64,000 nt of DNA from Carboxylicivirga caseinilyticus (lineage in GTDB: Bacteria > Bacteroidota > Bacteroidia > Bacteroidales > Marinilabiliaceae), in the NCBI GenBank assembly GCA_025499705.1, contig JAFMVE010000017.1, positions 1-64,000 on the forward strand. Direction: 5' to 3'. The translations under genes and the position numbers were made by a program. A model generated the notes under the pieces. It was not told the origin of the DNA. It saw only the letters and a program-made list of their open reading frames with translations, and did no database searches. Below are positions 1 through 64,000 of this stretch, in pieces. The number at the start of each line of letters is the position of its first letter. The stretch's first letter is position 1.

Positions 1-88
1 TAAGAGAGGTGCTTACGAAATACGATTACAAAAATGTCAAAGAACTTAAAAATAAACAATTAATAATCAGTGGGTTTTAAGCGCCCAC
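1..88. mobile_element. Possible end of an insertion element interrupting a SusC gene
   Basis: The SusC-like reading frame on the minus strand is normal up to the family motif NPYWKLN, then runs into unrelated codons and stops. The DNA beyond the break, read on the minus strand, contains a small inverted repeat (GTGGG, nine bases, CCCAC, within about 70-89) and AT-rich DNA with TTCTTTGACA. That fits the terminus of an insertion element but no transposase lies in the window and I cannot name a family. A deletion or rearrangement junction is the alternative. The exact boundary is uncertain by several bases. Confidence 0.35.
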
Positions 89-1428
89 CAATGAGGTGAG
101 GTATTTAATTTCCAGTATGGATTATTAGGATATTCCCATGCATCAAGTCCGTCTGGTAACAAATGAATCAGATTGCCTTCTTCATCTTCATAAGCTTTCA
201 TGTCGTAACTTCTTGGATAATTAATGATGTTTTGCATGTACCCATCATTGGTTCCGTAAAGTCCTGATCCGGTTAATGTTTTTGTTGAAGAAGTTGAAAC
301 ATAATTAAACTTGGTTCCGAAGGTGAAAATTCCTTCTTTTCTTTCAAGGTTAACTAAGAACGAAGATCTTTGATAATCGGTAGTTGGAACAATACCGTCC
401 TGATCAGTGTGAGCTAATGAAATGTAATAGCTGCCCTTTTCGTTACCACCGCTAACATTAAAGGAAGTTTCATAGGTCCAGGCGTTCTCAAAGAAGTCTT
501 CCATGTTGTTGTATCTTGTATCACCACTTTGAAATTCTTCACCCCATGATAAGTGGGTTTGATCTGTAAAGTTACCACCATCGCGATCAGCAGTACCGGC
601 TTTATAAACACCTTGTTGTGATGGTAGTCGATTTACCTGATCCAAACGAGTTCTGAAGGAAAAGTTAACCTTTGCTTTTCCTTTTCCTTTTTTTGTTGTT
701 ATAACTATTGCTCCGTTTGCTGCTTTTAGTCCGTAAAGAGCAGAAGCAGCAGCTCCTTTTAGTACTGTCATTTCAGCAATGTCGTCTGGATTTAAATCAG
801 AAATAGCATTTCCCATATCCAATGAGGAAGCAGACAAACCATCTGTTAATGAGTTACCAACGGCAGTAGTGTTATCCACCGGAACACCGTCAACAACAAA
901 TAAAGGTTGGTTGTCAAAAAGGAGGGATGTTCCACCTCTGATAATTATTTGAGATGAGGCTCCGGGAGCTCCACCGGAGTTGGTAACCGTTAAACCTGCA
1001 ACTTTTCCGGCAAGTGAATTGACAAGGTTCGGTTCTGCTCCAATAACTATTTCTTCAGCTTTAACATCTTGAATCGAATAAGTTATTGTTTTTTTCTCGC
1101 GGCGAATACCCAATGCTGCAACTACTACATCATCAAGGTATACATCACCACTTAAAACTATGTTGATATCTGTTTTTTCACCAACACTGACTTCTTTTGT
1201 TTTCATTCCTACAAAAGAATAAACGAGAGTAGCACCTTTATTAACTTTGATGCTGTAAACACCAGAAGCATCGGTGATGGTTCCATTGGAAGTTCCCTTC
1301 TCTAAAATTGCAACTCCTGGCAAAAGCTCGCCGTTGTTGTCTTTAACTGTTCCTTTAATTAATAGATCCTGTGCTATAAGGCTATAACTACAAAGAAACA
1401 AACTTAAAAGTAGAATGATTTTTTTCAT
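67..1428 (-). pseudogene. Truncated SusC-like TonB-dependent receptor (N-terminal part)
   Basis: SusC-family outer-membrane receptors import oligosaccharides with TonB and are normally about 1000 residues; this one is 453. It has a signal peptide (MKKIILLLSLFLCSYSLIAQ), a CarboxypepD_reg-like domain (about 22-105), a plug domain (about 120-235, with the typical VLKGAAASALYG segment) and only the start of the beta-barrel, breaking off after NPYWKLN. Most of the barrel is missing, so transport is not possible. I chose the ATG at 1428 because it opens directly on the signal peptide; a longer reading from 1467 adds 13 unlikely residues. It is divergent from the rest of the locus, has no SusD partner in view and lacks the locus-wide promoter element, so it may be the remnant of a neighbouring PUL. 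Confidence 0.8.
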
Positions 1429-2009
1429 AGGCATATGTTTGTGTATTAAATGACTCCATTGATACAAGTAAAAATTTTACTAATCCTTTCGTCAACCCAA
1501 TACTTATCTTACTATATGCCTAATTAGCAATGGCTTTTACTTTATAATAGAATATAAATTTCAGTATGTGTGCGTGCGAATTACTATTAATATGTATGTT
1601 GTAATACATGTGATTCAAAGATAATAATAACATTTTGTATATCTAGCAAAGTGTTATAATATTTTTAGAATCTTATAGTAATTCTTGAATCTGATGAATT
1701 ATTAATAGCTGATGTTTTTTGTATAATAACTGAAAGCGCTATTCCCATAAATTAAAAATAGTTTAATAACTCAATACCTGAATCAGACTGTTTTAAAATT
1801 AATTTTAAGCCTTGTTAATCTTTTGAAATAAGGTTCAGAACTTCAGGCCTCATTTATTTTCTAAATCTCATTAAACATTATGTAATTTTATGTGAGTAAT
1901 TAGTTAGGTCTTCTTGTAATAAAGGAGAACTATGATTTCAACTTTAGGCTTTTAGAGGATTTCATAGGGTTCTTCATTTTATTATTGTTAAACATTAAAT
2001 CCAAAAATT
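1429..2009. other. Divergent intergenic region
   Basis: This 581-base AT-rich gap separates the truncated SusC gene from the rightward genes. The only element I recognise is the TGAGT-N16-TTGTAAT promoter-like site at 1893-1920. No convincing coding sequence or RNA gene is visible. Confidence 0.6.
1893..1920 (+). promoter_or_regulatory. Predicted ECF-type promoter of the LamG/sulfatase operon
   Basis: TGAGT at 1893-1897 and TTGTAAT at 1914-1920 are separated by exactly 16 bases, matching the element found upstream of most units in this locus. It lies 90 bases before the start codon at 2010. Sigma-factor assignment is inference. Confidence 0.65.
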
Positions 2010-2957
2010 ATGAATGTTAGAAGACTACTATTTAGTTCAATTCTTTTTTTAACAACAATTCCTTTTCTTAATGCTCAACAGATTAGTACAGAGCAAATAA
2101 AATGTTATTTGAAATTTGATAATAATCTGGACAATTCGTCAACGAGTGGAGCTACTTTTTCTCAAACTGTAGGTAATGATCTTACTTATGATACCGGTAA
2201 GTTTGGTGAGGCTGGATATTTCAATGATATGGCAGTTGTATCATCAGGAATAGATTTCAATCCGGTAAACAGTTTTACTTTAATGGCATGGGTTCAAATG
2301 GATCAGCTTTCTTTTGCACAAACCTGGGTGCACCAAAAGGATGTTTCAGGTCAGAATTTCGGCCGTATTCATATGGAAGTGTTAGATGCAAATGTATTAG
2401 GTTCTTTTACCGATGGAATCCGATGTGATGATAATACAGCCATTTCTGCTGGTACATGGTATCATTGTGCTGTAGTAAAAGACGCTTCTGCTGGCAAAAG
2501 ATATATCTATGTGAATGGTATTTTGGTTAATGAAGTAAATGGTGGAAATGAAAGTAATACCGGTGAAATTGTTTTAGGTGCCAGAAAGAATGAGACAGAA
2601 TATTTTGTTAAAGGAGGACTAATGGATGAATTGTTGCTAACATATGAAGTACTTGATGCAACAACAATTAATTCAATAATGAATGATGGTGTTGCAGCAG
2701 CTATGACTTCGACTTCTATTAAGAAAATGCCTTTGCAGGCAAATAATTATTACTCAAATGGCCAAATCCATCTTTCGTTTAGTGGCGATGTTTCTGCTGC
2801 TTCATATGCAATATATGATGTTACCGGTAAGTGTTTATTAGAAGATAATATTTCAACAAAGACCAATTCTATACCTGTAAATCTTAGAAAAGGATTATAC
2901 ATCTTAAAGGTTTCTTCTGAAGAGGGTGTTGTATCTAGTAAGTTTATGGTTAAGTAA
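2010..2957 (+). CDS. Secreted LamG-domain protein with T9SS sorting signal
   Basis: The 315-residue product has a signal peptide ending near LNAQQ, one LamG/concanavalin A-like beta-sandwich (about 28-235; the segment FTLMAWVQM and the run ending in MDELLL are typical) and a C-terminal T9SS sorting domain (about 245-315, ending in KFMVK). No catalytic domain is present, so it is probably a surface-exposed carbohydrate-binding protein. Its stop codon is five bases before the start of the sulfatase-LamG gene and both should be transcribed from the 1893 site. The LamG fold is clear from the pattern; the ligand is unknown. Confidence 0.8.
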   Translation: MNVRRLLFSSILFLTTIPFLNAQQISTEQIKCYLKFDNNLDNSSTSGATFSQTVGNDLTYDTGKFGEAGYFNDMAVVSSGIDFNPVNSFTLMAWVQMDQLSFAQTWVHQKDVSGQNFGRIHMEVLDANVLGSFTDGIRCDDNTAISAGTWYHCAVVKDASAGKRYIYVNGILVNEVNGGNESNTGEIVLGARKNETEYFVKGGLMDELLLTYEVLDATTINSIMNDGVAAAMTSTSIKKMPLQANNYYSNGQIHLSFSGDVSAASYAIYDVTGKCLLEDNISTKTNSIPVNLRKGLYILKVSSEEGVVSSKFMVK

Positions 2958-2962
2958 TTAGG

Positions 2963-5470
2963 ATGTACAAATATTTGTTTCTACTGTTGGTTTTTTGTTC
3001 TGCGGTAATCTTAAAAGCCCAGGAAAAGCCAAACATCATGATCATCATGGTTGATGACATGGGTTATTCAGATTTAGGCTGTTATGGCGGTGAGATTCAA
3101 ACTCCTAATATTGATAAGCTTGCATCCGACGGAGTTCGTTTTACTCAAATGTATAACTGTGCTCGTTGTTGTCCAACGAGAGCATCTCTTTTAACAGGTC
3201 ATTATCCACAACAGGCAGGTATTAATGCTATGGGAGTTAACCTGAATCGCAATGCAGCTACCATTGCAGAAGTTTTAAAAGAAAATGGCTATCACACCGG
3301 GATGACCGGAAAATGGCATCTGTCAGAGACAAAAGCATTAAGTGATGCTCAGGAGCATTTAAGATGGTTAGCTAATCAGGTTGATCACAGTCCTTTTGCT
3401 CCTGTCGAAAGCTATCCTTCCAATCGTGGTTTTGAAGAGCATTGGGGTGTTATTTGGGGTGTTGTAAACTTTTTTGATCCTTTTAGTTTGGTTCATAATG
3501 AAACACCAATAGCTGAAGTGCCGGATGATTTTTATATGACTGATTTTATAACCGATAAATCAATTGAATTATTGGATCAGTTTTCGCAGGATGATCAGCC
3601 ATTTTTTATGTATGTTGCTCATACAGCTCCTCATTGGCCATTGCATGCTTTGCCTGAAGATATTGCCAAATATGATGGTAATTATGATGATGGATGGGAA
3701 GTACTAAGACAGACGCGTTACCAAAATATGGTAAATATGGGTATTCTAAACAGTGAAACATGTGCTTTGCCTGAAAATTCATCAGGAAGAAGTTGGGCTG
3801 ACTGTCAGGAAAAAGAATACGAGTCTAATTGCATGGAAGTTCATGCTGCAATGATTGACAGGGTTGATCAGGGTGTGGGAGAAATTATAAAGCATTTGCA
3901 GGATATTGGCGAATATGATAATACTATCATTTTTGTTTTGTCTGATAATGGAGCTTCTTACGAAAGAGGTTACCCTCCCGGATTTGACCGACCCGGATTT
4001 ACCAGAGATGGTACAACCATTGTTTACAATGCTCAAAATCCAGGGCCGGAGACTACCTGGAACTATATTGGACAGGCATGGGCTAGTGCTGTGAATACGC
4101 CATTCCGCTATTGGAAAAAAGAATCATATGCAGGTGGTACCACTACGCCAATGATTGTGCATTGGCCAAATGGCTTGCAGGGAAAAGAGAATACACTGAA
4201 CAGGGGAGTAGCCCACGTTATTGATGTTTTACCAACCTGTCTTGAACTGGCTGGTGCAACCTACCCTGAAACCATCAATGGAGAAACTACGCTTCCTCCT
4301 TCAGGCAAAAGTTTGATGGCGCAATTAAATCAAACTTCTGTTAATACACACGATACTGTTTTTTGGGAACATGAAGGTGGAAAGGCTGTTAGAGTTAATG
4401 ATTGGAAGTTAGTTTCTTTGCCAAATACTCAATGGGAATTATATGATCTTTCTTCTGATGCTTCTGAAATGGTTAACCTGGCTTCAGAGTATCCTCAAAA
4501 AGTTTTCGAATTAGCCGAACTATGGGAGCAGTGGGCTATTGAAGTAGGCTTAAGAGAAGCCCCAGTGAATGTGCCTGTTGAAATGGTTTTTCATTATCCG
4601 TTTGATGGAAATGTCGATGATGCTTCAGGAAATGCAAATACGTTACAATCTGTTAATGGATATGACTTTAGCGCAGGTCAACATGGACAGTCGTTATTAC
4701 TAAATGGTACCAATCAATACCTGGATTTAAATACTGAGAATCTTGTTAATCCGCAATCTACACCTTTTACTGTTTGCGCATGGGTTTATAATACATCTGA
4801 TTATGTTCCTGGGACCGATAGCTTTTATGAGGAAGTGATTCTGGCTCAAAAAAACGGATCCAGTGATGGTAATGGCAGAATCTTCACCTATTACAGGTTA
4901 TTATCTCAGAGTGGAAGCTTTAATAACTTTTTAGGTGCGAATGCTAATCTGTCATCCAGTGGTTCTTTTGAGCGAAATAAGTGGATACATGTTGCACTGC
5001 AATGCGATCCTCAAAGCCAGACTGTAAAATATTATATCAATGGAGAAAAAGATATTATCTGTTATACTCCTGCGTTTGAGAATTGTACTGGTGGTTTCAG
5101 AATTGGAGCTCATAAAACGGGTGATAAGAACTTTTGGGGAGGTAATATTGATGAGCTTTACCTGTTTAAAGGATTGTTAAGTCAGGAGGAGATTAATGAT
5201 GTTATGAATGATCAATGGTCGCCATCAACTGATGTAACCAAAGCCTTGGAATCGGAAATTATCGTCTTTCCTAATCCTGCTGATGATATAATTACCGTAA
5301 AGGGAGTTCGTTGTCAGAAGTTAGAGTTATTTAGTATTTCGGGAAGCTTGGTTCTATCTTGTTATAATTCAAATGCAATGAATATTGAAAATGTCTCTAA
5401 TGGGCAGTATATTCTAAAAATTTATGACGACAACGGCCAGTCAATTAATAAGAAAGTAATTGTCCAGTAA
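2963..5470 (+). CDS. Sulfatase with C-terminal LamG domain and T9SS signal
   Basis: A type I sulfatase (S1 family, formylglycine-dependent) removes sulfate esters from a glycan. The 835-residue protein has a signal peptide ending at LKAQ, the metal-binding VDDMGYSD segment (about 30-37), and the formylglycine motif C69-C-P-T-R73. The catalytic region runs to about 530. A LamG-type beta-sandwich follows (about 540-745) and a T9SS sorting domain with FPNPADD (about 769-835), so the enzyme should be exported and surface-anchored. Sulfatases are usually about 500 residues; the extra 300 are the binding and sorting modules. Conversion of Cys69 to formylglycine needs a maturase that is not in the window. 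Sulfatase subfamily and sulfate position cannot be told from sequence reading. Confidence 0.9.
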   Translation: MYKYLFLLLVFCSAVILKAQEKPNIMIIMVDDMGYSDLGCYGGEIQTPNIDKLASDGVRFTQMYNCARCCPTRASLLTGHYPQQAGINAMGVNLNRNAATIAEVLKENGYHTGMTGKWHLSETKALSDAQEHLRWLANQVDHSPFAPVESYPSNRGFEEHWGVIWGVVNFFDPFSLVHNETPIAEVPDDFYMTDFITDKSIELLDQFSQDDQPFFMYVAHTAPHWPLHALPEDIAKYDGNYDDGWEVLRQTRYQNMVNMGILNSETCALPENSSGRSWADCQEKEYESNCMEVHAAMIDRVDQGVGEIIKHLQDIGEYDNTIIFVLSDNGASYERGYPPGFDRPGFTRDGTTIVYNAQNPGPETTWNYIGQAWASAVNTPFRYWKKESYAGGTTTPMIVHWPNGLQGKENTLNRGVAHVIDVLPTCLELAGATYPETINGETTLPPSGKSLMAQLNQTSVNTHDTVFWEHEGGKAVRVNDWKLVSLPNTQWELYDLSSDASEMVNLASEYPQKVFELAELWEQWAIEVGLREAPVNVPVEMVFHYPFDGNVDDASGNANTLQSVNGYDFSAGQHGQSLLLNGTNQYLDLNTENLVNPQSTPFTVCAWVYNTSDYVPGTDSFYEEVILAQKNGSSDGNGRIFTYYRLLSQSGSFNNFLGANANLSSSGSFERNKWIHVALQCDPQSQTVKYYINGEKDIICYTPAFENCTGGFRIGAHKTGDKNFWGGNIDELYLFKGLLSQEEINDVMNDQWSPSTDVTKALESEIIVFPNPADDIITVKGVRCQKLELFSISGSLVLSCYNSNAMNIENVSNGQYILKIYDDNGQSINKKVIVQ

Positions 5471-5515
5471 ATAGTAATTACCATTTCTGTTATCAGAAAG
5501 GTAAGTAAAGAGAGA

Positions 5516-5553
5516 GGTCATTGAGCTTTAAAGTTCAGTGACCTTTTTTTTTA
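5516..5553 (+). terminator. Rho-independent terminator after the sulfatase-LamG gene
   Basis: An 11-base stem (ggtcattgagc paired with gttcagtgacc, allowing G-U pairs) is followed by nine T residues, 46 bases after the stop codon. Confidence 0.85.
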
Positions 5554-5707
5554 TAGTCTGCCTGTAAATGTTGTTGTCTGACAATAGTTATATTGAAACT
5601 AGATAAACAGCTTTTATAATAATGTTTGTTAACCTTAATAAACTGCCCGGAAATTTATACTTTCGTATGATGCACAATATTTTCTTAAAAAAAATACGTT
5701 TTGCGCG

Positions 5708-5735
5708 TGAGTAATTTGGTTAAGAAAATTGTATA
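5708..5735 (+). promoter_or_regulatory. Predicted ECF-type promoter of the GH43 lipoprotein gene
   Basis: TGAGT (5708-5712), 16 bases, TTGTATA (5729-5735). It lies 135 bases before the start codon at 5871, so the predicted leader is long. In the 400-base gap 5471-5870 this site and the terminator at 5516 are the only elements I recognise. Confidence 0.6.
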
Positions 5736-5870
5736 CAACTTGAGGAAGTGTTTTTTATCAGGTGCAGATTTGTTGTATGTATTTGGTTTTAAGGGGATAA
5801 TATTTAGAGTTAATTTAGGTAATTTCTCCTTAATAATCATTCATACTGAAGAGGTTTAATTTTTGATGAA

Positions 5871-7433
5871 ATGAAAAAAGTATTATTTGCTGTTTCTGTC
5901 TTAATAATCATTCTCGGTGGTTTTAGTGGATGCGGGCTGATGGAAGGAAATAATGATGTGATTCTTAATCCTGTTTTGCCTGGTGATTATCCAAATCCTA
6001 CTGTAGTGAAGATAGGGGATTGTTATTACGCTTCAGCAACAAGTAATGAATGGTCACCATTGTTTCCTATTTTTAAATCGTATGATTTGCAAAAATGGGA
6101 GTTGATTTCATATGTTTTCCCCGGAGGTGCACCGGATTGGGCCAATAAGAACTTTTGGTCTCCTGAATTGGCTTATGATGAAGAACAGCATAAAGTTTAT
6201 TTATATTATTCAGCCCGAGATAAAGAAACTAACAGAATGTCGATAGCCGTGGCTTCGGCAGATTCGCCAGAAAAACCATTTACTGATCATGGTCCACTGA
6301 TTTCTCAGGAAGTTGGCTCAATTGATGCCTTTGAAATGAAAGATCATAATGGAAAAATTTATTTGATTTGGAAGGAAGATGGAAGTAGTGTAGGATTACC
6401 GACACCTATTCTTGCACAGGAAATAAACAAAGACAGAAGTAAGTTATTAGGAGAGCCTGTTGAACTTATACGAAATGATCAGGTATGGGAAAATGGTAAA
6501 GTTGAGGGAGTATGCTTGTTCGAAGAGGATGAATATTTCTATATGTTTTACTCATCAGGAGAATGTTGTGCAGTTAATTGTAACTACAAAGTAGGTGTTG
6601 CACGTGCGAAAAACCTTTTAGGTCCGTGGGAAAAATATCAAAGTAATCCGATACTAAGAGCCAATGTTGACTGGAAATGTCCTGGACAAGGTGCCGTTGT
6701 TACGAAAGATGGAGATCATTTTTTGTTATATCATGCCTATAGTCGTGAAGGAAGTGTTTATGTGGGGCGTCAGGGAGTGTTGGAAAAAATATTGTGGACT
6801 GATGATGAATGGCCTTATTTTAGCAATGCACAAACATTCAATCGTCCAAAAGAGAACATGAATTTTGAGGATGATTTTAAGGATGCATTGGATTTGATCT
6901 GGCAATGGCGTGTTACTCAAAATATTACTTATGCAACCGGGGATGAAGGGTTGATGTTGGGAGCTTCTCATGAGAACTATGATTTAGGTAGCTTATTGGT
7001 TCAACCAATGAAGTCTATCCATTATGAGTTTGTGGCTACAGTTGATGTAGGTAATTCAGGTTTAAATTCAGAAGGTGGGATTGGATTGATTGGAGCTGTT
7101 AATAATGATTTCTATGCACCACTTGCAGGTATTGGTATTTCAGCTAGTCATGATTTGATTAAGGTTTGGAAAACAAGTGATGCTAAAACATCGATCCTTG
7201 GAGAATTTTCTGTTATGGAAGTGGGTGATGATATCATAGACTTAAAAATGGAAGTAATTGAAGGACATTTTATTGATTTTTACGTAAAGGTGGATGGACA
7301 GTGGAAGAAAATTATTGAATCGGTTGATGCGTCAGTTTTTGTGCCGTGGGGAATGGGTTACCGATTGGGTTTGGTTGCCAAAGGTGAAAACAATGAATTT
7401 GTTAATATTAAAAGAGTAAAAGTTACGAATTAA
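5871..7433 (+). CDS. GH43-family glycoside hydrolase lipoprotein
   Basis: GH43 enzymes are five-bladed beta-propeller, inverting arabinofuranosidases, xylosidases or related exo-enzymes. The 520-residue protein begins with a lipoprotein signal (lipobox FSGC, Cys21). Expected catalytic positions are visible as Asp39 in GDYPNP, an Asp in SIDAFEM and a Glu in KVEGVCL. The propeller spans about 30-320; the rest (about 325-520, beginning FEDDFKD) looks like the concanavalin A-like C-terminal domain seen on beta-xylosidase-type GH43 proteins. It is a single-gene unit behind its own promoter element. The base motif is GDYPNP rather than the commoner ADP form, and the substrate cannot be assigned. 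Confidence 0.85.
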   Translation: MKKVLFAVSVLIIILGGFSGCGLMEGNNDVILNPVLPGDYPNPTVVKIGDCYYASATSNEWSPLFPIFKSYDLQKWELISYVFPGGAPDWANKNFWSPELAYDEEQHKVYLYYSARDKETNRMSIAVASADSPEKPFTDHGPLISQEVGSIDAFEMKDHNGKIYLIWKEDGSSVGLPTPILAQEINKDRSKLLGEPVELIRNDQVWENGKVEGVCLFEEDEYFYMFYSSGECCAVNCNYKVGVARAKNLLGPWEKYQSNPILRANVDWKCPGQGAVVTKDGDHFLLYHAYSREGSVYVGRQGVLEKILWTDDEWPYFSNAQTFNRPKENMNFEDDFKDALDLIWQWRVTQNITYATGDEGLMLGASHENYDLGSLLVQPMKSIHYEFVATVDVGNSGLNSEGGIGLIGAVNNDFYAPLAGIGISASHDLIKVWKTSDAKTSILGEFSVMEVGDDIIDLKMEVIEGHFIDFYVKVDGQWKKIIESVDASVFVPWGMGYRLGLVAKGENNEFVNIKRVKVTN

Positions 7434-7647
7434 ATATTGTTCTAAGGGATAAAAAGAGTAAAAGAATTAACAGCATTAAGGAGGTGCTTTTGAAAAAATC
7501 TACAAACGATAACGTAAAATCTAGGGCATAGATGAAGTTGAGAAACGAAATAATTGAGAAGTAAATGCCCGAAAGTAAAGCCCTGAACTTTAATGATTAT
7601 TAAATGAAATGGTTATTAAAGGTTCTAAATCATGTTAATCTAAATTT

Positions 7648-8247
7648 GTGAATTTGAAAACGAATCGATCTGGTAGCATAAGTCCGCAGGTGATCAAACG
7701 ACTTAAGGAAGGGGATATGCGTGCCTACAAGCAGATATATGAAAGTTTCAGTGAGAGTCTTTTTCACTTTACCTTTTATTATCTGAAAAATACTGCGGAA
7801 TCGGAAGAAATTGTTCAGGAAGTGTTTTTGAGAATATGGGAAATTAAAGAAGAGATTGATGAAAATAAATCGTTTAAGAGTTATCTGTATAAAATGACTA
7901 TTAATAAGGTTTATAACCATTTAAAACATCAGGTAGTGGAGCAAAAATACGAAAACTATCTTCTTCATTATAATCATTCATTTTCTGAAACTCCTGAGAC
8001 AAGTATGGACTATAAAGAGTTGGATGAAAAAATCTGCTCATTATTGGAAAGGTTGCCTGATCAGCAAAGGAATATATTTAATCTGAGTAGGATTGAAGGT
8101 ATGCCTAATCCAAAAATCTCAGAGAAGCTGGGATTGTCAATTCGTACTGTTGAGAATCAAATATATAGGGCAACAAAATTTTTAAAGCAACATTTAAAAG
8201 ATGAATATCACCTGGCTCTTTTCTTTATTATCTGGCTATTTAACTAG
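7648..8247 (+). CDS. ECF-family RNA polymerase sigma factor
   Basis: This 199-residue protein directs RNA polymerase to promoters of a dedicated regulon. Sigma region 2 lies at about 25-90 (DMRAYKQIY, then AESEEIVQEVFLRIWE) and region 4 at about 130-185 (LPDQQRNIFNLSRIEGM, then a helix-turn-helix reading SIRTVENQIYRA). The short hydrophobic C-terminus is common in Bacteroidota ECF factors. The start is a GTG; the next in-frame ATG (7717) would remove part of region 2 and is less likely. The anti-sigma gene follows after 76 bases, and an STN-type SusC comes next, the classic FecI-FecR-FecA arrangement. I infer that it recognises the TGAGT-N16-TTGTAWT sites in this window. Confidence 0.92.
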   Translation: MNLKTNRSGSISPQVIKRLKEGDMRAYKQIYESFSESLFHFTFYYLKNTAESEEIVQEVFLRIWEIKEEIDENKSFKSYLYKMTINKVYNHLKHQVVEQKYENYLLHYNHSFSETPETSMDYKELDEKICSLLERLPDQQRNIFNLSRIEGMPNPKISEKLGLSIRTVENQIYRATKFLKQHLKDEYHLALFFIIWLFN

Positions 8248-8284
8248 ATAATGAATAAAAAAAGACAAGAATTTAAGATTTATG

Positions 8285-8312
8285 TGAGTAAAAAAGGAAT
8301 GGTGATTGTATT
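8285..8312 (+). promoter_or_regulatory. Predicted autoregulatory ECF promoter upstream of the anti-sigma gene
   Basis: TGAGT (8285-8289), 16 bases, TTGTATT (8306-8312): a full match to the locus-wide element. It ends only 11 bases before the ATG at 8324, which implies a very short or almost absent 5' leader. Placement between sigma and anti-sigma genes suggests feedback control. Confidence 0.65.
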
Positions 8313-8323
8313 AGTTAGTAGAA

Positions 8324-9400
8324 ATGAAAAGCGAAAAAGAAATACAAGATAGGTTTAAGATACTTCATAAGCAGTTTGTGGAGGGGAACTGTTCTGTCAG
8401 CGAATTGGAAGAGTTAGATGCGCTGATGGAAGAGCATGAATCTGCCAACAGTATTAAAAGCCAAATGCATTCTGAGTTGGAGAAGGAGGAATTCGTGAAA
8501 GAGGGTGCTTTTAATAAAGATGGATTATTTGATAAGATAAAAAGTGAAATTGATTTTCAATCCGGAGAGAAGAGTAATAAGGTAAGAAAGTTATATATTA
8601 ATCTCACACGGGTTGCAGCAATAATTATATCCTTTGTTTTAGGAGGTGCAGCCTTTTATCTGTTTCAAAGTAATTTTAATAAAGAGGTACCTGTAGTTAA
8701 GTTCAGCGAAATTGTTACTCCTCTGGGAGCTAAAACAAAAGTAGTTTTACCCGATGGTTCGGTTGTATGGGTAAATGCAGGAAGTCGTTTAAAATATTCT
8801 AACCTTTTTAACGAAAGCAACAGAAAAATATCATTGGAAGGTGAAGCTTACTTTAAAGTAGCCAAGAATAAGGATTTGCCTTTCGTTGTTGATGCATATG
8901 GGTTTTTGGTTGAGGCTGTGGGAACGGAGTTCAATGTAAAGGCTTATGAAGAAGAAGCGACCATAGTTACCTCATTGGTTGAGGGTAAAGTGAAACTTAA
9001 TCATGAAACCGAGAAAATTGCTAAAAATGTTTATCTAAACCCAAATCACAGGGCGACCTTTTATAAGTCTGATACACATGAAAAAAGCAAACCTCGTTTA
9101 GTTATAAATACCAATGTTGATCTGACTCCAATTATTGCATGGCGTGATAATCAGTTGATTCTGGATAAAGAATTATTAAAAGATTTGGCTGTTAAGTTAG
9201 AACGTATGTACGACTGTAAATTTCATTTCGATGCAGATGAAATAAGAAATTATGAATTTACAGGTTCGATTAATAATTTGACACTGAATGAAATAATGGA
9301 TGTAATTAAAATATCTTCTCCAATAAAATATAACATTAAAGGAAACGATGTTTATGTAAGAAGAGATGAGCAACGTAGCCGAAAATTTACAAAATATTAG
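8324..9400 (+). CDS. FecR-type anti-sigma factor
   Basis: FecR-family proteins span the inner membrane, hold the ECF sigma factor in the cytoplasm and receive a signal in the periplasm from the N-terminal STN domain of an outer-membrane receptor. The 358-residue product has a cytoplasmic segment (1-90), one membrane helix (about 95-115), a FecR domain (about 125-225, containing LPDGSVVWVNAGS and the LEGEAYF motif) and a C-terminal DUF4974-like part (about 275-350, with the FTGSINN segment). It lies between the sigma gene and the STN-SusC gene, which matches its role. Confidence 0.92.
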   Translation: MKSEKEIQDRFKILHKQFVEGNCSVSELEELDALMEEHESANSIKSQMHSELEKEEFVKEGAFNKDGLFDKIKSEIDFQSGEKSNKVRKLYINLTRVAAIIISFVLGGAAFYLFQSNFNKEVPVVKFSEIVTPLGAKTKVVLPDGSVVWVNAGSRLKYSNLFNESNRKISLEGEAYFKVAKNKDLPFVVDAYGFLVEAVGTEFNVKAYEEEATIVTSLVEGKVKLNHETEKIAKNVYLNPNHRATFYKSDTHEKSKPRLVINTNVDLTPIIAWRDNQLILDKELLKDLAVKLERMYDCKFHFDADEIRNYEFTGSINNLTLNEIMDVIKISSPIKYNIKGNDVYVRRDEQRSRKFTKY

Positions 9401-9474
9401 GCATCAGTGGTTAGTTGAGTAATTCCCCGTATTTTCAGCTAAACTTCTGTTCTTTCTCTTTATACAGTAATCTA

Positions 9475-9503
9475 TGACTTGGAATGTCCATAGAAATTGT
9501 ATA
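9475..9503 (+). promoter_or_regulatory. Degenerate copy of the locus promoter element upstream of the first SusC
   Basis: TGACT (9475-9479), 17 bases, TTGTATA (9497-9503) lies 21 bases before the ATG at 9525. It has one -35 mismatch and one extra spacer base compared with the main element, so it is a weaker candidate. Readthrough from 8285 may also supply this gene. Confidence 0.4.
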
Positions 9504-9524
9504 AACTTCGGTAACTTTATTGTG

Positions 9525-12500
9525 ATGCAAAATCTTAGGGGATCTGTAATTTATAGAAGAGCAATACTCAAATCAAAATTTCAAGCTTTAAAGCATGGAA
9601 CAGTGATTGCTATTACATTTTTTCTTCTGGTAAATATTACAGTTAATGCCCAAAACGAAAAGATAAGTGGCAATTTTTCCGGTAAAACCTTAAAAGAAGT
9701 TTTTAGCTTGATTGAAAGTCAAAGTACATATCGATTCTTTTTTAATGAGAACTTCATTAATACCAATAAAGTGGTTAATATGAGATTCAATAACGAAAGT
9801 ATTGAAGATGTACTAAAGAAGTTATTTAGGGGATTAGAAGTTAGATATGAAATAAAGGAGAGTGGGTTAATTGTTTTGTCAACAGAAAGTGACAAGAAGA
9901 ATTTCAGAGTTTATGGAAGAGTAACAGATAGGTCGGGTCATCCTTTACCGGGCGTTGCAACACTTATAAAAGGTACAACTATAGGCACAATTACAGACAT
10001 AAGAGGAAATTATTCATTGAATGTAAATGACAGTAATGCATCGTTGTGTTTTTCATTTATTGGCATGCAGTCGCAGGAAATATTAATTGCAAACAATGAA
10101 AATATTGATGTTGTCATGCTTGAGTCTCCTTTTGGATTGGGTGAGATAATAGCTGTTGGCTATGGCACCATGAAAAAAGGCTCTATTACCGGGGCAATTT
10201 CATCCATAAAGGATATTGATATAGATCAAACACATGCTACTACTGTAAGTACATCGTTAGCTGGAAAAATGGCAGGGATATCTTACCGTATGTCTGATGG
10301 CAGACCCGGTTCGAGTGCTTCCATCCAGATACGGAACATGGGAAGTCCGCTGTATGTAATTGATGGTATTCCGAAAGATGTAGGTCAGTTTAATAATATA
10401 GCTCCCAATGATATTGAAAGTATCTCTGTTTTAAAAGACGCATCAGCTGCCGTGTACGGAGTAAGAGCTGCTAACGGAGTAATTGTTGTAACAACAAAGA
10501 GAGGAAAGAAAAGAACAGACAACCATATCAATGTTGATGCATTTATGGGTTGGCAGAATTGGTCACGTTTCCCACAAACAGTAAATGCTTATCAATGGAT
10601 GCTTGGGAAGGCTGATGCTGAGATGAATGAATTCGGACAAACATCTATCACACCACAAGAATTAGCCAGGTGGAAGAAGGGAACTGAGAGTGGATATAAA
10701 AGTTTTGATTGGTACGATTTTATCATTCAAAAAAATTCACCACAGAAGTCTATTAATGTAAATACAACCGGTGGCTCTGATCGTATCAGCTACTATTTAT
10801 CATTTACCCAACTGGATCAAAACTCGGTATTGGGTGATGAGTTTATTTTTCATCGGTCTAATATTCAGTCAAATATTGATATTGAGGTAACAGATCGTTT
10901 TCAGCTGGGAATGCAGTTAAACGGAAGAGTGGAGAAAAGAGATTATCCTGGCGTTCCAGGTACAGATGATTACTGGGCTCCTATTTATGCTCTTTTCAGA
11001 AACAGACCAACCGAGCGGCCATATGCAAATGACAATCCCAATTATATAAACAATATTGGTCATAATTCTGAGAATTGGGCTTTGTTGAATAAAGATATCT
11101 CAGGCTACTGGAATGAGACCTGGAGAGTTGTTCAGGTTAATCTTACGGGAGAGTATGAATTTCCTGTTAAAGGTTTAACAGCCAAGGCAACATATTCATA
11201 TTATTTTGCCGATAGGCTGATGGATGGACATGAATATACCTACGATACTTATACTTATTATCCTGAGAACCCGGAAGGAGAGCAATATGTTGTGACCTTT
11301 AGTATGCAAAATCCATGGCGCGAAAGAGGTACTCGAAAAGTGATTGAAGATGTAACACAATTGCAGCTTGATTATCATAGAAGGTTTGGAACCCATGACG
11401 TAAAAGCCACTTTTGTAAATGAACGTTTGCATAGACGAGATCAGTCGGTGTGGGTGCATGCTGTGCCAACTACCAATGATCTTACCTTAATTCAATTTGA
11501 AGACATGGATACCTATAATGATGGTGATTCCAATGAAGCCCGAATTGGTTATGTGGGACGAATCAATTACAATTATGCAAACAAATACTACCTTGAGTTA
11601 TCTGGAAGGATGGATGGTTCGTGGAAATTTGCTCCAGACGTTCGTTGGGGATTTTTTCCATCTGTTTCAGCTGGCTGGATGATTACAGAAGAACCTTTTG
11701 CAAAGTCAATCTTAAATGAATCATTATTTGATTTGAAGTTGAGATTATCATATGGAGAATTGGGAGATGATGATATTGCGGGTTTAGGAGCTTTTGATTA
11801 TTTATCTGGATATACATATGGATCTTCTACAGTAATAATGGATGGAGAAGTTATAACCGGAGTAAGAGATAAAGGAGAGCCCATAACTAATATTACCTGG
11901 TATACAAGTAAAATAATTGATGTAGGTGCTGATTTTACTATAGACAATGGAAAGGTTAATGGATCAGTTGATTTTTTCCGAAGAAAAAGAGATGGTCTAA
12001 AAGGAAGAAAATATGATATTTTGATTCCAAGTGAGATTGGTTATGATCTTCCCGATGAAAATGTTAGCAGTGATGCAATCGTTGGTGGTGAATTTACTTT
12101 AGCATATAATGGTAAATTACAAGACTTAAAATATACTATTGGTGGAAATTTTTCTTTTGCCAGGGAGAAATTTCTACACTCATACAAACCTATGTGGGGT
12201 AACTCCTGGGATTATTACCGGAATTCGTCAGAAGAAAGATGGACAGGTGTATTTTGGGGGTATGAGGTTGAAGGTCAGTTTCAGTCGATGGAAGAGATTA
12301 ATAATTATGATGTTGACATTGACGGATATGGCAATAGTACACTTCTACCTGGCGATTTGATTTATAAAGATACCAACGGCGATAAGATAATTGATTACCG
12401 GGATGTTCGACCCATGGGTTATCCCAATGATCGTAATCCGGCAATTAATTTTGGTTTGAATTTTTCTTCAACCTATAAAGGATTTGATTTTAAGGTTGAT

Positions 12501-12947
12501 TTCTCTGGAGGTGCTATGTATTCGTATAATCAGTTGTCTGAGATGAGAGTACCATACCAAAGTGGAGGTAATTTATTGAAGTTTATTTACGAGGACAGAT
12601 GGCATCGTGAGGATCCGTTTGATGTGAATAGTGCGTGGATTCCCGGGAAATACCCGGCACTTCGGTTTAATAATGGATCGCATAGTAATTATTCCAGAAA
12701 TTCAAACTTCTGGCTAACCAATGTATATTATCTGAGAATGCGAACAATGGAATTAGGATATTCAATACCTAAAACATTATTAGAGAAGGTTGGTATCGAA
12801 AAATTCAGGGTTTATTTAAATACATACAATCTGTTTTCGATTGATAATTTGAAAGAGATTGGTATTGATCCGGAAACAATGAGTTCTAACGGAGTTCAGT
12901 ATCCACAAAATAAAATAGTAAATATTGGTGTGAATCTTTCTTTCTGA
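9525..12947 (+). CDS. SusC-like TonB-dependent receptor with STN signalling domain
   Basis: This 1140-residue outer-membrane transporter should import oligosaccharides with the SusD partner encoded next. After the signal sequence (ending VNAQ) comes an STN domain (about 46-116, ISGNFSGKTLKEVF), a CarboxypepD_reg-like domain (about 122-205), a plug (about 210-330, with SVLKDASAAVYGV) and a long beta-barrel ending in VNLSF. The STN domain is the part that contacts a FecR anti-sigma, so this receptor is both importer and sensor. I chose the ATG at 9525; the earlier ATG at 9474 overlaps a promoter-like site and adds residues unlike a signal peptide. Its stop codon overlaps the SusD start by one base. 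Confidence 0.92.
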   Translation: MQNLRGSVIYRRAILKSKFQALKHGTVIAITFFLLVNITVNAQNEKISGNFSGKTLKEVFSLIESQSTYRFFFNENFINTNKVVNMRFNNESIEDVLKKLFRGLEVRYEIKESGLIVLSTESDKKNFRVYGRVTDRSGHPLPGVATLIKGTTIGTITDIRGNYSLNVNDSNASLCFSFIGMQSQEILIANNENIDVVMLESPFGLGEIIAVGYGTMKKGSITGAISSIKDIDIDQTHATTVSTSLAGKMAGISYRMSDGRPGSSASIQIRNMGSPLYVIDGIPKDVGQFNNIAPNDIESISVLKDASAAVYGVRAANGVIVVTTKRGKKRTDNHINVDAFMGWQNWSRFPQTVNAYQWMLGKADAEMNEFGQTSITPQELARWKKGTESGYKSFDWYDFIIQKNSPQKSINVNTTGGSDRISYYLSFTQLDQNSVLGDEFIFHRSNIQSNIDIEVTDRFQLGMQLNGRVEKRDYPGVPGTDDYWAPIYALFRNRPTERPYANDNPNYINNIGHNSENWALLNKDISGYWNETWRVVQVNLTGEYEFPVKGLTAKATYSYYFADRLMDGHEYTYDTYTYYPENPEGEQYVVTFSMQNPWRERGTRKVIEDVTQLQLDYHRRFGTHDVKATFVNERLHRRDQSVWVHAVPTTNDLTLIQFEDMDTYNDGDSNEARIGYVGRINYNYANKYYLELSGRMDGSWKFAPDVRWGFFPSVSAGWMITEEPFAKSILNESLFDLKLRLSYGELGDDDIAGLGAFDYLSGYTYGSSTVIMDGEVITGVRDKGEPITNITWYTSKIIDVGADFTIDNGKVNGSVDFFRRKRDGLKGRKYDILIPSEIGYDLPDENVSSDAIVGGEFTLAYNGKLQDLKYTIGGNFSFAREKFLHSYKPMWGNSWDYYRNSSEERWTGVFWGYEVEGQFQSMEEINNYDVDIDGYGNSTLLPGDLIYKDTNGDKIIDYRDVRPMGYPNDRNPAINFGLNFSSTYKGFDFKVDFSGGAMYSYNQLSEMRVPYQSGGNLLKFIYEDRWHREDPFDVNSAWIPGKYPALRFNNGSHSNYSRNSNFWLTNVYYLRMRTMELGYSIPKTLLEKVGIEKFRVYLNTYNLFSIDNLKEIGIDPETMSSNGVQYPQNKIVNIGVNLSF

Positions 12948-14848
12948 TGATGGATAGGATATCTTACATATTACTGTTAATAATACTGTTAGGTGGCCAA
13001 GCCTGCCAGGATAACCGCTTTCTCAATGAGGAGCCTAATGATGTGTTATCCGAAGAGCAGGTGTGGAGTAATCAAACCTTAATTTTAGGATTGTTGGCTG
13101 ATTTGTATAACCGAATTCCTGAATATCAGACGATTGAAAATTGGTGGAACTTCAGTGATTTCGATGAAGCATTCGGTTCTGCCTATTCCGATTATTGGAG
13201 ACAAAAAAATACCCAATGGAATTACGATGAGTGGGCATTTAACTGGGATAATTATTACACTTATCTACGCGAAATAAATCTGTTTATACAAAAAGCCAAT
13301 TCCGATTTGGCAGATTGGCTTGATGAGAATGATAGAAATAGATACATTGCTGAAGCAAAGTTAATACGAGCAACACTCTATTTCGAAATGGTGAAACGAG
13401 TGGGAGGAGTCCCCTTAATAACCGAGCCATTAACATACGATTTTAGTGGCGATCCAACCTATCTTGAACACCCAAGAGCTAAAGAATCAGAAATCTATGA
13501 TTTTATTCTGTCAGAATTGGAAAGTATACTTGATTACTTGCCTAATGACGTAGACATTAAAAGTAGAGCCACCCAAGGTCTTAACCTGGCTATGTCATCA
13601 AGGGTAGCATTGTATGCCGCTTCCATAGCAAAGTATGGTGTCAATACCCCTGAAGTTTCATTGCCTGGCGGAGAGGTGGGTATTGATGAGTCAAAAGCAA
13701 ATAATTATTACCGAAAATCTTTAGAAGCTGCAGAGAAATTATTGAAAAGCAGTATTTATTCATATGAACTTTATCTTGAAGATCAAGAGGATCTTTCATC
13801 TAATTTTGCAAATATTTTTCTTAAGAAGACGAATAATAGAGAAGTCATCTTTGTGAAAGATTTTCAATTGCAGAGCGGTGTAACAAATAATTTCACGGTT
13901 GAGAATCAGCCATGGTCAGGTACAGAAGATATGGAAGGCGGACGAATGAATCCTTCATTAAATCTTGTTCAGTCATTTGAAAAACTGGATAACACTTTTG
14001 AATTGCTACAAGTGGCAGATGAAAACGGAGACTATTACTATTATGATAATCCTACTGATTTATTTAAAGATAGAGATGCCCGTTTGATGGGTACTGTTTT
14101 GGTGCCTGGTAGTAGTTTTAAAAACAAGAACCTGGATATTTGGGCTGGATACATTTTAAGCGATGGAACGGTAATTAGCGGCGATACATATGGAGCCCGA
14201 AAAGTTTTGCCTGATAAGAACGAAGAAGAGAAAGTAGTTGGGATGGATGGTCCTATAAATAGTTTGGAATTTACGGCTCAAAGCGGGTTTTATTGTCGTA
14301 AATATCTCGATCCAACAACGGGCTCAGGACAGCGTGGTGTTAAAAGTGAGGTTTGGTGGGTGCGTTATCGGTTGGGCGAAGTGTATCTGAATGCTGCTGA
14401 AGCTGCCTTTGAATTGGGTGATAAATCAAAAGCAGCAGATTATATAAATACACTGCGTTACAGGGCCGGGTTTAAAACTGATCTGACTGCTGCTGATCTA
14501 ACATTTGACAGAATTGTGCATGAACGAAAAGTGGAGCTGGCCTTCGAAGGTCATCAATTGTGGGATATGAAAAGATGGCGCCTGGCACATAAAGTGTGGA
14601 ACGGTGATAAGGTCGACTTAACTCAAAAACCATGGAAAGCTGATGAAGTGAGTAACAGAGTTTATGCATTGTGGCCATACAAATATTATAATCCGGGTGA
14701 TGAAAATGATGGTAAATATATTTTTAAGATTGTATTACCGGCAGAGGTAACCGGAGCCGATTATTTCAGAATGGGTAATTATTATTCTTATATCAGTGAT
14801 GAAGTGAGAAACAATAATCCACTGATCGTTATTAATCCAAATCAATAG
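12947..14848 (+). CDS. SusD/RagB-family glycan-binding lipoprotein
   Basis: SusD proteins form a lid on the SusC barrel at the cell surface and capture glycans. The 633-residue product has a lipoprotein signal (GGQAC, Cys20), the SusD-type N-terminal region beginning FLNEEPNDVLSEE, TPR-like helices with AEAKLIRATLYFEMVKR, and the C-terminal LAFEGHQLWDMKRW segment typical of the family. Translation is coupled to the SusC gene by a one-base overlap (ATG at 12947; a second ATG at 12950 is equally possible). Confidence 0.94.
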   Translation: MMDRISYILLLIILLGGQACQDNRFLNEEPNDVLSEEQVWSNQTLILGLLADLYNRIPEYQTIENWWNFSDFDEAFGSAYSDYWRQKNTQWNYDEWAFNWDNYYTYLREINLFIQKANSDLADWLDENDRNRYIAEAKLIRATLYFEMVKRVGGVPLITEPLTYDFSGDPTYLEHPRAKESEIYDFILSELESILDYLPNDVDIKSRATQGLNLAMSSRVALYAASIAKYGVNTPEVSLPGGEVGIDESKANNYYRKSLEAAEKLLKSSIYSYELYLEDQEDLSSNFANIFLKKTNNREVIFVKDFQLQSGVTNNFTVENQPWSGTEDMEGGRMNPSLNLVQSFEKLDNTFELLQVADENGDYYYYDNPTDLFKDRDARLMGTVLVPGSSFKNKNLDIWAGYILSDGTVISGDTYGARKVLPDKNEEEKVVGMDGPINSLEFTAQSGFYCRKYLDPTTGSGQRGVKSEVWWVRYRLGEVYLNAAEAAFELGDKSKAADYINTLRYRAGFKTDLTAADLTFDRIVHERKVELAFEGHQLWDMKRWRLAHKVWNGDKVDLTQKPWKADEVSNRVYALWPYKYYNPGDENDGKYIFKIVLPAEVTGADYFRMGNYYSYISDEVRNNNPLIVINPNQ

Positions 14849-14854
14849 AAAGTT

Positions 14855-15553
14855 ATGAAAATGAGGAGTTGGATTATATTGGTGTGTATTTTCTTAGGAA
14901 TGCTCTATTCATGTAAATATGATAATTACAATGAACCTGAATCATTTCTGACAGGGAATCTGATTTATGAAGGAGAAGCCATTAATTTGGGTAATGGTGA
15001 TGTTATCATTGAATTATGGGAAGATGGCTGGCAAACAAAAAATGCTATTGACGTATCTGTTGCACAGGATGGATCGTATTCAGCTAATGTATTTAATTCA
15101 ACTTACAAGTTAGTTATTCCATCGTCTCAAAATCCTTTTCAAACTATAGTAAATGAAATAACAGATTCAGATACGATTATAGTTGAAGTTAATGGAGATA
15201 TGCATCTTGATATTGAAGTGTTACCATATTATTTAATTCAGGATGTTGATTTTTCGGTTATTGCGAGAGATGTGTCAGTAAATTTCTCAATTAATCAAAT
15301 ACTAATAGAAGATTCAAAGAGTATTGAAAAAGTTTATTTATATATCAATAAAGGTCAGTTTGTAGATCTTCAATGGAATATTGCCGACGCTTCAATGGAG
15401 GCAGGCTCTATAGAAGATCTGTCTTCAGTAACATTGACAGTAACTGTGCCGGAGTTGACACCTGCCCAGGATTTTGTTTTTGGCAGGATAGGGTTAAAAA
15501 TAAATGGAGTGGAAAAGATGATCTTTTCCCAGGTTCAAAGAATTAGTTTTTAG
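14855..15553 (+). CDS. DUF3823-family surface lipoprotein
   Basis: The 232-residue product has a lipoprotein signal (MLYSC, Cys20) followed by the DNYNEP segment and the LWEDGWQ motif characteristic of the DUF3823 family, which is found directly after SusD genes and is thought to bind glycans on the surface. Two beta-sandwich-like halves are suggested (about 30-125 and 128-232). It begins six bases after the SusD stop, so it is surely in the same operon. The ligand is unknown. Confidence 0.85.
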   Translation: MKMRSWIILVCIFLGMLYSCKYDNYNEPESFLTGNLIYEGEAINLGNGDVIIELWEDGWQTKNAIDVSVAQDGSYSANVFNSTYKLVIPSSQNPFQTIVNEITDSDTIIVEVNGDMHLDIEVLPYYLIQDVDFSVIARDVSVNFSINQILIEDSKSIEKVYLYINKGQFVDLQWNIADASMEAGSIEDLSSVTLTVTVPELTPAQDFVFGRIGLKINGVEKMIFSQVQRISF

Positions 15554-15650
15554 GAAAAAAAACATATTTAATCAAACATGTCTGATCATCAGTATGATGA
15601 TTGGTTAGGAATTTATACGCCTTTTTTTAAACAATTAAGATCTAAAACAA

Positions 15651-18149
15651 ATGAAAAACAATAGCATTTTTCGAACGATTATATTGCTTATAGCAATTGG
15701 TTTTTCACTTTTTTCATGCCAGGAGAAGATTAAACCGGTGGCTACCGAGTTGAGAGCTCCGGCTTACCCTTTGATCACAATCGATCCATATACAAGTGCA
15801 TGGTCGGTTACAGATAATTTATATGATGATGCAATTCGCCATTGGACAGGTCGCATTCATTCATTGATTGGTGCTATAAGGGTGGATGGTAAAACTTACC
15901 GTTTTATGGGTAAAGAGCAGATTTCTCTTGATCCGATTGTGCCGATGGCCAAGGTTAAGCCATGGGAAGGTACATATACATTCAATAGACCATCAAATGG
16001 ATGGGAAGCAGTAAATTACAATGCTACTGGATGGAAAACAGGTGATGCTGCTTTTGGTACCCGTGATATGCAGGCTATTTCCACTCCATGGGAAACGCAT
16101 GATATATGGGTGAGAAGAGAGTTTGAAATACCAGCAGATTTATCGGATAATGATCTGTTTCTTGTTTATTCACACGATGATACTTTTGAATTGTATTTAA
16201 ATGGTAAACAATTGGTTAGAACCGGTTACGAATGGCATAATGATGTGGAAATTAAAATCGATAGATCATTGCTTAATTTAGGTGGAAAAAATGTGATATC
16301 AGCGCATTGCGAAAACCGTACTGGTGGGGCTTATGTTGATTTTGGTGTTTATCAGGAGAGTGTACAGAAGGAGGTTTTTGTTCAGGCTGCCAAACAGAAC
16401 AGTGTTAAGTTAACTGCTACTCAAACTCAATATAACTTTACATGTGGACCGGTTGACCTTGATGTAAAATTTGTTTCTCCATTATTAATGGATAATCTGG
16501 ACCTTTTATCTCGTCCGGTTAATTACATCAATTACCAGGTGGCGTCTAACGATGGCCAAGAGCATGAGGTACAAATTTATTTTGAGACTACACCGGAATG
16601 GGCAGTAAATGATCTGATTCAGGAGGTGAAAGTTTCAAAGGGTGAAACAGCTAATGTGCAATTTACTAAAGCAGGTACCATTGAACAACCTGTATTGGCT
16701 AAGAAAGGTGATGATTTAAGAATTGACTGGGGTTATGTTTATCTGGCTTCTGCTAAAGATCAATCACATGAAGTTGGCGTTGGAAATTATTTTGATATGA
16801 AGTCAGCTTTTGCTCAGAATGGAAAATTACCTGAATTAAAAACTGAGATTAAATCTAATTTGGTTGCTGCCATGCCTGCTATGGTTTGCATTGACAATGT
16901 TTCAAAAGTAACAGCAATGCCATCAAAAGGCTATGTTATGATTGCATATGATGATGTAGAATCGATACAATATTTCAATAAAAATTTAAAAGCCTGGTGG
17001 ACTCAAGATGGAAGCCTGACAATCAATGATATTTTCGAAAAATCGATTTCGGAATATGATCAGATAATTAATAGTTGTGAGAATTTTGATGCTAAACTTT
17101 GGGATGAATGCTTGACAGCAGGTGGCGATAAATATGCCGATTTGTGTGTGTTGGCTTACCGTCAGGCTATTGCTGCACATAAGTTGGTGAAGGATACAGA
17201 AGGAAATATCTTATTCTTATCAAAAGAAAACTTTAGTAATGGATCAATCGGAACCGTTGATGTTACCTACCCTTCAGCTCCTTTATTCCTGAAGTACAAT
17301 CCTGATTTGTTGAAAGGAATGATGAACCCAATCTTCTATTATTCCGAAAGTGGTAAATGGAACAAGCCTTTTGCTGCTCATGATGTGGGTACTTATCCAC
17401 TGGCTAATGGTCAGACCTATGGGGGAGATATGCCGGTTGAGGAATGTGGAAACATGGTTATTCTTACAGCTGCTATTGCTCAATACGAAGGAAATGCCGA
17501 ATATGCCAAACAACACTGGAATGTGTTAACAACCTGGGCAAATTATTTGTTGGAAAATGGTCTTGATCCTGATAATCAATTGTGTACCGATGACTTTGCT
17601 GGGCATTTTGCTCATAATGTAAACCTTTCAGTGAAAGCAATAATGGGAGTCGCATCTTATGCTAAAATGGCTGAAATGTTAGGTTATAGCGAATTGTCTC
17701 AACAATATACCAAGGCTGCCAAAGAAATGGCAACAAAATGGTGTGAGATGGCCGACGATGGTGATCATTATCGTTTAACTTTTGACAAACCTGATACCTG
17801 GAGCCAAAAGTACAACCTGGTTTGGGATAAATTATTGGATATGAATATATTCCCTAAAGAAGTGGCTAAGAAAGAACTGGATTATTATTTGACTGTTCAG
17901 AATAGTTATGGATTACCGTTGGATATTCGCCGTACCTATACAAAATCAGACTGGATAATGTGGACAGCGACTTTAGCAGATGACCAGGAGACATTTCAAA
18001 AATTTATTGAACCTGTTCACCGTTTTGTTGTGAGAACAAAAGACAGAGTCCCAATGTCTGACTGGTATGAAACAACTAATGGTAATAAGGTTGCTTTCCA
18101 GGCCAGGTCTGTTGTAGGCGGTTACTTTATTAAATTGCTCGAAGAGTAG
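15651..18149 (+). CDS. DUF4965/DUF1793 ('glutaminase A' family) lipoprotein, copy 1
   Basis: The 832-residue lipoprotein (lipobox LFSC, Cys23) belongs to the family annotated from a fungal glutaminase, built from DUF4964, DUF5127, DUF4965 and DUF1793 segments. It starts with TELRAPAYPL and IDPYTSAWS (about 32-52). A beta-sandwich module (about 105-235, with SHDDTFELYLNG and ENRTGG) is inserted before the DUF5127-like part (about 250-390). The all-helical C-terminal half (about 450-830) carries the strongly conserved AHDVGTYPLANGQTYGGDMP and DDFAGHFAHN segments. A close paralogue sits at 32026-34533. Helical-barrel enzymes of this kind resemble six-hairpin glycosidases, so in a mannan locus a glycosidase role is as plausible as glutaminase. 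The reaction is not known. Confidence 0.85.
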   Translation: MKNNSIFRTIILLIAIGFSLFSCQEKIKPVATELRAPAYPLITIDPYTSAWSVTDNLYDDAIRHWTGRIHSLIGAIRVDGKTYRFMGKEQISLDPIVPMAKVKPWEGTYTFNRPSNGWEAVNYNATGWKTGDAAFGTRDMQAISTPWETHDIWVRREFEIPADLSDNDLFLVYSHDDTFELYLNGKQLVRTGYEWHNDVEIKIDRSLLNLGGKNVISAHCENRTGGAYVDFGVYQESVQKEVFVQAAKQNSVKLTATQTQYNFTCGPVDLDVKFVSPLLMDNLDLLSRPVNYINYQVASNDGQEHEVQIYFETTPEWAVNDLIQEVKVSKGETANVQFTKAGTIEQPVLAKKGDDLRIDWGYVYLASAKDQSHEVGVGNYFDMKSAFAQNGKLPELKTEIKSNLVAAMPAMVCIDNVSKVTAMPSKGYVMIAYDDVESIQYFNKNLKAWWTQDGSLTINDIFEKSISEYDQIINSCENFDAKLWDECLTAGGDKYADLCVLAYRQAIAAHKLVKDTEGNILFLSKENFSNGSIGTVDVTYPSAPLFLKYNPDLLKGMMNPIFYYSESGKWNKPFAAHDVGTYPLANGQTYGGDMPVEECGNMVILTAAIAQYEGNAEYAKQHWNVLTTWANYLLENGLDPDNQLCTDDFAGHFAHNVNLSVKAIMGVASYAKMAEMLGYSELSQQYTKAAKEMATKWCEMADDGDHYRLTFDKPDTWSQKYNLVWDKLLDMNIFPKEVAKKELDYYLTVQNSYGLPLDIRRTYTKSDWIMWTATLADDQETFQKFIEPVHRFVVRTKDRVPMSDWYETTNGNKVAFQARSVVGGYFIKLLEE

Positions 18150-18177
18150 AATTTTTTTTCAAACAAAAAGAATTAGG

Positions 18178-18221
18178 AAGGTTGTTATTTCTCGGTATTT
18201 GGGAAATAACAACCTTTTTTT
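18178..18221 (+). terminator. Rho-independent terminator
   Basis: A perfect 12-base stem (ggttgttatttc with gaaataacaacc, plus outer A-T pairs) followed by seven T residues ends the SusC/SusD/DUF4965 transcription unit. Confidence 0.9.
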
Positions 18222-18316
18222 ATAAATACGTCCTTATGTAAGTGCCATTAAATGAGGCTAATGTGATGAATTATGTAAATAATTGTAAAAAAAATGAAAA
18301 AAGTTAGTGAGTAGTG

Positions 18317-18344
18317 TGAGTAATCTGATTTGTGCAGTTGTATT
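18317..18344 (+). promoter_or_regulatory. Predicted ECF-type promoter of the double-LamG gene
   Basis: TGAGT (18317-18321), 16 bases, TTGTATT (18338-18344), continuing AAGT like the best copies. It is 124 bases before the start codon. With the terminator at 18178 it accounts for what I can see in the 319-base gap 18150-18468. Confidence 0.7.
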
Positions 18345-18468
18345 AAGTACGTTGAGGTCAAAACTAATTTATTAAACCTTTAAAAATGCTCTTGAAAGTA
18401 AGAGCTAAAAGTAGTTAGTTGAGCTTCAACTTTTCCTAAAAATCTAATTATTAATTAATTCAATTATT

Positions 18469-20301
18469 ATGAAAAGAAAATCTTTACTTTTTAAAATGCT
18501 TTTTGCATTCATGCTTCTTTTAGGTTTTGGAAGTGTAAATATGATGGCACAAACATTGAAGCACTCTTATACATTTGATGGAAATGCAAATGATGCTGTT
18601 GGAAATGTAAACGGAACTGTTTCAGGTGGTGTATTCGAAAATGGAACATATATCATGTTTAACGGTGATGAATATATTGAGTTTGATGCTGCTGCGTTGG
18701 CCTTAAATACTTATGAAGCGATAACTGTAGAAACATATGTGAAAAGAGGAACAAATGGTGATAACGAATATAATGCTGTTTGGTCTTTTAATGGATATAG
18801 AGGAGGTAATGATTATTTATTGTCTATAGTTCGTGGTAGCAATTCATGTCAGACGGAAGTTAATGGTATGGGTGTTGCAGGTCCTGAGCCATTAAATGAC
18901 GAGATACATCACTATGTGTCAATTCTTACAAAAGAATCATTGAGCTTATACATTGATGGCGTTTTGGTTAATAAAAAAGCAACATCAGGTGATATGATTT
19001 CTACAATAGGTGCTCATCCTGAGTATCCTGCTACTGCATTTATCGGTAAAAGTACCTGGCCGGATGCAAGTTTCAAAGGAACATTATATGAGTGGAATAT
19101 TTATGAGGGAGTACTGGATGATGCAACAATTTATGATAATGCAAAAGATTTTGGTGTTGTAAGTAATTCTGCATTGTTGGAAAGTCTTACCATTACAAAT
19201 GGTTCATTATATCCAGCATTTAATCCTTCTACTACTGACTATGTTGCCATTTTGGATCCTGGAACAACTACTATGAATGTTACTGGAGTAGCATTTGAAG
19301 CTGAAGCAGGTGTTATAGGTAATGCAGACGTTGCTATAGATAGTGAAACAGGAAGTTATACTGTAACTGTTTTGAATGGTGATGATCTAACAGAGTATAC
19401 CATTAAATACATGGTTGATACAGAATTGACTTTAAAACACTCGTATGATTTTAATGAAGCATTTCTGGCAACAGATGTTGTGGGAGGTGTAAATGGTGAG
19501 ACTAGTGATTTTACTAATATTTTTGACGGTGCATGGCATGCTGATGGAACAAATGCAAATAAAATTGTTTTAGATCCTGAGCAAATTGCTATAAATACAT
19601 ATCCATCAATCACTTTTGAAGGGCATGTTACATTGGGAGAAAATCCTGGATATACCATATTATATTACTTTGGTGGTGACGGAAACAATAATGCTACTTT
19701 ATTGCGTTTAACTGATGGTTCAGGTGCTAGTGAAAGTTGGGCTCAAATTAGTTCTGCTGATAATAATGTTACTCATGTAGCTACTCCTGAGCCTGATGCT
19801 TTTACTGAACATCACTATGTGGTAGTTGTTACTTATGGATCTATTAAGTATTATTTAGATGGATATTTGGTTGGAGAGTCTCAAATTACAAGTCCTGATA
19901 ATTTCATATCAAATATTGGAACTGATGTTGCTTATTTAGGAGTTGGAACATGGAATGATCCATTGCTAAAAGCAGATGTAGATGAATTTAATATTTACAG
20001 TGGCGAAATGGATGCTGCAACTGTAAAAACAAGAGCAGAAGCATACGGAATAGCAACAGCTATCAGACCTGAAAAAGCCAACAATACAAAAGTATATCCT
20101 ACTATTTCATCAGGTGATTATACTGTTGAATTTACTGGTAAACCAGGCTTAATCAGTGTATATAACTTAGCAGGTAACTTAGTTAAAAAAGTTCAGCCAG
20201 CTGCAGCTAAGGGTTCATTCTCAATTGATCAACCAGGTATGTACATCGTAAAAGTACAAGGTGAAGGAGGAATGAAGACATTTAAAGTGATTAAAAAATA
20301 A
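18469..20301 (+). CDS. Secreted protein with two LamG domains, a cadherin-like domain and T9SS signal
   Basis: The 610-residue product has a signal peptide ending at MMAQ, a LamG-type beta-sandwich (about 28-222), a short cadherin-like beta-sandwich (about 232-316, LLESLTITNG to YTIKYMV), a second LamG domain (about 318-525) and a T9SS sorting domain (about 535-610, ending FKVIKK). Both LamG domains open with the same LKHSY pattern, so they likely arose by duplication. No catalytic domain is visible. It forms its own transcription unit with a promoter element and a terminator. It is probably a secreted glycan-binding protein; ligand unknown. Confidence 0.82.
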   Translation: MKRKSLLFKMLFAFMLLLGFGSVNMMAQTLKHSYTFDGNANDAVGNVNGTVSGGVFENGTYIMFNGDEYIEFDAAALALNTYEAITVETYVKRGTNGDNEYNAVWSFNGYRGGNDYLLSIVRGSNSCQTEVNGMGVAGPEPLNDEIHHYVSILTKESLSLYIDGVLVNKKATSGDMISTIGAHPEYPATAFIGKSTWPDASFKGTLYEWNIYEGVLDDATIYDNAKDFGVVSNSALLESLTITNGSLYPAFNPSTTDYVAILDPGTTTMNVTGVAFEAEAGVIGNADVAIDSETGSYTVTVLNGDDLTEYTIKYMVDTELTLKHSYDFNEAFLATDVVGGVNGETSDFTNIFDGAWHADGTNANKIVLDPEQIAINTYPSITFEGHVTLGENPGYTILYYFGGDGNNNATLLRLTDGSGASESWAQISSADNNVTHVATPEPDAFTEHHYVVVVTYGSIKYYLDGYLVGESQITSPDNFISNIGTDVAYLGVGTWNDPLLKADVDEFNIYSGEMDAATVKTRAEAYGIATAIRPEKANNTKVYPTISSGDYTVEFTGKPGLISVYNLAGNLVKKVQPAAAKGSFSIDQPGMYIVKVQGEGGMKTFKVIKK

Positions 20302-20323
20302 AACCTAGAAGTATTACAAAGAA

Positions 20324-20357
20324 AGAGGGACTGTTCAATTGGGCAGTCTCTTTTTTT
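20324..20357 (+). terminator. Rho-independent terminator
   Basis: Stem gagggactg paired with cagtctct (one G-U pair), followed by a run of T, 23 bases after the double-LamG gene. Confidence 0.85.
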
Positions 20358-20406
20358 GTTGTAATGTTTATAAACTCAATGGATCTGATAAGTTTGAAAT
20401 TTATGA

Positions 20407-20434
20407 TGAGTGAAAAGTATTCGTAAATTGTATT
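20407..20434 (+). promoter_or_regulatory. Predicted ECF-type promoter of the GH125 gene
   Basis: TGAGT (20407-20411), 16 bases, TTGTATT (20428-20434). The following bases (GAATACAGAGTT) closely resemble those after the site at 31928, so similarity extends into the likely start region. It is 57 bases before the ATG. Confidence 0.7.
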
Positions 20435-20491
20435 GAATACAGAGTTTGATTAGAGTTTATATTTATTGATTTTATATAAAAAATTATAAGC

Positions 20492-21925
20492 ATGACCAAT
20501 AGAAGAGATTTTCTTAAAAAAGGAGGTATTGCTGTTGCCGGTTTGGCTGTTGCCGGATCTGCAAGGGCTACTCTTTTCTTTGATAAATCATATGTTTCTA
20601 ACAGACCTGAAATGAGCAAAAGACATTTTGTTTCTTCGGCTGTAGAGAAGACAATTAAAAAAACAGTTAAAAATATAAAAGATCCGAAGCTTGCCTGGAT
20701 GTTTGAGAATTGTTTTCCCAACACACTTGATACAACGGTTGAGTATGGAATGAAAAATGGCAAACCCGATACTTTTGTCATTACGGGAGATATTCATGCT
20801 ATGTGGCTAAGGGATTCAACAGCTCAGGTATGGCCATATCTGCCATTGGCAAATCAGGATGATGAACTGAAATCACTTCTTGCTGGTGTTATTCATCGCC
20901 AAACGCAATGTGTTATTCTGGATCCTTATGCGAATGCTTTTAATAAAGATGAGCATGAAAAAGGTGAATGGATGACGGATAAAACGGATATGAAACCTGG
21001 TTTACATGAGCGTAAATGGGAAATTGATTCACTTTGTTATACCGTTCGTTTAGCCTATCATTACTGGAAAGTAACCGGTGATACCTCTGTTTTTGATGCG
21101 GATTGGCAAAAGGCTGCTGAATTAATTGTACAAACATTTAAAGAGCAACAACGAAAAAATGGCCTGGGTCCTTATCGTTTTGAACGTGAAACAACCCGAC
21201 AATTAGATACCTTGTCCAATGGAGGATTGGGCAGACCTTTAAAACCAGTTGGATTGATTAATTCTTCTTTTCGTCCATCTGATGATGCATCAACATATGG
21301 TTTCCTGATTCCTTCCAATCTGTTCGCTGTCACTTCATTGAATCAATTAGCAGAAATTAGTAATGTGGTAACAGGTAAATCTGCTTTTGCAAACACTTGT
21401 TTAGAATTGGCAAAAGAGGTAGATACTGCCATTAAAGAATATGCAATTGTTAGTCATCCAAAATACGGCAAAGTGTATGCTTTTGAAGTAGATGGTTATG
21501 GCAATGCAACGTTTATGGATGATGCCAACGTTCCAAGTTTACTGGCACTTCCGTATCTGGGTTGTGTAGATAAAAATGATCCGGTATATCTGAATACCCG
21601 TAAGCTTGTATGGAGTGAAGATAATCCTTATTTCTTCAAAGGAAAAGTAGCTGAAGGTATAGGTGGTCCGCATGTTGGTTATGATATGGTATGGCCTATG
21701 AGTATTATTATGAAGGCAATGACTAGTACGAATGATGCTGAAATACAGGCATGTGTTACTACTTTAAGAAATACTGATGCGGATACTGGTTTTATGCACG
21801 AAACTTTCCATAAGGATGATCCGTCTAATTTTTCCAGATCATGGTTTGCATGGGCTAATACCTTATTTGGTGAGTTAATTTTGAAGTTGGTTAACGAAGG
21901 TAAGCAGCATCTTTTAAAAATGTAA
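20492..21925 (+). CDS. GH125 exo-alpha-1,6-mannosidase with Tat-like signal
   Basis: GH125 enzymes remove alpha-1,6-linked mannose from non-reducing ends by an inverting mechanism. The 477-residue protein matches the family (formerly DUF1237) across its length: the GDIHAMWLRDSTAQVWPYLP segment (about 99-118), HERKWEIDSLCY, and the C-terminal MHETFHKDDP and FSRSWFAWAN segments. The N-terminus carries a twin-arginine signal (NRRDFLKK followed by a GIAVAGLAVAG hydrophobic stretch), implying folded export to the periplasm. It stands in its own promoter-terminator unit. In known alpha-mannan loci of Bacteroides this family works with GH76 and GH92, both present here. Confidence 0.94.
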   Translation: MTNRRDFLKKGGIAVAGLAVAGSARATLFFDKSYVSNRPEMSKRHFVSSAVEKTIKKTVKNIKDPKLAWMFENCFPNTLDTTVEYGMKNGKPDTFVITGDIHAMWLRDSTAQVWPYLPLANQDDELKSLLAGVIHRQTQCVILDPYANAFNKDEHEKGEWMTDKTDMKPGLHERKWEIDSLCYTVRLAYHYWKVTGDTSVFDADWQKAAELIVQTFKEQQRKNGLGPYRFERETTRQLDTLSNGGLGRPLKPVGLINSSFRPSDDASTYGFLIPSNLFAVTSLNQLAEISNVVTGKSAFANTCLELAKEVDTAIKEYAIVSHPKYGKVYAFEVDGYGNATFMDDANVPSLLALPYLGCVDKNDPVYLNTRKLVWSEDNPYFFKGKVAEGIGGPHVGYDMVWPMSIIMKAMTSTNDAEIQACVTTLRNTDADTGFMHETFHKDDPSNFSRSWFAWANTLFGELILKLVNEGKQHLLKM

Positions 21926-21948
21926 AGATATTGTTCTATAAAGTTATA

Positions 21949-21988
21949 AGAGGCTGTCTATTTTATTTTTTACGATAGCCTCTTTTTT
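21949..21988 (+). terminator. Rho-independent terminator after GH125
   Basis: Stem gaggctgtc paired with gatagcctc (one G-U), followed by six T residues, shortly after the stop at 21925. Confidence 0.85.
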
Positions 21989-22513
21989 ATTGTCTCAATT
22001 TGCAATTAATATTTTGCATATTGATATATCTAATAATATTGATTAAGAGTTATTTATAGATAACTTAATTTAACACTTAAGTTATAACAGACTATCAGCT
22101 ATTAGAATTTTTCTTTCGCTTTTATTTTTATTTAAAATGTATAAGTGTCAACTATACAGTAGTATAGGTGTATGTCTTTTAGAATCTTTTATTAATTGTT
22201 AAAAAAAGATAAAGTTCGATGAGTAGTATTAAAAGACTGGTTGTATTAGAGTGTGAAAGGACTCTGTATTCTTTGTCTTTTTAGTCATTTACTGGATCGA
22301 GGGAAGTAATGACAAGACACTGGGATCAGAAGTAAAATCAAATAGAAGTTAAAATATGAAGGTGTTCAATTTAGAGATACTTATTAATCAGGATAATTAG
22401 GAAAAAGGATTATTGGTATTGATTAATTGGTTATTAAGTGTTTTTGAATTCGTAATGCCAGGATAAGTAACTATGAAAAAGAATCAGTCTAATTTATTTT
22501 TAAAGTATTAAAA
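21989..22513. other. Long intergenic region and leader before the second SusC/D operon
   Basis: This 525-base AT-rich stretch holds the promoter-like site at 22220-22247 and then a 266-base predicted leader. The leader contains a small hairpin (agagt, loop, actct at about 22247-22264) and a possible 12-codon frame (22473-22511, MKKNQSNLFLKY) that ends two bases before the next ATG. No known riboswitch pattern is recognised. Confidence 0.5.
22220..22247 (+). promoter_or_regulatory. Predicted ECF-type promoter of the TIG-NHL/SusC/SusD operon
   Basis: TGAGT (22220-22224), 16 bases, TTGTATT (22241-22247). Unlike most other copies it is far from the start codon (266 bases), which implies a long untranslated leader. 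Confidence 0.65.
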
Positions 22514-23938
22514 ATGAAAAAATTATTTACACGAGGTCACAAAATTTTCTACTGGATGTTAGTGACATTAACATTTTCATTTGTCAGTTGTGAGGATGAT
22601 ACAATTGAGAAAACAGAAAAAGCTTATGATCCTACACAACCAGTGACAATTACAGATTTTACGCCTAAATCAGGTGGAGCGAATGAGCAAATGATTATTT
22701 ATGGAAGCAATTTTGGTAGTGATGCTGACATAATTCATTTGACAATTGGAGGTGAAGAAGCTAAAGTAATTGGGGTGAAAGATAAAATCATTTATTGTTT
22801 AATTCCCAGACAAGCTGACGAAGGAACACTTGAAATTCAGGTAGGTGAAGGGGATAATGTTTCAGCAGTAGCCACAATAGATGAGAAATTGCAATATATT
22901 AAAAGAACTCTTGTGTCTACCCTTTGCGGGGAGGTTAATGACGATGGTGAATATGAAACAAAAGATGGAACTTTCGATGATTGTGGAGGTTTCTTTAATC
23001 CAAGCTGGTTTACTTTTGATCCTCAAAATCCTAATTTACTTTACATGACTCAGGATGGTGTTGCTGGAGGAGATGTGCGTTTACTAGACTTGGATGCAGA
23101 AACAGTTTCAACACCGATTACCAGAGCAATGGGCAACTGGGGAAGGATGAGAACAATTGATTTTACCCTCGATGGAGAATATATGATCATTTCTAACGAC
23201 CAGGGAAATGAAGATGGTATTAGTACATCCATTCTATCCAGAGCTAATTATTTCCAGGATCCTCAGATATTAACTTCATATAAGCAATGTAACGGCTCAG
23301 CTATTCATCCTGTAAATGGAGAATTGTATTTTAACAGCTATGAGAAAGGACAATTTTTCCGTTTTGATCTGGATCAATATTTTTCAAGAGGATTGGATGT
23401 TAAAGCCTATGAAGAGTTGTTTAAGATACAGGATAACGCATGGGAATTTAATATTCGTATACACCCAAGTGGTGAGTATGCTTATATAGTAGTAATTAAT
23501 CAACACTACATTCTCAAATCTGATTACAATTGGGAAACGAAGAAATTTACCTCTCCTTATGTAGTATGTGGAGAAGCCCGAAGTGCAGCCTGGGTTGATG
23601 GAGCAGGAACCAGTGCTCGATTAAATACTCCTTATCAAGGTGTTTTTGTTAAAAATGAAGATTACGTAGCACAAGGAAAGGCTGATGTTTATGATTTCTA
23701 CTTTACAGAGAGAGGTAATCATGATATCCGGATTTTAACACCTGAAGGTAAAGTAACAACATATGCCGGAAGAGGAAGTGAAAATGTTAACTCTGATCCA
23801 TTCGGATACATTGACGGAGGCCTGAGAGATGAAGCTCGCTTTAATGGACCTGAAGCACTGGCCTATGATGAGGAGAATAAGGTTTTTTATATTGGTGATT
23901 GCCAAAATCACGTAATTCGTACCATAGTTGTTGATTAA
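22514..23938 (+). CDS. IPT/TIG and NHL-repeat surface lipoprotein
   Basis: The 474-residue lipoprotein (lipobox FVSC, Cys26) has an IPT/TIG immunoglobulin-like domain (about 42-125, beginning VTITDFTPKSGG and containing IIYGSNFG) followed by a beta-propeller of NHL-type repeats (about 135-474). The last repeats are the clearest: DGAGTSARLNTPYQGV and GDCQNHVIRTI. Such TIG-propeller lipoproteins occur next to SusC/D pairs in Bacteroidota loci and are taken to be surface glycan-binding proteins. It precedes the SusC gene by 23 bases, so it is co-transcribed. The bound sugar is unknown. Confidence 0.85.
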   Translation: MKKLFTRGHKIFYWMLVTLTFSFVSCEDDTIEKTEKAYDPTQPVTITDFTPKSGGANEQMIIYGSNFGSDADIIHLTIGGEEAKVIGVKDKIIYCLIPRQADEGTLEIQVGEGDNVSAVATIDEKLQYIKRTLVSTLCGEVNDDGEYETKDGTFDDCGGFFNPSWFTFDPQNPNLLYMTQDGVAGGDVRLLDLDAETVSTPITRAMGNWGRMRTIDFTLDGEYMIISNDQGNEDGISTSILSRANYFQDPQILTSYKQCNGSAIHPVNGELYFNSYEKGQFFRFDLDQYFSRGLDVKAYEELFKIQDNAWEFNIRIHPSGEYAYIVVINQHYILKSDYNWETKKFTSPYVVCGEARSAAWVDGAGTSARLNTPYQGVFVKNEDYVAQGKADVYDFYFTERGNHDIRILTPEGKVTTYAGRGSENVNSDPFGYIDGGLRDEARFNGPEALAYDEENKVFYIGDCQNHVIRTIVVD

Positions 23939-23961
23939 TTAATACCCTAAACACGAAATAC

Positions 23962-26900
23962 ATGAAGAATTTATTATATACAATTATTCTTGTGTTATGC
24001 TTTACAAGTAATGCATTAGCCCAGGAAAAAGTTGTAGTAACAGGAAATGTAAAAGATGCCAATAATGAACCTTTGGTTGGTGTAAATATAATTATTAGTG
24101 ATATGCCCGGTTTGGGAACCATTACTGATATAGACGGAAATTTTAAAATTTCTATGGAACCATATCACAAATTAGTTTTTTCATTTATTGGATTTGATAA
24201 TCAGGAAATACTGATAAAGGAGCAACGTGTTGTCAATGTTGTGATGCAAGAATCAGCAGCAAGTAAATTGGATGAGGTTGTCATAACAGGAACAGGAGCT
24301 AAAAAGAAAGTAACTGTAACGGGTGCTATTACCACTGTTAAGCTTGAAGAAATGAAAGCCAATCCAACTTCCAGTATTGTAAATAGTCTGGCAGGTAATG
24401 TGGCCGGGGTAATGACAATGCAAACTTCAGGACAACCGGGTAGAAATGTATCCGAATTCTGGATTCGTGGTATTTCTACTTTTGGTGCAGGAACAGGAGC
24501 TTATGTGTTAGTTGATGGATTTGAACGTGATCTTAACGATATTAATATTGAAGATATTGAATCGTTTTCTGTATTAAAGGATGCTTCTGCAACTGCCATT
24601 TATGGATCAAAAGGTGCAAATGGTGTTATTTTAATTACAACCAAACACGGTAAAGCCGGTAAGGTTCATATTAGTGCAAAAGTTGAAAGTACTTATAATA
24701 CCCGAACAATTACTCCTGAATTTGTAGACGGAAATACATATGCAAATTTGCTTAATGAGGCTCGTGTTACCCGAAATCTTATACCTAAGTATTCGAACGA
24801 AGAGTTAGAGATTATAAAATATGGACTTGATCCGGATCTATATCCAAACGTAGATTGGTGGGATAAAGTATTAAAAGACGGAGCCTTTAACCATCGTGCT
24901 AATATTAATATTAGTGGAGGTAGCAACAAAGCACGTTATTTTGTGTCTGCCAGCTATGTTGAAGAGCAGGGTATGTATAAAACAGATCAAGCCATAAAAA
25001 AGGAATATGATACAAACGCTAATTACAAACGATGGAATTATCGTTTAAATACAGATATTGATGTAACAGAAACTACACTTCTTAAAGTAGGTGTTTCAGG
25101 ATCTTTGGCCAAGGTAAATACTCCTGGTTTAGGTGGTGATCTTTGGGGCGAATTATTTGGATATACTCCATTACTTTCTCCAGTAGAATATTCCGATGGT
25201 CGTGTACCTGCATATGGTACAGGAAATCAGACCAACCCATGGGTATCAGCTACGCAAACTGGTTTTAATGAGGAATGGTTTAATAATATACAGACGAACA
25301 TTACACTTGAACAAAAACTTGATTTCATAACTAAAGGACTTCATTTTAGAGGTATGTTTGGTTATGATACTAATAACAGTAATAACATTGACCGTCGTAA
25401 GTGGCCTGAGCAATGGTATGCTGAAAGAAGGGATGCGAATGGTGACTTAGATTATAAAAGAATCTCAGAAGCCAGTGTGATGACACAGTCAAGTGGTTCA
25501 TCGGGTAACAGAAGAGAATTCCTTGACTTAACAATGAAATATGATCGAGCTTTTAATAACCATCATGTAGGAGGAACTTTTAGATATACGCAGGATGCTT
25601 TCATTAATACGCAAGGGTTAGGAGAGGATCTTAAAAGTGGTGTAGCCCGAAGGAATCAAGGTTTAGCAGGTCAGTTGACTTATAATTGGAGTTTACGCTA
25701 TTTCCTTGACCTGAACTTCGGTTATAACGGTTCTGAAAATTTTGCACCAGGGCATCAGTTTGGTTTTTTTCCAGCTTTCTCAGTCGGTTGGAATATTGCA
25801 GAGGAATCATTTGTGAAAAACAATCTTCCTTGGGTAAACATGTTTAAGGTTCGTTACTCTTATGGAAAAATTGGTAATGATAATCTTGGAGATAACCGAT
25901 TTCCATACTTGTACTCGATCAGTTTAGAAGGAGGCGGTTACCAGTGGGCTGAATATGGTAATGATAAGTCTTATGCTGGTGCTTATTACTCACAGGTGGC
26001 TTCTCCGTATGTTAGTTGGGAGATAGCGACTAAGAAGGATTTAGGTTTAGATTTTTCTTTATTTGATGATAAATTATCAGCAAACGTTGACTACTTTGAG
26101 GAGAGACGTGATGGTATCTATATGGCTAGGAACTTTTTGCCCGACATGGTAGGTTTGGAAAGTACGCCTAGTGCTAACGTTGGTATCGTAGAAACAAAAG
26201 GATTTGATGGTCGCTTTGACTTTAAGCATAAAGTTGGCGATGTTGAATTAACTGTTAGGGGTACTATTACCTATAGTAAAAACGAGATATTGGAAAAAGA
26301 TGAGGAAAACACTATTTATCCTTATCAGCTGGAAGAAGGTTACAGGGTTAATCAAAACAAAGGATTGATTGCATTGGGTTTATTTAAGGATTATGATGAT
26401 ATTAGAAATAGTCCTACTCAAACCTTTGGTGTTTATCAACCCGGTGATATTAAATATAAGGATGTAAATGGAGATGGAGTCATTAACGATGATGATATTG
26501 TTGCCATTGGATCTACTACAACACCCAATTTAATTTATGGTATGGGTACCACTGCACGTTGGAAGAATCTGGATGTGAATGTACATTTCCAGGGAGCAGG
26601 AAAAAGTACATTCCCTATTTATGGTAAAACAGTTTATGCTTTTAGTGAACAATTGTGGGGGAATGTATTGGCTGGTTTAGTTAATGAAGATCGTTGGATT
26701 TCTGCTGATATTTCTGGTGATCCTTCAACTGAGAATCCAAATGCATCTTATCCAAGATTGAGTTATGGAGGTAATAGCAATAATTACCGTAATTCTACAT
26801 ATTGGTTACGTGATGGATCGTATCTACGTCTTAAAACGGTTGATCTTGGTTTTACAATACCAAAACGAATTGTTAACAAATTTCATCTGGATAATGTACG

Positions 26901-27033
26901 TATTTCATTGGTGGGTACAAATCTACTGACATGGTCTAAATTTAAATTGTGGGATCCGGAGATGGGTAGTCCACGAGGAGAGAAATATCCTCCTTCCAGA
27001 TCAATTACTTTTGGATTAAGCCTAAATTTATAA
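23962..27033 (+). CDS. SusC-like TonB-dependent receptor (second pair)
   Basis: The 1023-residue outer-membrane transporter has a signal peptide ending LAQ, a CarboxypepD_reg-like domain (about 24-105), a plug (about 110-225, with SVLKDASATAIYGSKGANGVI) and a full barrel ending in GLSLNL. It has no STN domain, so it should import sugars without signalling to FecR. It is preceded by the TIG-NHL gene and followed after 11 bases by its SusD partner. It is a complete, normal-length member of the family. Confidence 0.95.
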   Translation: MKNLLYTIILVLCFTSNALAQEKVVVTGNVKDANNEPLVGVNIIISDMPGLGTITDIDGNFKISMEPYHKLVFSFIGFDNQEILIKEQRVVNVVMQESAASKLDEVVITGTGAKKKVTVTGAITTVKLEEMKANPTSSIVNSLAGNVAGVMTMQTSGQPGRNVSEFWIRGISTFGAGTGAYVLVDGFERDLNDINIEDIESFSVLKDASATAIYGSKGANGVILITTKHGKAGKVHISAKVESTYNTRTITPEFVDGNTYANLLNEARVTRNLIPKYSNEELEIIKYGLDPDLYPNVDWWDKVLKDGAFNHRANINISGGSNKARYFVSASYVEEQGMYKTDQAIKKEYDTNANYKRWNYRLNTDIDVTETTLLKVGVSGSLAKVNTPGLGGDLWGELFGYTPLLSPVEYSDGRVPAYGTGNQTNPWVSATQTGFNEEWFNNIQTNITLEQKLDFITKGLHFRGMFGYDTNNSNNIDRRKWPEQWYAERRDANGDLDYKRISEASVMTQSSGSSGNRREFLDLTMKYDRAFNNHHVGGTFRYTQDAFINTQGLGEDLKSGVARRNQGLAGQLTYNWSLRYFLDLNFGYNGSENFAPGHQFGFFPAFSVGWNIAEESFVKNNLPWVNMFKVRYSYGKIGNDNLGDNRFPYLYSISLEGGGYQWAEYGNDKSYAGAYYSQVASPYVSWEIATKKDLGLDFSLFDDKLSANVDYFEERRDGIYMARNFLPDMVGLESTPSANVGIVETKGFDGRFDFKHKVGDVELTVRGTITYSKNEILEKDEENTIYPYQLEEGYRVNQNKGLIALGLFKDYDDIRNSPTQTFGVYQPGDIKYKDVNGDGVINDDDIVAIGSTTTPNLIYGMGTTARWKNLDVNVHFQGAGKSTFPIYGKTVYAFSEQLWGNVLAGLVNEDRWISADISGDPSTENPNASYPRLSYGGNSNNYRNSTYWLRDGSYLRLKTVDLGFTIPKRIVNKFHLDNVRISLVGTNLLTWSKFKLWDPEMGSPRGEKYPPSRSITFGLSLNL

Positions 27034-27044
27034 TACTTATAGCG

Positions 27045-29090
27045 ATGATAAATAAAATAAAAATATTCTCAATAGTATTCATTTTTGCAGGCCTGTTTGG
27101 TTCCTGTACAGATTATCTGGATTCAGATGCATACTTTAAAGATAGGGTGACAGATGAAACGGTATTTACCAGTAAACTTCATTCAGAACAATGGTTGGCC
27201 CATACCTATTCATTCTTAGAAAATGAATGTGCTGACGTTTGCAGTAAAGGTTATTCACCACACTGTTTTGCTGATGATATGTATTACGGTGATAGAGATA
27301 TTGAATATGATAATAAAGAAGGCAATGCTTTATCATATAATCAATTTCATATGGGTCAGTATGATGAAAATACCAAACAAGATACCTGGACTCAATGTTA
27401 CAAGGGTATACGTAATGCATCTATTTTCATCCATAATATTGATGTAAATGAAGATTTAAATGAAGAAGAAATAGCCGATTATAAAGCACAGGCTCGTTTT
27501 GTAAGAGCATATTATTATTGGTTATTACTTCGTAAATACGGCCCTATTCCATTACTTCCAGAAGAGGGTATCGATTATACCAATAGTTATGAAGAAATAG
27601 CTATTCCTCGAAGCAGCTATCAGGAATGTGCCGACTTTATCAGTAATGAAATGGTTCTTGCAGCAAAAGATCTAAAAGTATATAGGGATGAGCAATCTAT
27701 GGCAAGGCCTACACGTGGTGCCGCATTAGCAACAAGAGCAATGGTTCTTTTATATGCAGCAAGTCCATTGGCTAATGGAAATACAGATGCTGTTGCACAA
27801 GAGCTAGTTGATGATCAGGGTAGAAAACTATTATCATCAGAGTATAGCGAAGAAAAATGGGCTAAAGCTGCAGCAGCAGCCAAAGATGTTATGGAATTAG
27901 GAGTGTATGATTTGTATGTGGCTGGATTTAAGGCAGCTGGAACACCTTCCTACCCTGCAACAATAGCACCTCCTTACAGTGCTGATTTTTCTGATAAGAA
28001 TTGGCCGGAAGGTTGGGCTAACATTGATCCATTTGAATCGTATCGCGCATTATTTAATGGTACAATTAGTGCTTCAGATAACCCTGAATTAATTTTCTCA
28101 AGAGTTAATAATGGTGGTGAAACACCAGATGCTATGGTTGCGCACCAGTTACCACGTATTGCTTCAGGATGGAACACGCATGGTATTACACAAAAACAAT
28201 GTGATGCTTATTACATGAATGATGGTACGGATTGTCCGGGTAAAGATAAGGAAATAGGACGTGGAGATGGTAGTGATAGAGTTACAGGCTATGTGAGTGC
28301 TTATGATGCATATTATGGAAACTATAAACCTTTAGCCCGAGGCGTATCACTTCAATATGCAGACAGAGAACCACGTTTTTATGCTTCTGTAGCCTATAAT
28401 GGAAGTGTTTGGCATCTGGAAAATGAAGCTTTGCCTGCTAACCGTGAAAAACAAGTGTTTTACTACAGAGGAGATGGTAATGGTTATACCAACACCATGT
28501 TCTGGCTTCGTACAGGTATTGGAGTTATGAAATTTGTACATCCAAGAGATACTTATGAAAACGGTGATATCAATAATATTGTTGATAAAACAGAACCTGC
28601 TATTCGTTATGCTGATGTATTATTAATGTATGCCGAGGCACTTAATGAATTAAATGGATCATATACAGTTTCATCCTGGGATGGATCTCAAAATTATAAC
28701 ATAAGTCGTGATATCAGTGAAATGAAAAAAGGTATTCAACCGGTAAGAATCAGAGCTGGTGTTCCTGATTATACAGATGATGTTTATAGCAGTCAGAGTG
28801 AGTTCAGAATTAAATTGAAACGCGAAAGACAAATTGAACTTATGGGAGAAGGAAAACGATATTATGATTTGCGCAGATGGAAAGATGCTCCTGTTGAAGA
28901 ATCTATTCAGATTTACGGTTGTAACGTTTTAATGACTTCAGGAGAAAGAGACTTGTTCCATACGCCTGTTGCTGCTTTTGCTCTTCAAACAACTTTTTCT
29001 GATAAAATGTGGTTTTGGCCAATCAAGCACAGTGAGTTGAGAAGAAACAAGCGTTTAACACAAAATCCTGGATGGACATATTATAATTAA
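27045..29090 (+). CDS. SusD/RagB-family glycan-binding lipoprotein (second pair)
   Basis: The 681-residue product has a lipoprotein signal (FGSC, Cys21), the SusD N-terminal region, an AQARFVRAYYYWLLLRKYGP helix pair, and the C-terminal RYADVLLMYAEALNE and RQIELMGEGKRYYDLRRW segments typical of the family. It should cap the SusC barrel encoded upstream and take part in surface glycan capture. Confidence 0.95.
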   Translation: MINKIKIFSIVFIFAGLFGSCTDYLDSDAYFKDRVTDETVFTSKLHSEQWLAHTYSFLENECADVCSKGYSPHCFADDMYYGDRDIEYDNKEGNALSYNQFHMGQYDENTKQDTWTQCYKGIRNASIFIHNIDVNEDLNEEEIADYKAQARFVRAYYYWLLLRKYGPIPLLPEEGIDYTNSYEEIAIPRSSYQECADFISNEMVLAAKDLKVYRDEQSMARPTRGAALATRAMVLLYAASPLANGNTDAVAQELVDDQGRKLLSSEYSEEKWAKAAAAAKDVMELGVYDLYVAGFKAAGTPSYPATIAPPYSADFSDKNWPEGWANIDPFESYRALFNGTISASDNPELIFSRVNNGGETPDAMVAHQLPRIASGWNTHGITQKQCDAYYMNDGTDCPGKDKEIGRGDGSDRVTGYVSAYDAYYGNYKPLARGVSLQYADREPRFYASVAYNGSVWHLENEALPANREKQVFYYRGDGNGYTNTMFWLRTGIGVMKFVHPRDTYENGDINNIVDKTEPAIRYADVLLMYAEALNELNGSYTVSSWDGSQNYNISRDISEMKKGIQPVRIRAGVPDYTDDVYSSQSEFRIKLKRERQIELMGEGKRYYDLRRWKDAPVEESIQIYGCNVLMTSGERDLFHTPVAAFALQTTFSDKMWFWPIKHSELRRNKRLTQNPGWTYYN

Positions 29091-29194
29091 CCAAAACTGA
29101 ATTTGAATGAAACTCTCCTGATCAAAGATAATTCATATAAGATGATGAGAGCATTATGCGGGTTTCATACAAATTAAATTCAAAACATAAGCGC

Positions 29195-30178
29195 ATGAAA
29201 AATATATATCAAATACTATTTTTACTGGGAATACTGGTAATGTATAGTGCATGTAATGATGAATGGGAAGATGAGCAATATGTACACTATGTATCATTTA
29301 AGGCTCCTCTTGACGATAATGGAGTTACTCCAGTTTATGTAAGATACAAGGCTGATGGAGCAGTAACATATCAGCTGCCTCTGATTGTTAGTGGGTCGAA
29401 AGACAATGATCAAAACCTGCAGATTCATATTGGAGTGGATACTGATACCTTGACAGATCATAATTATGCCCGTTTTCAAAGTAGAGAAGAGCTTTATTAC
29501 AGAGAATTGGGTAGTGAATATTTTGAAATGCCTACTACAGTAGATATTCAGAGTGGAGAAAATACTTCTCTATTGAATATTGATTATTCATTGAAAAATA
29601 TTGATTTGGTGGATAAATGGATTCTACCGTTAACAATACTTGATGATGCATCCTATAATTATACTGCTAATCCTAATATGCATTACAGAAAAGCATTACT
29701 CAGAATAATGCCGTTTAATGATTATTCGGGTTCATACAGTAGTACTGCATTAAGTATTTACCTAAAAGGATATGAGGAGGAAGCTGCGATTGTTAGGAAT
29801 ACAACCATGTTTTATGTAGTAGATGAATCTTCAGCTTTCTTTTATGCTGGTACTGTGGATGAAGATAATATTGATCGTGGACATTATAAGATTGTTGCAA
29901 CCTTTAATAGTGACAATACAGTAACACTTTCTGCAAGTGATCCAAATATTAACTTTGTTTCTAATAGTGTTCCTGAATTTAGTGTTGAAGAAACACCTAA
30001 TTACGACTATCCATATATAATAGACCGTTATCTTACAATTAGTAATATAGATTATAATTTTACTGATTATACATCTGTTGTTGGTGCTGAGATTAATTAT
30101 ACCGTGAGAGGTACCGTTATTCTTCACAGAAGTATAAACACACAGATTCCGGATGAGGATCAGGCTATTGAATGGTAA
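29195..30178 (+). CDS. DUF4973/DUF1735-type surface lipoprotein
   Basis: The 327-residue lipoprotein (lipobox YSAC) begins with the NDEWEDEQYVHYVSFKAP pattern of the DUF4973/BT_3987-like N-terminal family that follows SusD genes. An Ig-like N-terminal domain covers about 20-170 (PVYVRYKADG, then QSGENTSLLNIDY), and the rest is beta-rich. I chose ATG 29195, which opens on the signal peptide, over the ATG at 29156. It lies 104 bases after SusD and before a terminator, so it closes the operon. Probable surface glycan-binding protein. Confidence 0.8.
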   Translation: MKNIYQILFLLGILVMYSACNDEWEDEQYVHYVSFKAPLDDNGVTPVYVRYKADGAVTYQLPLIVSGSKDNDQNLQIHIGVDTDTLTDHNYARFQSREELYYRELGSEYFEMPTTVDIQSGENTSLLNIDYSLKNIDLVDKWILPLTILDDASYNYTANPNMHYRKALLRIMPFNDYSGSYSSTALSIYLKGYEEEAAIVRNTTMFYVVDESSAFFYAGTVDEDNIDRGHYKIVATFNSDNTVTLSASDPNINFVSNSVPEFSVEETPNYDYPYIIDRYLTISNIDYNFTDYTSVVGAEINYTVRGTVILHRSINTQIPDEDQAIEW

Positions 30179-30200
30179 TTAACTGTTTGGAAAGAGATAT

Positions 30201-30237
30201 GGGGTGTTACAAGGTTATGTAGCACCCTGTGTTTTTT
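30201..30237 (+). terminator. Rho-independent terminator of the second SusC/D operon
   Basis: Stem gggtgttac paired with gtagcaccc (one G-U), eight-base loop, followed by a T-rich tract. Confidence 0.8.
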
Positions 30238-30321
30238 ATAGGATGATAGAACTGCCAAAAACTTATTTTTTTCGAATCAAAAGAGTTAAATGATCCTTTA
30301 CTAATTATTTCTAACTTTTAA

Positions 30322-30636
30322 ATGATGATGAAATTTATTGCCATAGTTCTTTTTCTTCTTTTCATTCTACCAGTAATCTTTCAACTTGCTGCAGGTTATA
30401 AAGCTTTAAAAAGAAAGATAAAATTGAGATTCTGGATGGTTTGTACCATTAGTGTTGTAACTCAAATTCTGGCTTCTTTTTTCATGTTATTATTAATGTC
30501 TTATAATGCAAGTAAGTCCGGAATCAACGATGGACTAGGATTTTTAGGTGTTCAATTATATGGAGTATTGATACTGGCTATCATCATCATTGTATGTGGC
30601 ATTCAATTAGTAGTTTATAAAACCAGAAAGTTATAA
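30322..30636 (+). CDS. Small membrane protein of unknown function
   Basis: The 104-residue product is almost wholly hydrophobic, with about three membrane helices (roughly 4-26, 40-62 and 76-98) separated by short charged loops (KALKRKIKLR after the first). I recognise no family. It begins after a terminator, 57 bases before the GH76 gene, and may be co-transcribed with it. Three consecutive ATG codons (30322, 30325, 30328) leave the exact start open. Confidence 0.6.
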   Translation: MMMKFIAIVLFLLFILPVIFQLAAGYKALKRKIKLRFWMVCTISVVTQILASFFMLLLMSYNASKSGINDGLGFLGVQLYGVLILAIIIIVCGIQLVVYKTRKL

Positions 30637-30693
30637 ATAGTGTGAGTTGTGATATACAGATATTAAATAAAATTCTAAGAAATAATATAAAAT

Positions 30694-31803
30694 ATGAAAT
30701 TCTTATTCTCCTTCTTACTGGTACTGACGATTTCCGGTAATCAATGTAATAGCAAATCTGGTTCAGAAAAGAATCAAAGTTTTACCAATGAAGATGCAAC
30801 TGTTTGCTTAAAAGCTTTTAATGATGCTTTTTATAATGAAACTACAAAAGTATATAACAAATCCACAGATGTAAAAGACAGAGCGGCAATTTGGACTCAG
30901 GCTATTTACTGGGATATGATTATGAATGCTTATAAACGCACAAACGATCCTCAATACTTAAATCTGATTCATGAAATTTATGAAGGTGCGTGCGGGCAGT
31001 ATGATAATTTTAATTGGAACAACACAACAGAATGGTTTATCTACGATGATATAATGTGGTGGGTAATATCATTAAGCAGAGCCTATGTTATTACCGGAGA
31101 AGAAAAGTACCTCGAACTTGCTGTGTCAGGCTTCGATAGAGTATGGTACGGTTCGGAAGGCATTGATGACAGAGGATCGTATGATACAGAAAAAGGTGGA
31201 ATGAGATGGGGTTGGAAACGCGATGAATGGAAAGGAAAGATGGCCTGTATTAATTATCCGACTGTTATTGCTTCAGCCTTATTGTATCAGATAACCGGGA
31301 AAAAGGATTACCTGGATAAGTCAAAGGAGATTTATAACTGGGCAAATGATAATTTATTCAATAAGCATACAGGTGCTGTGGCCGACTCAAAACATGGAGA
31401 TGGTGAACCTGCCTGGAGAATGCATCTATATAATCAGGCTACGTGTATTGGAGCAGGTGTTATCTTATATCAGATAACCGAACAGGATAGTTGTTTGAAG
31501 AATGCTGTTTTGGCAGCTGATTATGTCAAAAATAGTATGTGTGATGCCAATGGTTTTTTTCCATTTGAAAATGGTATTGAACAGGGTATTTATGCAGCCA
31601 TTTTTGCACAGTACATTGCCGATTTAAGCAATTGTAATCAGCCTCAGTATCGTGATTGGTTACTTAAAAATATAAATACAGCATGGAGTAACAGGGATAA
31701 AAGAAATCTGACATTCAAAAATTTTGGTATCCCTTGCCCTGAAGGAGATGTTGAAGTATATGACGCAAGTGGTTGTCCGGCGTTAATGCAAGTAATCAAA
31801 TAA
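30694..31803 (+). CDS. GH76 endo-alpha-1,6-mannanase (lipoprotein)
   Basis: GH76 enzymes cut the alpha-1,6-mannan backbone by a retaining mechanism using two adjacent aspartates. The 369-residue protein is close to a single catalytic domain. The catalytic pair is Asp118-Asp119 in IYDDIMWW, and other family segments are visible (GGMRWGWKRD, the CINYPTVIASA helix, YNQATCIGAG). The N-terminus looks like a lipoprotein signal (GNQC, Cys18), though Gln before Cys is not ideal. The modular GH76 at 57783-60395 appears to be a T9SS-secreted counterpart. Confidence 0.9.
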   Translation: MKFLFSFLLVLTISGNQCNSKSGSEKNQSFTNEDATVCLKAFNDAFYNETTKVYNKSTDVKDRAAIWTQAIYWDMIMNAYKRTNDPQYLNLIHEIYEGACGQYDNFNWNNTTEWFIYDDIMWWVISLSRAYVITGEEKYLELAVSGFDRVWYGSEGIDDRGSYDTEKGGMRWGWKRDEWKGKMACINYPTVIASALLYQITGKKDYLDKSKEIYNWANDNLFNKHTGAVADSKHGDGEPAWRMHLYNQATCIGAGVILYQITEQDSCLKNAVLAADYVKNSMCDANGFFPFENGIEQGIYAAIFAQYIADLSNCNQPQYRDWLLKNINTAWSNRDKRNLTFKNFGIPCPEGDVEVYDASGCPALMQVIK

Positions 31804-31855
31804 AATTTTTAGATAAACATATCTCTTAGAACCTGTATCATTTATTAATTATGGT

Positions 31856-31887
31856 AGCTGCACAAACCTTATTGTGCGGCTTTTTTT
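31856..31887 (+). terminator. Rho-independent terminator after GH76
   Basis: Stem agctgcaca paired with tgtgcggct (one G-U), followed by seven T residues. Confidence 0.85.
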
Positions 31888-31927
31888 ATCTGGTTTTTCA
31901 AAACAGTTTGAATAAAACCTTTTTCGA

Positions 31928-31955
31928 TGAGTGTTTTTGAGTGGATAATTGTATT
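31928..31955 (+). promoter_or_regulatory. Predicted ECF-type promoter of the second DUF4965 gene
   Basis: TGAGT (31928-31932), 16 bases, TTGTATT (31949-31955), followed by AAATGCAGAGTT. It is 70 bases before the ATG at 32026 and is one of the best copies of the element. Confidence 0.7.
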
Positions 31956-32025
31956 AAATGCAGAGTTGTTTTTATGAAATGAGATCAATCAACAATTAAA
32001 AAAGTATAAAACTAATTTAACAGTA

Positions 32026-34533
32026 ATGAAAGTAAAAAGGTTAATAAAACAAGGTTCATATGGCTTTGCTGTATTATGCGCTTTATTCACTTCGTGTAAT
32101 GTAAGCTCAACAAAACAGGAGTCAATAACAACCGAGTTAAGGGCACCAGCCTACCCATTGGTTACCATTGATCCATATACAAGTGCCTGGTCAATGTCTG
32201 ATCAGTTGTTTGATACTCCGGTACGTCACTGGACAGGAAAAACTCATTCGTTAATTGGAGCAATTAGAGTGGATGGACAGGTTTATCGTTTTCTGGGGAA
32301 AGAAGATATACCGTTAAAATCAATTGTGCCAATGGCTGATGAAGTGGCATGGGAAGGTAAATACACAATGGACGAACCTTCTAAAAACTGGATTAAAAAT
32401 GATTTTAATGATAAGTCGTGGAAATCAGGTATTGGAGCATTTGGTAATGCAGGTAATCAGGATGCTAAAACTGTTTGGGAAACTGAAAATATCTGGGTGA
32501 GAAGAGTTGTTCCTGCTATTGACTTATCTAATGTAACCAAAGCTTACTTAAAATATTCGCACGACGATGATTTTGAGTTATATCTAAATGGTAAAGAGAT
32601 TCTGAACACAGGAAACAGAGCTCGTGATAAGCAAATCATCGAAATTGATCCTTCTTTCCTTTCTGGTGAAGGTGAAAATGTATTTGCAGCTCACTGTCGC
32701 GACAGAGGTGGTTTGTCCTATCTTGACTTTGGTATTTATGTCGAAAATGATAGATCACAGGCTTTTGCTCAAACAGCAGTGCAGAATAAAGTTGAGTTAA
32801 CTGCCACACAAACACACTACTCATTTACTTGTGGACCAGTAGGTTTAAAGGTGAAATTTATATCACCATTGTTGCCAGATGATTTAGATATCTTGTCACG
32901 TCCGGTTAACTATGTTACTTACGATGTTGAATCTAAAGATGGAAAAGCACACGAAGTTCAGGTGTTTTTTGAAATGACACCTGAATGGGCTGTTAATCAA
33001 CCGGCACAAGAAGTAGAAGTGTCAAAAGGAATGTTTGATGAAATCAGTTATGTGAAAGCCGGTACAACAGAGCAAGCTGTTCTGAAACGTAAAGGTGATA
33101 ACGTGCGCATTGATTGGGGATATGCTTATCTGGCTTCTCGCCAATCGGAGACAAAGACGATAGGATTGGGTGATTATTTTGGCGTTAAGCAGGATTTTAC
33201 CTCAAATGGTGCCATCACTTCTGATGTTGAGTCAACCATCAATCGTCCGGTTAAAGAAATGACTTCGATGTATTTGGTTGATAACCTGGGTAAGGTTCAA
33301 TCTTCATCAAGCCAGGGAATGCTAATGATTGCCTATGATGACGTTGAGTCAATCCAATATTTTGGTGATAACCTGAAAGCATGGTGGGCAAATGATGGAG
33401 CTGTTTCTTTCAAAGATGCCATGGTTGCTGCCGAAAAGGATTTTTCTGATATCTCAGATAAATGTAGTGATCTTGATAATAAAATATGGAATGAGGCTTC
33501 AGAAGCAGGTGGTAAAAATTATGCCGATTTATGTGTGCTGGCTTTCCGTCAATCGATTGCTGCACATAAATTAGTAAAAGATAAGAGTGGTAACATATTG
33601 TTCCTTTCTAAAGAGAATTTTAGTAACGGTTCAATCGGAACAGTGGATGTTACTTATCCGTCAGCACCGCTTTATTTGAAATACAATCCTGATTTATTAA
33701 AAGGAATGTTAAACCCAATCTTTTATTACTCTGAAAGTGGAAAGTGGACTAAGCCATTTGCTGCGCACGATGTTGGAACTTATCCTTTAGCTAATGGGCA
33801 GACCTATGGTGGTGACATGCCGGTTGAAGAATGTGGTAACATGATTGTGTTAACAGCTGCCATTGCAAATGCAGAAGGAAATGCTGACTATGCAGCAGCG
33901 CATTGGGATGTTTTAACGGTATGGGCTGATTATTTGCTGGAAAATGGATTGGATCCTGAAAACCAGCTTTGTACTGATGACTTTGCTGGTCACTTTGCAC
34001 ATAATGTGAATCTATCAGCTAAGGCAATTATGGGTGTAGCTGGTTATAGTCGTCTGGCTTCTATGTTGAATAAAGAGGATGTATCAGAAAAATATATGAC
34101 TGCTGCCAAAGATATGGCTGGTAAATGGATTGAAATGGCTAAAGATGGTGATCATTATAAGCTGACATTTGATAAACCAGGCACCTGGAGTCAGAAATAT
34201 AACCTGGTTTGGGATAAACTACTTGGTTTTAATCTTTTCCCTCAGGAAGTTATTCAAACAGAGATTGATTATTATCTGACAAAACAGAATAAATATGGTT
34301 TGCCATTAGATAACCGTAGAACCTATACTAAATCGGATTGGATTGTTTGGACTGCTACCATGGCTAATACTAAGGAAGAGTTTCAACAGTTTATCGATCC
34401 TTTGCATTTGTTTGTGACTGAAACTGAAGATCGTGTGCCAATGACTGACTGGTATGAAACACCAGATGCCCGCCAGGTTGGATTCCAGGCCCGATCGGTA
34501 GTAGGTGGATATTATATAAAACTTTTAGAATAG
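32026..34533 (+). CDS. DUF4965/DUF1793 ('glutaminase A' family) lipoprotein, copy 2
   Basis: This 835-residue lipoprotein (lipobox FTSC, Cys24) is a close full-length paralogue of the protein at 15651-18149. It shares the TELRAPAYPLVTIDPYTSAW start (about 36-55), the inserted beta-sandwich with SHDDDFELYLNG (about 110-240), and long identical stretches in the helical half such as LFLSKENFSNGSIGTVDVTY and DDFAGHFAHNVNLS. Unlike copy 1 it stands alone with its own promoter element and a downstream hairpin. Two copies under one regulon suggest related but not identical substrates. Whether the activity is amidase or glycosidase is unknown. Confidence 0.85.
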   Translation: MKVKRLIKQGSYGFAVLCALFTSCNVSSTKQESITTELRAPAYPLVTIDPYTSAWSMSDQLFDTPVRHWTGKTHSLIGAIRVDGQVYRFLGKEDIPLKSIVPMADEVAWEGKYTMDEPSKNWIKNDFNDKSWKSGIGAFGNAGNQDAKTVWETENIWVRRVVPAIDLSNVTKAYLKYSHDDDFELYLNGKEILNTGNRARDKQIIEIDPSFLSGEGENVFAAHCRDRGGLSYLDFGIYVENDRSQAFAQTAVQNKVELTATQTHYSFTCGPVGLKVKFISPLLPDDLDILSRPVNYVTYDVESKDGKAHEVQVFFEMTPEWAVNQPAQEVEVSKGMFDEISYVKAGTTEQAVLKRKGDNVRIDWGYAYLASRQSETKTIGLGDYFGVKQDFTSNGAITSDVESTINRPVKEMTSMYLVDNLGKVQSSSSQGMLMIAYDDVESIQYFGDNLKAWWANDGAVSFKDAMVAAEKDFSDISDKCSDLDNKIWNEASEAGGKNYADLCVLAFRQSIAAHKLVKDKSGNILFLSKENFSNGSIGTVDVTYPSAPLYLKYNPDLLKGMLNPIFYYSESGKWTKPFAAHDVGTYPLANGQTYGGDMPVEECGNMIVLTAAIANAEGNADYAAAHWDVLTVWADYLLENGLDPENQLCTDDFAGHFAHNVNLSAKAIMGVAGYSRLASMLNKEDVSEKYMTAAKDMAGKWIEMAKDGDHYKLTFDKPGTWSQKYNLVWDKLLGFNLFPQEVIQTEIDYYLTKQNKYGLPLDNRRTYTKSDWIVWTATMANTKEEFQQFIDPLHLFVTETEDRVPMTDWYETPDARQVGFQARSVVGGYYIKLLE

Positions 34534-34626
34534 TGCTTAACGGATACATAAGCCAATCCCCTTATGAAAAACGGTTAATGTATCCACTTAATAAACTTTT
34601 AGTCAAACTTAACCCTGATTTTATGG

Positions 34627-34658
34627 ATTGCTGCATTCACATTTTGTGATGCAGCAAT
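34627..34658 (+). terminator. Strong hairpin, probable terminator
   Basis: attgctgcat(t)caca pairs with tgtgatgcagcaat, one bulged base, about 95 bases after the DUF4965 stop. The T tract behind it is interrupted (attattgttgttt). A second, weaker inverted repeat (ggatacat / atgtatcc) lies at 34542-34585. Confidence 0.6.
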
Positions 34659-34689
34659 TATTGTTGTTTACAGTTTGTAATGAGTTGTC

Positions 34690-34718
34690 TGAGAATATGT
34701 TAATCTAAGTATTGTAAT
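34690..34718 (+). promoter_or_regulatory. Degenerate copy of the locus promoter element
   Basis: TGAGA (34690-34694), 17 bases, TTGTAAT (34712-34718), 20 bases before the ATG at 34739. One mismatch in the -35 part and one extra spacer base make this weaker than the main copies. Confidence 0.35.
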
Positions 34719-34738
34719 CGTTGCTAAATCAGTTTTCT

Positions 34739-36877
34739 ATGAAGAAATTATACATGTGTTTGATATCATTATTGCTGAGTATTACTTTTTATGCACAGAA
34801 TTTTACCAATCCCATTTATGAATTGGCTGATCCGCATATTGTAACCTACAATGGCTTCTACTATACCACCGGAACCAGTGGAGGGAATGTAGTTTTAAAG
34901 AAATCAACAACATTGGAAGGACTTAAATCTTCACCTGCTGTTGAGGTGTTCTCTCCAGCCAAAGGTGGACCCTGTTGTGCATATTGGGCACCTGAGTTAC
35001 ATCGGTTGGATAACAAATGGTATATTTATTATACAGCAAATGACATAAATAATCTCAGTGGCCAAAGAACATATGTCATTGAAAACAGCAACGATGATCC
35101 TACATCTCAGAATTGGGTTAATAAAGGAAGGATTTATGATTCATATGCTGATTATTGGGCAATTGATGGAACCGTTCTGACATTGAATGATGTTAATTAT
35201 TTTATCTGGTCTGGTGTGGCTAATCCATCTGATGGAGATAAACCACAGCGAATATACATTGCTGAAATGCTTAATCCTTACACGCTTAAACCGGGAAGAA
35301 CATTACTTAGTAGTCCGGATCAATCCTGGGAATCAAACGGTGCAGTAAATGAAGGCCCGGAGGTTATCAAGAAAAATGGGAAAGTGTTTGTTGTATATTC
35401 AGCTAATGGTTGCTGGACCCCTGATTATTTGTTAGGAATGATTTCGATGGATGAGACAGAGAATCCATTAAATGCTGCTGCATGGACCAAACATTCGTCT
35501 CCTGTATTTGTAAAGAAACCGTCAATACAAGTTTATGGCCCCGGTCATCATTGTTTTTTTACCTCGCCCGATGGAACTGAAGACTGGTTTGCTTATCATG
35601 CAACAACAGAAGAAGGTGGAGCATGTGATTATACCCGATCAGTGAGAGCGCAACAATTATATTGGAATGAAGATGGAACACCGGATTTCAGAGAGGCTTT
35701 GCCAACCGGACTTCGTATGAAAGCACCTTCGGGCGAACCTACACTTCCTGAAAAGAGCACATTGGCAAATGGAGTTTATAAAATTCTGGCTCGCCATAGT
35801 GGTAAAGCTTTGGATGTAGCGGGTTGTTCGCAAAAACCGGGTGCCAATGTACATCAATGGGACGATAATGGACTGGATTGTCAGAAATGGGTTGTACAGG
35901 CAACTGAAGGAGGATATTATACAATAGTTGCTGTAGCCGGTGGTTTAGCATTGGATATTAGCAATTGTTCTACTGAAAATGGTGCAAATGTTGGAATGTG
36001 GCAACCAAATGCGGCTGATTGTCAGTTGTATTCCATCTATCAGAATGGAGATGGGTATTATTACATTGTTTCGAAGAGAAGTAGCAAAGTTCTTGAGATT
36101 GCAGATGGATCAACGCAAAGCGGAGCAAATCTTCAACAAAATAGTTCGATAAGTGCAGATTATCAGCAATTTGATTTTGTATTGCAAGGTGAGTTAATTA
36201 ACCCAACAGGTGGATATGTATCGTGGGAAAGTTATAATATGCCGGGTAAATTTATTCGTCATCAAAGTTCACGTGCGAGAATGGATAGTTATCTGCCGGA
36301 TGCAGATGATAGTTACTGGAAAATGATTCCTGGCTTGGCGGGAGCAGGGGTGTCATTTCAATCAAAAAACTTTCCAACACAATTTTTAAGATATCAGAAT
36401 GGCGAACTGTGGTTGGCAGAAGATGATAATAGTAATGACTTTGAAGCAGAAGCTACATTTAATAAGCAATCTGGGCTGGCAAGTTCAAAGATGGTTTCAT
36501 TCCAGTCTTATCTGTACAATGATAAATACATCAGACATAGAAACAATTTATTGTATGTCGAAACTATTTCCTCTGATCTTGACAAGACAGATGCTACTTT
36601 TCAGCAACTTGGTACAGATGATGCTAGTACCGGGTTAAAAGACGACAAAACAGAAAGAGTGAGTGTGTATCCAAACCCTACTGATGGGGTGATACATTTC
36701 AGAGGATTATCTGATCAGATAAAACATTATAATGTACTTAATATCTATGGAAAGAAGCTGAAAAGTGTTGAGACAAGCACTAATATGCTCGATATTTCAG
36801 AATTACCTTCGGGCTTATATTTTGTTGAAATTATATCTTCGAAAGGAAGAATAATAGAAAAAATACTTAAGAATTAG
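34739..36877 (+). CDS. Modular GH43 enzyme with ricin-type and AbfB-type binding domains and T9SS signal
   Basis: The 712-residue secreted enzyme has a signal peptide (ending FYAQ), a GH43 five-bladed propeller (about 20-310) with likely catalytic Asp31 (LADPHI), Asp143 (AIDGTV) and Glu205 (NEGPEV), a ricin-type beta-trefoil (about 342-480, with repeated LDVAGCS/LDISNCS and QKW patterns), an AbfB/CBM42-like beta-trefoil (about 490-625, GKFIRHQSSRARMDS, RYQNGELWL) and a T9SS domain (about 640-712, YPNPTDG). CBM42 typically binds arabinofuranose, so this is likely a surface arabinofuranosidase or similar exo-enzyme. I chose ATG 34739, which opens on the signal peptide, over the upstream TTG at 34721. 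Confidence 0.85.
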   Translation: MKKLYMCLISLLLSITFYAQNFTNPIYELADPHIVTYNGFYYTTGTSGGNVVLKKSTTLEGLKSSPAVEVFSPAKGGPCCAYWAPELHRLDNKWYIYYTANDINNLSGQRTYVIENSNDDPTSQNWVNKGRIYDSYADYWAIDGTVLTLNDVNYFIWSGVANPSDGDKPQRIYIAEMLNPYTLKPGRTLLSSPDQSWESNGAVNEGPEVIKKNGKVFVVYSANGCWTPDYLLGMISMDETENPLNAAAWTKHSSPVFVKKPSIQVYGPGHHCFFTSPDGTEDWFAYHATTEEGGACDYTRSVRAQQLYWNEDGTPDFREALPTGLRMKAPSGEPTLPEKSTLANGVYKILARHSGKALDVAGCSQKPGANVHQWDDNGLDCQKWVVQATEGGYYTIVAVAGGLALDISNCSTENGANVGMWQPNAADCQLYSIYQNGDGYYYIVSKRSSKVLEIADGSTQSGANLQQNSSISADYQQFDFVLQGELINPTGGYVSWESYNMPGKFIRHQSSRARMDSYLPDADDSYWKMIPGLAGAGVSFQSKNFPTQFLRYQNGELWLAEDDNSNDFEAEATFNKQSGLASSKMVSFQSYLYNDKYIRHRNNLLYVETISSDLDKTDATFQQLGTDDASTGLKDDKTERVSVYPNPTDGVIHFRGLSDQIKHYNVLNIYGKKLKSVETSTNMLDISELPSGLYFVEIISSKGRIIEKILKN

Positions 36878-36914
36878 AATTTATATTCGTTCTGGTTATA
36901 ATACCAATAAAAAT

Positions 36915-36960
36915 AAAAAAGCTGTTTACCTAAATTAGAATATAGGTAAACAGCTTTTTT
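36915..36960. terminator. Bidirectional terminator between convergent genes
   Basis: A stem (gctgtttacct with aggtaaacagc) flanked by A6 on one side and T6 on the other serves the rightward GH43 gene and the leftward sulfatase gene. Confidence 0.9.
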
Positions 36961-36982
36961 ATATATCCTTGTTAATTAAGGA

Positions 36983-38383
36983 TTATTTAATCGAATCATT
37001 CAGTACAGGCATGGATCGATACCAACTGACCACCATTTGTGTCTTCTGTTCAACTTTCTCAGGATAATTATCAGCAAGATTTGTGGATTCAGATGGATCA
37101 TTTACAATATTGTATAATTCTGGTCTGCTTCCATCATAATCGCATAAAAGTTTCCAATCACCATCGCGCATAGCTAAATCAGGAAGGTTTTCAAAGTTGT
37201 AATAGTTCTTCCGGTCTGGTGGGCGACTGTAAAAGATCGGAGCTTGTCGTGATTGATTACTTTTTCCAAGAATGGTTTGAATCATACTTTCTCCATCGTA
37301 GTTTTGCTTAGTATTGGCTACATCAGCAAACTCAAGTATCGATGGTGTTATATCAATGGCTGAAAAGCACGATGATTGATTGCGAGTACCCTCAGCTTCC
37401 TTTGCAATAAAGGATGGTCCCCAGGCAATTAAAGAAGAGCGAATGCCTCCTTCGTATAAGTGAGTTTTATACCCTTTTAGATTACCAGCCTGTCCGGCCC
37501 CCAGTTCTGGTCCATTATCAGAACACAATAAAATAAGTGTGTTGTTTTTTAATTCATCGTTACTTTGGATGTAATCAAATAGTTGTCCGAATTGTTTGTC
37601 CATTGCTTCAAGAACTGCCAGATATAACCCTCTTTTTCCGGCTTCTTTTGCTACTCCGTATTCTTCATAGGGTGGCCAGTAGGGGCTGTGTACATCGTCA
37701 GGCCAGATATTGACATAAAATGGTTTATCGTTTTTAAAAGCATCATCCATAAAAGCGATAGCTGAATTGATAAATCCACCCGTAATCTCCGATCTTTGCA
37801 TCCATGTAAAAGGCTTACCTAATCTCTCGGCATCTTGCCATATTCGACCAACGTTGCCTGTCTCATCTTTTGTTAAGGGCAATAATTTGGCGCCCATGCC
37901 TTCGAAATTGGTGAGCGATTGATCAAAACCGTACTGATCAATGTTTGGGGCATTGTCAACATCGCGTTGTCCTCCCATGTGCCATTTACCAAAATGTCCG
38001 GTTGTATATCCAGCGGTTTTTAGACTGCGTGCCAGCATAGGTGCTGACGGATCGAGCCAATTGGCAAGGCCACGTTGTTGGTTATAATTGCTTTCAGCCA
38101 AATAAGAAGTGATGTTCCATCGTTGTGGATATGTGCCGGTTGATATGGCAACACGTGAAGGAGAACAAATGGGAGAATTAACATAAAACTGATCAAAACA
38201 AATGCCTTTCGATGCAAGTTTGTCAATATTTGGGGTTTGAGCATCCGAATTGCCAAAGCAAGATAAATCAGCCCAACCCATATCATCAATAAAAATTAAA
38301 ATGATGTTGGGTGATTTTTGCTTTTTATCAGTGCATCCATATAAAATGGTGATTGAAATGATCAATAAAAGTAGCTTTCTCAT
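36983..38383 (-). CDS. Sulfatase lipoprotein
   Basis: The 466-residue type I sulfatase has a lipoprotein signal (LYGC, Cys17), the IDDMGWADLSCFG metal-binding segment (about 32-44) and the formylglycine motif C73-S-P-S-R77 followed by VAISTG. Other family segments are seen (GKWHMGG, SDNGPELG). Length is normal for a single-domain sulfatase. It is the distal gene of the leftward operon, 16 bases after the GH43-AbfB gene. It is probably periplasmic-facing or surface-anchored and removes sulfate before or after GH43 action; the sulfate position is not known. Confidence 0.92.
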   Translation of the reverse strand: MRKLLLLIISITILYGCTDKKQKSPNIILIFIDDMGWADLSCFGNSDAQTPNIDKLASKGICFDQFYVNSPICSPSRVAISTGTYPQRWNITSYLAESNYNQQRGLANWLDPSAPMLARSLKTAGYTTGHFGKWHMGGQRDVDNAPNIDQYGFDQSLTNFEGMGAKLLPLTKDETGNVGRIWQDAERLGKPFTWMQRSEITGGFINSAIAFMDDAFKNDKPFYVNIWPDDVHSPYWPPYEEYGVAKEAGKRGLYLAVLEAMDKQFGQLFDYIQSNDELKNNTLILLCSDNGPELGAGQAGNLKGYKTHLYEGGIRSSLIAWGPSFIAKEAEGTRNQSSCFSAIDITPSILEFADVANTKQNYDGESMIQTILGKSNQSRQAPIFYSRPPDRKNYYNFENLPDLAMRDGDWKLLCDYDGSRPELYNIVNDPSESTNLADNYPEKVEQKTQMVVSWYRSMPVLNDSIK

Positions 38384-38399
38384 TAGGGATAGGTATTTA

Positions 38400-40445
38400 T
38401 TAATTGATGATTAGTTTATGAGTACTTCTTTTAGTTTGATCCTCAGCCACAATAAAATAAATACCTTGGCTTAAGTAGGATAGGTCAATTTTTTGACTCT
38501 CATTAATATGCACCTGTTTCACAGCTTGTCCGTTAATATCATAAATGGTAATGTTTAAAGGATTGCCGGTTTCCACCATAACGAAGTTATCTGTAGGGTT
38601 AGGATATATTTTAATCAAATCATCAGTGTTTGGTAATTCAGATTCATTAACTCCAGTGCTGATTGGATTCTCAGTGAGCTTGATCCAGTTGATATTAAAA
38701 CCTCCTGTGCTGGTAATAAAGGTGAATGTTTGAAGCCCTTCTTGCAGATTTACATTTGCTGTAACAGAGTTCCAGTTTTGCAGCCCTCCGGTTGAGTTAA
38801 TCGTAAAATCATTATAGAGTTGCGAACCACTTTCATTCATCATCTTTAATACACGATCGTTCTGATCACTTACTACTCGCACTTCAACCTGATATTCACC
38901 AGATTTGGGAATGAAAACTTCATATCTCGTGTATTTGTACGAATTAAGAGTAATGTTTAATCCTCCTTCACTGCAGGTTTCTTTTACTGCGCCATTTGAT
39001 AATGAGTAGTTTTCGGCTTCTATAAAAAGATCATTGCCAATATTTAAACCGCCATTAACCGATGTTGTAATATCAAAGAAGGTAGCATCGCTAAGGTTAG
39101 TATTTGGGTCTTCATTGTAGAGTAACGAATTTCTTTGAATAATGTATCTTCCCGGGAAGTTGAATGATTCAAAACTGATTCCTTCATCATCAGAAAGACC
39201 GGTGCGAAGATACCAGCTAGCATCATTTTTAAATAATGTTGAGTTATCATTGGCATCCATCCATACCTCACCGTTTCGATGACGAAGATAATGACCCGGG
39301 AAATTAGCTGCTTCGATTGAAACAGCATTTTCATCAGCCAATCCCTGAACAATCTTGAACTGGCAATCAGGAAGGATAGAGATCTCAGCATCAATGCGTC
39401 CTCTCGAACTCATATGACGAACAAAATATCCCGGGTTCCTAGCCGATTCTAGTTTTACAAACCTACCATTGGCTGGTACTGCAATTGGAACACCGTTACC
39501 AACCGGAATGCCAAAATTAGGTGTGCCATCGTAATTCCATGTAAAACGTTGGATACGAGGTTCGCGACCTTCCCAGCCTGCATTGGGAGCACTCATGCCA
39601 TGATAACAAATCCAGTCTTCCTTCCCATCAGGAGAGATAGTTAATGAAGCATGCCCTACACCATAAACTCCATTGGCATCGGATTTTTGAAATACAGGTT
39701 CGGGTGATTTAACCCAGGAGGATGCATTCATAACATTACCATCGCTGCATGTAAACATACCCAGACAATACCATTGTGTCCAGCTGGCACTAGCCGAATA
39801 AATAAGAAATATTTTTCCGTTTCGCTGAATTATCTGAGGACCTTCGTTACAGTTTTGATCACGCTTCTCCCAGTCATACCAATCGTCAATATTTGGCCAT
39901 GAAATTTGAGTCCATTCACTTGCCAATGAAGTGGGACTATTCATTGGAGCAATGGAAATATTTGTTAAGGAGGTTCCTTCGTGGCGCATCCAAATCATAT
40001 ATAAACCACCATCAGGATGTTTTAAAATAGTTGCATCAATTCCACCGGCAAGATTGGCTTTATAGGTAAATGTGCCTTGTGGATTATCACCTTCCAAAAC
40101 AATAACCCTCATCTGGTCAGTCCCGGGAACAATACCGGTTGTGTAAATGTACCATTTGCCATTAATATGATGTAGCTCGGGTGCCCAGCAAGGTCCGTTC
40201 ATGGCAGGTTCTTCCCATGATCTCCAGGCTGTAACAGGCTGTGCAGCTGTAATTCCTTCAAGAGTAGCTGATTTTCTGATTTCTACATGATCACCGGTTG
40301 TATAAGTGTAGTAATAAAAACCTTCGTAATAGGTTACATATGGATCTGCCTGACTATTCGGCGAAAGAGGATTGGTAAAAACACCTTGTGCCAATACTGC
40401 AAAACTGATCACTATGAATGTAAATAGTAAGTATAATTTCTTCAT
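38400..40445 (-). CDS. Modular GH43 enzyme with AbfB and CBM6-like domains and T9SS signal
   Basis: The 681-residue secreted protein has a signal peptide ending VLAQ, a GH43 propeller (about 22-325) with likely catalytic Asp34 (QADPYV), an Asp in GGIDATIL and a Glu in CNEGPQI, an AbfB/CBM42-like beta-trefoil (about 328-470, GYFVRHMSSRGRIDA, HYLRHRNGEVWM), a CBM6-like beta-sandwich (about 474-592, starting FIEAENYSLSNG) and a T9SS domain (about 605-681, YPNPTDN). Its AbfB part resembles that of the convergent GH43 at 34739. It probably acts on arabinofuranosyl side chains at the cell surface. Promoter element at 40484-40511. Confidence 0.87.
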   Translation of the reverse strand: MKKLYLLFTFIVISFAVLAQGVFTNPLSPNSQADPYVTYYEGFYYYTYTTGDHVEIRKSATLEGITAAQPVTAWRSWEEPAMNGPCWAPELHHINGKWYIYTTGIVPGTDQMRVIVLEGDNPQGTFTYKANLAGGIDATILKHPDGGLYMIWMRHEGTSLTNISIAPMNSPTSLASEWTQISWPNIDDWYDWEKRDQNCNEGPQIIQRNGKIFLIYSASASWTQWYCLGMFTCSDGNVMNASSWVKSPEPVFQKSDANGVYGVGHASLTISPDGKEDWICYHGMSAPNAGWEGREPRIQRFTWNYDGTPNFGIPVGNGVPIAVPANGRFVKLESARNPGYFVRHMSSRGRIDAEISILPDCQFKIVQGLADENAVSIEAANFPGHYLRHRNGEVWMDANDNSTLFKNDASWYLRTGLSDDEGISFESFNFPGRYIIQRNSLLYNEDPNTNLSDATFFDITTSVNGGLNIGNDLFIEAENYSLSNGAVKETCSEGGLNITLNSYKYTRYEVFIPKSGEYQVEVRVVSDQNDRVLKMMNESGSQLYNDFTINSTGGLQNWNSVTANVNLQEGLQTFTFITSTGGFNINWIKLTENPISTGVNESELPNTDDLIKIYPNPTDNFVMVETGNPLNITIYDINGQAVKQVHINESQKIDLSYLSQGIYFIVAEDQTKRSTHKLIIN

Positions 40446-40483
40446 CTATTAAATTGTAAAATTGAGATTAACAGGTTGTTTTT

Positions 40484-40511
40484 ATTACAATTTGAAGGTG
40501 TTATTTACTCA
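40484..40511 (-). promoter_or_regulatory. Predicted ECF-type promoter of the leftward GH43/sulfatase operon
   Basis: On the minus strand: TGAGT (40511-40507), 16 bases, TTGTAAT (40490-40484), 38 bases before the GH43 start codon at 40445. It faces away from the rightward copy at 40623, so both divergent operons carry one. Confidence 0.7.
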
Positions 40512-40622
40512 TTCAAATTCATTACTAAGAATTAAGAGGTATCTATTAAAATCTAAGGGTGGGATAATGATTGATTTCTAATATTTATTTACAATGAATC
40601 GGTTTTTTCTGAACTTTTAGAA

Positions 40623-40650
40623 TGAGTAAAAATCCCCTTAAAGTTTTATT
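40623..40650 (+). promoter_or_regulatory. Predicted ECF-type promoter of the GH92-GH92-GH43-GH2 operon
   Basis: TGAGT (40623-40627), 16 bases, TTTTATT (40644-40650): one mismatch from the main form. It overlaps an in-frame upstream extension of the GH92 gene, which supports the downstream ATG at 40700 as the true start. Confidence 0.6.
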
Positions 40651-40699
40651 AAAGATGAAAACACATTGTAAAATCAGCTATTTAAACAATTTGTCAATA

Positions 40700-42979
40700 A
40701 TGGTAAAAAGATCAATCGCACTTTTATTACTGATTATTAATATATCCGTATTCGGAGTAAAGGCACAGGATTATGCTCCTGTAGATTTTGTTAACACATT
40801 AATGGGTACCGATTCGGAGTTTAAATTATCGGCTGGAAATACTTACCCTGCAATTGCATTGCCTTGGGGAATGAATTTCTGGACTCCACAGACTTCGCGA
40901 ATAGGAGATGGTTGGGTTTATAACTATGATGCCTATAAGATAAGAGGATTTAAACAAACCCATCAACCCAGCCCCTGGATTAATGATTATGGACAGTTTT
41001 CACTTTTTCCGTTAACAGGAGATCTGAAGATAAAGGGTGATGACAGAGAGAGTTGGTTTTCGCATAAAGCCGAAACAGCTAAACCTCATTATTATAAGGT
41101 TTATCTAGCCGATTATGATGTAACAACTGAGATAACACCCACTGAGCGTGCAGCAATGTTTCGTTTTACATTTCCTGAGAATGATCAGTCTTATGTATTG
41201 ATTGATGCTTTTGATCACGGATCATATATAAAACTTATTCCTGAAGAGAAAAAGATTATTGGTTATACCACACGCAATAGTGGTGGAGTGCCCGAGAATT
41301 TCAAGAACTATTTCGTAGTAGAGTTCGACAAAGCATTTGAAACAAGTGATGTTTGGAGTAAAGATCAGCTAGTTCCGGATGTGAAGGAATTAAAAGATTA
41401 TCATGTAGGTGCTGCTATCCGCTTCAAAACAGCAAAAGGTGAACAGGTTCATGCCAAAGTTGCTTCTTCGTTTATCAGTTTTGAACAAGCGGAGTTAAAC
41501 CTGAATGAATTGGGCAATAATAGTTTTGATGAGCTGAAAACAGCAGGCGAAAAAGTCTGGAATGAGGAATTGTCACGTATCAAGGTAGATGGTGGTAGTG
41601 AGCAGCAAGTGAGAACCTTTTATTCATGTTTATATAGAGTTTTGTTATTCCCTCGTAAGTTTTACGAGTTTGATAAAGACGGCAAGGTAGTACATTACAG
41701 CCCTTATAATGGTGAAGTATTGCCTGGTTATATGTTTACCGATAATGGATTCTGGGATACTTTCCGGGCCGTCTTTCCATTTTTTAATCTGATGTATCCT
41801 TCTCTCAATGAAAAAATTCAGGAGGGATTGGCTAATACATACAAAGAAAGCGGATGGTTGCCGGAGTGGGCCAGTCCCGGACATCGCGATTGTATGATTG
41901 GTTCCAACTCAGCTACTATTGTTGCTGATGCCTGGTTAAAGGGCGGTAGAGGTTATGATATTGATGCCTTATGGGATGCTGTTGTGAAAAATACACAGAG
42001 TGTTGGGCCTTTGCATTCCGTTGGTCGTTTTGGAGCAGAATATTACAATAAATTGGGGTATGTTCCTTATAATGTTGGAGTAAACGAAAATGTTGCCCGT
42101 ACACTTGAATATGCTTTTGCCGATTACTGTATTTATCAGCTGGGTAAATCATTGGGTAAGCCCGAAAGTGAGATTGAGATATATGCCAAACGCAGTATGA
42201 ACTATAAAAATGTGTTTGACAAAGAAAGCAAACTGATGCGAGGCCGTAACGAAGATGGAACCTTTCAGTCTCCTTTTAGTCCTTTTAAATGGGGTGATGC
42301 CTTTACCGAAGGAAATAGCTGGCATTATACCTGGTCTGTTTTTCATGACGTTCAGGGCTTGATCGATCTGATGGGTGGAAAAGATGACTTTGTAAACATG
42401 TTGGATTCAGTTTTTGTTGTTCCGCCGGTTTTTGATGATTCATACTATGGAGGTGTTATTCATGAGATAAGAGAAATGCAGATTATGAACATGGGTAACT
42501 ATGCGCATGGTAATCAGCCTATTCAGCATATGATTTATCTATACAATTTTGCCGGACAACCATGGAAAACACAATATTGGGTTCGTCAGGTGATGGATCG
42601 CTTGTATAATCCAAATGCAGATGGATATTGTGGTGATGAAGATAACGGTCAGACCTCGGCATGGTATGTTTTCAGCTCAATGGGATTTTATCCTGTAACA
42701 CCGGCTGTTGATGAATATGTTTTGGGTGCTCCATTATTTAAAAATATTACCGTAACACTTGAGAATGGTAAGACTATCGAAATAAAAGCTCCTGAAAACG
42801 GAAAAGATAATGTGTACATCAATAAGATGATGATGAATGGTAAGGCGTACGATAAAAACTATTTGAAGTACGAAGATTTGATGAATGGAGCAGCGATTGA
42901 ATTCGAAATGACTAAAGATCCGAATCAAAAAAGAGGATCCAAGAAATCAGCATTCCCTTATTCATTTTCAAATAAGTAA
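40700..42979 (+). CDS. GH92 alpha-mannosidase, copy 1
   Basis: GH92 enzymes are calcium-dependent, inverting exo-alpha-mannosidases. The 759-residue protein has a signal peptide (VKRSIALLLLIINISVFGVKAQ-type, cut near residue 23) and both GH92 halves. The expected catalytic acid is Glu537 in FTEGNSW, and the base aspartates are in GDEDNGQ (Asp646 and Asp648), matching the order and spacing known in the family. The IHEIREM segment carries the His-Glu pair linked in the literature to alpha-1,2 preference. I chose ATG 40700, not 40622, because the longer form lacks a clean signal peptide and overlaps a promoter-like site. Likely role: trimming alpha-1,2-mannose side chains. Confidence 0.93.
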   Translation: MVKRSIALLLLIINISVFGVKAQDYAPVDFVNTLMGTDSEFKLSAGNTYPAIALPWGMNFWTPQTSRIGDGWVYNYDAYKIRGFKQTHQPSPWINDYGQFSLFPLTGDLKIKGDDRESWFSHKAETAKPHYYKVYLADYDVTTEITPTERAAMFRFTFPENDQSYVLIDAFDHGSYIKLIPEEKKIIGYTTRNSGGVPENFKNYFVVEFDKAFETSDVWSKDQLVPDVKELKDYHVGAAIRFKTAKGEQVHAKVASSFISFEQAELNLNELGNNSFDELKTAGEKVWNEELSRIKVDGGSEQQVRTFYSCLYRVLLFPRKFYEFDKDGKVVHYSPYNGEVLPGYMFTDNGFWDTFRAVFPFFNLMYPSLNEKIQEGLANTYKESGWLPEWASPGHRDCMIGSNSATIVADAWLKGGRGYDIDALWDAVVKNTQSVGPLHSVGRFGAEYYNKLGYVPYNVGVNENVARTLEYAFADYCIYQLGKSLGKPESEIEIYAKRSMNYKNVFDKESKLMRGRNEDGTFQSPFSPFKWGDAFTEGNSWHYTWSVFHDVQGLIDLMGGKDDFVNMLDSVFVVPPVFDDSYYGGVIHEIREMQIMNMGNYAHGNQPIQHMIYLYNFAGQPWKTQYWVRQVMDRLYNPNADGYCGDEDNGQTSAWYVFSSMGFYPVTPAVDEYVLGAPLFKNITVTLENGKTIEIKAPENGKDNVYINKMMMNGKAYDKNYLKYEDLMNGAAIEFEMTKDPNQKRGSKKSAFPYSFSNK

Positions 42980-43002
42980 GTATTAGAAAATTCTAAGATT
43001 AC

Positions 43003-45282
43003 ATGAATGTTAAGTTGTTCATAGCAGTTGTTTTATTTTTTGTTTGGGAGTGTGATTCTTTTGCCAAACAGAAACCGGATTTGGTGCAATATGTTAATAC
43101 TTTGCAAGGTACCAATTCGAGTTTTGAATTGACCAGAGGAAATACATATCCAACAACTGCTATGCCTTTTGCAATGCATACCTGGACTCCACAAACGGGT
43201 GTTAATGGAGATGGATGGAAATACCAGTTTTTTAAGGATTCTATTCGGGGATTTCAGCAGGCTCATCAATGTAGTTCGTGGACCAATGATTATGCTGTAT
43301 TTTCATTGATGCCTGAAACAGGATCATTGGAATTGAATCAGTATGGTCGGGCAGCAGCTTTTTCGCATGATAATGAAATAGCTAAGCCACATTATTACAA
43401 AGTAAAGCTTGATAATGAGATAATCACCGAGATGGCTCCGGTTGAACGTGGAGCTCATCTGCGTTTCACTTTTCCTGCCGGTCAATCATCCTTTCTTACA
43501 TTAGATGGATATACAGGTAAAAGCATGGTTAAGATTTTGCCTGAGAAGCAAATGATTCTTGGCTTTGTTCATAATGGACGAGGACTTCAGAAGAATTTCA
43601 AAAACTACTTCATCATTCAATTTGATAAACCATTTAAGATTTATGGTATCTGGGAAAATCAGACTAATCAGAATTGGAAAGGAGTAAAAGAGATGGAAGG
43701 TAAAGGTGTGGGTGCATGGATTCAGTTCGAAGATGGAGCATGCGTTCAGGCAAAAGTTGCTTCATCGTATATCTGTTTTGATCAGGCACAGCTTAATTTA
43801 AAAAATGAATTAGGCAGTTTTAAATCATTAGATCAAACAAAGGAAGCAGCCTGGGATATTTGGAATGATCATTTGAATCGAATAGTTGTTGAAGGCGACT
43901 CAGAAGAGGATAAAGCAACTTTTTATTCCTGTTTTTTCAGGGCCAGCTTGTTTTCGCGCAAGTTTTATGAGTTGGATCAAAATGGTGAACCATATTATTT
44001 CAGTCCATACGATGGAAACATTCACAAAGGATATTTTTTTACCGATACGGGGTTCTGGGATACTTTCAGAGCACAGTTTCCTTTAAACGCCCTTCTTTAT
44101 CCTGAGATGCATGGAAGATATGTTGCAGCTCTGTTGGATGCATACGATCAATGTGGCTGGCTGCCTTCCTGGTCATTTCCTGGTGAGGCCGGAAGCATGA
44201 TTGGTAATCATGCCATATCCCTATTGGCAGATGCCTGGGCAAAAGGTATTCGTACGTTTGATCCGCAAAAAGCCCTGGAAGCCTATTATCACGAATCAAC
44301 AAATAAAGGTCCATGGGGGCCTGCAAATGGTCGGGATGGTTGGAAAGAGTACTATGTGTTAGGCTATGTTCCTTATCCAAAATATGGTGAAGCTACCGCA
44401 AAAACCTTGGAATATGCATACGATGATTTTTGTGGATATCAGCTAGCTGAAGCTGTTGATAATACTTTCTACAGCGAAGTATTTGGCAAGCAAATGTATA
44501 ATTATAAAAACCTATTTGATCAATCTGTGGGTTTTATGAGAGGTAAAAATGCCAGAGGAGAATGGAAATCAGATTTTGATCCATATGAATGGGGTGGTCC
44601 TTATACCGAAGGTAATGCCTGGCATTATTTGTGGTCGGTTTTTCATGATCCAAAAGGTTTGATTGATTTACTGGGTGGTGATGCTTCTTTTGTTGCTAAA
44701 ATGGATTCTGTCTTTGAGGTTCCCAATAAAGTCAATGTAGGAACTTACGGTTATAAAATACATGAAATGACCGAGATGGAAATGGCCGAAATGGGACAGT
44801 ATGCCCACGGAAATCAGCCAATTCAGCATATGATTTATATGTACAATTATGCCGGTGCTCCCTGGAAGGCACAACAAAGAGTCAGAGAAGTAATGCGCAG
44901 GTTATATAATTCAACTGAAAATGGCTATCCTGGAGATGAAGATCAGGGGCAAACATCGTCGTGGTATGTATTAAGTGCATTGGGATTTTACAGTGTATGT
45001 CCGGGGACAGATCAATATGTTATGGGTAGTCCGGTTTTTAAGAAAACTACCATAACGCTTGAAAATGGAAATCAATTCGTTATAGAAGCCAAAGATAACA
45101 GTGCTGATAATGTTTTTATTCAGTCAGCTCAACTCAATGGCCAAAATTATACCAGGAATTATTTAAGTTATCAGGATATCATTAAAGGGGGTAAGATGAT
45201 TTTTGAGATGGGGGATAAACCCAATCGGGAAAGAGGTATTGAATTAATAGACAGACCATTTAGTGTGTCTGAAAAGCAATAA
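43003..45282 (+). CDS. GH92 alpha-mannosidase, copy 2
   Basis: This 759-residue paralogue follows the first GH92 gene by 23 bases. The catalytic acid position is Glu536 (YTEGNAW), the base region is GDEDQGQ (Asp645, Asp647), and the IHEMTEM segment keeps the His-Glu pair. A difference lies in the glycan-binding loop, where copy 1 reads WLPEWASPG and copy 2 WLPSWSFPG, which suggests a different linkage or decoration preference. The N-terminus is hydrophobic (FIAVVLFFVWECDSFAKQ); whether it is cut by signal peptidase I or II is unclear. Confidence 0.93.
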   Translation: MNVKLFIAVVLFFVWECDSFAKQKPDLVQYVNTLQGTNSSFELTRGNTYPTTAMPFAMHTWTPQTGVNGDGWKYQFFKDSIRGFQQAHQCSSWTNDYAVFSLMPETGSLELNQYGRAAAFSHDNEIAKPHYYKVKLDNEIITEMAPVERGAHLRFTFPAGQSSFLTLDGYTGKSMVKILPEKQMILGFVHNGRGLQKNFKNYFIIQFDKPFKIYGIWENQTNQNWKGVKEMEGKGVGAWIQFEDGACVQAKVASSYICFDQAQLNLKNELGSFKSLDQTKEAAWDIWNDHLNRIVVEGDSEEDKATFYSCFFRASLFSRKFYELDQNGEPYYFSPYDGNIHKGYFFTDTGFWDTFRAQFPLNALLYPEMHGRYVAALLDAYDQCGWLPSWSFPGEAGSMIGNHAISLLADAWAKGIRTFDPQKALEAYYHESTNKGPWGPANGRDGWKEYYVLGYVPYPKYGEATAKTLEYAYDDFCGYQLAEAVDNTFYSEVFGKQMYNYKNLFDQSVGFMRGKNARGEWKSDFDPYEWGGPYTEGNAWHYLWSVFHDPKGLIDLLGGDASFVAKMDSVFEVPNKVNVGTYGYKIHEMTEMEMAEMGQYAHGNQPIQHMIYMYNYAGAPWKAQQRVREVMRRLYNSTENGYPGDEDQGQTSSWYVLSALGFYSVCPGTDQYVMGSPVFKKTTITLENGNQFVIEAKDNSADNVFIQSAQLNGQNYTRNYLSYQDIIKGGKMIFEMGDKPNRERGIELIDRPFSVSEKQ

Positions 45283-45292
45283 AAAAATAATA

Positions 45293-46273
45293 ATGGATTT
45301 TAAAAAGATTTATATTCTGGGATTTGTTTTGTTAGCATTTGTTGTAAGTGCTTCGGCGCAAAAAGTGAAAACAGCAGGTAATCCTGTCTTTAAAGGTTGG
45401 TATGCCGATCCGGAAGGAATAATATTTGATAATGAGTACTGGATTTTCCCTACCTACTCAGCTCCCTATCATGAGCAGATTTTTATGGATGCATTTTCAT
45501 CAAAAGACCTAGTTAAGTGGAAGAAGCATAAAAGTATAATAGATACAACTGAGGTTAAATGGGCCAAATATGCCATGTGGGCTCCTGCAATCATTAAAAA
45601 AGATGATAAATACTTTCTGTTTTTTGCTGCCAATGATATACAAAACAACGAGCAGCCCGGAGGTATCGGAATTGGAATAGCAGATAAGCCTGAAGGACCA
45701 TACAAAGACTACCTGGGTAAACCTCTGTTGGATAAAATTCATAACGGAGCGCAGCCCATTGATCAGTTTATTTTTCATGATAAAGATGGTCAGTATTACA
45801 TGATTTATGGTGGTTGGGGACACTGTAATATTGTTAAGATGAAAGATGATTTTACCGGATTTATACCTTATGAAGATGGAACCATCTTTAAAGAAATTAC
45901 ACCTGAGGGATATGTCGAAGGTCCATTTATGTTTATCCGCAATGGCAAATACTATTTTATGTGGTCCGAAGGTGGTTGGGGTGGTCCTCATTATCAGGTG
46001 GCCTATGCAATTGCCAATTCACCATTTGGACCATTTAAACGCATTGGCGTTGTTTTAAAGCAAGATCCTACAGTGGCTACAGGTGCAGGTCATCATTCAT
46101 TAATTCAAATCCCGGGAGAAGACAATTGGTACATAGTTTATCATCGAAGACCACTGGGCGAAACAGATGCCAATCACCGTGTAACCTGTGTTGATAAACT
46201 AACATTTGATGACAATGGATACATACAACCTGTAAAAATCACTTTTGAAGGAGTGAAAAGGAAAGAATTATAA
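45293..46273 (+). CDS. GH43-family glycoside hydrolase, single domain
   Basis: The 326-residue secreted enzyme consists of a signal peptide ending ASAQ and one GH43 propeller. The three expected acidic residues are in WYADPEG (Asp39), QPIDQFIF and YVEGPFMF. No binding module or sorting domain is present, so it is probably periplasmic. I chose ATG 45293, which opens directly on the signal peptide and lies 10 bases after the GH92 stop; the alternative at 45263 would overlap the GH92 gene. It is third in the GH92 operon. Substrate within GH43 (arabinofuranoside, xyloside or galactoside) is not determined. Confidence 0.88.
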   Translation: MDFKKIYILGFVLLAFVVSASAQKVKTAGNPVFKGWYADPEGIIFDNEYWIFPTYSAPYHEQIFMDAFSSKDLVKWKKHKSIIDTTEVKWAKYAMWAPAIIKKDDKYFLFFAANDIQNNEQPGGIGIGIADKPEGPYKDYLGKPLLDKIHNGAQPIDQFIFHDKDGQYYMIYGGWGHCNIVKMKDDFTGFIPYEDGTIFKEITPEGYVEGPFMFIRNGKYYFMWSEGGWGGPHYQVAYAIANSPFGPFKRIGVVLKQDPTVATGAGHHSLIQIPGEDNWYIVYHRRPLGETDANHRVTCVDKLTFDDNGYIQPVKITFEGVKRKEL

Positions 46274-46305
46274 TTATTAATTAATCAATAACTAAAGAAT
46301 CTTTT

Positions 46306-48798
46306 ATGAAATTTATAATCTATTTAATGCTGGTGTTGTTGCCATTCAGTGTAGTGGCGCAAACACCCTGGCAAATGAAGCAGGCTCCGCTGATGACTTC
46401 TTTTTCGAATGACATCGATCCTGCAAATGTGTTGCCTGAATATCCAAGACCTCAGATGGTCAGAGAGCAATGGCAGAATCTGAATGGTATTTGGCAATAT
46501 CAACCGGCTTACTCAATTAGTGAATCAACTCCTGCTGGAAACCTTGCACATGAAGTATTGGTTCCTTTTGCTATTGAATCTGCTATTTCGGGTATCATGG
46601 AGTATCATGAATATTTATGGTACAAGAAAAGTTTTACTGTTCCAACAGATTGGAATGGGCAAAGAATAAAATTGCATTTTGGAGCAGTTGATTATCTGTG
46701 TAAAGTTATTGTCAACGGTACTACTGTTGGAACACATCAAGGTGGATATGATTCATTTGCGTTTGATATTACAGATGCTTTAACAGCATCAGGTGATCAG
46801 GAATTAGCCGTTTTGGTTTATGATCCTACAGACAGCAAAGGTTTTCCAAGAGGTAAACAAACATTGTATCCGGGTGGTATCATGTATACATCGGTAACTG
46901 GAATCTGGCAAACTGTTTGGTTAGAGCCTGTACCTGATACAAATATTCAAACCATAAAAATGGTTCCTGATATCGATCAAAGTGTATTAAATCTAACAGT
47001 GAACACTGAAGGTGTTGCAACTGGTGTTACAGTTACTGCCGTAGTAAAAGATGGTGAAACAACTGTTTCAACTCAAACAGCAAATGCTAATGAATCATTT
47101 AATATTTCAGTGCCGAATGCTAAATTGTGGTCTCCAACGGATCCTTTCTTATATGATATTGATATTACCATCGAAAAAGATGGCGCTGTTCTTGATCAGA
47201 TAGGCAGTTATTTTGGTATGCGAAAAATTGCTATGGTTGAAGAGGAAGGTATTCAAAAATTGTATCTGAATAATGCTTTCCTGTTTCACTTAGGACCATT
47301 GGATCAAGGATTCTGGCCTGATGGATTATACACAGCACCTACCGATGAAGCGCTTAAATCAGATATTGAGAAAATAAAGGCTTATGGTTTCAATATGGTT
47401 CGTAAGCATATAAAAGTTGAACCACAACGTTGGTATTATTGGGCTGATAAGTTGGGTGTTATGGTATGGCAGGATATGCCTTCGATGAATTCTTACACGT
47501 CGAATCCTCAACCGAGAGAAGATGCTGCATTCGAAACTGAGTTGATTCAAATGGTAGAAGAGCATTGGAACAGCCCAAGTATTGTTATGTGGGTTGTATT
47601 TAACGAATACCAGGGACAACATGATGTGACTAACTTAGTGAATATGGTAATGCAAATGGATCCAACTCGCATGGTTAACCAGGGAAGTGGTGGTCCATTC
47701 GAAAATGCAGGACACATTCTAGATTATCATGCTTATCCTCCTCCAACAGCGCCTGAATCCTCTACACAAGTTCGTGCATGTGGTGAGTTTGGGGGTATTG
47801 GTTACAATATCGATGGCCATCTTTGGGATCCATCTCGACTTATGGAATATATTACTGTTGATAACGAAGAAGAATATCTTTCAACTTATGAGGAGTATAT
47901 GGATCAGCTTACAGTATATAAGACCAATAATGGGTTGAGCGCTGGTGTTTATACTGAGATTACGGATGTTGAAATTGAGCTGAATGGGTTAATGACTTAT
48001 GACCGTTTGGATAAAGCAGAAATGAGTAGAATATTTGCTGCTAACCAAAAGGTAATCAACAATAATATTTACATCTATGAGTTAGTGCCATCTTCAGAAA
48101 AATCACCACAGGTATGGAAATACAGAACTGATCAACCTGCTACAACCTGGTATCAAACAACCTACACCGATAGTCATTGGTCAACTGGTAATGGTGGTTT
48201 TGGAACTTATGGAACTCCAGGAGCTGTTATTGGAACAGAGTGGAATACAAATAACATCTGGATGCGTCGTCAGTTTGAATTAGGTGATTTATCATCTGTT
48301 AATATGGATGATGTGTATTTGTATATTCATCATGATGAAGCTTGTGAAGTATATATTAATGGAGTTTTAGCAACTTCTTTAACAGGATATACAACCAAAT
48401 ATATTACGGTACCGATATCTGCTGAAGCGAAAGCTGCGTTGATTGAAAACGGAACTAATTTAATTGCTGTACATTGTAATCAAACTGCCGGTGGCCAATT
48501 TATGGATGTTGGATTATCATTACGCAGTCTGGATTATCAATATCCAACAGCTATTAATAATCATAAAATTTTAAATGATTTAAATCTTTATCCCAACCCT
48601 GTTGAGGATACGATGACCATATCTAAAGAACTTTCAAGTGATGCATATGCAAGTATCATAAATTTGAAAGGTGAGGAAATGCAACAAATAAAAGGTCAGA
48701 TTGATCATGTTGATGTTTCAGGTTTGAAAACGGGTTTGTATGTTCTAAAAGTGAATGATGGTGGGATAGTGCAGAATATAAAGTTTTATAAAAAATGA
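46306..48798 (+). CDS. GH2-family glycoside hydrolase with extra beta-sandwich and T9SS signal
   Basis: GH2 enzymes are retaining beta-galactosidases, glucuronidases, mannosidases or similar. The 830-residue protein has a signal peptide ending VVAQ, the GH2 sugar-binding, Ig-like and TIM-barrel domains (about 40-580), with acid/base Glu434 (VFNEYQGQ) and nucleophile Glu494 (CGEFGG). A separate beta-sandwich module follows (about 603-740, HHDEACEVYING, VHCNQTAGG) and then a T9SS domain (about 758-830, YPNPVED). It closes the GH92 operon. A paralogue without the sorting domain is encoded at 55412-57706. Bond specificity cannot be read from the motifs. Confidence 0.9.
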   Translation: MKFIIYLMLVLLPFSVVAQTPWQMKQAPLMTSFSNDIDPANVLPEYPRPQMVREQWQNLNGIWQYQPAYSISESTPAGNLAHEVLVPFAIESAISGIMEYHEYLWYKKSFTVPTDWNGQRIKLHFGAVDYLCKVIVNGTTVGTHQGGYDSFAFDITDALTASGDQELAVLVYDPTDSKGFPRGKQTLYPGGIMYTSVTGIWQTVWLEPVPDTNIQTIKMVPDIDQSVLNLTVNTEGVATGVTVTAVVKDGETTVSTQTANANESFNISVPNAKLWSPTDPFLYDIDITIEKDGAVLDQIGSYFGMRKIAMVEEEGIQKLYLNNAFLFHLGPLDQGFWPDGLYTAPTDEALKSDIEKIKAYGFNMVRKHIKVEPQRWYYWADKLGVMVWQDMPSMNSYTSNPQPREDAAFETELIQMVEEHWNSPSIVMWVVFNEYQGQHDVTNLVNMVMQMDPTRMVNQGSGGPFENAGHILDYHAYPPPTAPESSTQVRACGEFGGIGYNIDGHLWDPSRLMEYITVDNEEEYLSTYEEYMDQLTVYKTNNGLSAGVYTEITDVEIELNGLMTYDRLDKAEMSRIFAANQKVINNNIYIYELVPSSEKSPQVWKYRTDQPATTWYQTTYTDSHWSTGNGGFGTYGTPGAVIGTEWNTNNIWMRRQFELGDLSSVNMDDVYLYIHHDEACEVYINGVLATSLTGYTTKYITVPISAEAKAALIENGTNLIAVHCNQTAGGQFMDVGLSLRSLDYQYPTAINNHKILNDLNLYPNPVEDTMTISKELSSDAYASIINLKGEEMQQIKGQIDHVDVSGLKTGLYVLKVNDGGIVQNIKFYKK

Positions 48799-48810
48799 TC
48801 GATTCGTTTT

Positions 48811-48844
48811 ATAAAAAAGAAGTTGTCGTTTGCTTCTTTTTTAT
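48811..48844 (+). terminator. First of two tandem hairpins after the GH2 gene
   Basis: Perfect 12-base inverted repeat (ataaaaaagaag / cttcttttttat) around a ten-base loop; its A/T-rich arms give flanking A and T tracts. Confidence 0.7.
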
Positions 48845-48865
48845 AAGTATCATTTTTTGAAATGG

Positions 48866-48907
48866 GGGTGCTGAAATGGTTGTAGATCCATTTAGCACCC
48901 TTTTTTT
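48866..48907 (+). terminator. Second tandem terminator after the GH2 gene
   Basis: gggtgctgaaatgg pairs with ccatttagcaccc (one bulge), followed by at least seven T residues. Confidence 0.88.
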
Positions 48908-48922
48908 ATTTTCTATGCTTAA

Positions 48923-48950
48923 TGAGTAAAAACACTTTTCTTTTTGTATT
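48923..48950 (+). promoter_or_regulatory. Predicted ECF-type promoter of the GH127-like gene
   Basis: TGAGT (48923-48927), 16 bases, TTGTATT (48944-48950), followed by AAAAGCAG. It is 30 bases before the ATG at 48981. Confidence 0.7.
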
Positions 48951-48980
48951 AAAAGCAGTTAAATATCTAAATCCAATTCA

Positions 48981-51752
48981 ATGAAATTTTTATTCTCCAA
49001 ACTACTTTTTCTATTGGTAGCTTCTTTAAATGTAATTCATGTCAATTCTCAGAACAATAATTACATCACCAATCAATCACCTTTGATTGATGTTCCTTTT
49101 TATGCCTTGCCTTTGGGCTCTATAAAAGCTGATGGATGGCTATTGAAACAATTGGAACTTCAAAAAGACGGATTGACAGGTTATTCTGAGACATTGTATA
49201 GAAGTGCTGATGACCTGGGAGCAGGTTGTGATTGGTTAGGTGGTACCGGAAATAGTTGGGAGAGAGCTCCATATTATGTAAAAGGATTAATAGCTCTGGC
49301 TTATACTTTAAACGACGAAACACTAAAAAATCGCACTCAAAAGTGGATTGATTGGTCATTAAATAGTCAGGATGAGAATGGATTTTTTGGTCCGCCAAAT
49401 AATACGGAATGGTGGCCTCGTATGCCAATGCTCTATGCAATCCGCGATTATTATGATGCTACTCAGGATGCAAGAGTTTTGCCATTCTTTACCAAGTATT
49501 TTCAATATGAGTTAAACCATCTGGATGAGGTTCCACTGATTTATTGGGGAAAAGCACGTGCCGGTGACAATATGGAGATTGTTTTATGGCTTTACAATCG
49601 CACGGGTGACCAGTTTCTATTGGAATTAGCTGATAAGTTGGAAGCTCAGGCCTACGACTGGACAAATATTTTGAAGGCAAATTATTTCAATGGTTTTGTT
49701 GGTGATTTCTATCCAAAACATAATGTGAATGTTCCTCAGGGAATTAAAATGCCGGCTATTTATTACCAGAAATCGCAAAGTGATAATGATAAAATAGCAT
49801 TTACAGAAGGAACTGAACATTTAATGCATGATCATGGACAACCTGAAGGTATGCAGTCGGGTAATGAAATGCTGGCAGGTAAATCATCATTAACCGGGTT
49901 GGAAATGTGTAGTATTGTTGAGCAGATGCAAAGCTGTGAGACAGTACAAATGATAACTGGTGATGTTAGTGTTGGTGACCAGTTGGAAAAGGTTGCATTT
50001 AATGCTTTACCAGGTGGGGTTAGCAAAGATTTTAAAGGTTTACAGTATTATACACAGGCAAACCAGGTAAAGAGTGCTGATGGTCATCATGGCTTTGGAC
50101 AACAATATAATAATGGTTTGATGCCAGGTCCGTATTCAGGTTATGGCTGTTGTCGTTTTAATTTACATATGGGTTGGCCTTATTATGTAAAAACTATGTG
50201 GGCAGCGACCAACGATAATGGATTGGCTGCCTTGGCTTACGGACCTAGTGAAGTAACGGCTATGGTTGCTGATCATGTTGAGGTGACAATCAAAGAAACT
50301 ACAAATTATCCTTTTGCTGAATCTTTGGTGTTTGAATTAACAAGTTCAGAGAATGTTGCTTTCCCATTGAAGTTAAGGATTCCTGAGTGGTGTTCAAATC
50401 CTCAGATAACGGTTAATGGTCTAGCTCAGACAAATGTAGTTTCTGGTGAATTTTATACCATCGACAGAACCTGGAGTAATAATGATGTGGTTGAGTTAAG
50501 TTTACCAATGGAAATTGTCATTAATGATGAAGTTAATCAGTCGGTAAGTGTTCAACGCGGTCCAATAGTTTACTCATTAAAGATTGATGAAAACTGGTCG
50601 GTTAAGAATGATTTTGGAAATGGTTTTAAAGAATATGAAGTGTTGCCACAAACAGCCTGGAATTATGCCTTAATCCTGGATAAGAATAACCCCGAAAATT
50701 CGATTACGGTTAACCAACACACAATGCCGGAAAACCCATTTTTGCAATCGACAACTCCAATTACCTTAACCGTAAATGCCAAAAAAACGGATAAGTGGAA
50801 ATATACAATTAACGGCTTAATGGCAAGTGATCCTCCTTTTGGATCTGTTTCATCTGATTATGCAACTGAACAGGTTGAATTGGTTCCGTTTGGCGCAGAG
50901 AATATTAGAGTAACCTGTTTTCCTGTAATTGGTGAAAGTCAGTTGTTGACAGAAACATTTGAAGATGATTTTAATGATGGTAATTACGAAGGATGGGTTG
51001 AATACAGTGGTAGTTTTATGACAAGAAATAATGAGTTGATTTCGACCAATACCGTTGGTACACCTGGATCGAAAGCTATTCAGTCAGCCACTTCTTTTGC
51101 CGATTTTACATTGGATGTAAGAATGCAGGTTGGGAATACCGGCGATGCAGGAATCATCTTCAGAGCCAGTGATCTTTCATTTAATCCGGACGATTATAAT
51201 GGTTATTATTTTGGCTTGAGCGCCGAAAGAAATGAATTGATATTAGGGAAGGCCAATGGAGGTTGGCAGGCTTTAAAAATTATATCTAATACAATTAATA
51301 ACGATACATGGTATAATATCAGGGTGATTGCCGAAGGAAATAATCTAAAGATATTTGTTAATGATATGACCTCTCCAAAAATAGAATTTAATGATGCATC
51401 ATTTACTTCGGGTAGTATTGGAGTCAGAACCTATTCTGCTTTGGCAAAATGGGACGATATTAAAGTGATAAGCTCATCGGCTACAGAATTAAAAAACGTC
51501 TCATCAGATCATAAAATTAAAATTTATCCTAATCCAACAAATGATTCCATTCACATTAATTTTAGTGAATCAGATTTAGGAAAATGTCAGATCAAATTAT
51601 ATTCTGAGGCTGGTAAATTAATGCAATCAGGTAAACGAAATCAGGAAGAAACCGAATTTGTTTTTGATCGCAAAAGAATGAAGGCAGGAACATACATTAT
51701 AAAAATTGAATCAGATAAGGACGTTGTAAATTCTCAGGTGGTAGTAATTTAG
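48981..51752 (+). CDS. GH127/DUF1680-like enzyme with concanavalin-like domain and T9SS signal
   Basis: GH127 and relatives are zinc-thiolate beta-L-arabinofuranosidases with a cysteine nucleophile. The 923-residue secreted protein has an (alpha/alpha)6-type catalytic region (about 30-640). The zinc/catalytic residues appear conserved as Glu308-Met-Cys310 (LEMCS) and Cys390-Cys391 (GCCRFN). A concanavalin A-like domain, similar to CBM66/DUF1080 domains (about 656-831, DDFNDGNYEGW to AKWDDIKV), and a T9SS domain (about 845-923, YPNPTND) follow. The CC motif is followed by Arg-Phe-Asn, not the more usual residues, so the substrate may differ from arabinofuranose. It is in its own promoter unit. 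Confidence 0.8.
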   Translation: MKFLFSKLLFLLVASLNVIHVNSQNNNYITNQSPLIDVPFYALPLGSIKADGWLLKQLELQKDGLTGYSETLYRSADDLGAGCDWLGGTGNSWERAPYYVKGLIALAYTLNDETLKNRTQKWIDWSLNSQDENGFFGPPNNTEWWPRMPMLYAIRDYYDATQDARVLPFFTKYFQYELNHLDEVPLIYWGKARAGDNMEIVLWLYNRTGDQFLLELADKLEAQAYDWTNILKANYFNGFVGDFYPKHNVNVPQGIKMPAIYYQKSQSDNDKIAFTEGTEHLMHDHGQPEGMQSGNEMLAGKSSLTGLEMCSIVEQMQSCETVQMITGDVSVGDQLEKVAFNALPGGVSKDFKGLQYYTQANQVKSADGHHGFGQQYNNGLMPGPYSGYGCCRFNLHMGWPYYVKTMWAATNDNGLAALAYGPSEVTAMVADHVEVTIKETTNYPFAESLVFELTSSENVAFPLKLRIPEWCSNPQITVNGLAQTNVVSGEFYTIDRTWSNNDVVELSLPMEIVINDEVNQSVSVQRGPIVYSLKIDENWSVKNDFGNGFKEYEVLPQTAWNYALILDKNNPENSITVNQHTMPENPFLQSTTPITLTVNAKKTDKWKYTINGLMASDPPFGSVSSDYATEQVELVPFGAENIRVTCFPVIGESQLLTETFEDDFNDGNYEGWVEYSGSFMTRNNELISTNTVGTPGSKAIQSATSFADFTLDVRMQVGNTGDAGIIFRASDLSFNPDDYNGYYFGLSAERNELILGKANGGWQALKIISNTINNDTWYNIRVIAEGNNLKIFVNDMTSPKIEFNDASFTSGSIGVRTYSALAKWDDIKVISSSATELKNVSSDHKIKIYPNPTNDSIHINFSESDLGKCQIKLYSEAGKLMQSGKRNQEETEFVFDRKRMKAGTYIIKIESDKDVVNSQVVVI

Positions 51753-51885
51753 TTTAGTTTGGTAGAGTAACCTTGCAACTGGCGAAGGGTAAATAATTTG
51801 TTATCACAGCAAAAAAAGGAATCTTCTGAAAGATACTCCTAAAAGGATTCGCTTAAACGGAGAATAAAAGCCTGAACAAATAGAT

Positions 51886-51922
51886 CATCAGACTAATATT
51901 ACTCTTTAATATTAGTCTGATG
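51886..51922. repeat. Perfect 16-base inverted repeat upstream of the sulfatase operon
   Basis: The left arm (51886-51901, catcagactaatatta) and right arm (51907-51922, taatattagtctgatg) are exact complements around a five-base loop. There is no proper T tract behind it, so it could be a weak terminator for the GH127-like gene, an operator, or an mRNA-stabilising hairpin. The following sulfatase operon lacks a copy of the TGAGT-N16-TTGTAWT element. Confidence 0.7.
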
Positions 51923-51958
51923 TATACTTTAGATTATATTTAATTAAACACCTATTAA

Positions 51959-53377
51959 ATGAAAAAATCCTTATCCCTAAATCTGTTTCTTTGCTTATGG
52001 TCTTGTTTATCTGTTTATTCTCAAGATAAAAAGCCTAATATCGTTATCATCATAGCCGATGATTGTACGCATAACGAGTTAGCGCTTTATGGGGGTAAAA
52101 ATGTTAATACACCAGCCATTGATAAACTTGCATCAGAAGGTTTAACGTTTAACAAAGCATACGTAACCATGTCGATGTGTACACCCAGTCGTTCTGAGTT
52201 GTACACAGGTCTGTATCCAACACAAAGTGGGGTTTGCTGGAATCATGCTCAGGCTCGGGAAGGAACTCAAAGCATTGTTCAATATTTAGGTGAACTTGGT
52301 TATAGAACAGGTATTGCAGGTAAATTGCATATTAATCCGATGAAAAGTGTTTTTCCATTTGAATTAGTTGAAGGAGTAGAGCGAAATTGTGTGAGTAATA
52401 CTGCTAAATACGATTCAAAAGGAATGCATGATTTTGTTACCCGCGATGACAGCCAACCATTTTGTTTAGTTACAGCGTTAACATGTCCACATGTTCCCTG
52501 GACGGTTGGTGATCCATCACATTTTAATACGGATAGTTTGATTTTGCCTCCGTACTTTGTTGATACAAAGGAAACACGTATTGCCTATTCAAAGTTCCTG
52601 GCCGAAATTGAAGTTTTGGATCAACAGGTGGGTCAAACCATTGACATGCTTAAAAAAGCGAATGTATATGATAATACAATAATCATTTTTACTTCGGAGC
52701 AAGGGGCGCAATTTCCTTATTGTAAATGGACCAATTACGATAATGGAGTTCATACTGCATTTGTAGTTAAGTGGAATGGGGTTACTAAACAGGGTAGCAG
52801 AACAGATGCATTGATTCAATATAATGATGTTTTGCCTACTTTATTGGATGCATTGGGTAATAAACAATCTGGGTTTGATGGTACAAGCTTTTTACCTGTT
52901 TTAAAAGGTGAAACTGATCATCATCGTGATTACGCTTATTTTATGCATAACAATTATCCCGAAGGACCATCATATCCGATTCGTTCCATTACCAATGGAG
53001 AATTTCATTATGTCCATAATCTGAATCATGAAAATATTTATGTAGAAAAGCATTTAATGGGACATCCGGTACATTCAGGTTATTGGTCGTCGTGGATGTT
53101 AAATATTACGCGCAGCGAAGAAGATTTTAATCGTGTTTCTAACTATATGCTCCGACCTGAAGAGGAATTATATTATACTTCGCAAGATAAATATGAAAGA
53201 ATCAATTTGGCAGGGCAAAAAGATTACACATCTATCCAAAAGAAGTTGGCCAAAGAATTAAGTAAATGGATGGACGAACAAAGTGATCCGGGCTCTGAAC
53301 TTGATTCGGAAAAGGAGTTTGAGGCACAAAAAGAAGGACGTCATTTTCAGTTGAAACAGCCTGAAGGTATTAAGTAG
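51959..53377 (+). CDS. Sulfatase
   Basis: The 472-residue type I sulfatase has a signal peptide ending VYSQ, the ADDCTHNELALYGG metal-site segment (about 33-46) and the formylglycine motif C74-T-P-S-R78. The usual GKWH segment reads GKLHINP here, and the normal DNG of the metal site appears as TSEQGAQFPY, which marks a subfamily different from the other three sulfatases in the window. It is followed after 23 bases by another sulfatase gene. No sorting domain, so probably periplasmic. Sulfate position unknown. Confidence 0.9.
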   Translation: MKKSLSLNLFLCLWSCLSVYSQDKKPNIVIIIADDCTHNELALYGGKNVNTPAIDKLASEGLTFNKAYVTMSMCTPSRSELYTGLYPTQSGVCWNHAQAREGTQSIVQYLGELGYRTGIAGKLHINPMKSVFPFELVEGVERNCVSNTAKYDSKGMHDFVTRDDSQPFCLVTALTCPHVPWTVGDPSHFNTDSLILPPYFVDTKETRIAYSKFLAEIEVLDQQVGQTIDMLKKANVYDNTIIIFTSEQGAQFPYCKWTNYDNGVHTAFVVKWNGVTKQGSRTDALIQYNDVLPTLLDALGNKQSGFDGTSFLPVLKGETDHHRDYAYFMHNNYPEGPSYPIRSITNGEFHYVHNLNHENIYVEKHLMGHPVHSGYWSSWMLNITRSEEDFNRVSNYMLRPEEELYYTSQDKYERINLAGQKDYTSIQKKLAKELSKWMDEQSDPGSELDSEKEFEAQKEGRHFQLKQPEGIK

Positions 53378-53400
53378 TAAATTATGAATAACTAAAATTC

Positions 53401-55038
53401 ATGAATATGAGATATCCCGTTACAGTCATAAAAATTCTTTTTCTTACAGTTATTGCTATCCTAAGTGCTTGTGCAGAGAAACAAAAACAGCAAAGGCCAA
53501 ATGTTATTCTTATCATGGCCGATGATATGGGGTATTCCGATATTGGATGTTACGGGGGAGATGTTCAAACACCCAATATTGATAAGTTAGCTAATGAAGG
53601 GGTAAGGTTTACTCAGTTTTATAATGGCGCCCGTTGCTGCCCTACACGTGCATCCTTAATGACTGGTTGTTATCCCCATCAAACCGGAATTGGTCATATG
53701 ACTAATACTCCTGAAAATTTCAAACAGCACGATTTGGACGTTGATGAATACCGTGGATTTTTAAATCATAATTGTGTTACCATTGCTGAGGTTCTTAAAC
53801 AGTCGGGGTATTCAACCCTGATGACAGGAAAATGGCATTTGGGCATTTCAGATTCGACTAAATGGCCATTACAGCGAGGTTTTGATAAGTTTTATGGATG
53901 TATCGTTGGAGCTACCAATTTTTTCAAGCCACAATATCCCAGAGGTATAGTGTATATGAATGATACCATCTCAATAAATGATGAAAATTACTACACTACT
54001 GATGCCTTTACCGATAATGCTATTCAGTTTATTGATGAATCGGAGAAAGAATCAGGCAAGCCATTTTTCTTATATCTGGCTTATACAGCTCCTCATTGGC
54101 CCTTAAATGCTCCCAAAGAAATTGTTGAAAAATATAAAGGTCACTACAAAGAAGGTTGGTCGAAATTGAGATCTGAGAGATATGATCGAATGAAGCAACT
54201 GGGTATAATAGATGATAATTGGTTATTATCCGGTGATGATGGTATTGACTGGGATTCGCTTTCGGAGGATAAGAAAAATGAAATGGATCTTCGAAGAGCC
54301 ATTTATTCTGCCATGATTGATCAGATGGATTATAATATTGGGAAACTGACAGACTATCTCAAACAAAATAACTTGCTGGATAACACATTAATCATTTTTC
54401 TGAGCGATAATGGAGGCTGCGAAATAGGAGGTATGTTAGGAGGAGGTCCTGCATCTCAATTGGGAACAAAAGAGGGTTATTTCCTCACTTACGGTAAGGC
54501 CTGGGCCAATCTATCAAATACTCCTTTTAAAGAATATAAGCACTGGGTACACGAAGGAGGAATTAGTACTCCATTAATCGTTCATTGGCCGCAACAGACT
54601 ACTGCAAATGTAAAGGGAAAGTTGGTTTCTCAATATGGGTTTTTACCAGATATAATGGCTACCATTCTGGATGCAACCGGTGCAACTTATCCCAAAGATT
54701 ATAATGGAAAAAGTATACCCCCTCATTCTGGCAAGAGCTTTTTGCCGGTTGTTAAGGGTAATGAAAAGGAAATCCATACAGAACCTATTTTTTGGGAGCA
54801 TGAAGGGAATAAAGCAGTACGATTAGGGAACTATAAGTTGGTTTCAAAATGGAAAAATAATGAAACAGCCCAGTGGGAACTTTATGATATGGTTAACGAC
54901 AGAACAGAGATGCATAACCTGGTAGAATCAATGCCTGATAAAGTTATTGAAATGGAAAAGATGTACTTAAAATGGGCATCTGACAAAAAGGTTTTGCCAT
55001 GGAACGAAGTTTTACAGAAATATAAATCGAAGAACTAA
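53401..55038 (+). CDS. Sulfatase lipoprotein
   Basis: The 545-residue type I sulfatase has a lipoprotein signal (LSAC, Cys24), the ADDMGYSDIGCYGG segment (about 40-53), the formylglycine motif C79-C-P-T-R83, GKWHLG and SDNGG. It is similar to the catalytic part of the sulfatase-LamG protein at 2963 (same GARCCPTRASL-type and APHWPL segments) but lacks the LamG and sorting domains. These two likely act on the same kind of sulfate ester, one outside and one inside the cell envelope. An ATG two codons downstream is an equally possible start. Confidence 0.92.
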   Translation: MNMRYPVTVIKILFLTVIAILSACAEKQKQQRPNVILIMADDMGYSDIGCYGGDVQTPNIDKLANEGVRFTQFYNGARCCPTRASLMTGCYPHQTGIGHMTNTPENFKQHDLDVDEYRGFLNHNCVTIAEVLKQSGYSTLMTGKWHLGISDSTKWPLQRGFDKFYGCIVGATNFFKPQYPRGIVYMNDTISINDENYYTTDAFTDNAIQFIDESEKESGKPFFLYLAYTAPHWPLNAPKEIVEKYKGHYKEGWSKLRSERYDRMKQLGIIDDNWLLSGDDGIDWDSLSEDKKNEMDLRRAIYSAMIDQMDYNIGKLTDYLKQNNLLDNTLIIFLSDNGGCEIGGMLGGGPASQLGTKEGYFLTYGKAWANLSNTPFKEYKHWVHEGGISTPLIVHWPQQTTANVKGKLVSQYGFLPDIMATILDATGATYPKDYNGKSIPPHSGKSFLPVVKGNEKEIHTEPIFWEHEGNKAVRLGNYKLVSKWKNNETAQWELYDMVNDRTEMHNLVESMPDKVIEMEKMYLKWASDKKVLPWNEVLQKYKSKN

Positions 55039-55055
55039 ACCAATTTTATATACTT

Positions 55056-55346
55056 ATGAAGTTTATTTTATTTATCACATTCCTTACATCGCTGGCTAAA
55101 GCCGGATTGTTAATTGGACTAGGCATTCTGCTTAAAAATCATTTTGAAACGGTACTGTCAACTCTTATTCGAAAACCTATTCCTGAAGATTTAATAGAGA
55201 GGTATAGCTATGAAAAGATGAAAGAAGTTATAAGATGGATTGGAATCTTTGTCATGATTCTGGGAATTGGAATGGCCGTTATCGGTTTATCTACCCTGAT
55301 TATGGGATTTCAAATGCCAATGAATAATTTCAATTTTAATTTTTAA
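55056..55346 (+). CDS. Small membrane protein of unknown function
   Basis: The 96-residue product has two predicted membrane helices (about 3-28 and 64-88) around a charged middle segment, and ends in an Asn/Phe-rich tail (MPMNNFNFNF). I recognise no family. It starts 17 bases after the sulfatase stop, so it is probably the last gene of the sulfatase operon. Confidence 0.6.
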   Translation: MKFILFITFLTSLAKAGLLIGLGILLKNHFETVLSTLIRKPIPEDLIERYSYEKMKEVIRWIGIFVMILGIGMAVIGLSTLIMGFQMPMNNFNFNF

Positions 55347-55355
55347 GAAAGAATT

Positions 55356-55397
55356 TTGAATTGTTGCTGTTCGTGTTTTTGATCAGCAACAATTCAA
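55356..55397. terminator. Hairpin between convergent genes
   Basis: Perfect 14-base stem (ttgaattgttgctg with cagcaacaattcaa), followed by TTTTA on the plus strand and preceded by AAT-rich sequence that serves the leftward GH2 gene less well. Confidence 0.8.
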
Positions 55398-55411
55398 TTT
55401 TATAAAGTATT

Positions 55412-57706
55412 TTACTTTTCTATAGGTCTCTGGGTATAAGTAACCAGTTTTAATCCCATATCAAAATATTGCCCGCCTGTTGTTTGCTTGCAATGAACTG
55501 CAATTACATTTTTACCGGGTTTAATTGCATTCAAGGCTTCGTCACTGATCTTAATTGTTTTGTAATTCGATACGTAGCCTTGTTCTGATGCTGCCAAAAC
55601 ACCATTAATGTATATCTCACAGTCTTCGTCGTAATAAACAACCATGGTTAGTTTATCTAACTCTTCGGTTGAAAGTTCACGAATATCAATGGTTTTTCTT
55701 AACCAGATATCAGTTGTATTCCAGTTGGTTTGTTCATTTGAATTAGGAGGATTTCCATTACCAAAACCACTTAAACCAATCTGCCATTCTGAATCATTAA
55801 AAGATTGTATTTGCCAATCAGATTCTGGTTCTTTATTGGTGTATTTCCACTCACAGGGTTTTGAAATAGCATCGCTTAAAAAATACTCAGTTTTTTCAAC
55901 ATCCTGATAAATAAGTTTCTCATTTAAAGCTTTTATTTTATCAATATCAACTTTAGGTATTCGATCATAAGTAAGTAGTCCGTTAACCTCTTGTTCCACG
56001 TCTGTTAACTGCGTAAAAACGGCTCCACTCATATGGTTTTGTGTTTTGTATTGTAGAAGCATATGAACATACTCATCATAGATCTCTTCCAATTCATCTT
56101 GGGAGTTCACTTTCAGCATTCCAACACCTTCACCCGGCTTCCATTCATGCCCCTGCACTTCCAGTGCTATGGCACCGAATTCACCACAAACACCCGCCAT
56201 ACCATAGTTTGGTTCAATAATTTTTGGGGGAGGATAAGAGTGATAATCCAGAATGTCACCTACATAATCATGATGATGATTATCGCTGGCTGCATTTATC
56301 AATCGGGTAGGGTCCAGTTTGCGGGTTAATTCAACCATTCTTGTGGTTGGATTAATTCCGTCGGCTGTTTTCTGTCCCTGAAGTTCGTTATAAATGATCC
56401 AACTGGTTATGGATGGTACATTATACAAGCCCTCAACCATTCTGATGTATTCTTTCTGGAATTGAAGGGTATCAATCTTTGGTTTATGATGGATATATGA
56501 ATTAACAGAAGGCATATCCTGCCATACCATTAAGCCCATTTTATCAGCATAATAATACCATCTCATTGGTTCTACTTTCAAATGTTTGCGAACCATGTTA
56601 TAACCCAGCTTTCTTTGTATTTCTACATCGTAACGAAGAGCTTCATCGGTAGGTGCCGTATACAATCCATCTGGCCAGTAACCCTGATCTAAAAGACCAT
56701 AGTTATAAACAATTTTATCATTAAGATATACTTTGGTTTTTCCATCCTGTTGTTTAATACCCACCTTACGCATTGCAAAATAGCTATCTACTTTATCCAA
56801 AACTTTATCTTTTCTTTTAATCGCAATTTCCAGATCATACAGAAATGGAGTTTCAGGTGACCATAATTTAGTATTTGGAACAGGTAGAATAATATCTGTC
56901 CCCGGCATCGATTCTACGGAAGAAACTACTTTACCTTTATCCAGTACTTTTGCCTCTATGGTTATATTATCTAAATTTTCATTGTAAGGTAGTACTTGAA
57001 GAGTCAGTTTTTCCTCATCGACATTGGGTGTCATTTTTATTTTTTCAATACCGTTTTTGTCCACAGCTTCCATCCAAACTGTTTGCCATATACCAGTAAT
57101 TGGTGTATACATGATTAATAATCCATGAGGTGGATTCTCTTGTTTTCCTCTTGGAATACCCTGTTTTTCTGTTGGATCAAAAACACGTACTATCAGTTCC
57201 TGTTTGTCTCCCTTTTTGAGGAACGAAGTTATATCCACATCAAAGGCATCGTAACCGCCACGATGTAGCTTAACACTCTCACCATTAATGAAAATTTCAG
57301 ATTCCCAGTCAATAGCACCAAAATGAAGAATGATTCTTTTTCCTTTCCAATTTTTTGGCACTGAAAATTCTCTACGGTACCACAGTCTGTCATAGTGTTC
57401 TTTTATTCCAGAGATAGCTGATTCTACAGGAAAAGGAACCAGAATTTTTTCCGACAGTGTTTTTCCAACTGGTGTTGTATCATCGGCTTTTCCCGGTTCA
57501 AATTCCCACAAACCATTAAGGTTCACCCAGTCGTTTCTTACTAATTGAGGACGAGGATATTCAGGCAGAGGATGGTTGATATCGATATCTTTCATCCATT
57601 GCGTTGGTAATTCTGCTTCTTTCATTGTCCAAATCTGGCTGAATGATTGAAAGTTAAGACTTCCAAGAACAATGAAAAGTAATGTTGATAATGATTTTAA
57701 TTTCAT
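55412..57706 (-). CDS. GH2-family glycoside hydrolase with extra beta-sandwich, no sorting domain
   Basis: The 764-residue protein is a paralogue of the GH2 enzyme at 46306-48798. It has a signal peptide ending SFSQ, GH2 domains (about 35-600), acid/base Glu441 (IYNELQGQ) and nucleophile Glu509 (CGEFGA), and the same C-terminal beta-sandwich (about 625-755, YYDEDCEIYING, VHCKQTTGG). It ends right after that module, with no T9SS domain, so it is probably periplasmic while the paralogue is surface-exposed. It is the second gene of a leftward operon behind the modular GH76. Confidence 0.9.
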   Translation of the reverse strand: MKLKSLSTLLFIVLGSLNFQSFSQIWTMKEAELPTQWMKDIDINHPLPEYPRPQLVRNDWVNLNGLWEFEPGKADDTTPVGKTLSEKILVPFPVESAISGIKEHYDRLWYRREFSVPKNWKGKRIILHFGAIDWESEIFINGESVKLHRGGYDAFDVDITSFLKKGDKQELIVRVFDPTEKQGIPRGKQENPPHGLLIMYTPITGIWQTVWMEAVDKNGIEKIKMTPNVDEEKLTLQVLPYNENLDNITIEAKVLDKGKVVSSVESMPGTDIILPVPNTKLWSPETPFLYDLEIAIKRKDKVLDKVDSYFAMRKVGIKQQDGKTKVYLNDKIVYNYGLLDQGYWPDGLYTAPTDEALRYDVEIQRKLGYNMVRKHLKVEPMRWYYYADKMGLMVWQDMPSVNSYIHHKPKIDTLQFQKEYIRMVEGLYNVPSITSWIIYNELQGQKTADGINPTTRMVELTRKLDPTRLINAASDNHHHDYVGDILDYHSYPPPKIIEPNYGMAGVCGEFGAIALEVQGHEWKPGEGVGMLKVNSQDELEEIYDEYVHMLLQYKTQNHMSGAVFTQLTDVEQEVNGLLTYDRIPKVDIDKIKALNEKLIYQDVEKTEYFLSDAISKPCEWKYTNKEPESDWQIQSFNDSEWQIGLSGFGNGNPPNSNEQTNWNTTDIWLRKTIDIRELSTEELDKLTMVVYYDEDCEIYINGVLAASEQGYVSNYKTIKISDEALNAIKPGKNVIAVHCKQTTGGQYFDMGLKLVTYTQRPIEK

Positions 57707-57782
57707 GAAAAAAAGAGTGTATAAGATTAAAAGAACACAAATGTCCTTCGTTCAAATATTTACTTAAATGTTATAGATCAAC

Positions 57783-60395
57783 TTATTTTTTGATGAATTT
57801 TATCTTTTGACTCAATTGATTCTTAGTCTGAAGATGAATAATATAAACACCAGCTGATAAATTGCCGATATTAATTTGTAAGCTACTATTATCCATGTTT
57901 TTATCAGAGTAAACCACAGAACCATTCATATCTGTTATTAAAACAGAATGAATAGCCTCATTACCCTTGATGTTAATAATCTCGGATGCAGGGTTTGGAT
58001 AAATTCTGATTTCTTCTATTTTGTTTAAAGAAGAAACATCAGTACTGTTATCTTCAGGAAGGAATAATTGTGAAGAAGGAATGATTTCTTTTACTTGTTG
58101 CAGGCTTTCCCATTCTAATTTTATATTAGCTCCACCTACTGCCTCAAAGTATTCTACTTTAATATCATATTTCTGTCCAGCATTAAGTGTTATTTTTCCA
58201 GAATATTCAATATCCCAGTCAGATATCCATTTATCGATGATCAGCTGGTTATCAACCCAAACGCGTCGACCATTATCTGATGTAATATAAAATGTGTATT
58301 CGTCAGAATAGAGAGGTTCTATTTGACCTGTCCAACGTATCGAGTAATAGTCATTATTAATACCTGAAAGGGGAGAGGCTGTGCCCCAATTAAAGTATAT
58401 GTTTGGGTCGATACGCTCTGAAATTAGCGTATTGAAGCTACTACCATTGTAATATTCTCCTAAAAGGCCGTTTCCTCTCTCTGGATTTGTTGATTTAATA
58501 AAAACAAATTGATTTAAATAACAACTGCTGCCAGTTCCGTTATAAACCAGGTATATATGATGAAGACCTTTAATATTATTCACATTACATGAAATAGTTT
58601 CATAAGTGTTGTAATCAGCAGTAGGTGTTATATCAGCAGTTCCGATCAGCTCACCGTTTTCATTATCAAGCCTTATTTCTATGGTTCCTGTATTATTGCC
58701 CGAAGCAATATATAAATCAATTTGTGATGGACCGGTTGTTCCAAAGTTCAGATTATGAAAACCTACCCAATTATTGTTTCTTATTTGTAATGATTTGTCA
58801 CTGGCTGGTCCGTCAACCATAAAAGAACTTGCTATGGCATCAAAATCCTGAGGTAATATTGGTTGATAAGGATCTTGTTCGGTATCTAATGATATAGGAC
58901 AGTTCATTAGCAATGAAACAGCCGTAGAAGCACTGAAAGCTTTTGGTAAGTCTGTTTCTGAAGTTTTGGTTCCCCACAGTGTATGAATAATACCCTGGCT
59001 GTTGCGATTATTGTAGGCTACTTTTGCATTTAGCTGCAACCATGGAATATAATCTGCCCGGTTAAATTCCTGCAGATATTTGCGGGCATATCTCATGTAT
59101 ATTCCTTTGAATCCTTCCAGGTCATTGCCACTTTCGGTGTTAATTACTGAGTTATTAAACATGTTTCGGGTATAATTAGCAATTTGATTGGCATGTTTTA
59201 AATATTCAATGTCTTTAGTGTATTGATACAGCATTGTAACTGCCCCCAGATATGTACCCTGGTTATAGGTCGATGCCCAATAATTGGTATTAACCTCACC
59301 TGTTTCGTTTACATAATAGGCATCAAAAACATGGCCATCGTTGGTGTCAAACAAACGACCTTTTGACCATTCAAAAAGTTCAATGGCTTTGTCATAGTAG
59401 GTGTTGTCGCCCGTTGCCTTTGCCAGGTAGCAGCATGCTACCATTGCCGGGCCATTAATACATGCATTTTTGGTTCGGGTGCCTTGTTTCCATATTAAAC
59501 CATTTCCTAATAATTCATCTGCAGTATGAGCTCTTTCATACATCATGTCGAAGTTAGCCTTAGCTACATTTAAATAGGTGGTTGTTCCTGTAAAATTATA
59601 AGCTCTCAAACAAGCCAAACACATCCATGTTATATCGTCATTATACTCATTCCAACTCCAGTCTGTTCCTTCCCGGGTTACAAATTCATTGTACATTTCC
59701 TTGAAAAGAAGTATATAGTCAAAATTACCGGTGACTTCAAAAGCATCATCAACGATCTCAAGCATTTCTGCGTTGCCCCAGAAACCTTCGTTAATAAATA
59801 CCTCATTGTCGCCTCTTGGTTCGTAATATGTATTTATCCATGCATCAAAAGATTCAGTTGTTGCAACGGTTGAAGGAGCCGAATTAGATGGTTCCTGAAT
59901 GGTAAATTTCCATTTCTCAGGTGTGGTTAATTGACTTAATTGTACAGGCGAACCTTCAGCTGTTGTCTCTTTTATGCATAAAGAATAAGTTTGAACAGGT
60001 TGAAGTTGTATGTAAAACGTATTGTCGTTATTACCAGAATCAGTTATTAGCCATTTTGCAATGCTGCTGCTGAAATCAGCTTTCTGCACTGCACCTCCGC
60101 TGTTAGATGTAACAACTAAATTACTTGCCAGATTTACTAAATTGAAAGTGTTATCATCAATCTTTTTTAATTTCCATTTTTGAGCATCTGATTGTGTATC
60201 AGTCCAGATTACAATTTTACTACCATCGTTTAATGATGAATTTTCAACACTCATTACTTTACCCGACTTAACAGATTCAATGGTATAAATACTGCCGTCC
60301 TGAAGTGGCTGCGTTTGAGCATTTGAATAGCCCCAATAGCATGATTGAAGGATGATAAAGATTAATAATTGAGTAGTAGATTTTTTAAGGATCAT
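57783..60395 (-). CDS. Modular GH76 endo-alpha-1,6-mannanase with ricin, CBM6-like, PA14 and T9SS domains
   Basis: The 870-residue secreted protein has, in order, a signal peptide (ending SNAQ), a ricin-type beta-trefoil (about 33-168), a GH76 domain (about 183-510) with catalytic Asp253-Asp254 (YNDDITW), a CBM6-like beta-sandwich (about 515-636), a PA14 domain (about 640-790, GLLGEYYNG, YTFYITSDNGRRVWVD) and a T9SS domain (about 800-870, YPNPASE). Three binding modules on one enzyme suggest it works on long or insoluble mannan at the surface, releasing fragments for SusC/D, while the smaller GH76 at 30694 works further in. Its promoter element is at 60439-60466. Confidence 0.9.
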   Translation of the reverse strand: MILKKSTTQLLIFIILQSCYWGYSNAQTQPLQDGSIYTIESVKSGKVMSVENSSLNDGSKIVIWTDTQSDAQKWKLKKIDDNTFNLVNLASNLVVTSNSGGAVQKADFSSSIAKWLITDSGNNDNTFYIQLQPVQTYSLCIKETTAEGSPVQLSQLTTPEKWKFTIQEPSNSAPSTVATTESFDAWINTYYEPRGDNEVFINEGFWGNAEMLEIVDDAFEVTGNFDYILLFKEMYNEFVTREGTDWSWNEYNDDITWMCLACLRAYNFTGTTTYLNVAKANFDMMYERAHTADELLGNGLIWKQGTRTKNACINGPAMVACCYLAKATGDNTYYDKAIELFEWSKGRLFDTNDGHVFDAYYVNETGEVNTNYWASTYNQGTYLGAVTMLYQYTKDIEYLKHANQIANYTRNMFNNSVINTESGNDLEGFKGIYMRYARKYLQEFNRADYIPWLQLNAKVAYNNRNSQGIIHTLWGTKTSETDLPKAFSASTAVSLLMNCPISLDTEQDPYQPILPQDFDAIASSFMVDGPASDKSLQIRNNNWVGFHNLNFGTTGPSQIDLYIASGNNTGTIEIRLDNENGELIGTADITPTADYNTYETISCNVNNIKGLHHIYLVYNGTGSSCYLNQFVFIKSTNPERGNGLLGEYYNGSSFNTLISERIDPNIYFNWGTASPLSGINNDYYSIRWTGQIEPLYSDEYTFYITSDNGRRVWVDNQLIIDKWISDWDIEYSGKITLNAGQKYDIKVEYFEAVGGANIKLEWESLQQVKEIIPSSQLFLPEDNSTDVSSLNKIEEIRIYPNPASEIINIKGNEAIHSVLITDMNGSVVYSDKNMDNSSLQINIGNLSAGVYIIHLQTKNQLSQKIKFIKK

Positions 60396-60438
60396 AGTAA
60401 ATGTATTAGCTGTTTAATTCAATATTATTGATATACCC

Positions 60439-60466
60439 AATACAATATGAGACCTTAATTTGCTCA
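60439..60466 (-). promoter_or_regulatory. Predicted ECF-type promoter of the leftward GH76/GH2 operon
   Basis: On the minus strand: TGAGC (60466-60462), 16 bases, TTGTATT (60445-60439), one mismatch from the main form in the -35 part. It is 43 bases before the start codon at 60395. Confidence 0.6.
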
Positions 60467-60490
60467 TAAGAAAATGAATAAACGATTGAT

Positions 60491-60539
60491 AAAAAGAAAA
60501 CCAACCAGATAATCATGTTTGTTGAATATCTGATTGGTT
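60491..60539 (-). terminator. Terminator of the GxGYxYP gene
   Basis: On the minus strand aaccaatcagat pairs with atctggttggtt (one G-U), followed by TTTTCTTTTT. Confidence 0.75.
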
Positions 60540-60563
60540 CAATATTAAATATTACTCAACTAA

Positions 60564-63500
60564 TTATTTTTTTATGAATTTGAAGGTTTGCGGTACTTCA
60601 TCGGAATGAATCATTAAGAAGTACATACCTTTAGCTAGTGATTCTGTATTGATTGATTTTCCGAGTGATTGCAATACCTTACATCCTTGTAGATTGTAAA
60701 TTTCCAATTGAGTTGGTTCATTCAATGCATCAATAAATAATGTGTTAGAAACCGGATTTGGGTATATTTTTAACCCGGTAGTTGGCTTATTAGAAATTTC
60801 TGTAGGTAATTCAGAATATAACTGACTTTGTGGTACTATTTCCTTAACCTCTTTACTACTGCTCCAGTAAAATTTGATATTAGCTCCACCTGTTTCTTCA
60901 AAATATTCTAATTTGATATCATATTTTGTCATCTCCTGCAGGTAAATGGTTCCTGTATAAACAGTTCCCCAGTCGCCAATCCATTTATCAATTACCAGCT
61001 GATTGTTAACCCATAATCGTCTTCCATTGTCACTGTCGATGTAAAATGTATAAGTTCCCGAATAACGTGGTTCTATATATCCGGTCCATCTTACAGAGAA
61101 ATTGTCAATACTAACTGGTGCTCCCGGGGTTGATTCACCCCAATCAAATTTAATTTGCGGATCTATTTGGGTGTATTGTAACGATGAGAAATTGGTACCA
61201 TTAAAATATTCACCTTTCAAACCATTTCCAGTTCCCTCGCGATTTATTGTCTCTTGTAATATCCATTTTCCTAAATCCTGATCAATGTTACTGTTCATCT
61301 GAACATTGGCTTCAATGCTATTACTTGCAGCATTAATTACTTTTCCACTATAGATTGAAACAAACTTATATGTATTATCGCCAGCCGGAACAGCAATAAA
61401 TTTCTGACTTAAAGATCCGAAGTCTTTCCACTGATGAACGTTGGCATTTTCTTCTATACTTGTTTTTGCTATTGAAACCATCATTTTACTGTGGCGAGCC
61501 ATCAACTCATAAACACCATCTCCTTTATGGAAAAAATGAAAAACCTGGTTGTTGTTATTCAGAAAACTATATTGTTGAATCGTTGTGTTATAGTCGGTTG
61601 CAGATTCGCCTCCTCGAACATCCATGTAGTAATTGCTGGATTTATTTTTGAGGAAGAATGCACCTGAGATTGTAGGATCACCATTGGCTCTGATTTTTAT
61701 TGAACTTGTTCTGTTGTTCCAGTCAGAAGTATTATCACTCATAAGAATAGCTGATAGATCAGCTTCATCAGAAGTGATTTCAATAGAGTCAACGGCAAAG
61801 TTATCTTCATCAAACAGAATGGCTTTAAATCCTTCCATTAATTGAATGGATGATATTTCATCAGACGACATACCCAGCTCAGCTAATTGGCTTTCAGTAT
61901 AGGTTCCGATTTTTAATCCGGCAGAAAATCCATTGTTATTTGTTTCGTCATAAACTGTAACAACACCAGTTGTTGAGATAGGCTGTGCATAGAGCTGCGT
62001 GAATGGCACTATTTGACGAAGTTGTGATACGCTTTCCCATTCTAATAAACACATACTGTTACCAGAACCTTCGGCATATTCAATACTGATATCGTATTTT
62101 TCGCCGGCTGAAAGTGTTATGTTGCCTGATTTGGTAGTGGTGCTTTCTCCATCTGATGAATCGAATAATACAGAACCATTAACCGTAAGTTTGGTGCCTC
62201 CGTCAGAAGTGATGAAGAATGTATAATCATCGGAATATAGAGGTTGAATCTGTCCTGTCCACTTCGCTGAGAATGTTGTTGAATTCGTTGGAGTACTCAA
62301 TCCCCAGTCAAAATCAATTTTGTTATCGACCTTTGCATCTGTTAAATTTCCAAAAATATTATCGTTATAATACTCAGCATTAAGCCCGTTACCTGTTCCT
62401 ACTGGCAAACCACCAATATTTTTCTTAATCAGCCAAACGAATTCATCAGGAGCAACAACCCGGATATTAGGATTAAGTTTACTGATAACGTTTGCTACAT
62501 CATGTGGATTCATTGTCCAGATGTGAACCGGAACCAGACTGTATCCTTCTTCTGAATGGATGTCGGTTGATTGGGTATTTAATAAATCAGCTAATCGTTG
62601 AGCAATCACATCCTGAGTTTCTGCGCTACGATCTTCCGAATTACCCCAAAATACATACCGGCCACCTATGCTTGGTTTACCTTTATACCAGCTTATTGCC
62701 CCATGCATTCCCTGATATTGTTGTCCGTAGGTATAGTAAAACAATGCGTCAATATTACTTTGCTTAAGATATTCATCGGGATTATGGGCGCCATCATCTG
62801 TATCAATCACATTAACAATGTTCATGTCGGCTTTTCTCATAAACTTGTTAAGTTCAGCGCAATGATCAGGATTATTCGGACTTAAGCTGGGAAAATAATA
62901 GCCCAAACCGGATGGAGAAGCAATAGCTACATTACGTCCTTCAAGTGTAGTTTGAAGTCCCTGCACCAAGTCATTATAAATAATCGGGGTTAATTCAGTC
63001 AGGGCAGGAGAGAGAGTCCAACCTAAATTAATATGACTTTGATTTTCATTTTTCCAGGTCCATAAGTCCCAATAAGCGGAACCAACTGGCCACGAAATAT
63101 TATCCCCATCCGAAATTACGAAACAAACGGTGTGAACATCTTCTTTTGATTCATATGGAGTGATCACTTCCTTCTGTTTCTTAATGGGAACATCAATATT
63201 TGTAAAGGTTGCCAGGTTTTTCAATCCTCCTGAAGGGATTATTTTATATGAATTTTCAGATATTCGGCCTACTGAACCATCTTCGGAAACCCACCAGCCA
63301 TAAAACATTGCTCCCGGGTTTAGAAAATTATATACACTGTCGGTCAAACTTCCGTTAATGTTAGAATCATAAAAACGAATTCCACCAGTATAAGCAGTGT
63401 AATCAACCAAACCAGTCCAATCGTCTGGCGAAAGAAAGAAGGCAACATCTTTGTTATAAAGATCTTTATAATTCATATAAGCCCATAGTTCATTTTTGCC

Positions 63501-63968
63501 GGTGACATCCAAAACTTTAGTTAGACCTGCAGTAATGGCTTTTGATTCAATATCTGTTGGAATGGCAACTGCATTAAAAATACCTGAAAGCGAAGCCGCA
63601 ACATTAGAACTTCTACTTTGTGGATCACATAAGATGTAACCGTCCAATTTGCTTTTAAAAAACCTTAGGATATTAGTAAGATTATTACTGGTTATGGAAT
63701 AATATTTAATGTCTAAATCTGAATTTTTAACAATCTCTTCATGAAAATATTGTTGTTGCAAAATCATCGGTTTGGTTCTGGCCAGAATACCACTTAGTGA
63801 TCCAACAGTGAACTGTTCCGAAGCCGACATATTTCTATCAGCAATAAAAAGTGTGTCGGGCATGCTACTTGCCTTAAAAGGACTGCCCTCAACCCTGTCT
63901 ATGGTTTGAGCAAAACTAATGGATGATAATATTAAGCTGAATAAAAGGGTAATTGTGATTTTTTGCAT
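60564..63968 (-). CDS. GxGYxYP-family putative glycoside hydrolase with PA14, crystallin-like, ricin and T9SS domains
   Basis: The 1134-residue secreted protein has a signal peptide ending SFAQ and a large N-terminal region (about 25-505) of the GxGYxYP family; the signature is Gly354-L-G-Y-Y-F-Pro360. This family is only predicted to be a glycoside hydrolase. Then come a PA14 domain (about 524-660), a beta/gamma-crystallin-like segment (about 671-750, VTVYDETNNNGFS and SSIQLMEGF), a ricin-type trefoil (about 770-910), a second PA14 (about 913-1050, GLKGEYFNG) and a T9SS domain (about 1065-1134, YPNPVSN). The gene's upstream region lies outside the window, so its promoter cannot be judged. 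The reaction is unknown. Confidence 0.85.
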   Translation of the reverse strand: MQKITITLLFSLILSSISFAQTIDRVEGSPFKASSMPDTLFIADRNMSASEQFTVGSLSGILARTKPMILQQQYFHEEIVKNSDLDIKYYSITSNNLTNILRFFKSKLDGYILCDPQSRSSNVAASLSGIFNAVAIPTDIESKAITAGLTKVLDVTGKNELWAYMNYKDLYNKDVAFFLSPDDWTGLVDYTAYTGGIRFYDSNINGSLTDSVYNFLNPGAMFYGWWVSEDGSVGRISENSYKIIPSGGLKNLATFTNIDVPIKKQKEVITPYESKEDVHTVCFVISDGDNISWPVGSAYWDLWTWKNENQSHINLGWTLSPALTELTPIIYNDLVQGLQTTLEGRNVAIASPSGLGYYFPSLSPNNPDHCAELNKFMRKADMNIVNVIDTDDGAHNPDEYLKQSNIDALFYYTYGQQYQGMHGAISWYKGKPSIGGRYVFWGNSEDRSAETQDVIAQRLADLLNTQSTDIHSEEGYSLVPVHIWTMNPHDVANVISKLNPNIRVVAPDEFVWLIKKNIGGLPVGTGNGLNAEYYNDNIFGNLTDAKVDNKIDFDWGLSTPTNSTTFSAKWTGQIQPLYSDDYTFFITSDGGTKLTVNGSVLFDSSDGESTTTKSGNITLSAGEKYDISIEYAEGSGNSMCLLEWESVSQLRQIVPFTQLYAQPISTTGVVTVYDETNNNGFSAGLKIGTYTESQLAELGMSSDEISSIQLMEGFKAILFDEDNFAVDSIEITSDEADLSAILMSDNTSDWNNRTSSIKIRANGDPTISGAFFLKNKSSNYYMDVRGGESATDYNTTIQQYSFLNNNNQVFHFFHKGDGVYELMARHSKMMVSIAKTSIEENANVHQWKDFGSLSQKFIAVPAGDNTYKFVSIYSGKVINAASNSIEANVQMNSNIDQDLGKWILQETINREGTGNGLKGEYFNGTNFSSLQYTQIDPQIKFDWGESTPGAPVSIDNFSVRWTGYIEPRYSGTYTFYIDSDNGRRLWVNNQLVIDKWIGDWGTVYTGTIYLQEMTKYDIKLEYFEETGGANIKFYWSSSKEVKEIVPQSQLYSELPTEISNKPTTGLKIYPNPVSNTLFIDALNEPTQLEIYNLQGCKVLQSLGKSINTESLAKGMYFLMIHSDEVPQTFKFIKK

Positions 63969-64000
63969 ATAAGTGGTTGTTTTAAATAAATATTGACAAT

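What the first reader, a model, noticed from the sequence alone, without database searches (positions are those of the whole stretch)
1893..60466. One repeated ECF-type promoter element ties the whole locus into a single regulon
The element TGAGT-N16-TTGTAWT occurs in intergenic DNA, on the coding strand, upstream of eleven transcription units: 1893, 5708, 8285, 18317, 20407, 22220, 31928, 40623, 48923 (plus) and 40484-40511, 60439-60466 (minus). The spacer is exactly 16 in every one. Nine have TGAGT and TTGTAWT (one of them ending TTGTATA); two have one mismatch. Several share CAG or CAGAGTT just downstream. By a rough estimate from base composition, well under one chance copy would be expected. 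It does not resemble the Bacteroidota housekeeping form (TTTG / TAnnTTTG). The window holds one ECF sigma, one FecR anti-sigma and one STN-SusC, so I infer that this sigma reads these sites. ECF control of SusC/D genes is known in Bacteroides; a visible promoter repeated before a dozen enzyme operons in one cluster looks unusual.
Basis: partly seen in the sequence, partly recalled or inferred. Interest (0 to 1): 0.88.

Follow-up and report, generated by a model that had tools for sequence, protein, structure and literature searches.

The report
Shared sigma-factor promoter runs mannan-degradation genes
A Bacteroidota bacterium has the same two-part promoter in front of about a dozen sugar-degrading gene groups, and comparison with related genomes ties that promoter to one sigma factor, which makes a whole polysaccharide-eating programme open to direct testing.

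Summary
TGAGT-N16-TTGTAWT occurs 8 times exactly and 3 times with one mismatch at the stated places (0.02 and 1.6 expected); no other spacer from 10 to 22 gives an exact copy. Half of the genome's 16 exact copies lie in this 1.1% of it. The sigma inference gains support from comparison. Among 71 family genomes only G048 (evidently Plebeiobacterium marinum D04) has a close ortholog of the window's ECF sigma (71%), and it alone shares the motif excess. It has the element at all six syntenic promoters and before two homologous enzyme sets on other contigs, though not before a GH127 homolog. In 161 ECF sigma loci, T[GA]AGT-N18-GTATTA follows the sigma gene in 8, which form one branch; no other locus has it. 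A helix rule for predicting it failed on 2 of 10 helix-positive sigmas, including both in the test written down beforehand. Best reading: an ECF/FecR/STN-SusC system switching on 11-12 alpha-mannan operons through one promoter, fecR included, sigma not directly. No transcription data exist. New variant of a known kind.

The parts
7648..8247 (+). ECF sigma factor gene (TIGR02985, Sig70_bacteroi1); GTG start uncertain
   Evidence: Pfam Sigma70_r2 and r4_2; TIGR02985 157.1 bits, cut-off 126.4
8324..9400 (+). FecR-type anti-sigma gene
   Evidence: Pfam FecR and FecR_C; hydrophobic stretch before the FecR domain seen in the translation
9474..12947 (+). SusC-like TonB receptor with N-terminal STN domain
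   Evidence: Pfam STN, CarbopepD_reg_2, Plug; TIGR04056
12947..15553 (+). SusD and DUF3823 genes
   Evidence: Pfam
1893..1920 (+). ECF-type promoter element, exact; heads LamG and sulfatase genes 2010-5470
   Evidence: a homolog of the sulfatase in G048 (67% over 534 of 835 residues) also has the element
5708..5735 (+). element, one mismatch (TTGTATA); heads GH43 5871-7433 and perhaps sigma
   Evidence: conserved position in G048
8285..8312 (+). element, exact, in the sigma-fecR gap, 11 bases before the fecR start; heads fecR-susC-susD-DUF3823 and perhaps the GtaA-like gene 15651-18149
   Evidence: a like element follows the sigma gene in 7 further sigma loci
18317..18344 (+). element, exact; heads LamG protein 18469-20301
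20407..20434 (+). element, exact; heads GH125 20492-21925
22220..22247 (+). element, exact; heads TIG, SusC, SusD, DUF4973 and GH76 genes 22514-31803
31928..31955 (+). element, exact; heads GtaA-like 32026-34533 and perhaps GH43 34721-36877
40484..40511 (-). element, exact; heads GH43 and sulfatase 36983-40445 (minus)
   Evidence: no counterpart found in the G048 stretches fetched
40623..40650 (+). element, one mismatch (TTTTATT); heads GH92, GH92, GH43, GH2, 40655-48798
   Evidence: no counterpart of its GH92 genes in the G048 stretches fetched
48923..48950 (+). element, exact; heads GH127 48981-51752 and perhaps sulfatases to 55346
   Evidence: a GH127 homolog in G048 has no element in the 456 bases left upstream
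60439..60466 (-). element, one mismatch (TGAGC); heads GH76 and GH2 55412-60395 (minus)
   Evidence: homologs in G048 on another contig carry the element
60564..63968 (-). GxGYxYP-family gene with a weak twelfth element just outside the window (contig C54 64051-64024 minus)
   Evidence: Pfam; matrix score 16.3 bits

Best explanation
TGAGT-N16-TTGTAWT is the promoter read by the ECF sigma factor at 7648-8247. TGAGT is the -35 box, TTGTATT(A) the -10 box, and a CAG at a fixed place in some sites suggests a start about 7 bases after the -10 box. Inferred working: an alpha-mannan fragment engages the STN-SusC receptor (9474-12947), which signals through the FecR anti-sigma (8324-9400); the sigma is released and RNA polymerase starts at 11-12 operons of the locus and a few unlinked ones. 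These encode GH76, GH92, GH125, GH43, GH2 and GH127 enzymes, sulfatases, two SusC/D pairs and FecR itself. The anti-sigma and receptor are thus induced with the enzymes. The sigma gene has no site directly before it and may be made at a basal level, with possible read-through from the GH43 site at 5708. Shown here: the repeated element, its fixed spacer, its conservation, its co-occurrence with one sigma branch. Inferred: direct recognition, start sites, inducer and signalling steps.
For: Enrichment and fixed spacer. Close sigma ortholog and motif excess in the same 2 of 71 family genomes: 16 and 14 exact copies, next highest 8 and 8. All six operons shared in order carry it in both genomes, while spacer (41/96 identical) and flanks (56/120 upstream, 16/60 downstream) are diverged. 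Homologs of two window enzyme sets lie on other contigs of G048 and have the element. T[GA]AGT-N18-GTATTA after the sigma gene in 8 of 161 sigma loci; these 8 make up one fork of exactly 8 rows in a 150-row tree (SH-aLRT 90). Residues of their shared region-4.2 helix align with DNA-contacting residues of SigW (alignment; passages of PMC6713349). In the fecR gap the element ends 10-11 bases before the start codon in both genomes, leaving no room for another promoter below it. CAG at exactly +6 in 5 of 17 sites, chance 7e-7 at one offset, about 1e-5 over 13.
Against: No transcription start, expression or binding data. The sigma gene has no element directly upstream. In the test with a prediction written beforehand (40 further sigmas) both helix-positive sigmas lacked the full element (0 of 2; 0 of 38 negatives had it), so the helix alone does not predict it; both lie on another branch. 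Branch support is moderate (88/82 for 7 rows; 90 for 8 rows in a quick tree). The G048 sites were found with the same pattern, so the identity of their core bases is partly by construction. Five of the 11 window sites have no syntenic counterpart; two of these five have homologs with the element elsewhere in G048, three have none, and a GH127 homolog (52% over 248 residues) lacks it in the 456 bases left upstream. Of 8 exact copies elsewhere in the window's genome four lie inside ORFs; of 7 elsewhere in G048 three lie inside ORFs and one is not before a gene.
Confidence: 0.86

Rival explanations
1. The element is the bipartite binding site of an activator, such as a hybrid two-component (HTCS) or SusR-like regulator with half sites about two helix turns apart, and not a promoter.
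For: HTCS sites predicted in Bacteroides are two conserved sites about 21 bp apart, and alpha-mannan-induced loci of B. thetaiotaomicron encode HTCS regulators (passages of PMC3878776). TGAGT and TTGTAWT start 21 bases apart; shifted by one base, TGAGTAA and TGTATTA agree at 4 of 7 letters. The trans site on contig C33 lies between the GxGYxYP gene and a divergent gene with Reg_prop and HisKA domains.
Against: No HTCS among the 33 window proteins scanned (the rest of the contig was not scanned). The element sits 10-11 bases before the fecR starts, leaving no space for a promoter below it. It follows one branch of ECF sigmas across several families.
Confidence: 0.07
2. The element is an ECF promoter, but read by another of the genome's ECF sigmas or shared by several.
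For: The genome has other ECF-like sigmas (12 matches to this sigma). The -10 half GTATTA also occurs below sigma genes of other branches with other -35 words, and the own C52 system has TTGTATT followed by CAGAGTT between fecR and the next gene.
Against: No other of the 71 family genomes, nearly all with ECF matches, shows the excess. The T[GA]AGT half at the fixed spacing is confined to this sigma branch. Of the three G000 sigmas in the tree only this one is on that branch; the remaining G000 sigmas were not placed.
Confidence: 0.06
3. The repeats are chance or compositional AT-rich similarity picked out by eye.
For: With two mismatches allowed the count is near expectation; outside the window most exact copies look like background.
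Against: 0.02 exact copies expected against 8, and only at spacer 16; conserved in position in G048.
Confidence: 0.01

Closest known systems
Bacteroidota ECF sigma / FecR-type anti-sigma / STN-SusC trans-envelope control of polysaccharide loci
   Same: Same parts; sigma belongs to TIGR02985, receptor has an STN domain; signalling scheme as in passages of PMC3878776 and PMC11501099.
   Different: In the passages read no promoter shared by many operons is described; here one element recurs before 11-12 operons plus likely unlinked ones, and fecR is inside the induced set.
E. coli FecI/FecR/FecA ferric-citrate system
   Same: Receptor, anti-sigma, sigma logic and an ECF-type promoter.
   Different: Sigma scores 53.8 bits against the FecI model, cut-off 260, so it is not FecI. 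fecIR is Fur-controlled and not autoregulated (PMC9249621 passage); here fecR has the element.
B. thetaiotaomicron SigW-1 (BT1817) and PUL59
   Same: ECF sigma tied to a subset of a sulfatase-rich polysaccharide locus at a distance.
   Different: Assigned to ECF251; its partner is described as a transmembrane protein; its motif was not significant (PMC12596196 passages).
Flavobacterium psychrophilum SM6 promoters
   Same: Conserved CGT -10 box ascribed to ECF sigmas; in several sigma-fecR gaps here the box is CGTATTA.
   Different: SM6 serves T9SS and other genes and may be read by several sigmas (PMC9723704 passages); the window sites have TTGTAWT.
Alpha-mannan and sulfated-mannan utilisation loci of marine Bacteroidota
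   Same: GH92, GH76, GH125 with sulfatases and SusC/D, judged from titles and abstracts only.
   Different: Seen only in a search listing; their regulation was not read.

Membership tests
ECF sigma factor (TIGR02985 subfamily) | Regions 2 and 4, score above the curated cut-off | tested here: met
   157.1 bits against cut-off 126.4; Pfam r2 and r4_2
FecR-type anti-sigma system | FecR domain protein and STN-bearing TonB receptor next to the sigma | tested here: met
   FecR, FecR_C, STN above cut-offs
E. coli-type FecI | Score above the NCBIfam FecI cut-off | tested here: not met
   53.8 bits against cut-off 260
ECF-type promoter | Two boxes at a fixed spacing | tested here: met
   Spacer 16 in 11 of 11; no exact copy at other spacers 10-22
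ECF-type promoter | Transcription start shortly below the -10 box, lost without the sigma | not testable with these tools
   No expression data held; CAG at +6 in 5 of 17 sites is only suggestive
ECF-type promoter | Co-occurrence with a cognate sigma lineage across genomes | tested here: met
   8 of 8 sigmas of one branch, 0 of the 142 other rows of the tree
Bacteroidota housekeeping promoter (TTTG / TAnnTTTG) | TAnnTTTG as the -7 box | tested here: not met
   None of 12 elements has it in the box (by eye); their neighbourhood was not scanned for it
HTCS binding site | Direct repeat of two like sites about 21 bp apart | tested here: inconclusive
   Distance fits; halves agree at 4 of 7 letters at best (by eye); definition from PMC3878776 passages
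Alpha-mannan utilisation locus | GH76, GH92, GH125 with SusC/D | tested here: met
   Pfam; the substrate itself was not tested

The most novel reading that the evidence does not exclude
The gap between sigma and fecR genes is a key to the promoter code of Bacteroidota FecI-like ECF sigmas: the -10 half (YGTATTA) is broadly shared, the -35 word at a fixed 18 bases before GTATTA is specific to each sigma branch (TGAGT here; TCACG, TARGG and TGTTA in others) and is read by region 4.2. ECF regulons of polysaccharide loci could then be read from sequence across the phylum, and loci grow by adding enzyme operons that already carry, or gain, the branch's promoter.
Probability: 0.4. Interest if true: 0.78.

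Novelty: new variant of a known kind. Interest (0 to 1): 0.62.

Why it matters
Passages read here say that predicting ECF-controlled promoters in Bacteroides is a challenge needing start-site data (2013 paper), that no motif was known for any B. thetaiotaomicron ECF sigma (2020 paper), and that a 2025 motif search for one such sigma was not significant. Here genome comparison alone yields a promoter, a sigma branch to go with it and a list of target operons in two genomes. It makes a testable regulon out of a 60 kb enzyme cluster, shows that some accessory operons keep the same switch whether linked to the sigma locus or not, and suggests how large polysaccharide loci are assembled.

Tried and rejected
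A helix-only rule for predicting the element. The pattern drawn from seven sigmas matched exactly the seven loci with the element among 95 (post hoc). Of 26 new loci, the one with an element missed the strict pattern. Of 40 further ones, predicted beforehand with the loosened pattern, both positives failed. I keep the branch association and drop the helix as a sufficient rule.

Exact copies outside the window as a large regulon. Of 8, four lie inside ORFs (L004, L006, L007, L008) and one beside an assembly gap (L005). I keep C33:4606 (before a GxGYxYP gene) as likely, and C145:115334 and C44:101173 as possible.

Other FecR systems of the genome (L011, L012): no TGAGT element above the matrix thresholds used; the C52 system has the -10-like half and CAGAGTT with another -35.

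GTATTA as a general -10 box: top of 3116 hexamers below 53 dereplicated sigmas (16 seen, 5.0 expected, p 1.8e-5), but about 0.055 after correction for the number of hexamers, so only suggestive.

The GH127 operon as a third unlinked homolog: no element found before it.

An RNA family in the leaders: none in the window at gathering scores. One search was spoilt by a script error (two proteins joined as one query) and was redone. The 95 first loci are best matches, taken mostly but not strictly in order; L096 gave no sigma match and was dropped, and of L011's two sigmas only the better match was used. The 40 last loci are the next's list with one skipped. Eleven divergent rows were left out of the tree, none with helix or element. 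Two of the 161 loci had under 120 bases after the sigma gene. The order and phylum searches were drawn samples with the best 8 candidates per genome scored.

Full report
OBSERVATION. Eight are exact and three have one mismatch. Two hundred first-order Markov sequences give on average 0.02 exact copies (at most 1) and 1.64 with up to one mismatch (at most 5), against 8 and 11; spacers 10-15 and 17-22 give no exact copy. Allowing two mismatches removes the signal (31 against 24.4). In the 5.65 Mb genome there are 16 exact copies, 8 of them in the window, and 1 copy of the reversed pattern. A scan of spacers 12-20 gave 52 matches, 16 at spacer 16 and 36 over the other eight spacers, so outside the window (8 at spacer 16, about 4.5 per other spacer) most copies are probably background.

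LOCUS. Pfam shows an alpha-mannan type polysaccharide locus: GH76 (two), GH92 (two), GH125, GH43 (four), GH2 (two), GH127, four sulfatases, two SusC/D pairs, LamG proteins, two GtaA/DUF4964 proteins and a GxGYxYP protein, many with T9SS sorting tails. Its regulator genes are an ECF sigma (7648-8247; TIGR02985), a FecR anti-sigma (8324-9400) and a SusC with an STN domain (9474-12947). The genome has four FecR_C matches.

GENOMIC ASSOCIATION. Of 71 genomes of the family, 70 have some match to the sigma at E 1e-10, but among the listed matches only G048 has one close to it (71%, G048:C121; the next are near 40%). The same two genomes stand out in exact motif counts, 16 and 14; the next are 8 and 8. 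In drawn samples of 393 genomes of the order and 395 of the phylum, three other sigmas and none reached E 1e-40.

SYNTENY AND FOOTPRINT. In G048 six exact sites lie within 32 kb of contig C121, which also holds the sigma gene, before the orthologs of GH43, fecR, LamG, GH125, the TIG-SusC-SusD-GH76 operon and the GtaA-like gene; sixteen genes are shared at 51-86% identity. All six window positions of the shared part thus have a counterpart. Core bases agree at 30/30 and 39/42, spacers at 41/96, the 20 bases upstream at 56/120 and the 10 downstream at 16/60. The core agreement is partly by construction, since the sites were found by pattern; the informative facts are that all six positions have one and that the surroundings are diverged. 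In a gapped alignment five of six pairs stay in register, the GH125 pair does not.

TRANS SITES. Of G048's fourteen exact copies thirteen are itemised: six in the cluster and seven elsewhere, all seven fetched. Three of the seven lie before a gene, three inside ORFs and one in a gap but not before a gene. One heads a sulfatase 67% identical (534 of 835 residues) to window 2963-5470; one heads a GH43-GH76-GH2-esterase operon whose GH76 and GH2 are 57% and 78% identical to window 57783-60395 and 55412-57706, with two weaker sites (21.5 and 18.7 bits) before genes on the other strand there; the third heads a 256-residue protein without a Pfam match. So two enzyme sets that are linked in the window and unlinked in G048 carry the element in both. 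Against this, a GH127 homolog on the same G048 contig (52% over 248 residues; the window's GH127 has site 48923) has no element, even with two mismatches, in the 456 bases left upstream. In the window genome, C33:4606 stands before another GxGYxYP gene, beside a divergent Reg_prop/HisKA gene, so control by that regulator is not excluded.

WEIGHT MATRIX. A matrix from the 17 sites scores the eleven at 22.8-32.0 bits over the whole 104 kb contig; the next best is 16.3 bits at 64051 (minus), 55 bases before the 60564-63968 gene just outside the window; a score of 16.2 at 66407 has no such support. The separation is partly by construction.

SIGMA-fecR GAPS. The element lies between sigma and fecR, ending 11 (window) and 10 (G048) bases before the fecR start, which leaves no room for a separate promoter below it. 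I then examined the DNA after the sigma gene in 95 ECF loci of the family and order. T[GA]AGT-N18-GTATTA occurs in 7; spacers 10 and 22 occur once each, the other spacers from 10 to 26 never. These 7 are one fork of 7 rows in a 95-row tree (support 88/82). Other branches show other words at the same distance before GTATTA: TCACG (3 loci), TARGG (2), TGTTA (2). Adding 66 more loci, taken from the best matches to a profile of the seven, one more has the element (L128, TAAGT), and in a 150-row quick tree exactly the eight element-bearing sigmas make up one fork (SH-aLRT 90).

HELIX. The eight share a region-4.2 helix R[TS]VE.[QH].Y[RK]A. Over 161 loci: 8 with helix and element, 2 with helix only, 0 with element only, 151 with neither. 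The pattern was drawn from seven and loosened after the eighth. In the 40 loci fetched after I had written the prediction down there were two helix-positives, both without the full element (each has TAAGT in the gap), and 38 negatives, none with it; both failures lie on another branch. Fisher tests: 5e-12 for all 161, but only 0.045 for the 66 new ones. By the alignment to SigW, E169, N170, Q171, Y173 and R174 fall on SigW K170, T171, R172, H174 and R175, named among the residues that contact the -35 element (passages of PMC6713349).

START POINT. CAG begins exactly 6 bases after the -10 box in 5 of 17 sites and at +5 in one, nowhere else within 13 offsets. If its A is +1, TTGTATT lies at -13 to -7 and TGAGT at -34 to -30, the usual ECF geometry (recalled, not from a call). 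fecR would then have a leader of only about 5 bases.

READING. The simplest account is an ECF promoter for this sigma. The positive loop runs through receptor, transporter and anti-sigma rather than directly through sigma. The GH43 gene before sigma has its own element in both genomes, so sigma may be raised by read-through; this was not tested. What is new relative to the papers seen is the number of operons carrying one clear element, its persistence at some unlinked homologs, and the tie to a sigma branch. In the passages seen, prediction of ECF promoters in Bacteroides was called a challenge needing start-site data (PMC3878776), no motif was known for any B. thetaiotaomicron ECF sigma although one was for B. 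fragilis EcfO (PMC7366714), a raffinose-locus 5' end had no housekeeping consensus and was tentatively ascribed to its ECF sigma (PMC11501099), and SigW-1's motif was not significant (PMC12596196). Eight papers were opened, passages only. The listings of eight paper searches show no description of this element; the main ECF classification paper is not held, so it may list a motif for this group.

Noticed in passing
window 67-1467 (minus): SusC-like frame of only 466 aa with plug and CarbopepD_reg_2 domains, ending at the contig start: probably a truncated or broken receptor gene.
   Followed up: no
L012 7427-7450 (G000:C52 about 96.4 kb): Another ECF-FecR system has TTGTATT followed by TTAATGCAGAGTT between fecR and the next gene, the same -10 and downstream words as window sites 20407 and 31928 but with a different -35.
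   Followed up: partly
L031, L040, L059; L029, L032; L073, L080: DNA after sigma genes of other ECF branches shows TCACG, TARGG and TGTTA exactly 18 bases before GTATTA, hinting at a branch-specific -35 code.
   Followed up: partly
L112 3987 (minus), 5271 (minus), 5290 (plus): Three copies of the element (18.7-25.0 bits) in a divergent mannan-enzyme cluster of G048 on a contig other than that of the sigma gene.
   Followed up: yes
window 15651-18149 and 32026-34533: Two GtaA/DUF4964/DUF5127 proteins, each with its own ortholog in G048 (74% and 78%) and 61-63% to the other's ortholog: a duplication kept in both loci.
   Followed up: no
L009 3001-3028 (minus), G000:C145: Exact element 76 bases before an ADP_ribosyl_GH-family gene; a possible further trans target of unknown role.
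   Followed up: no
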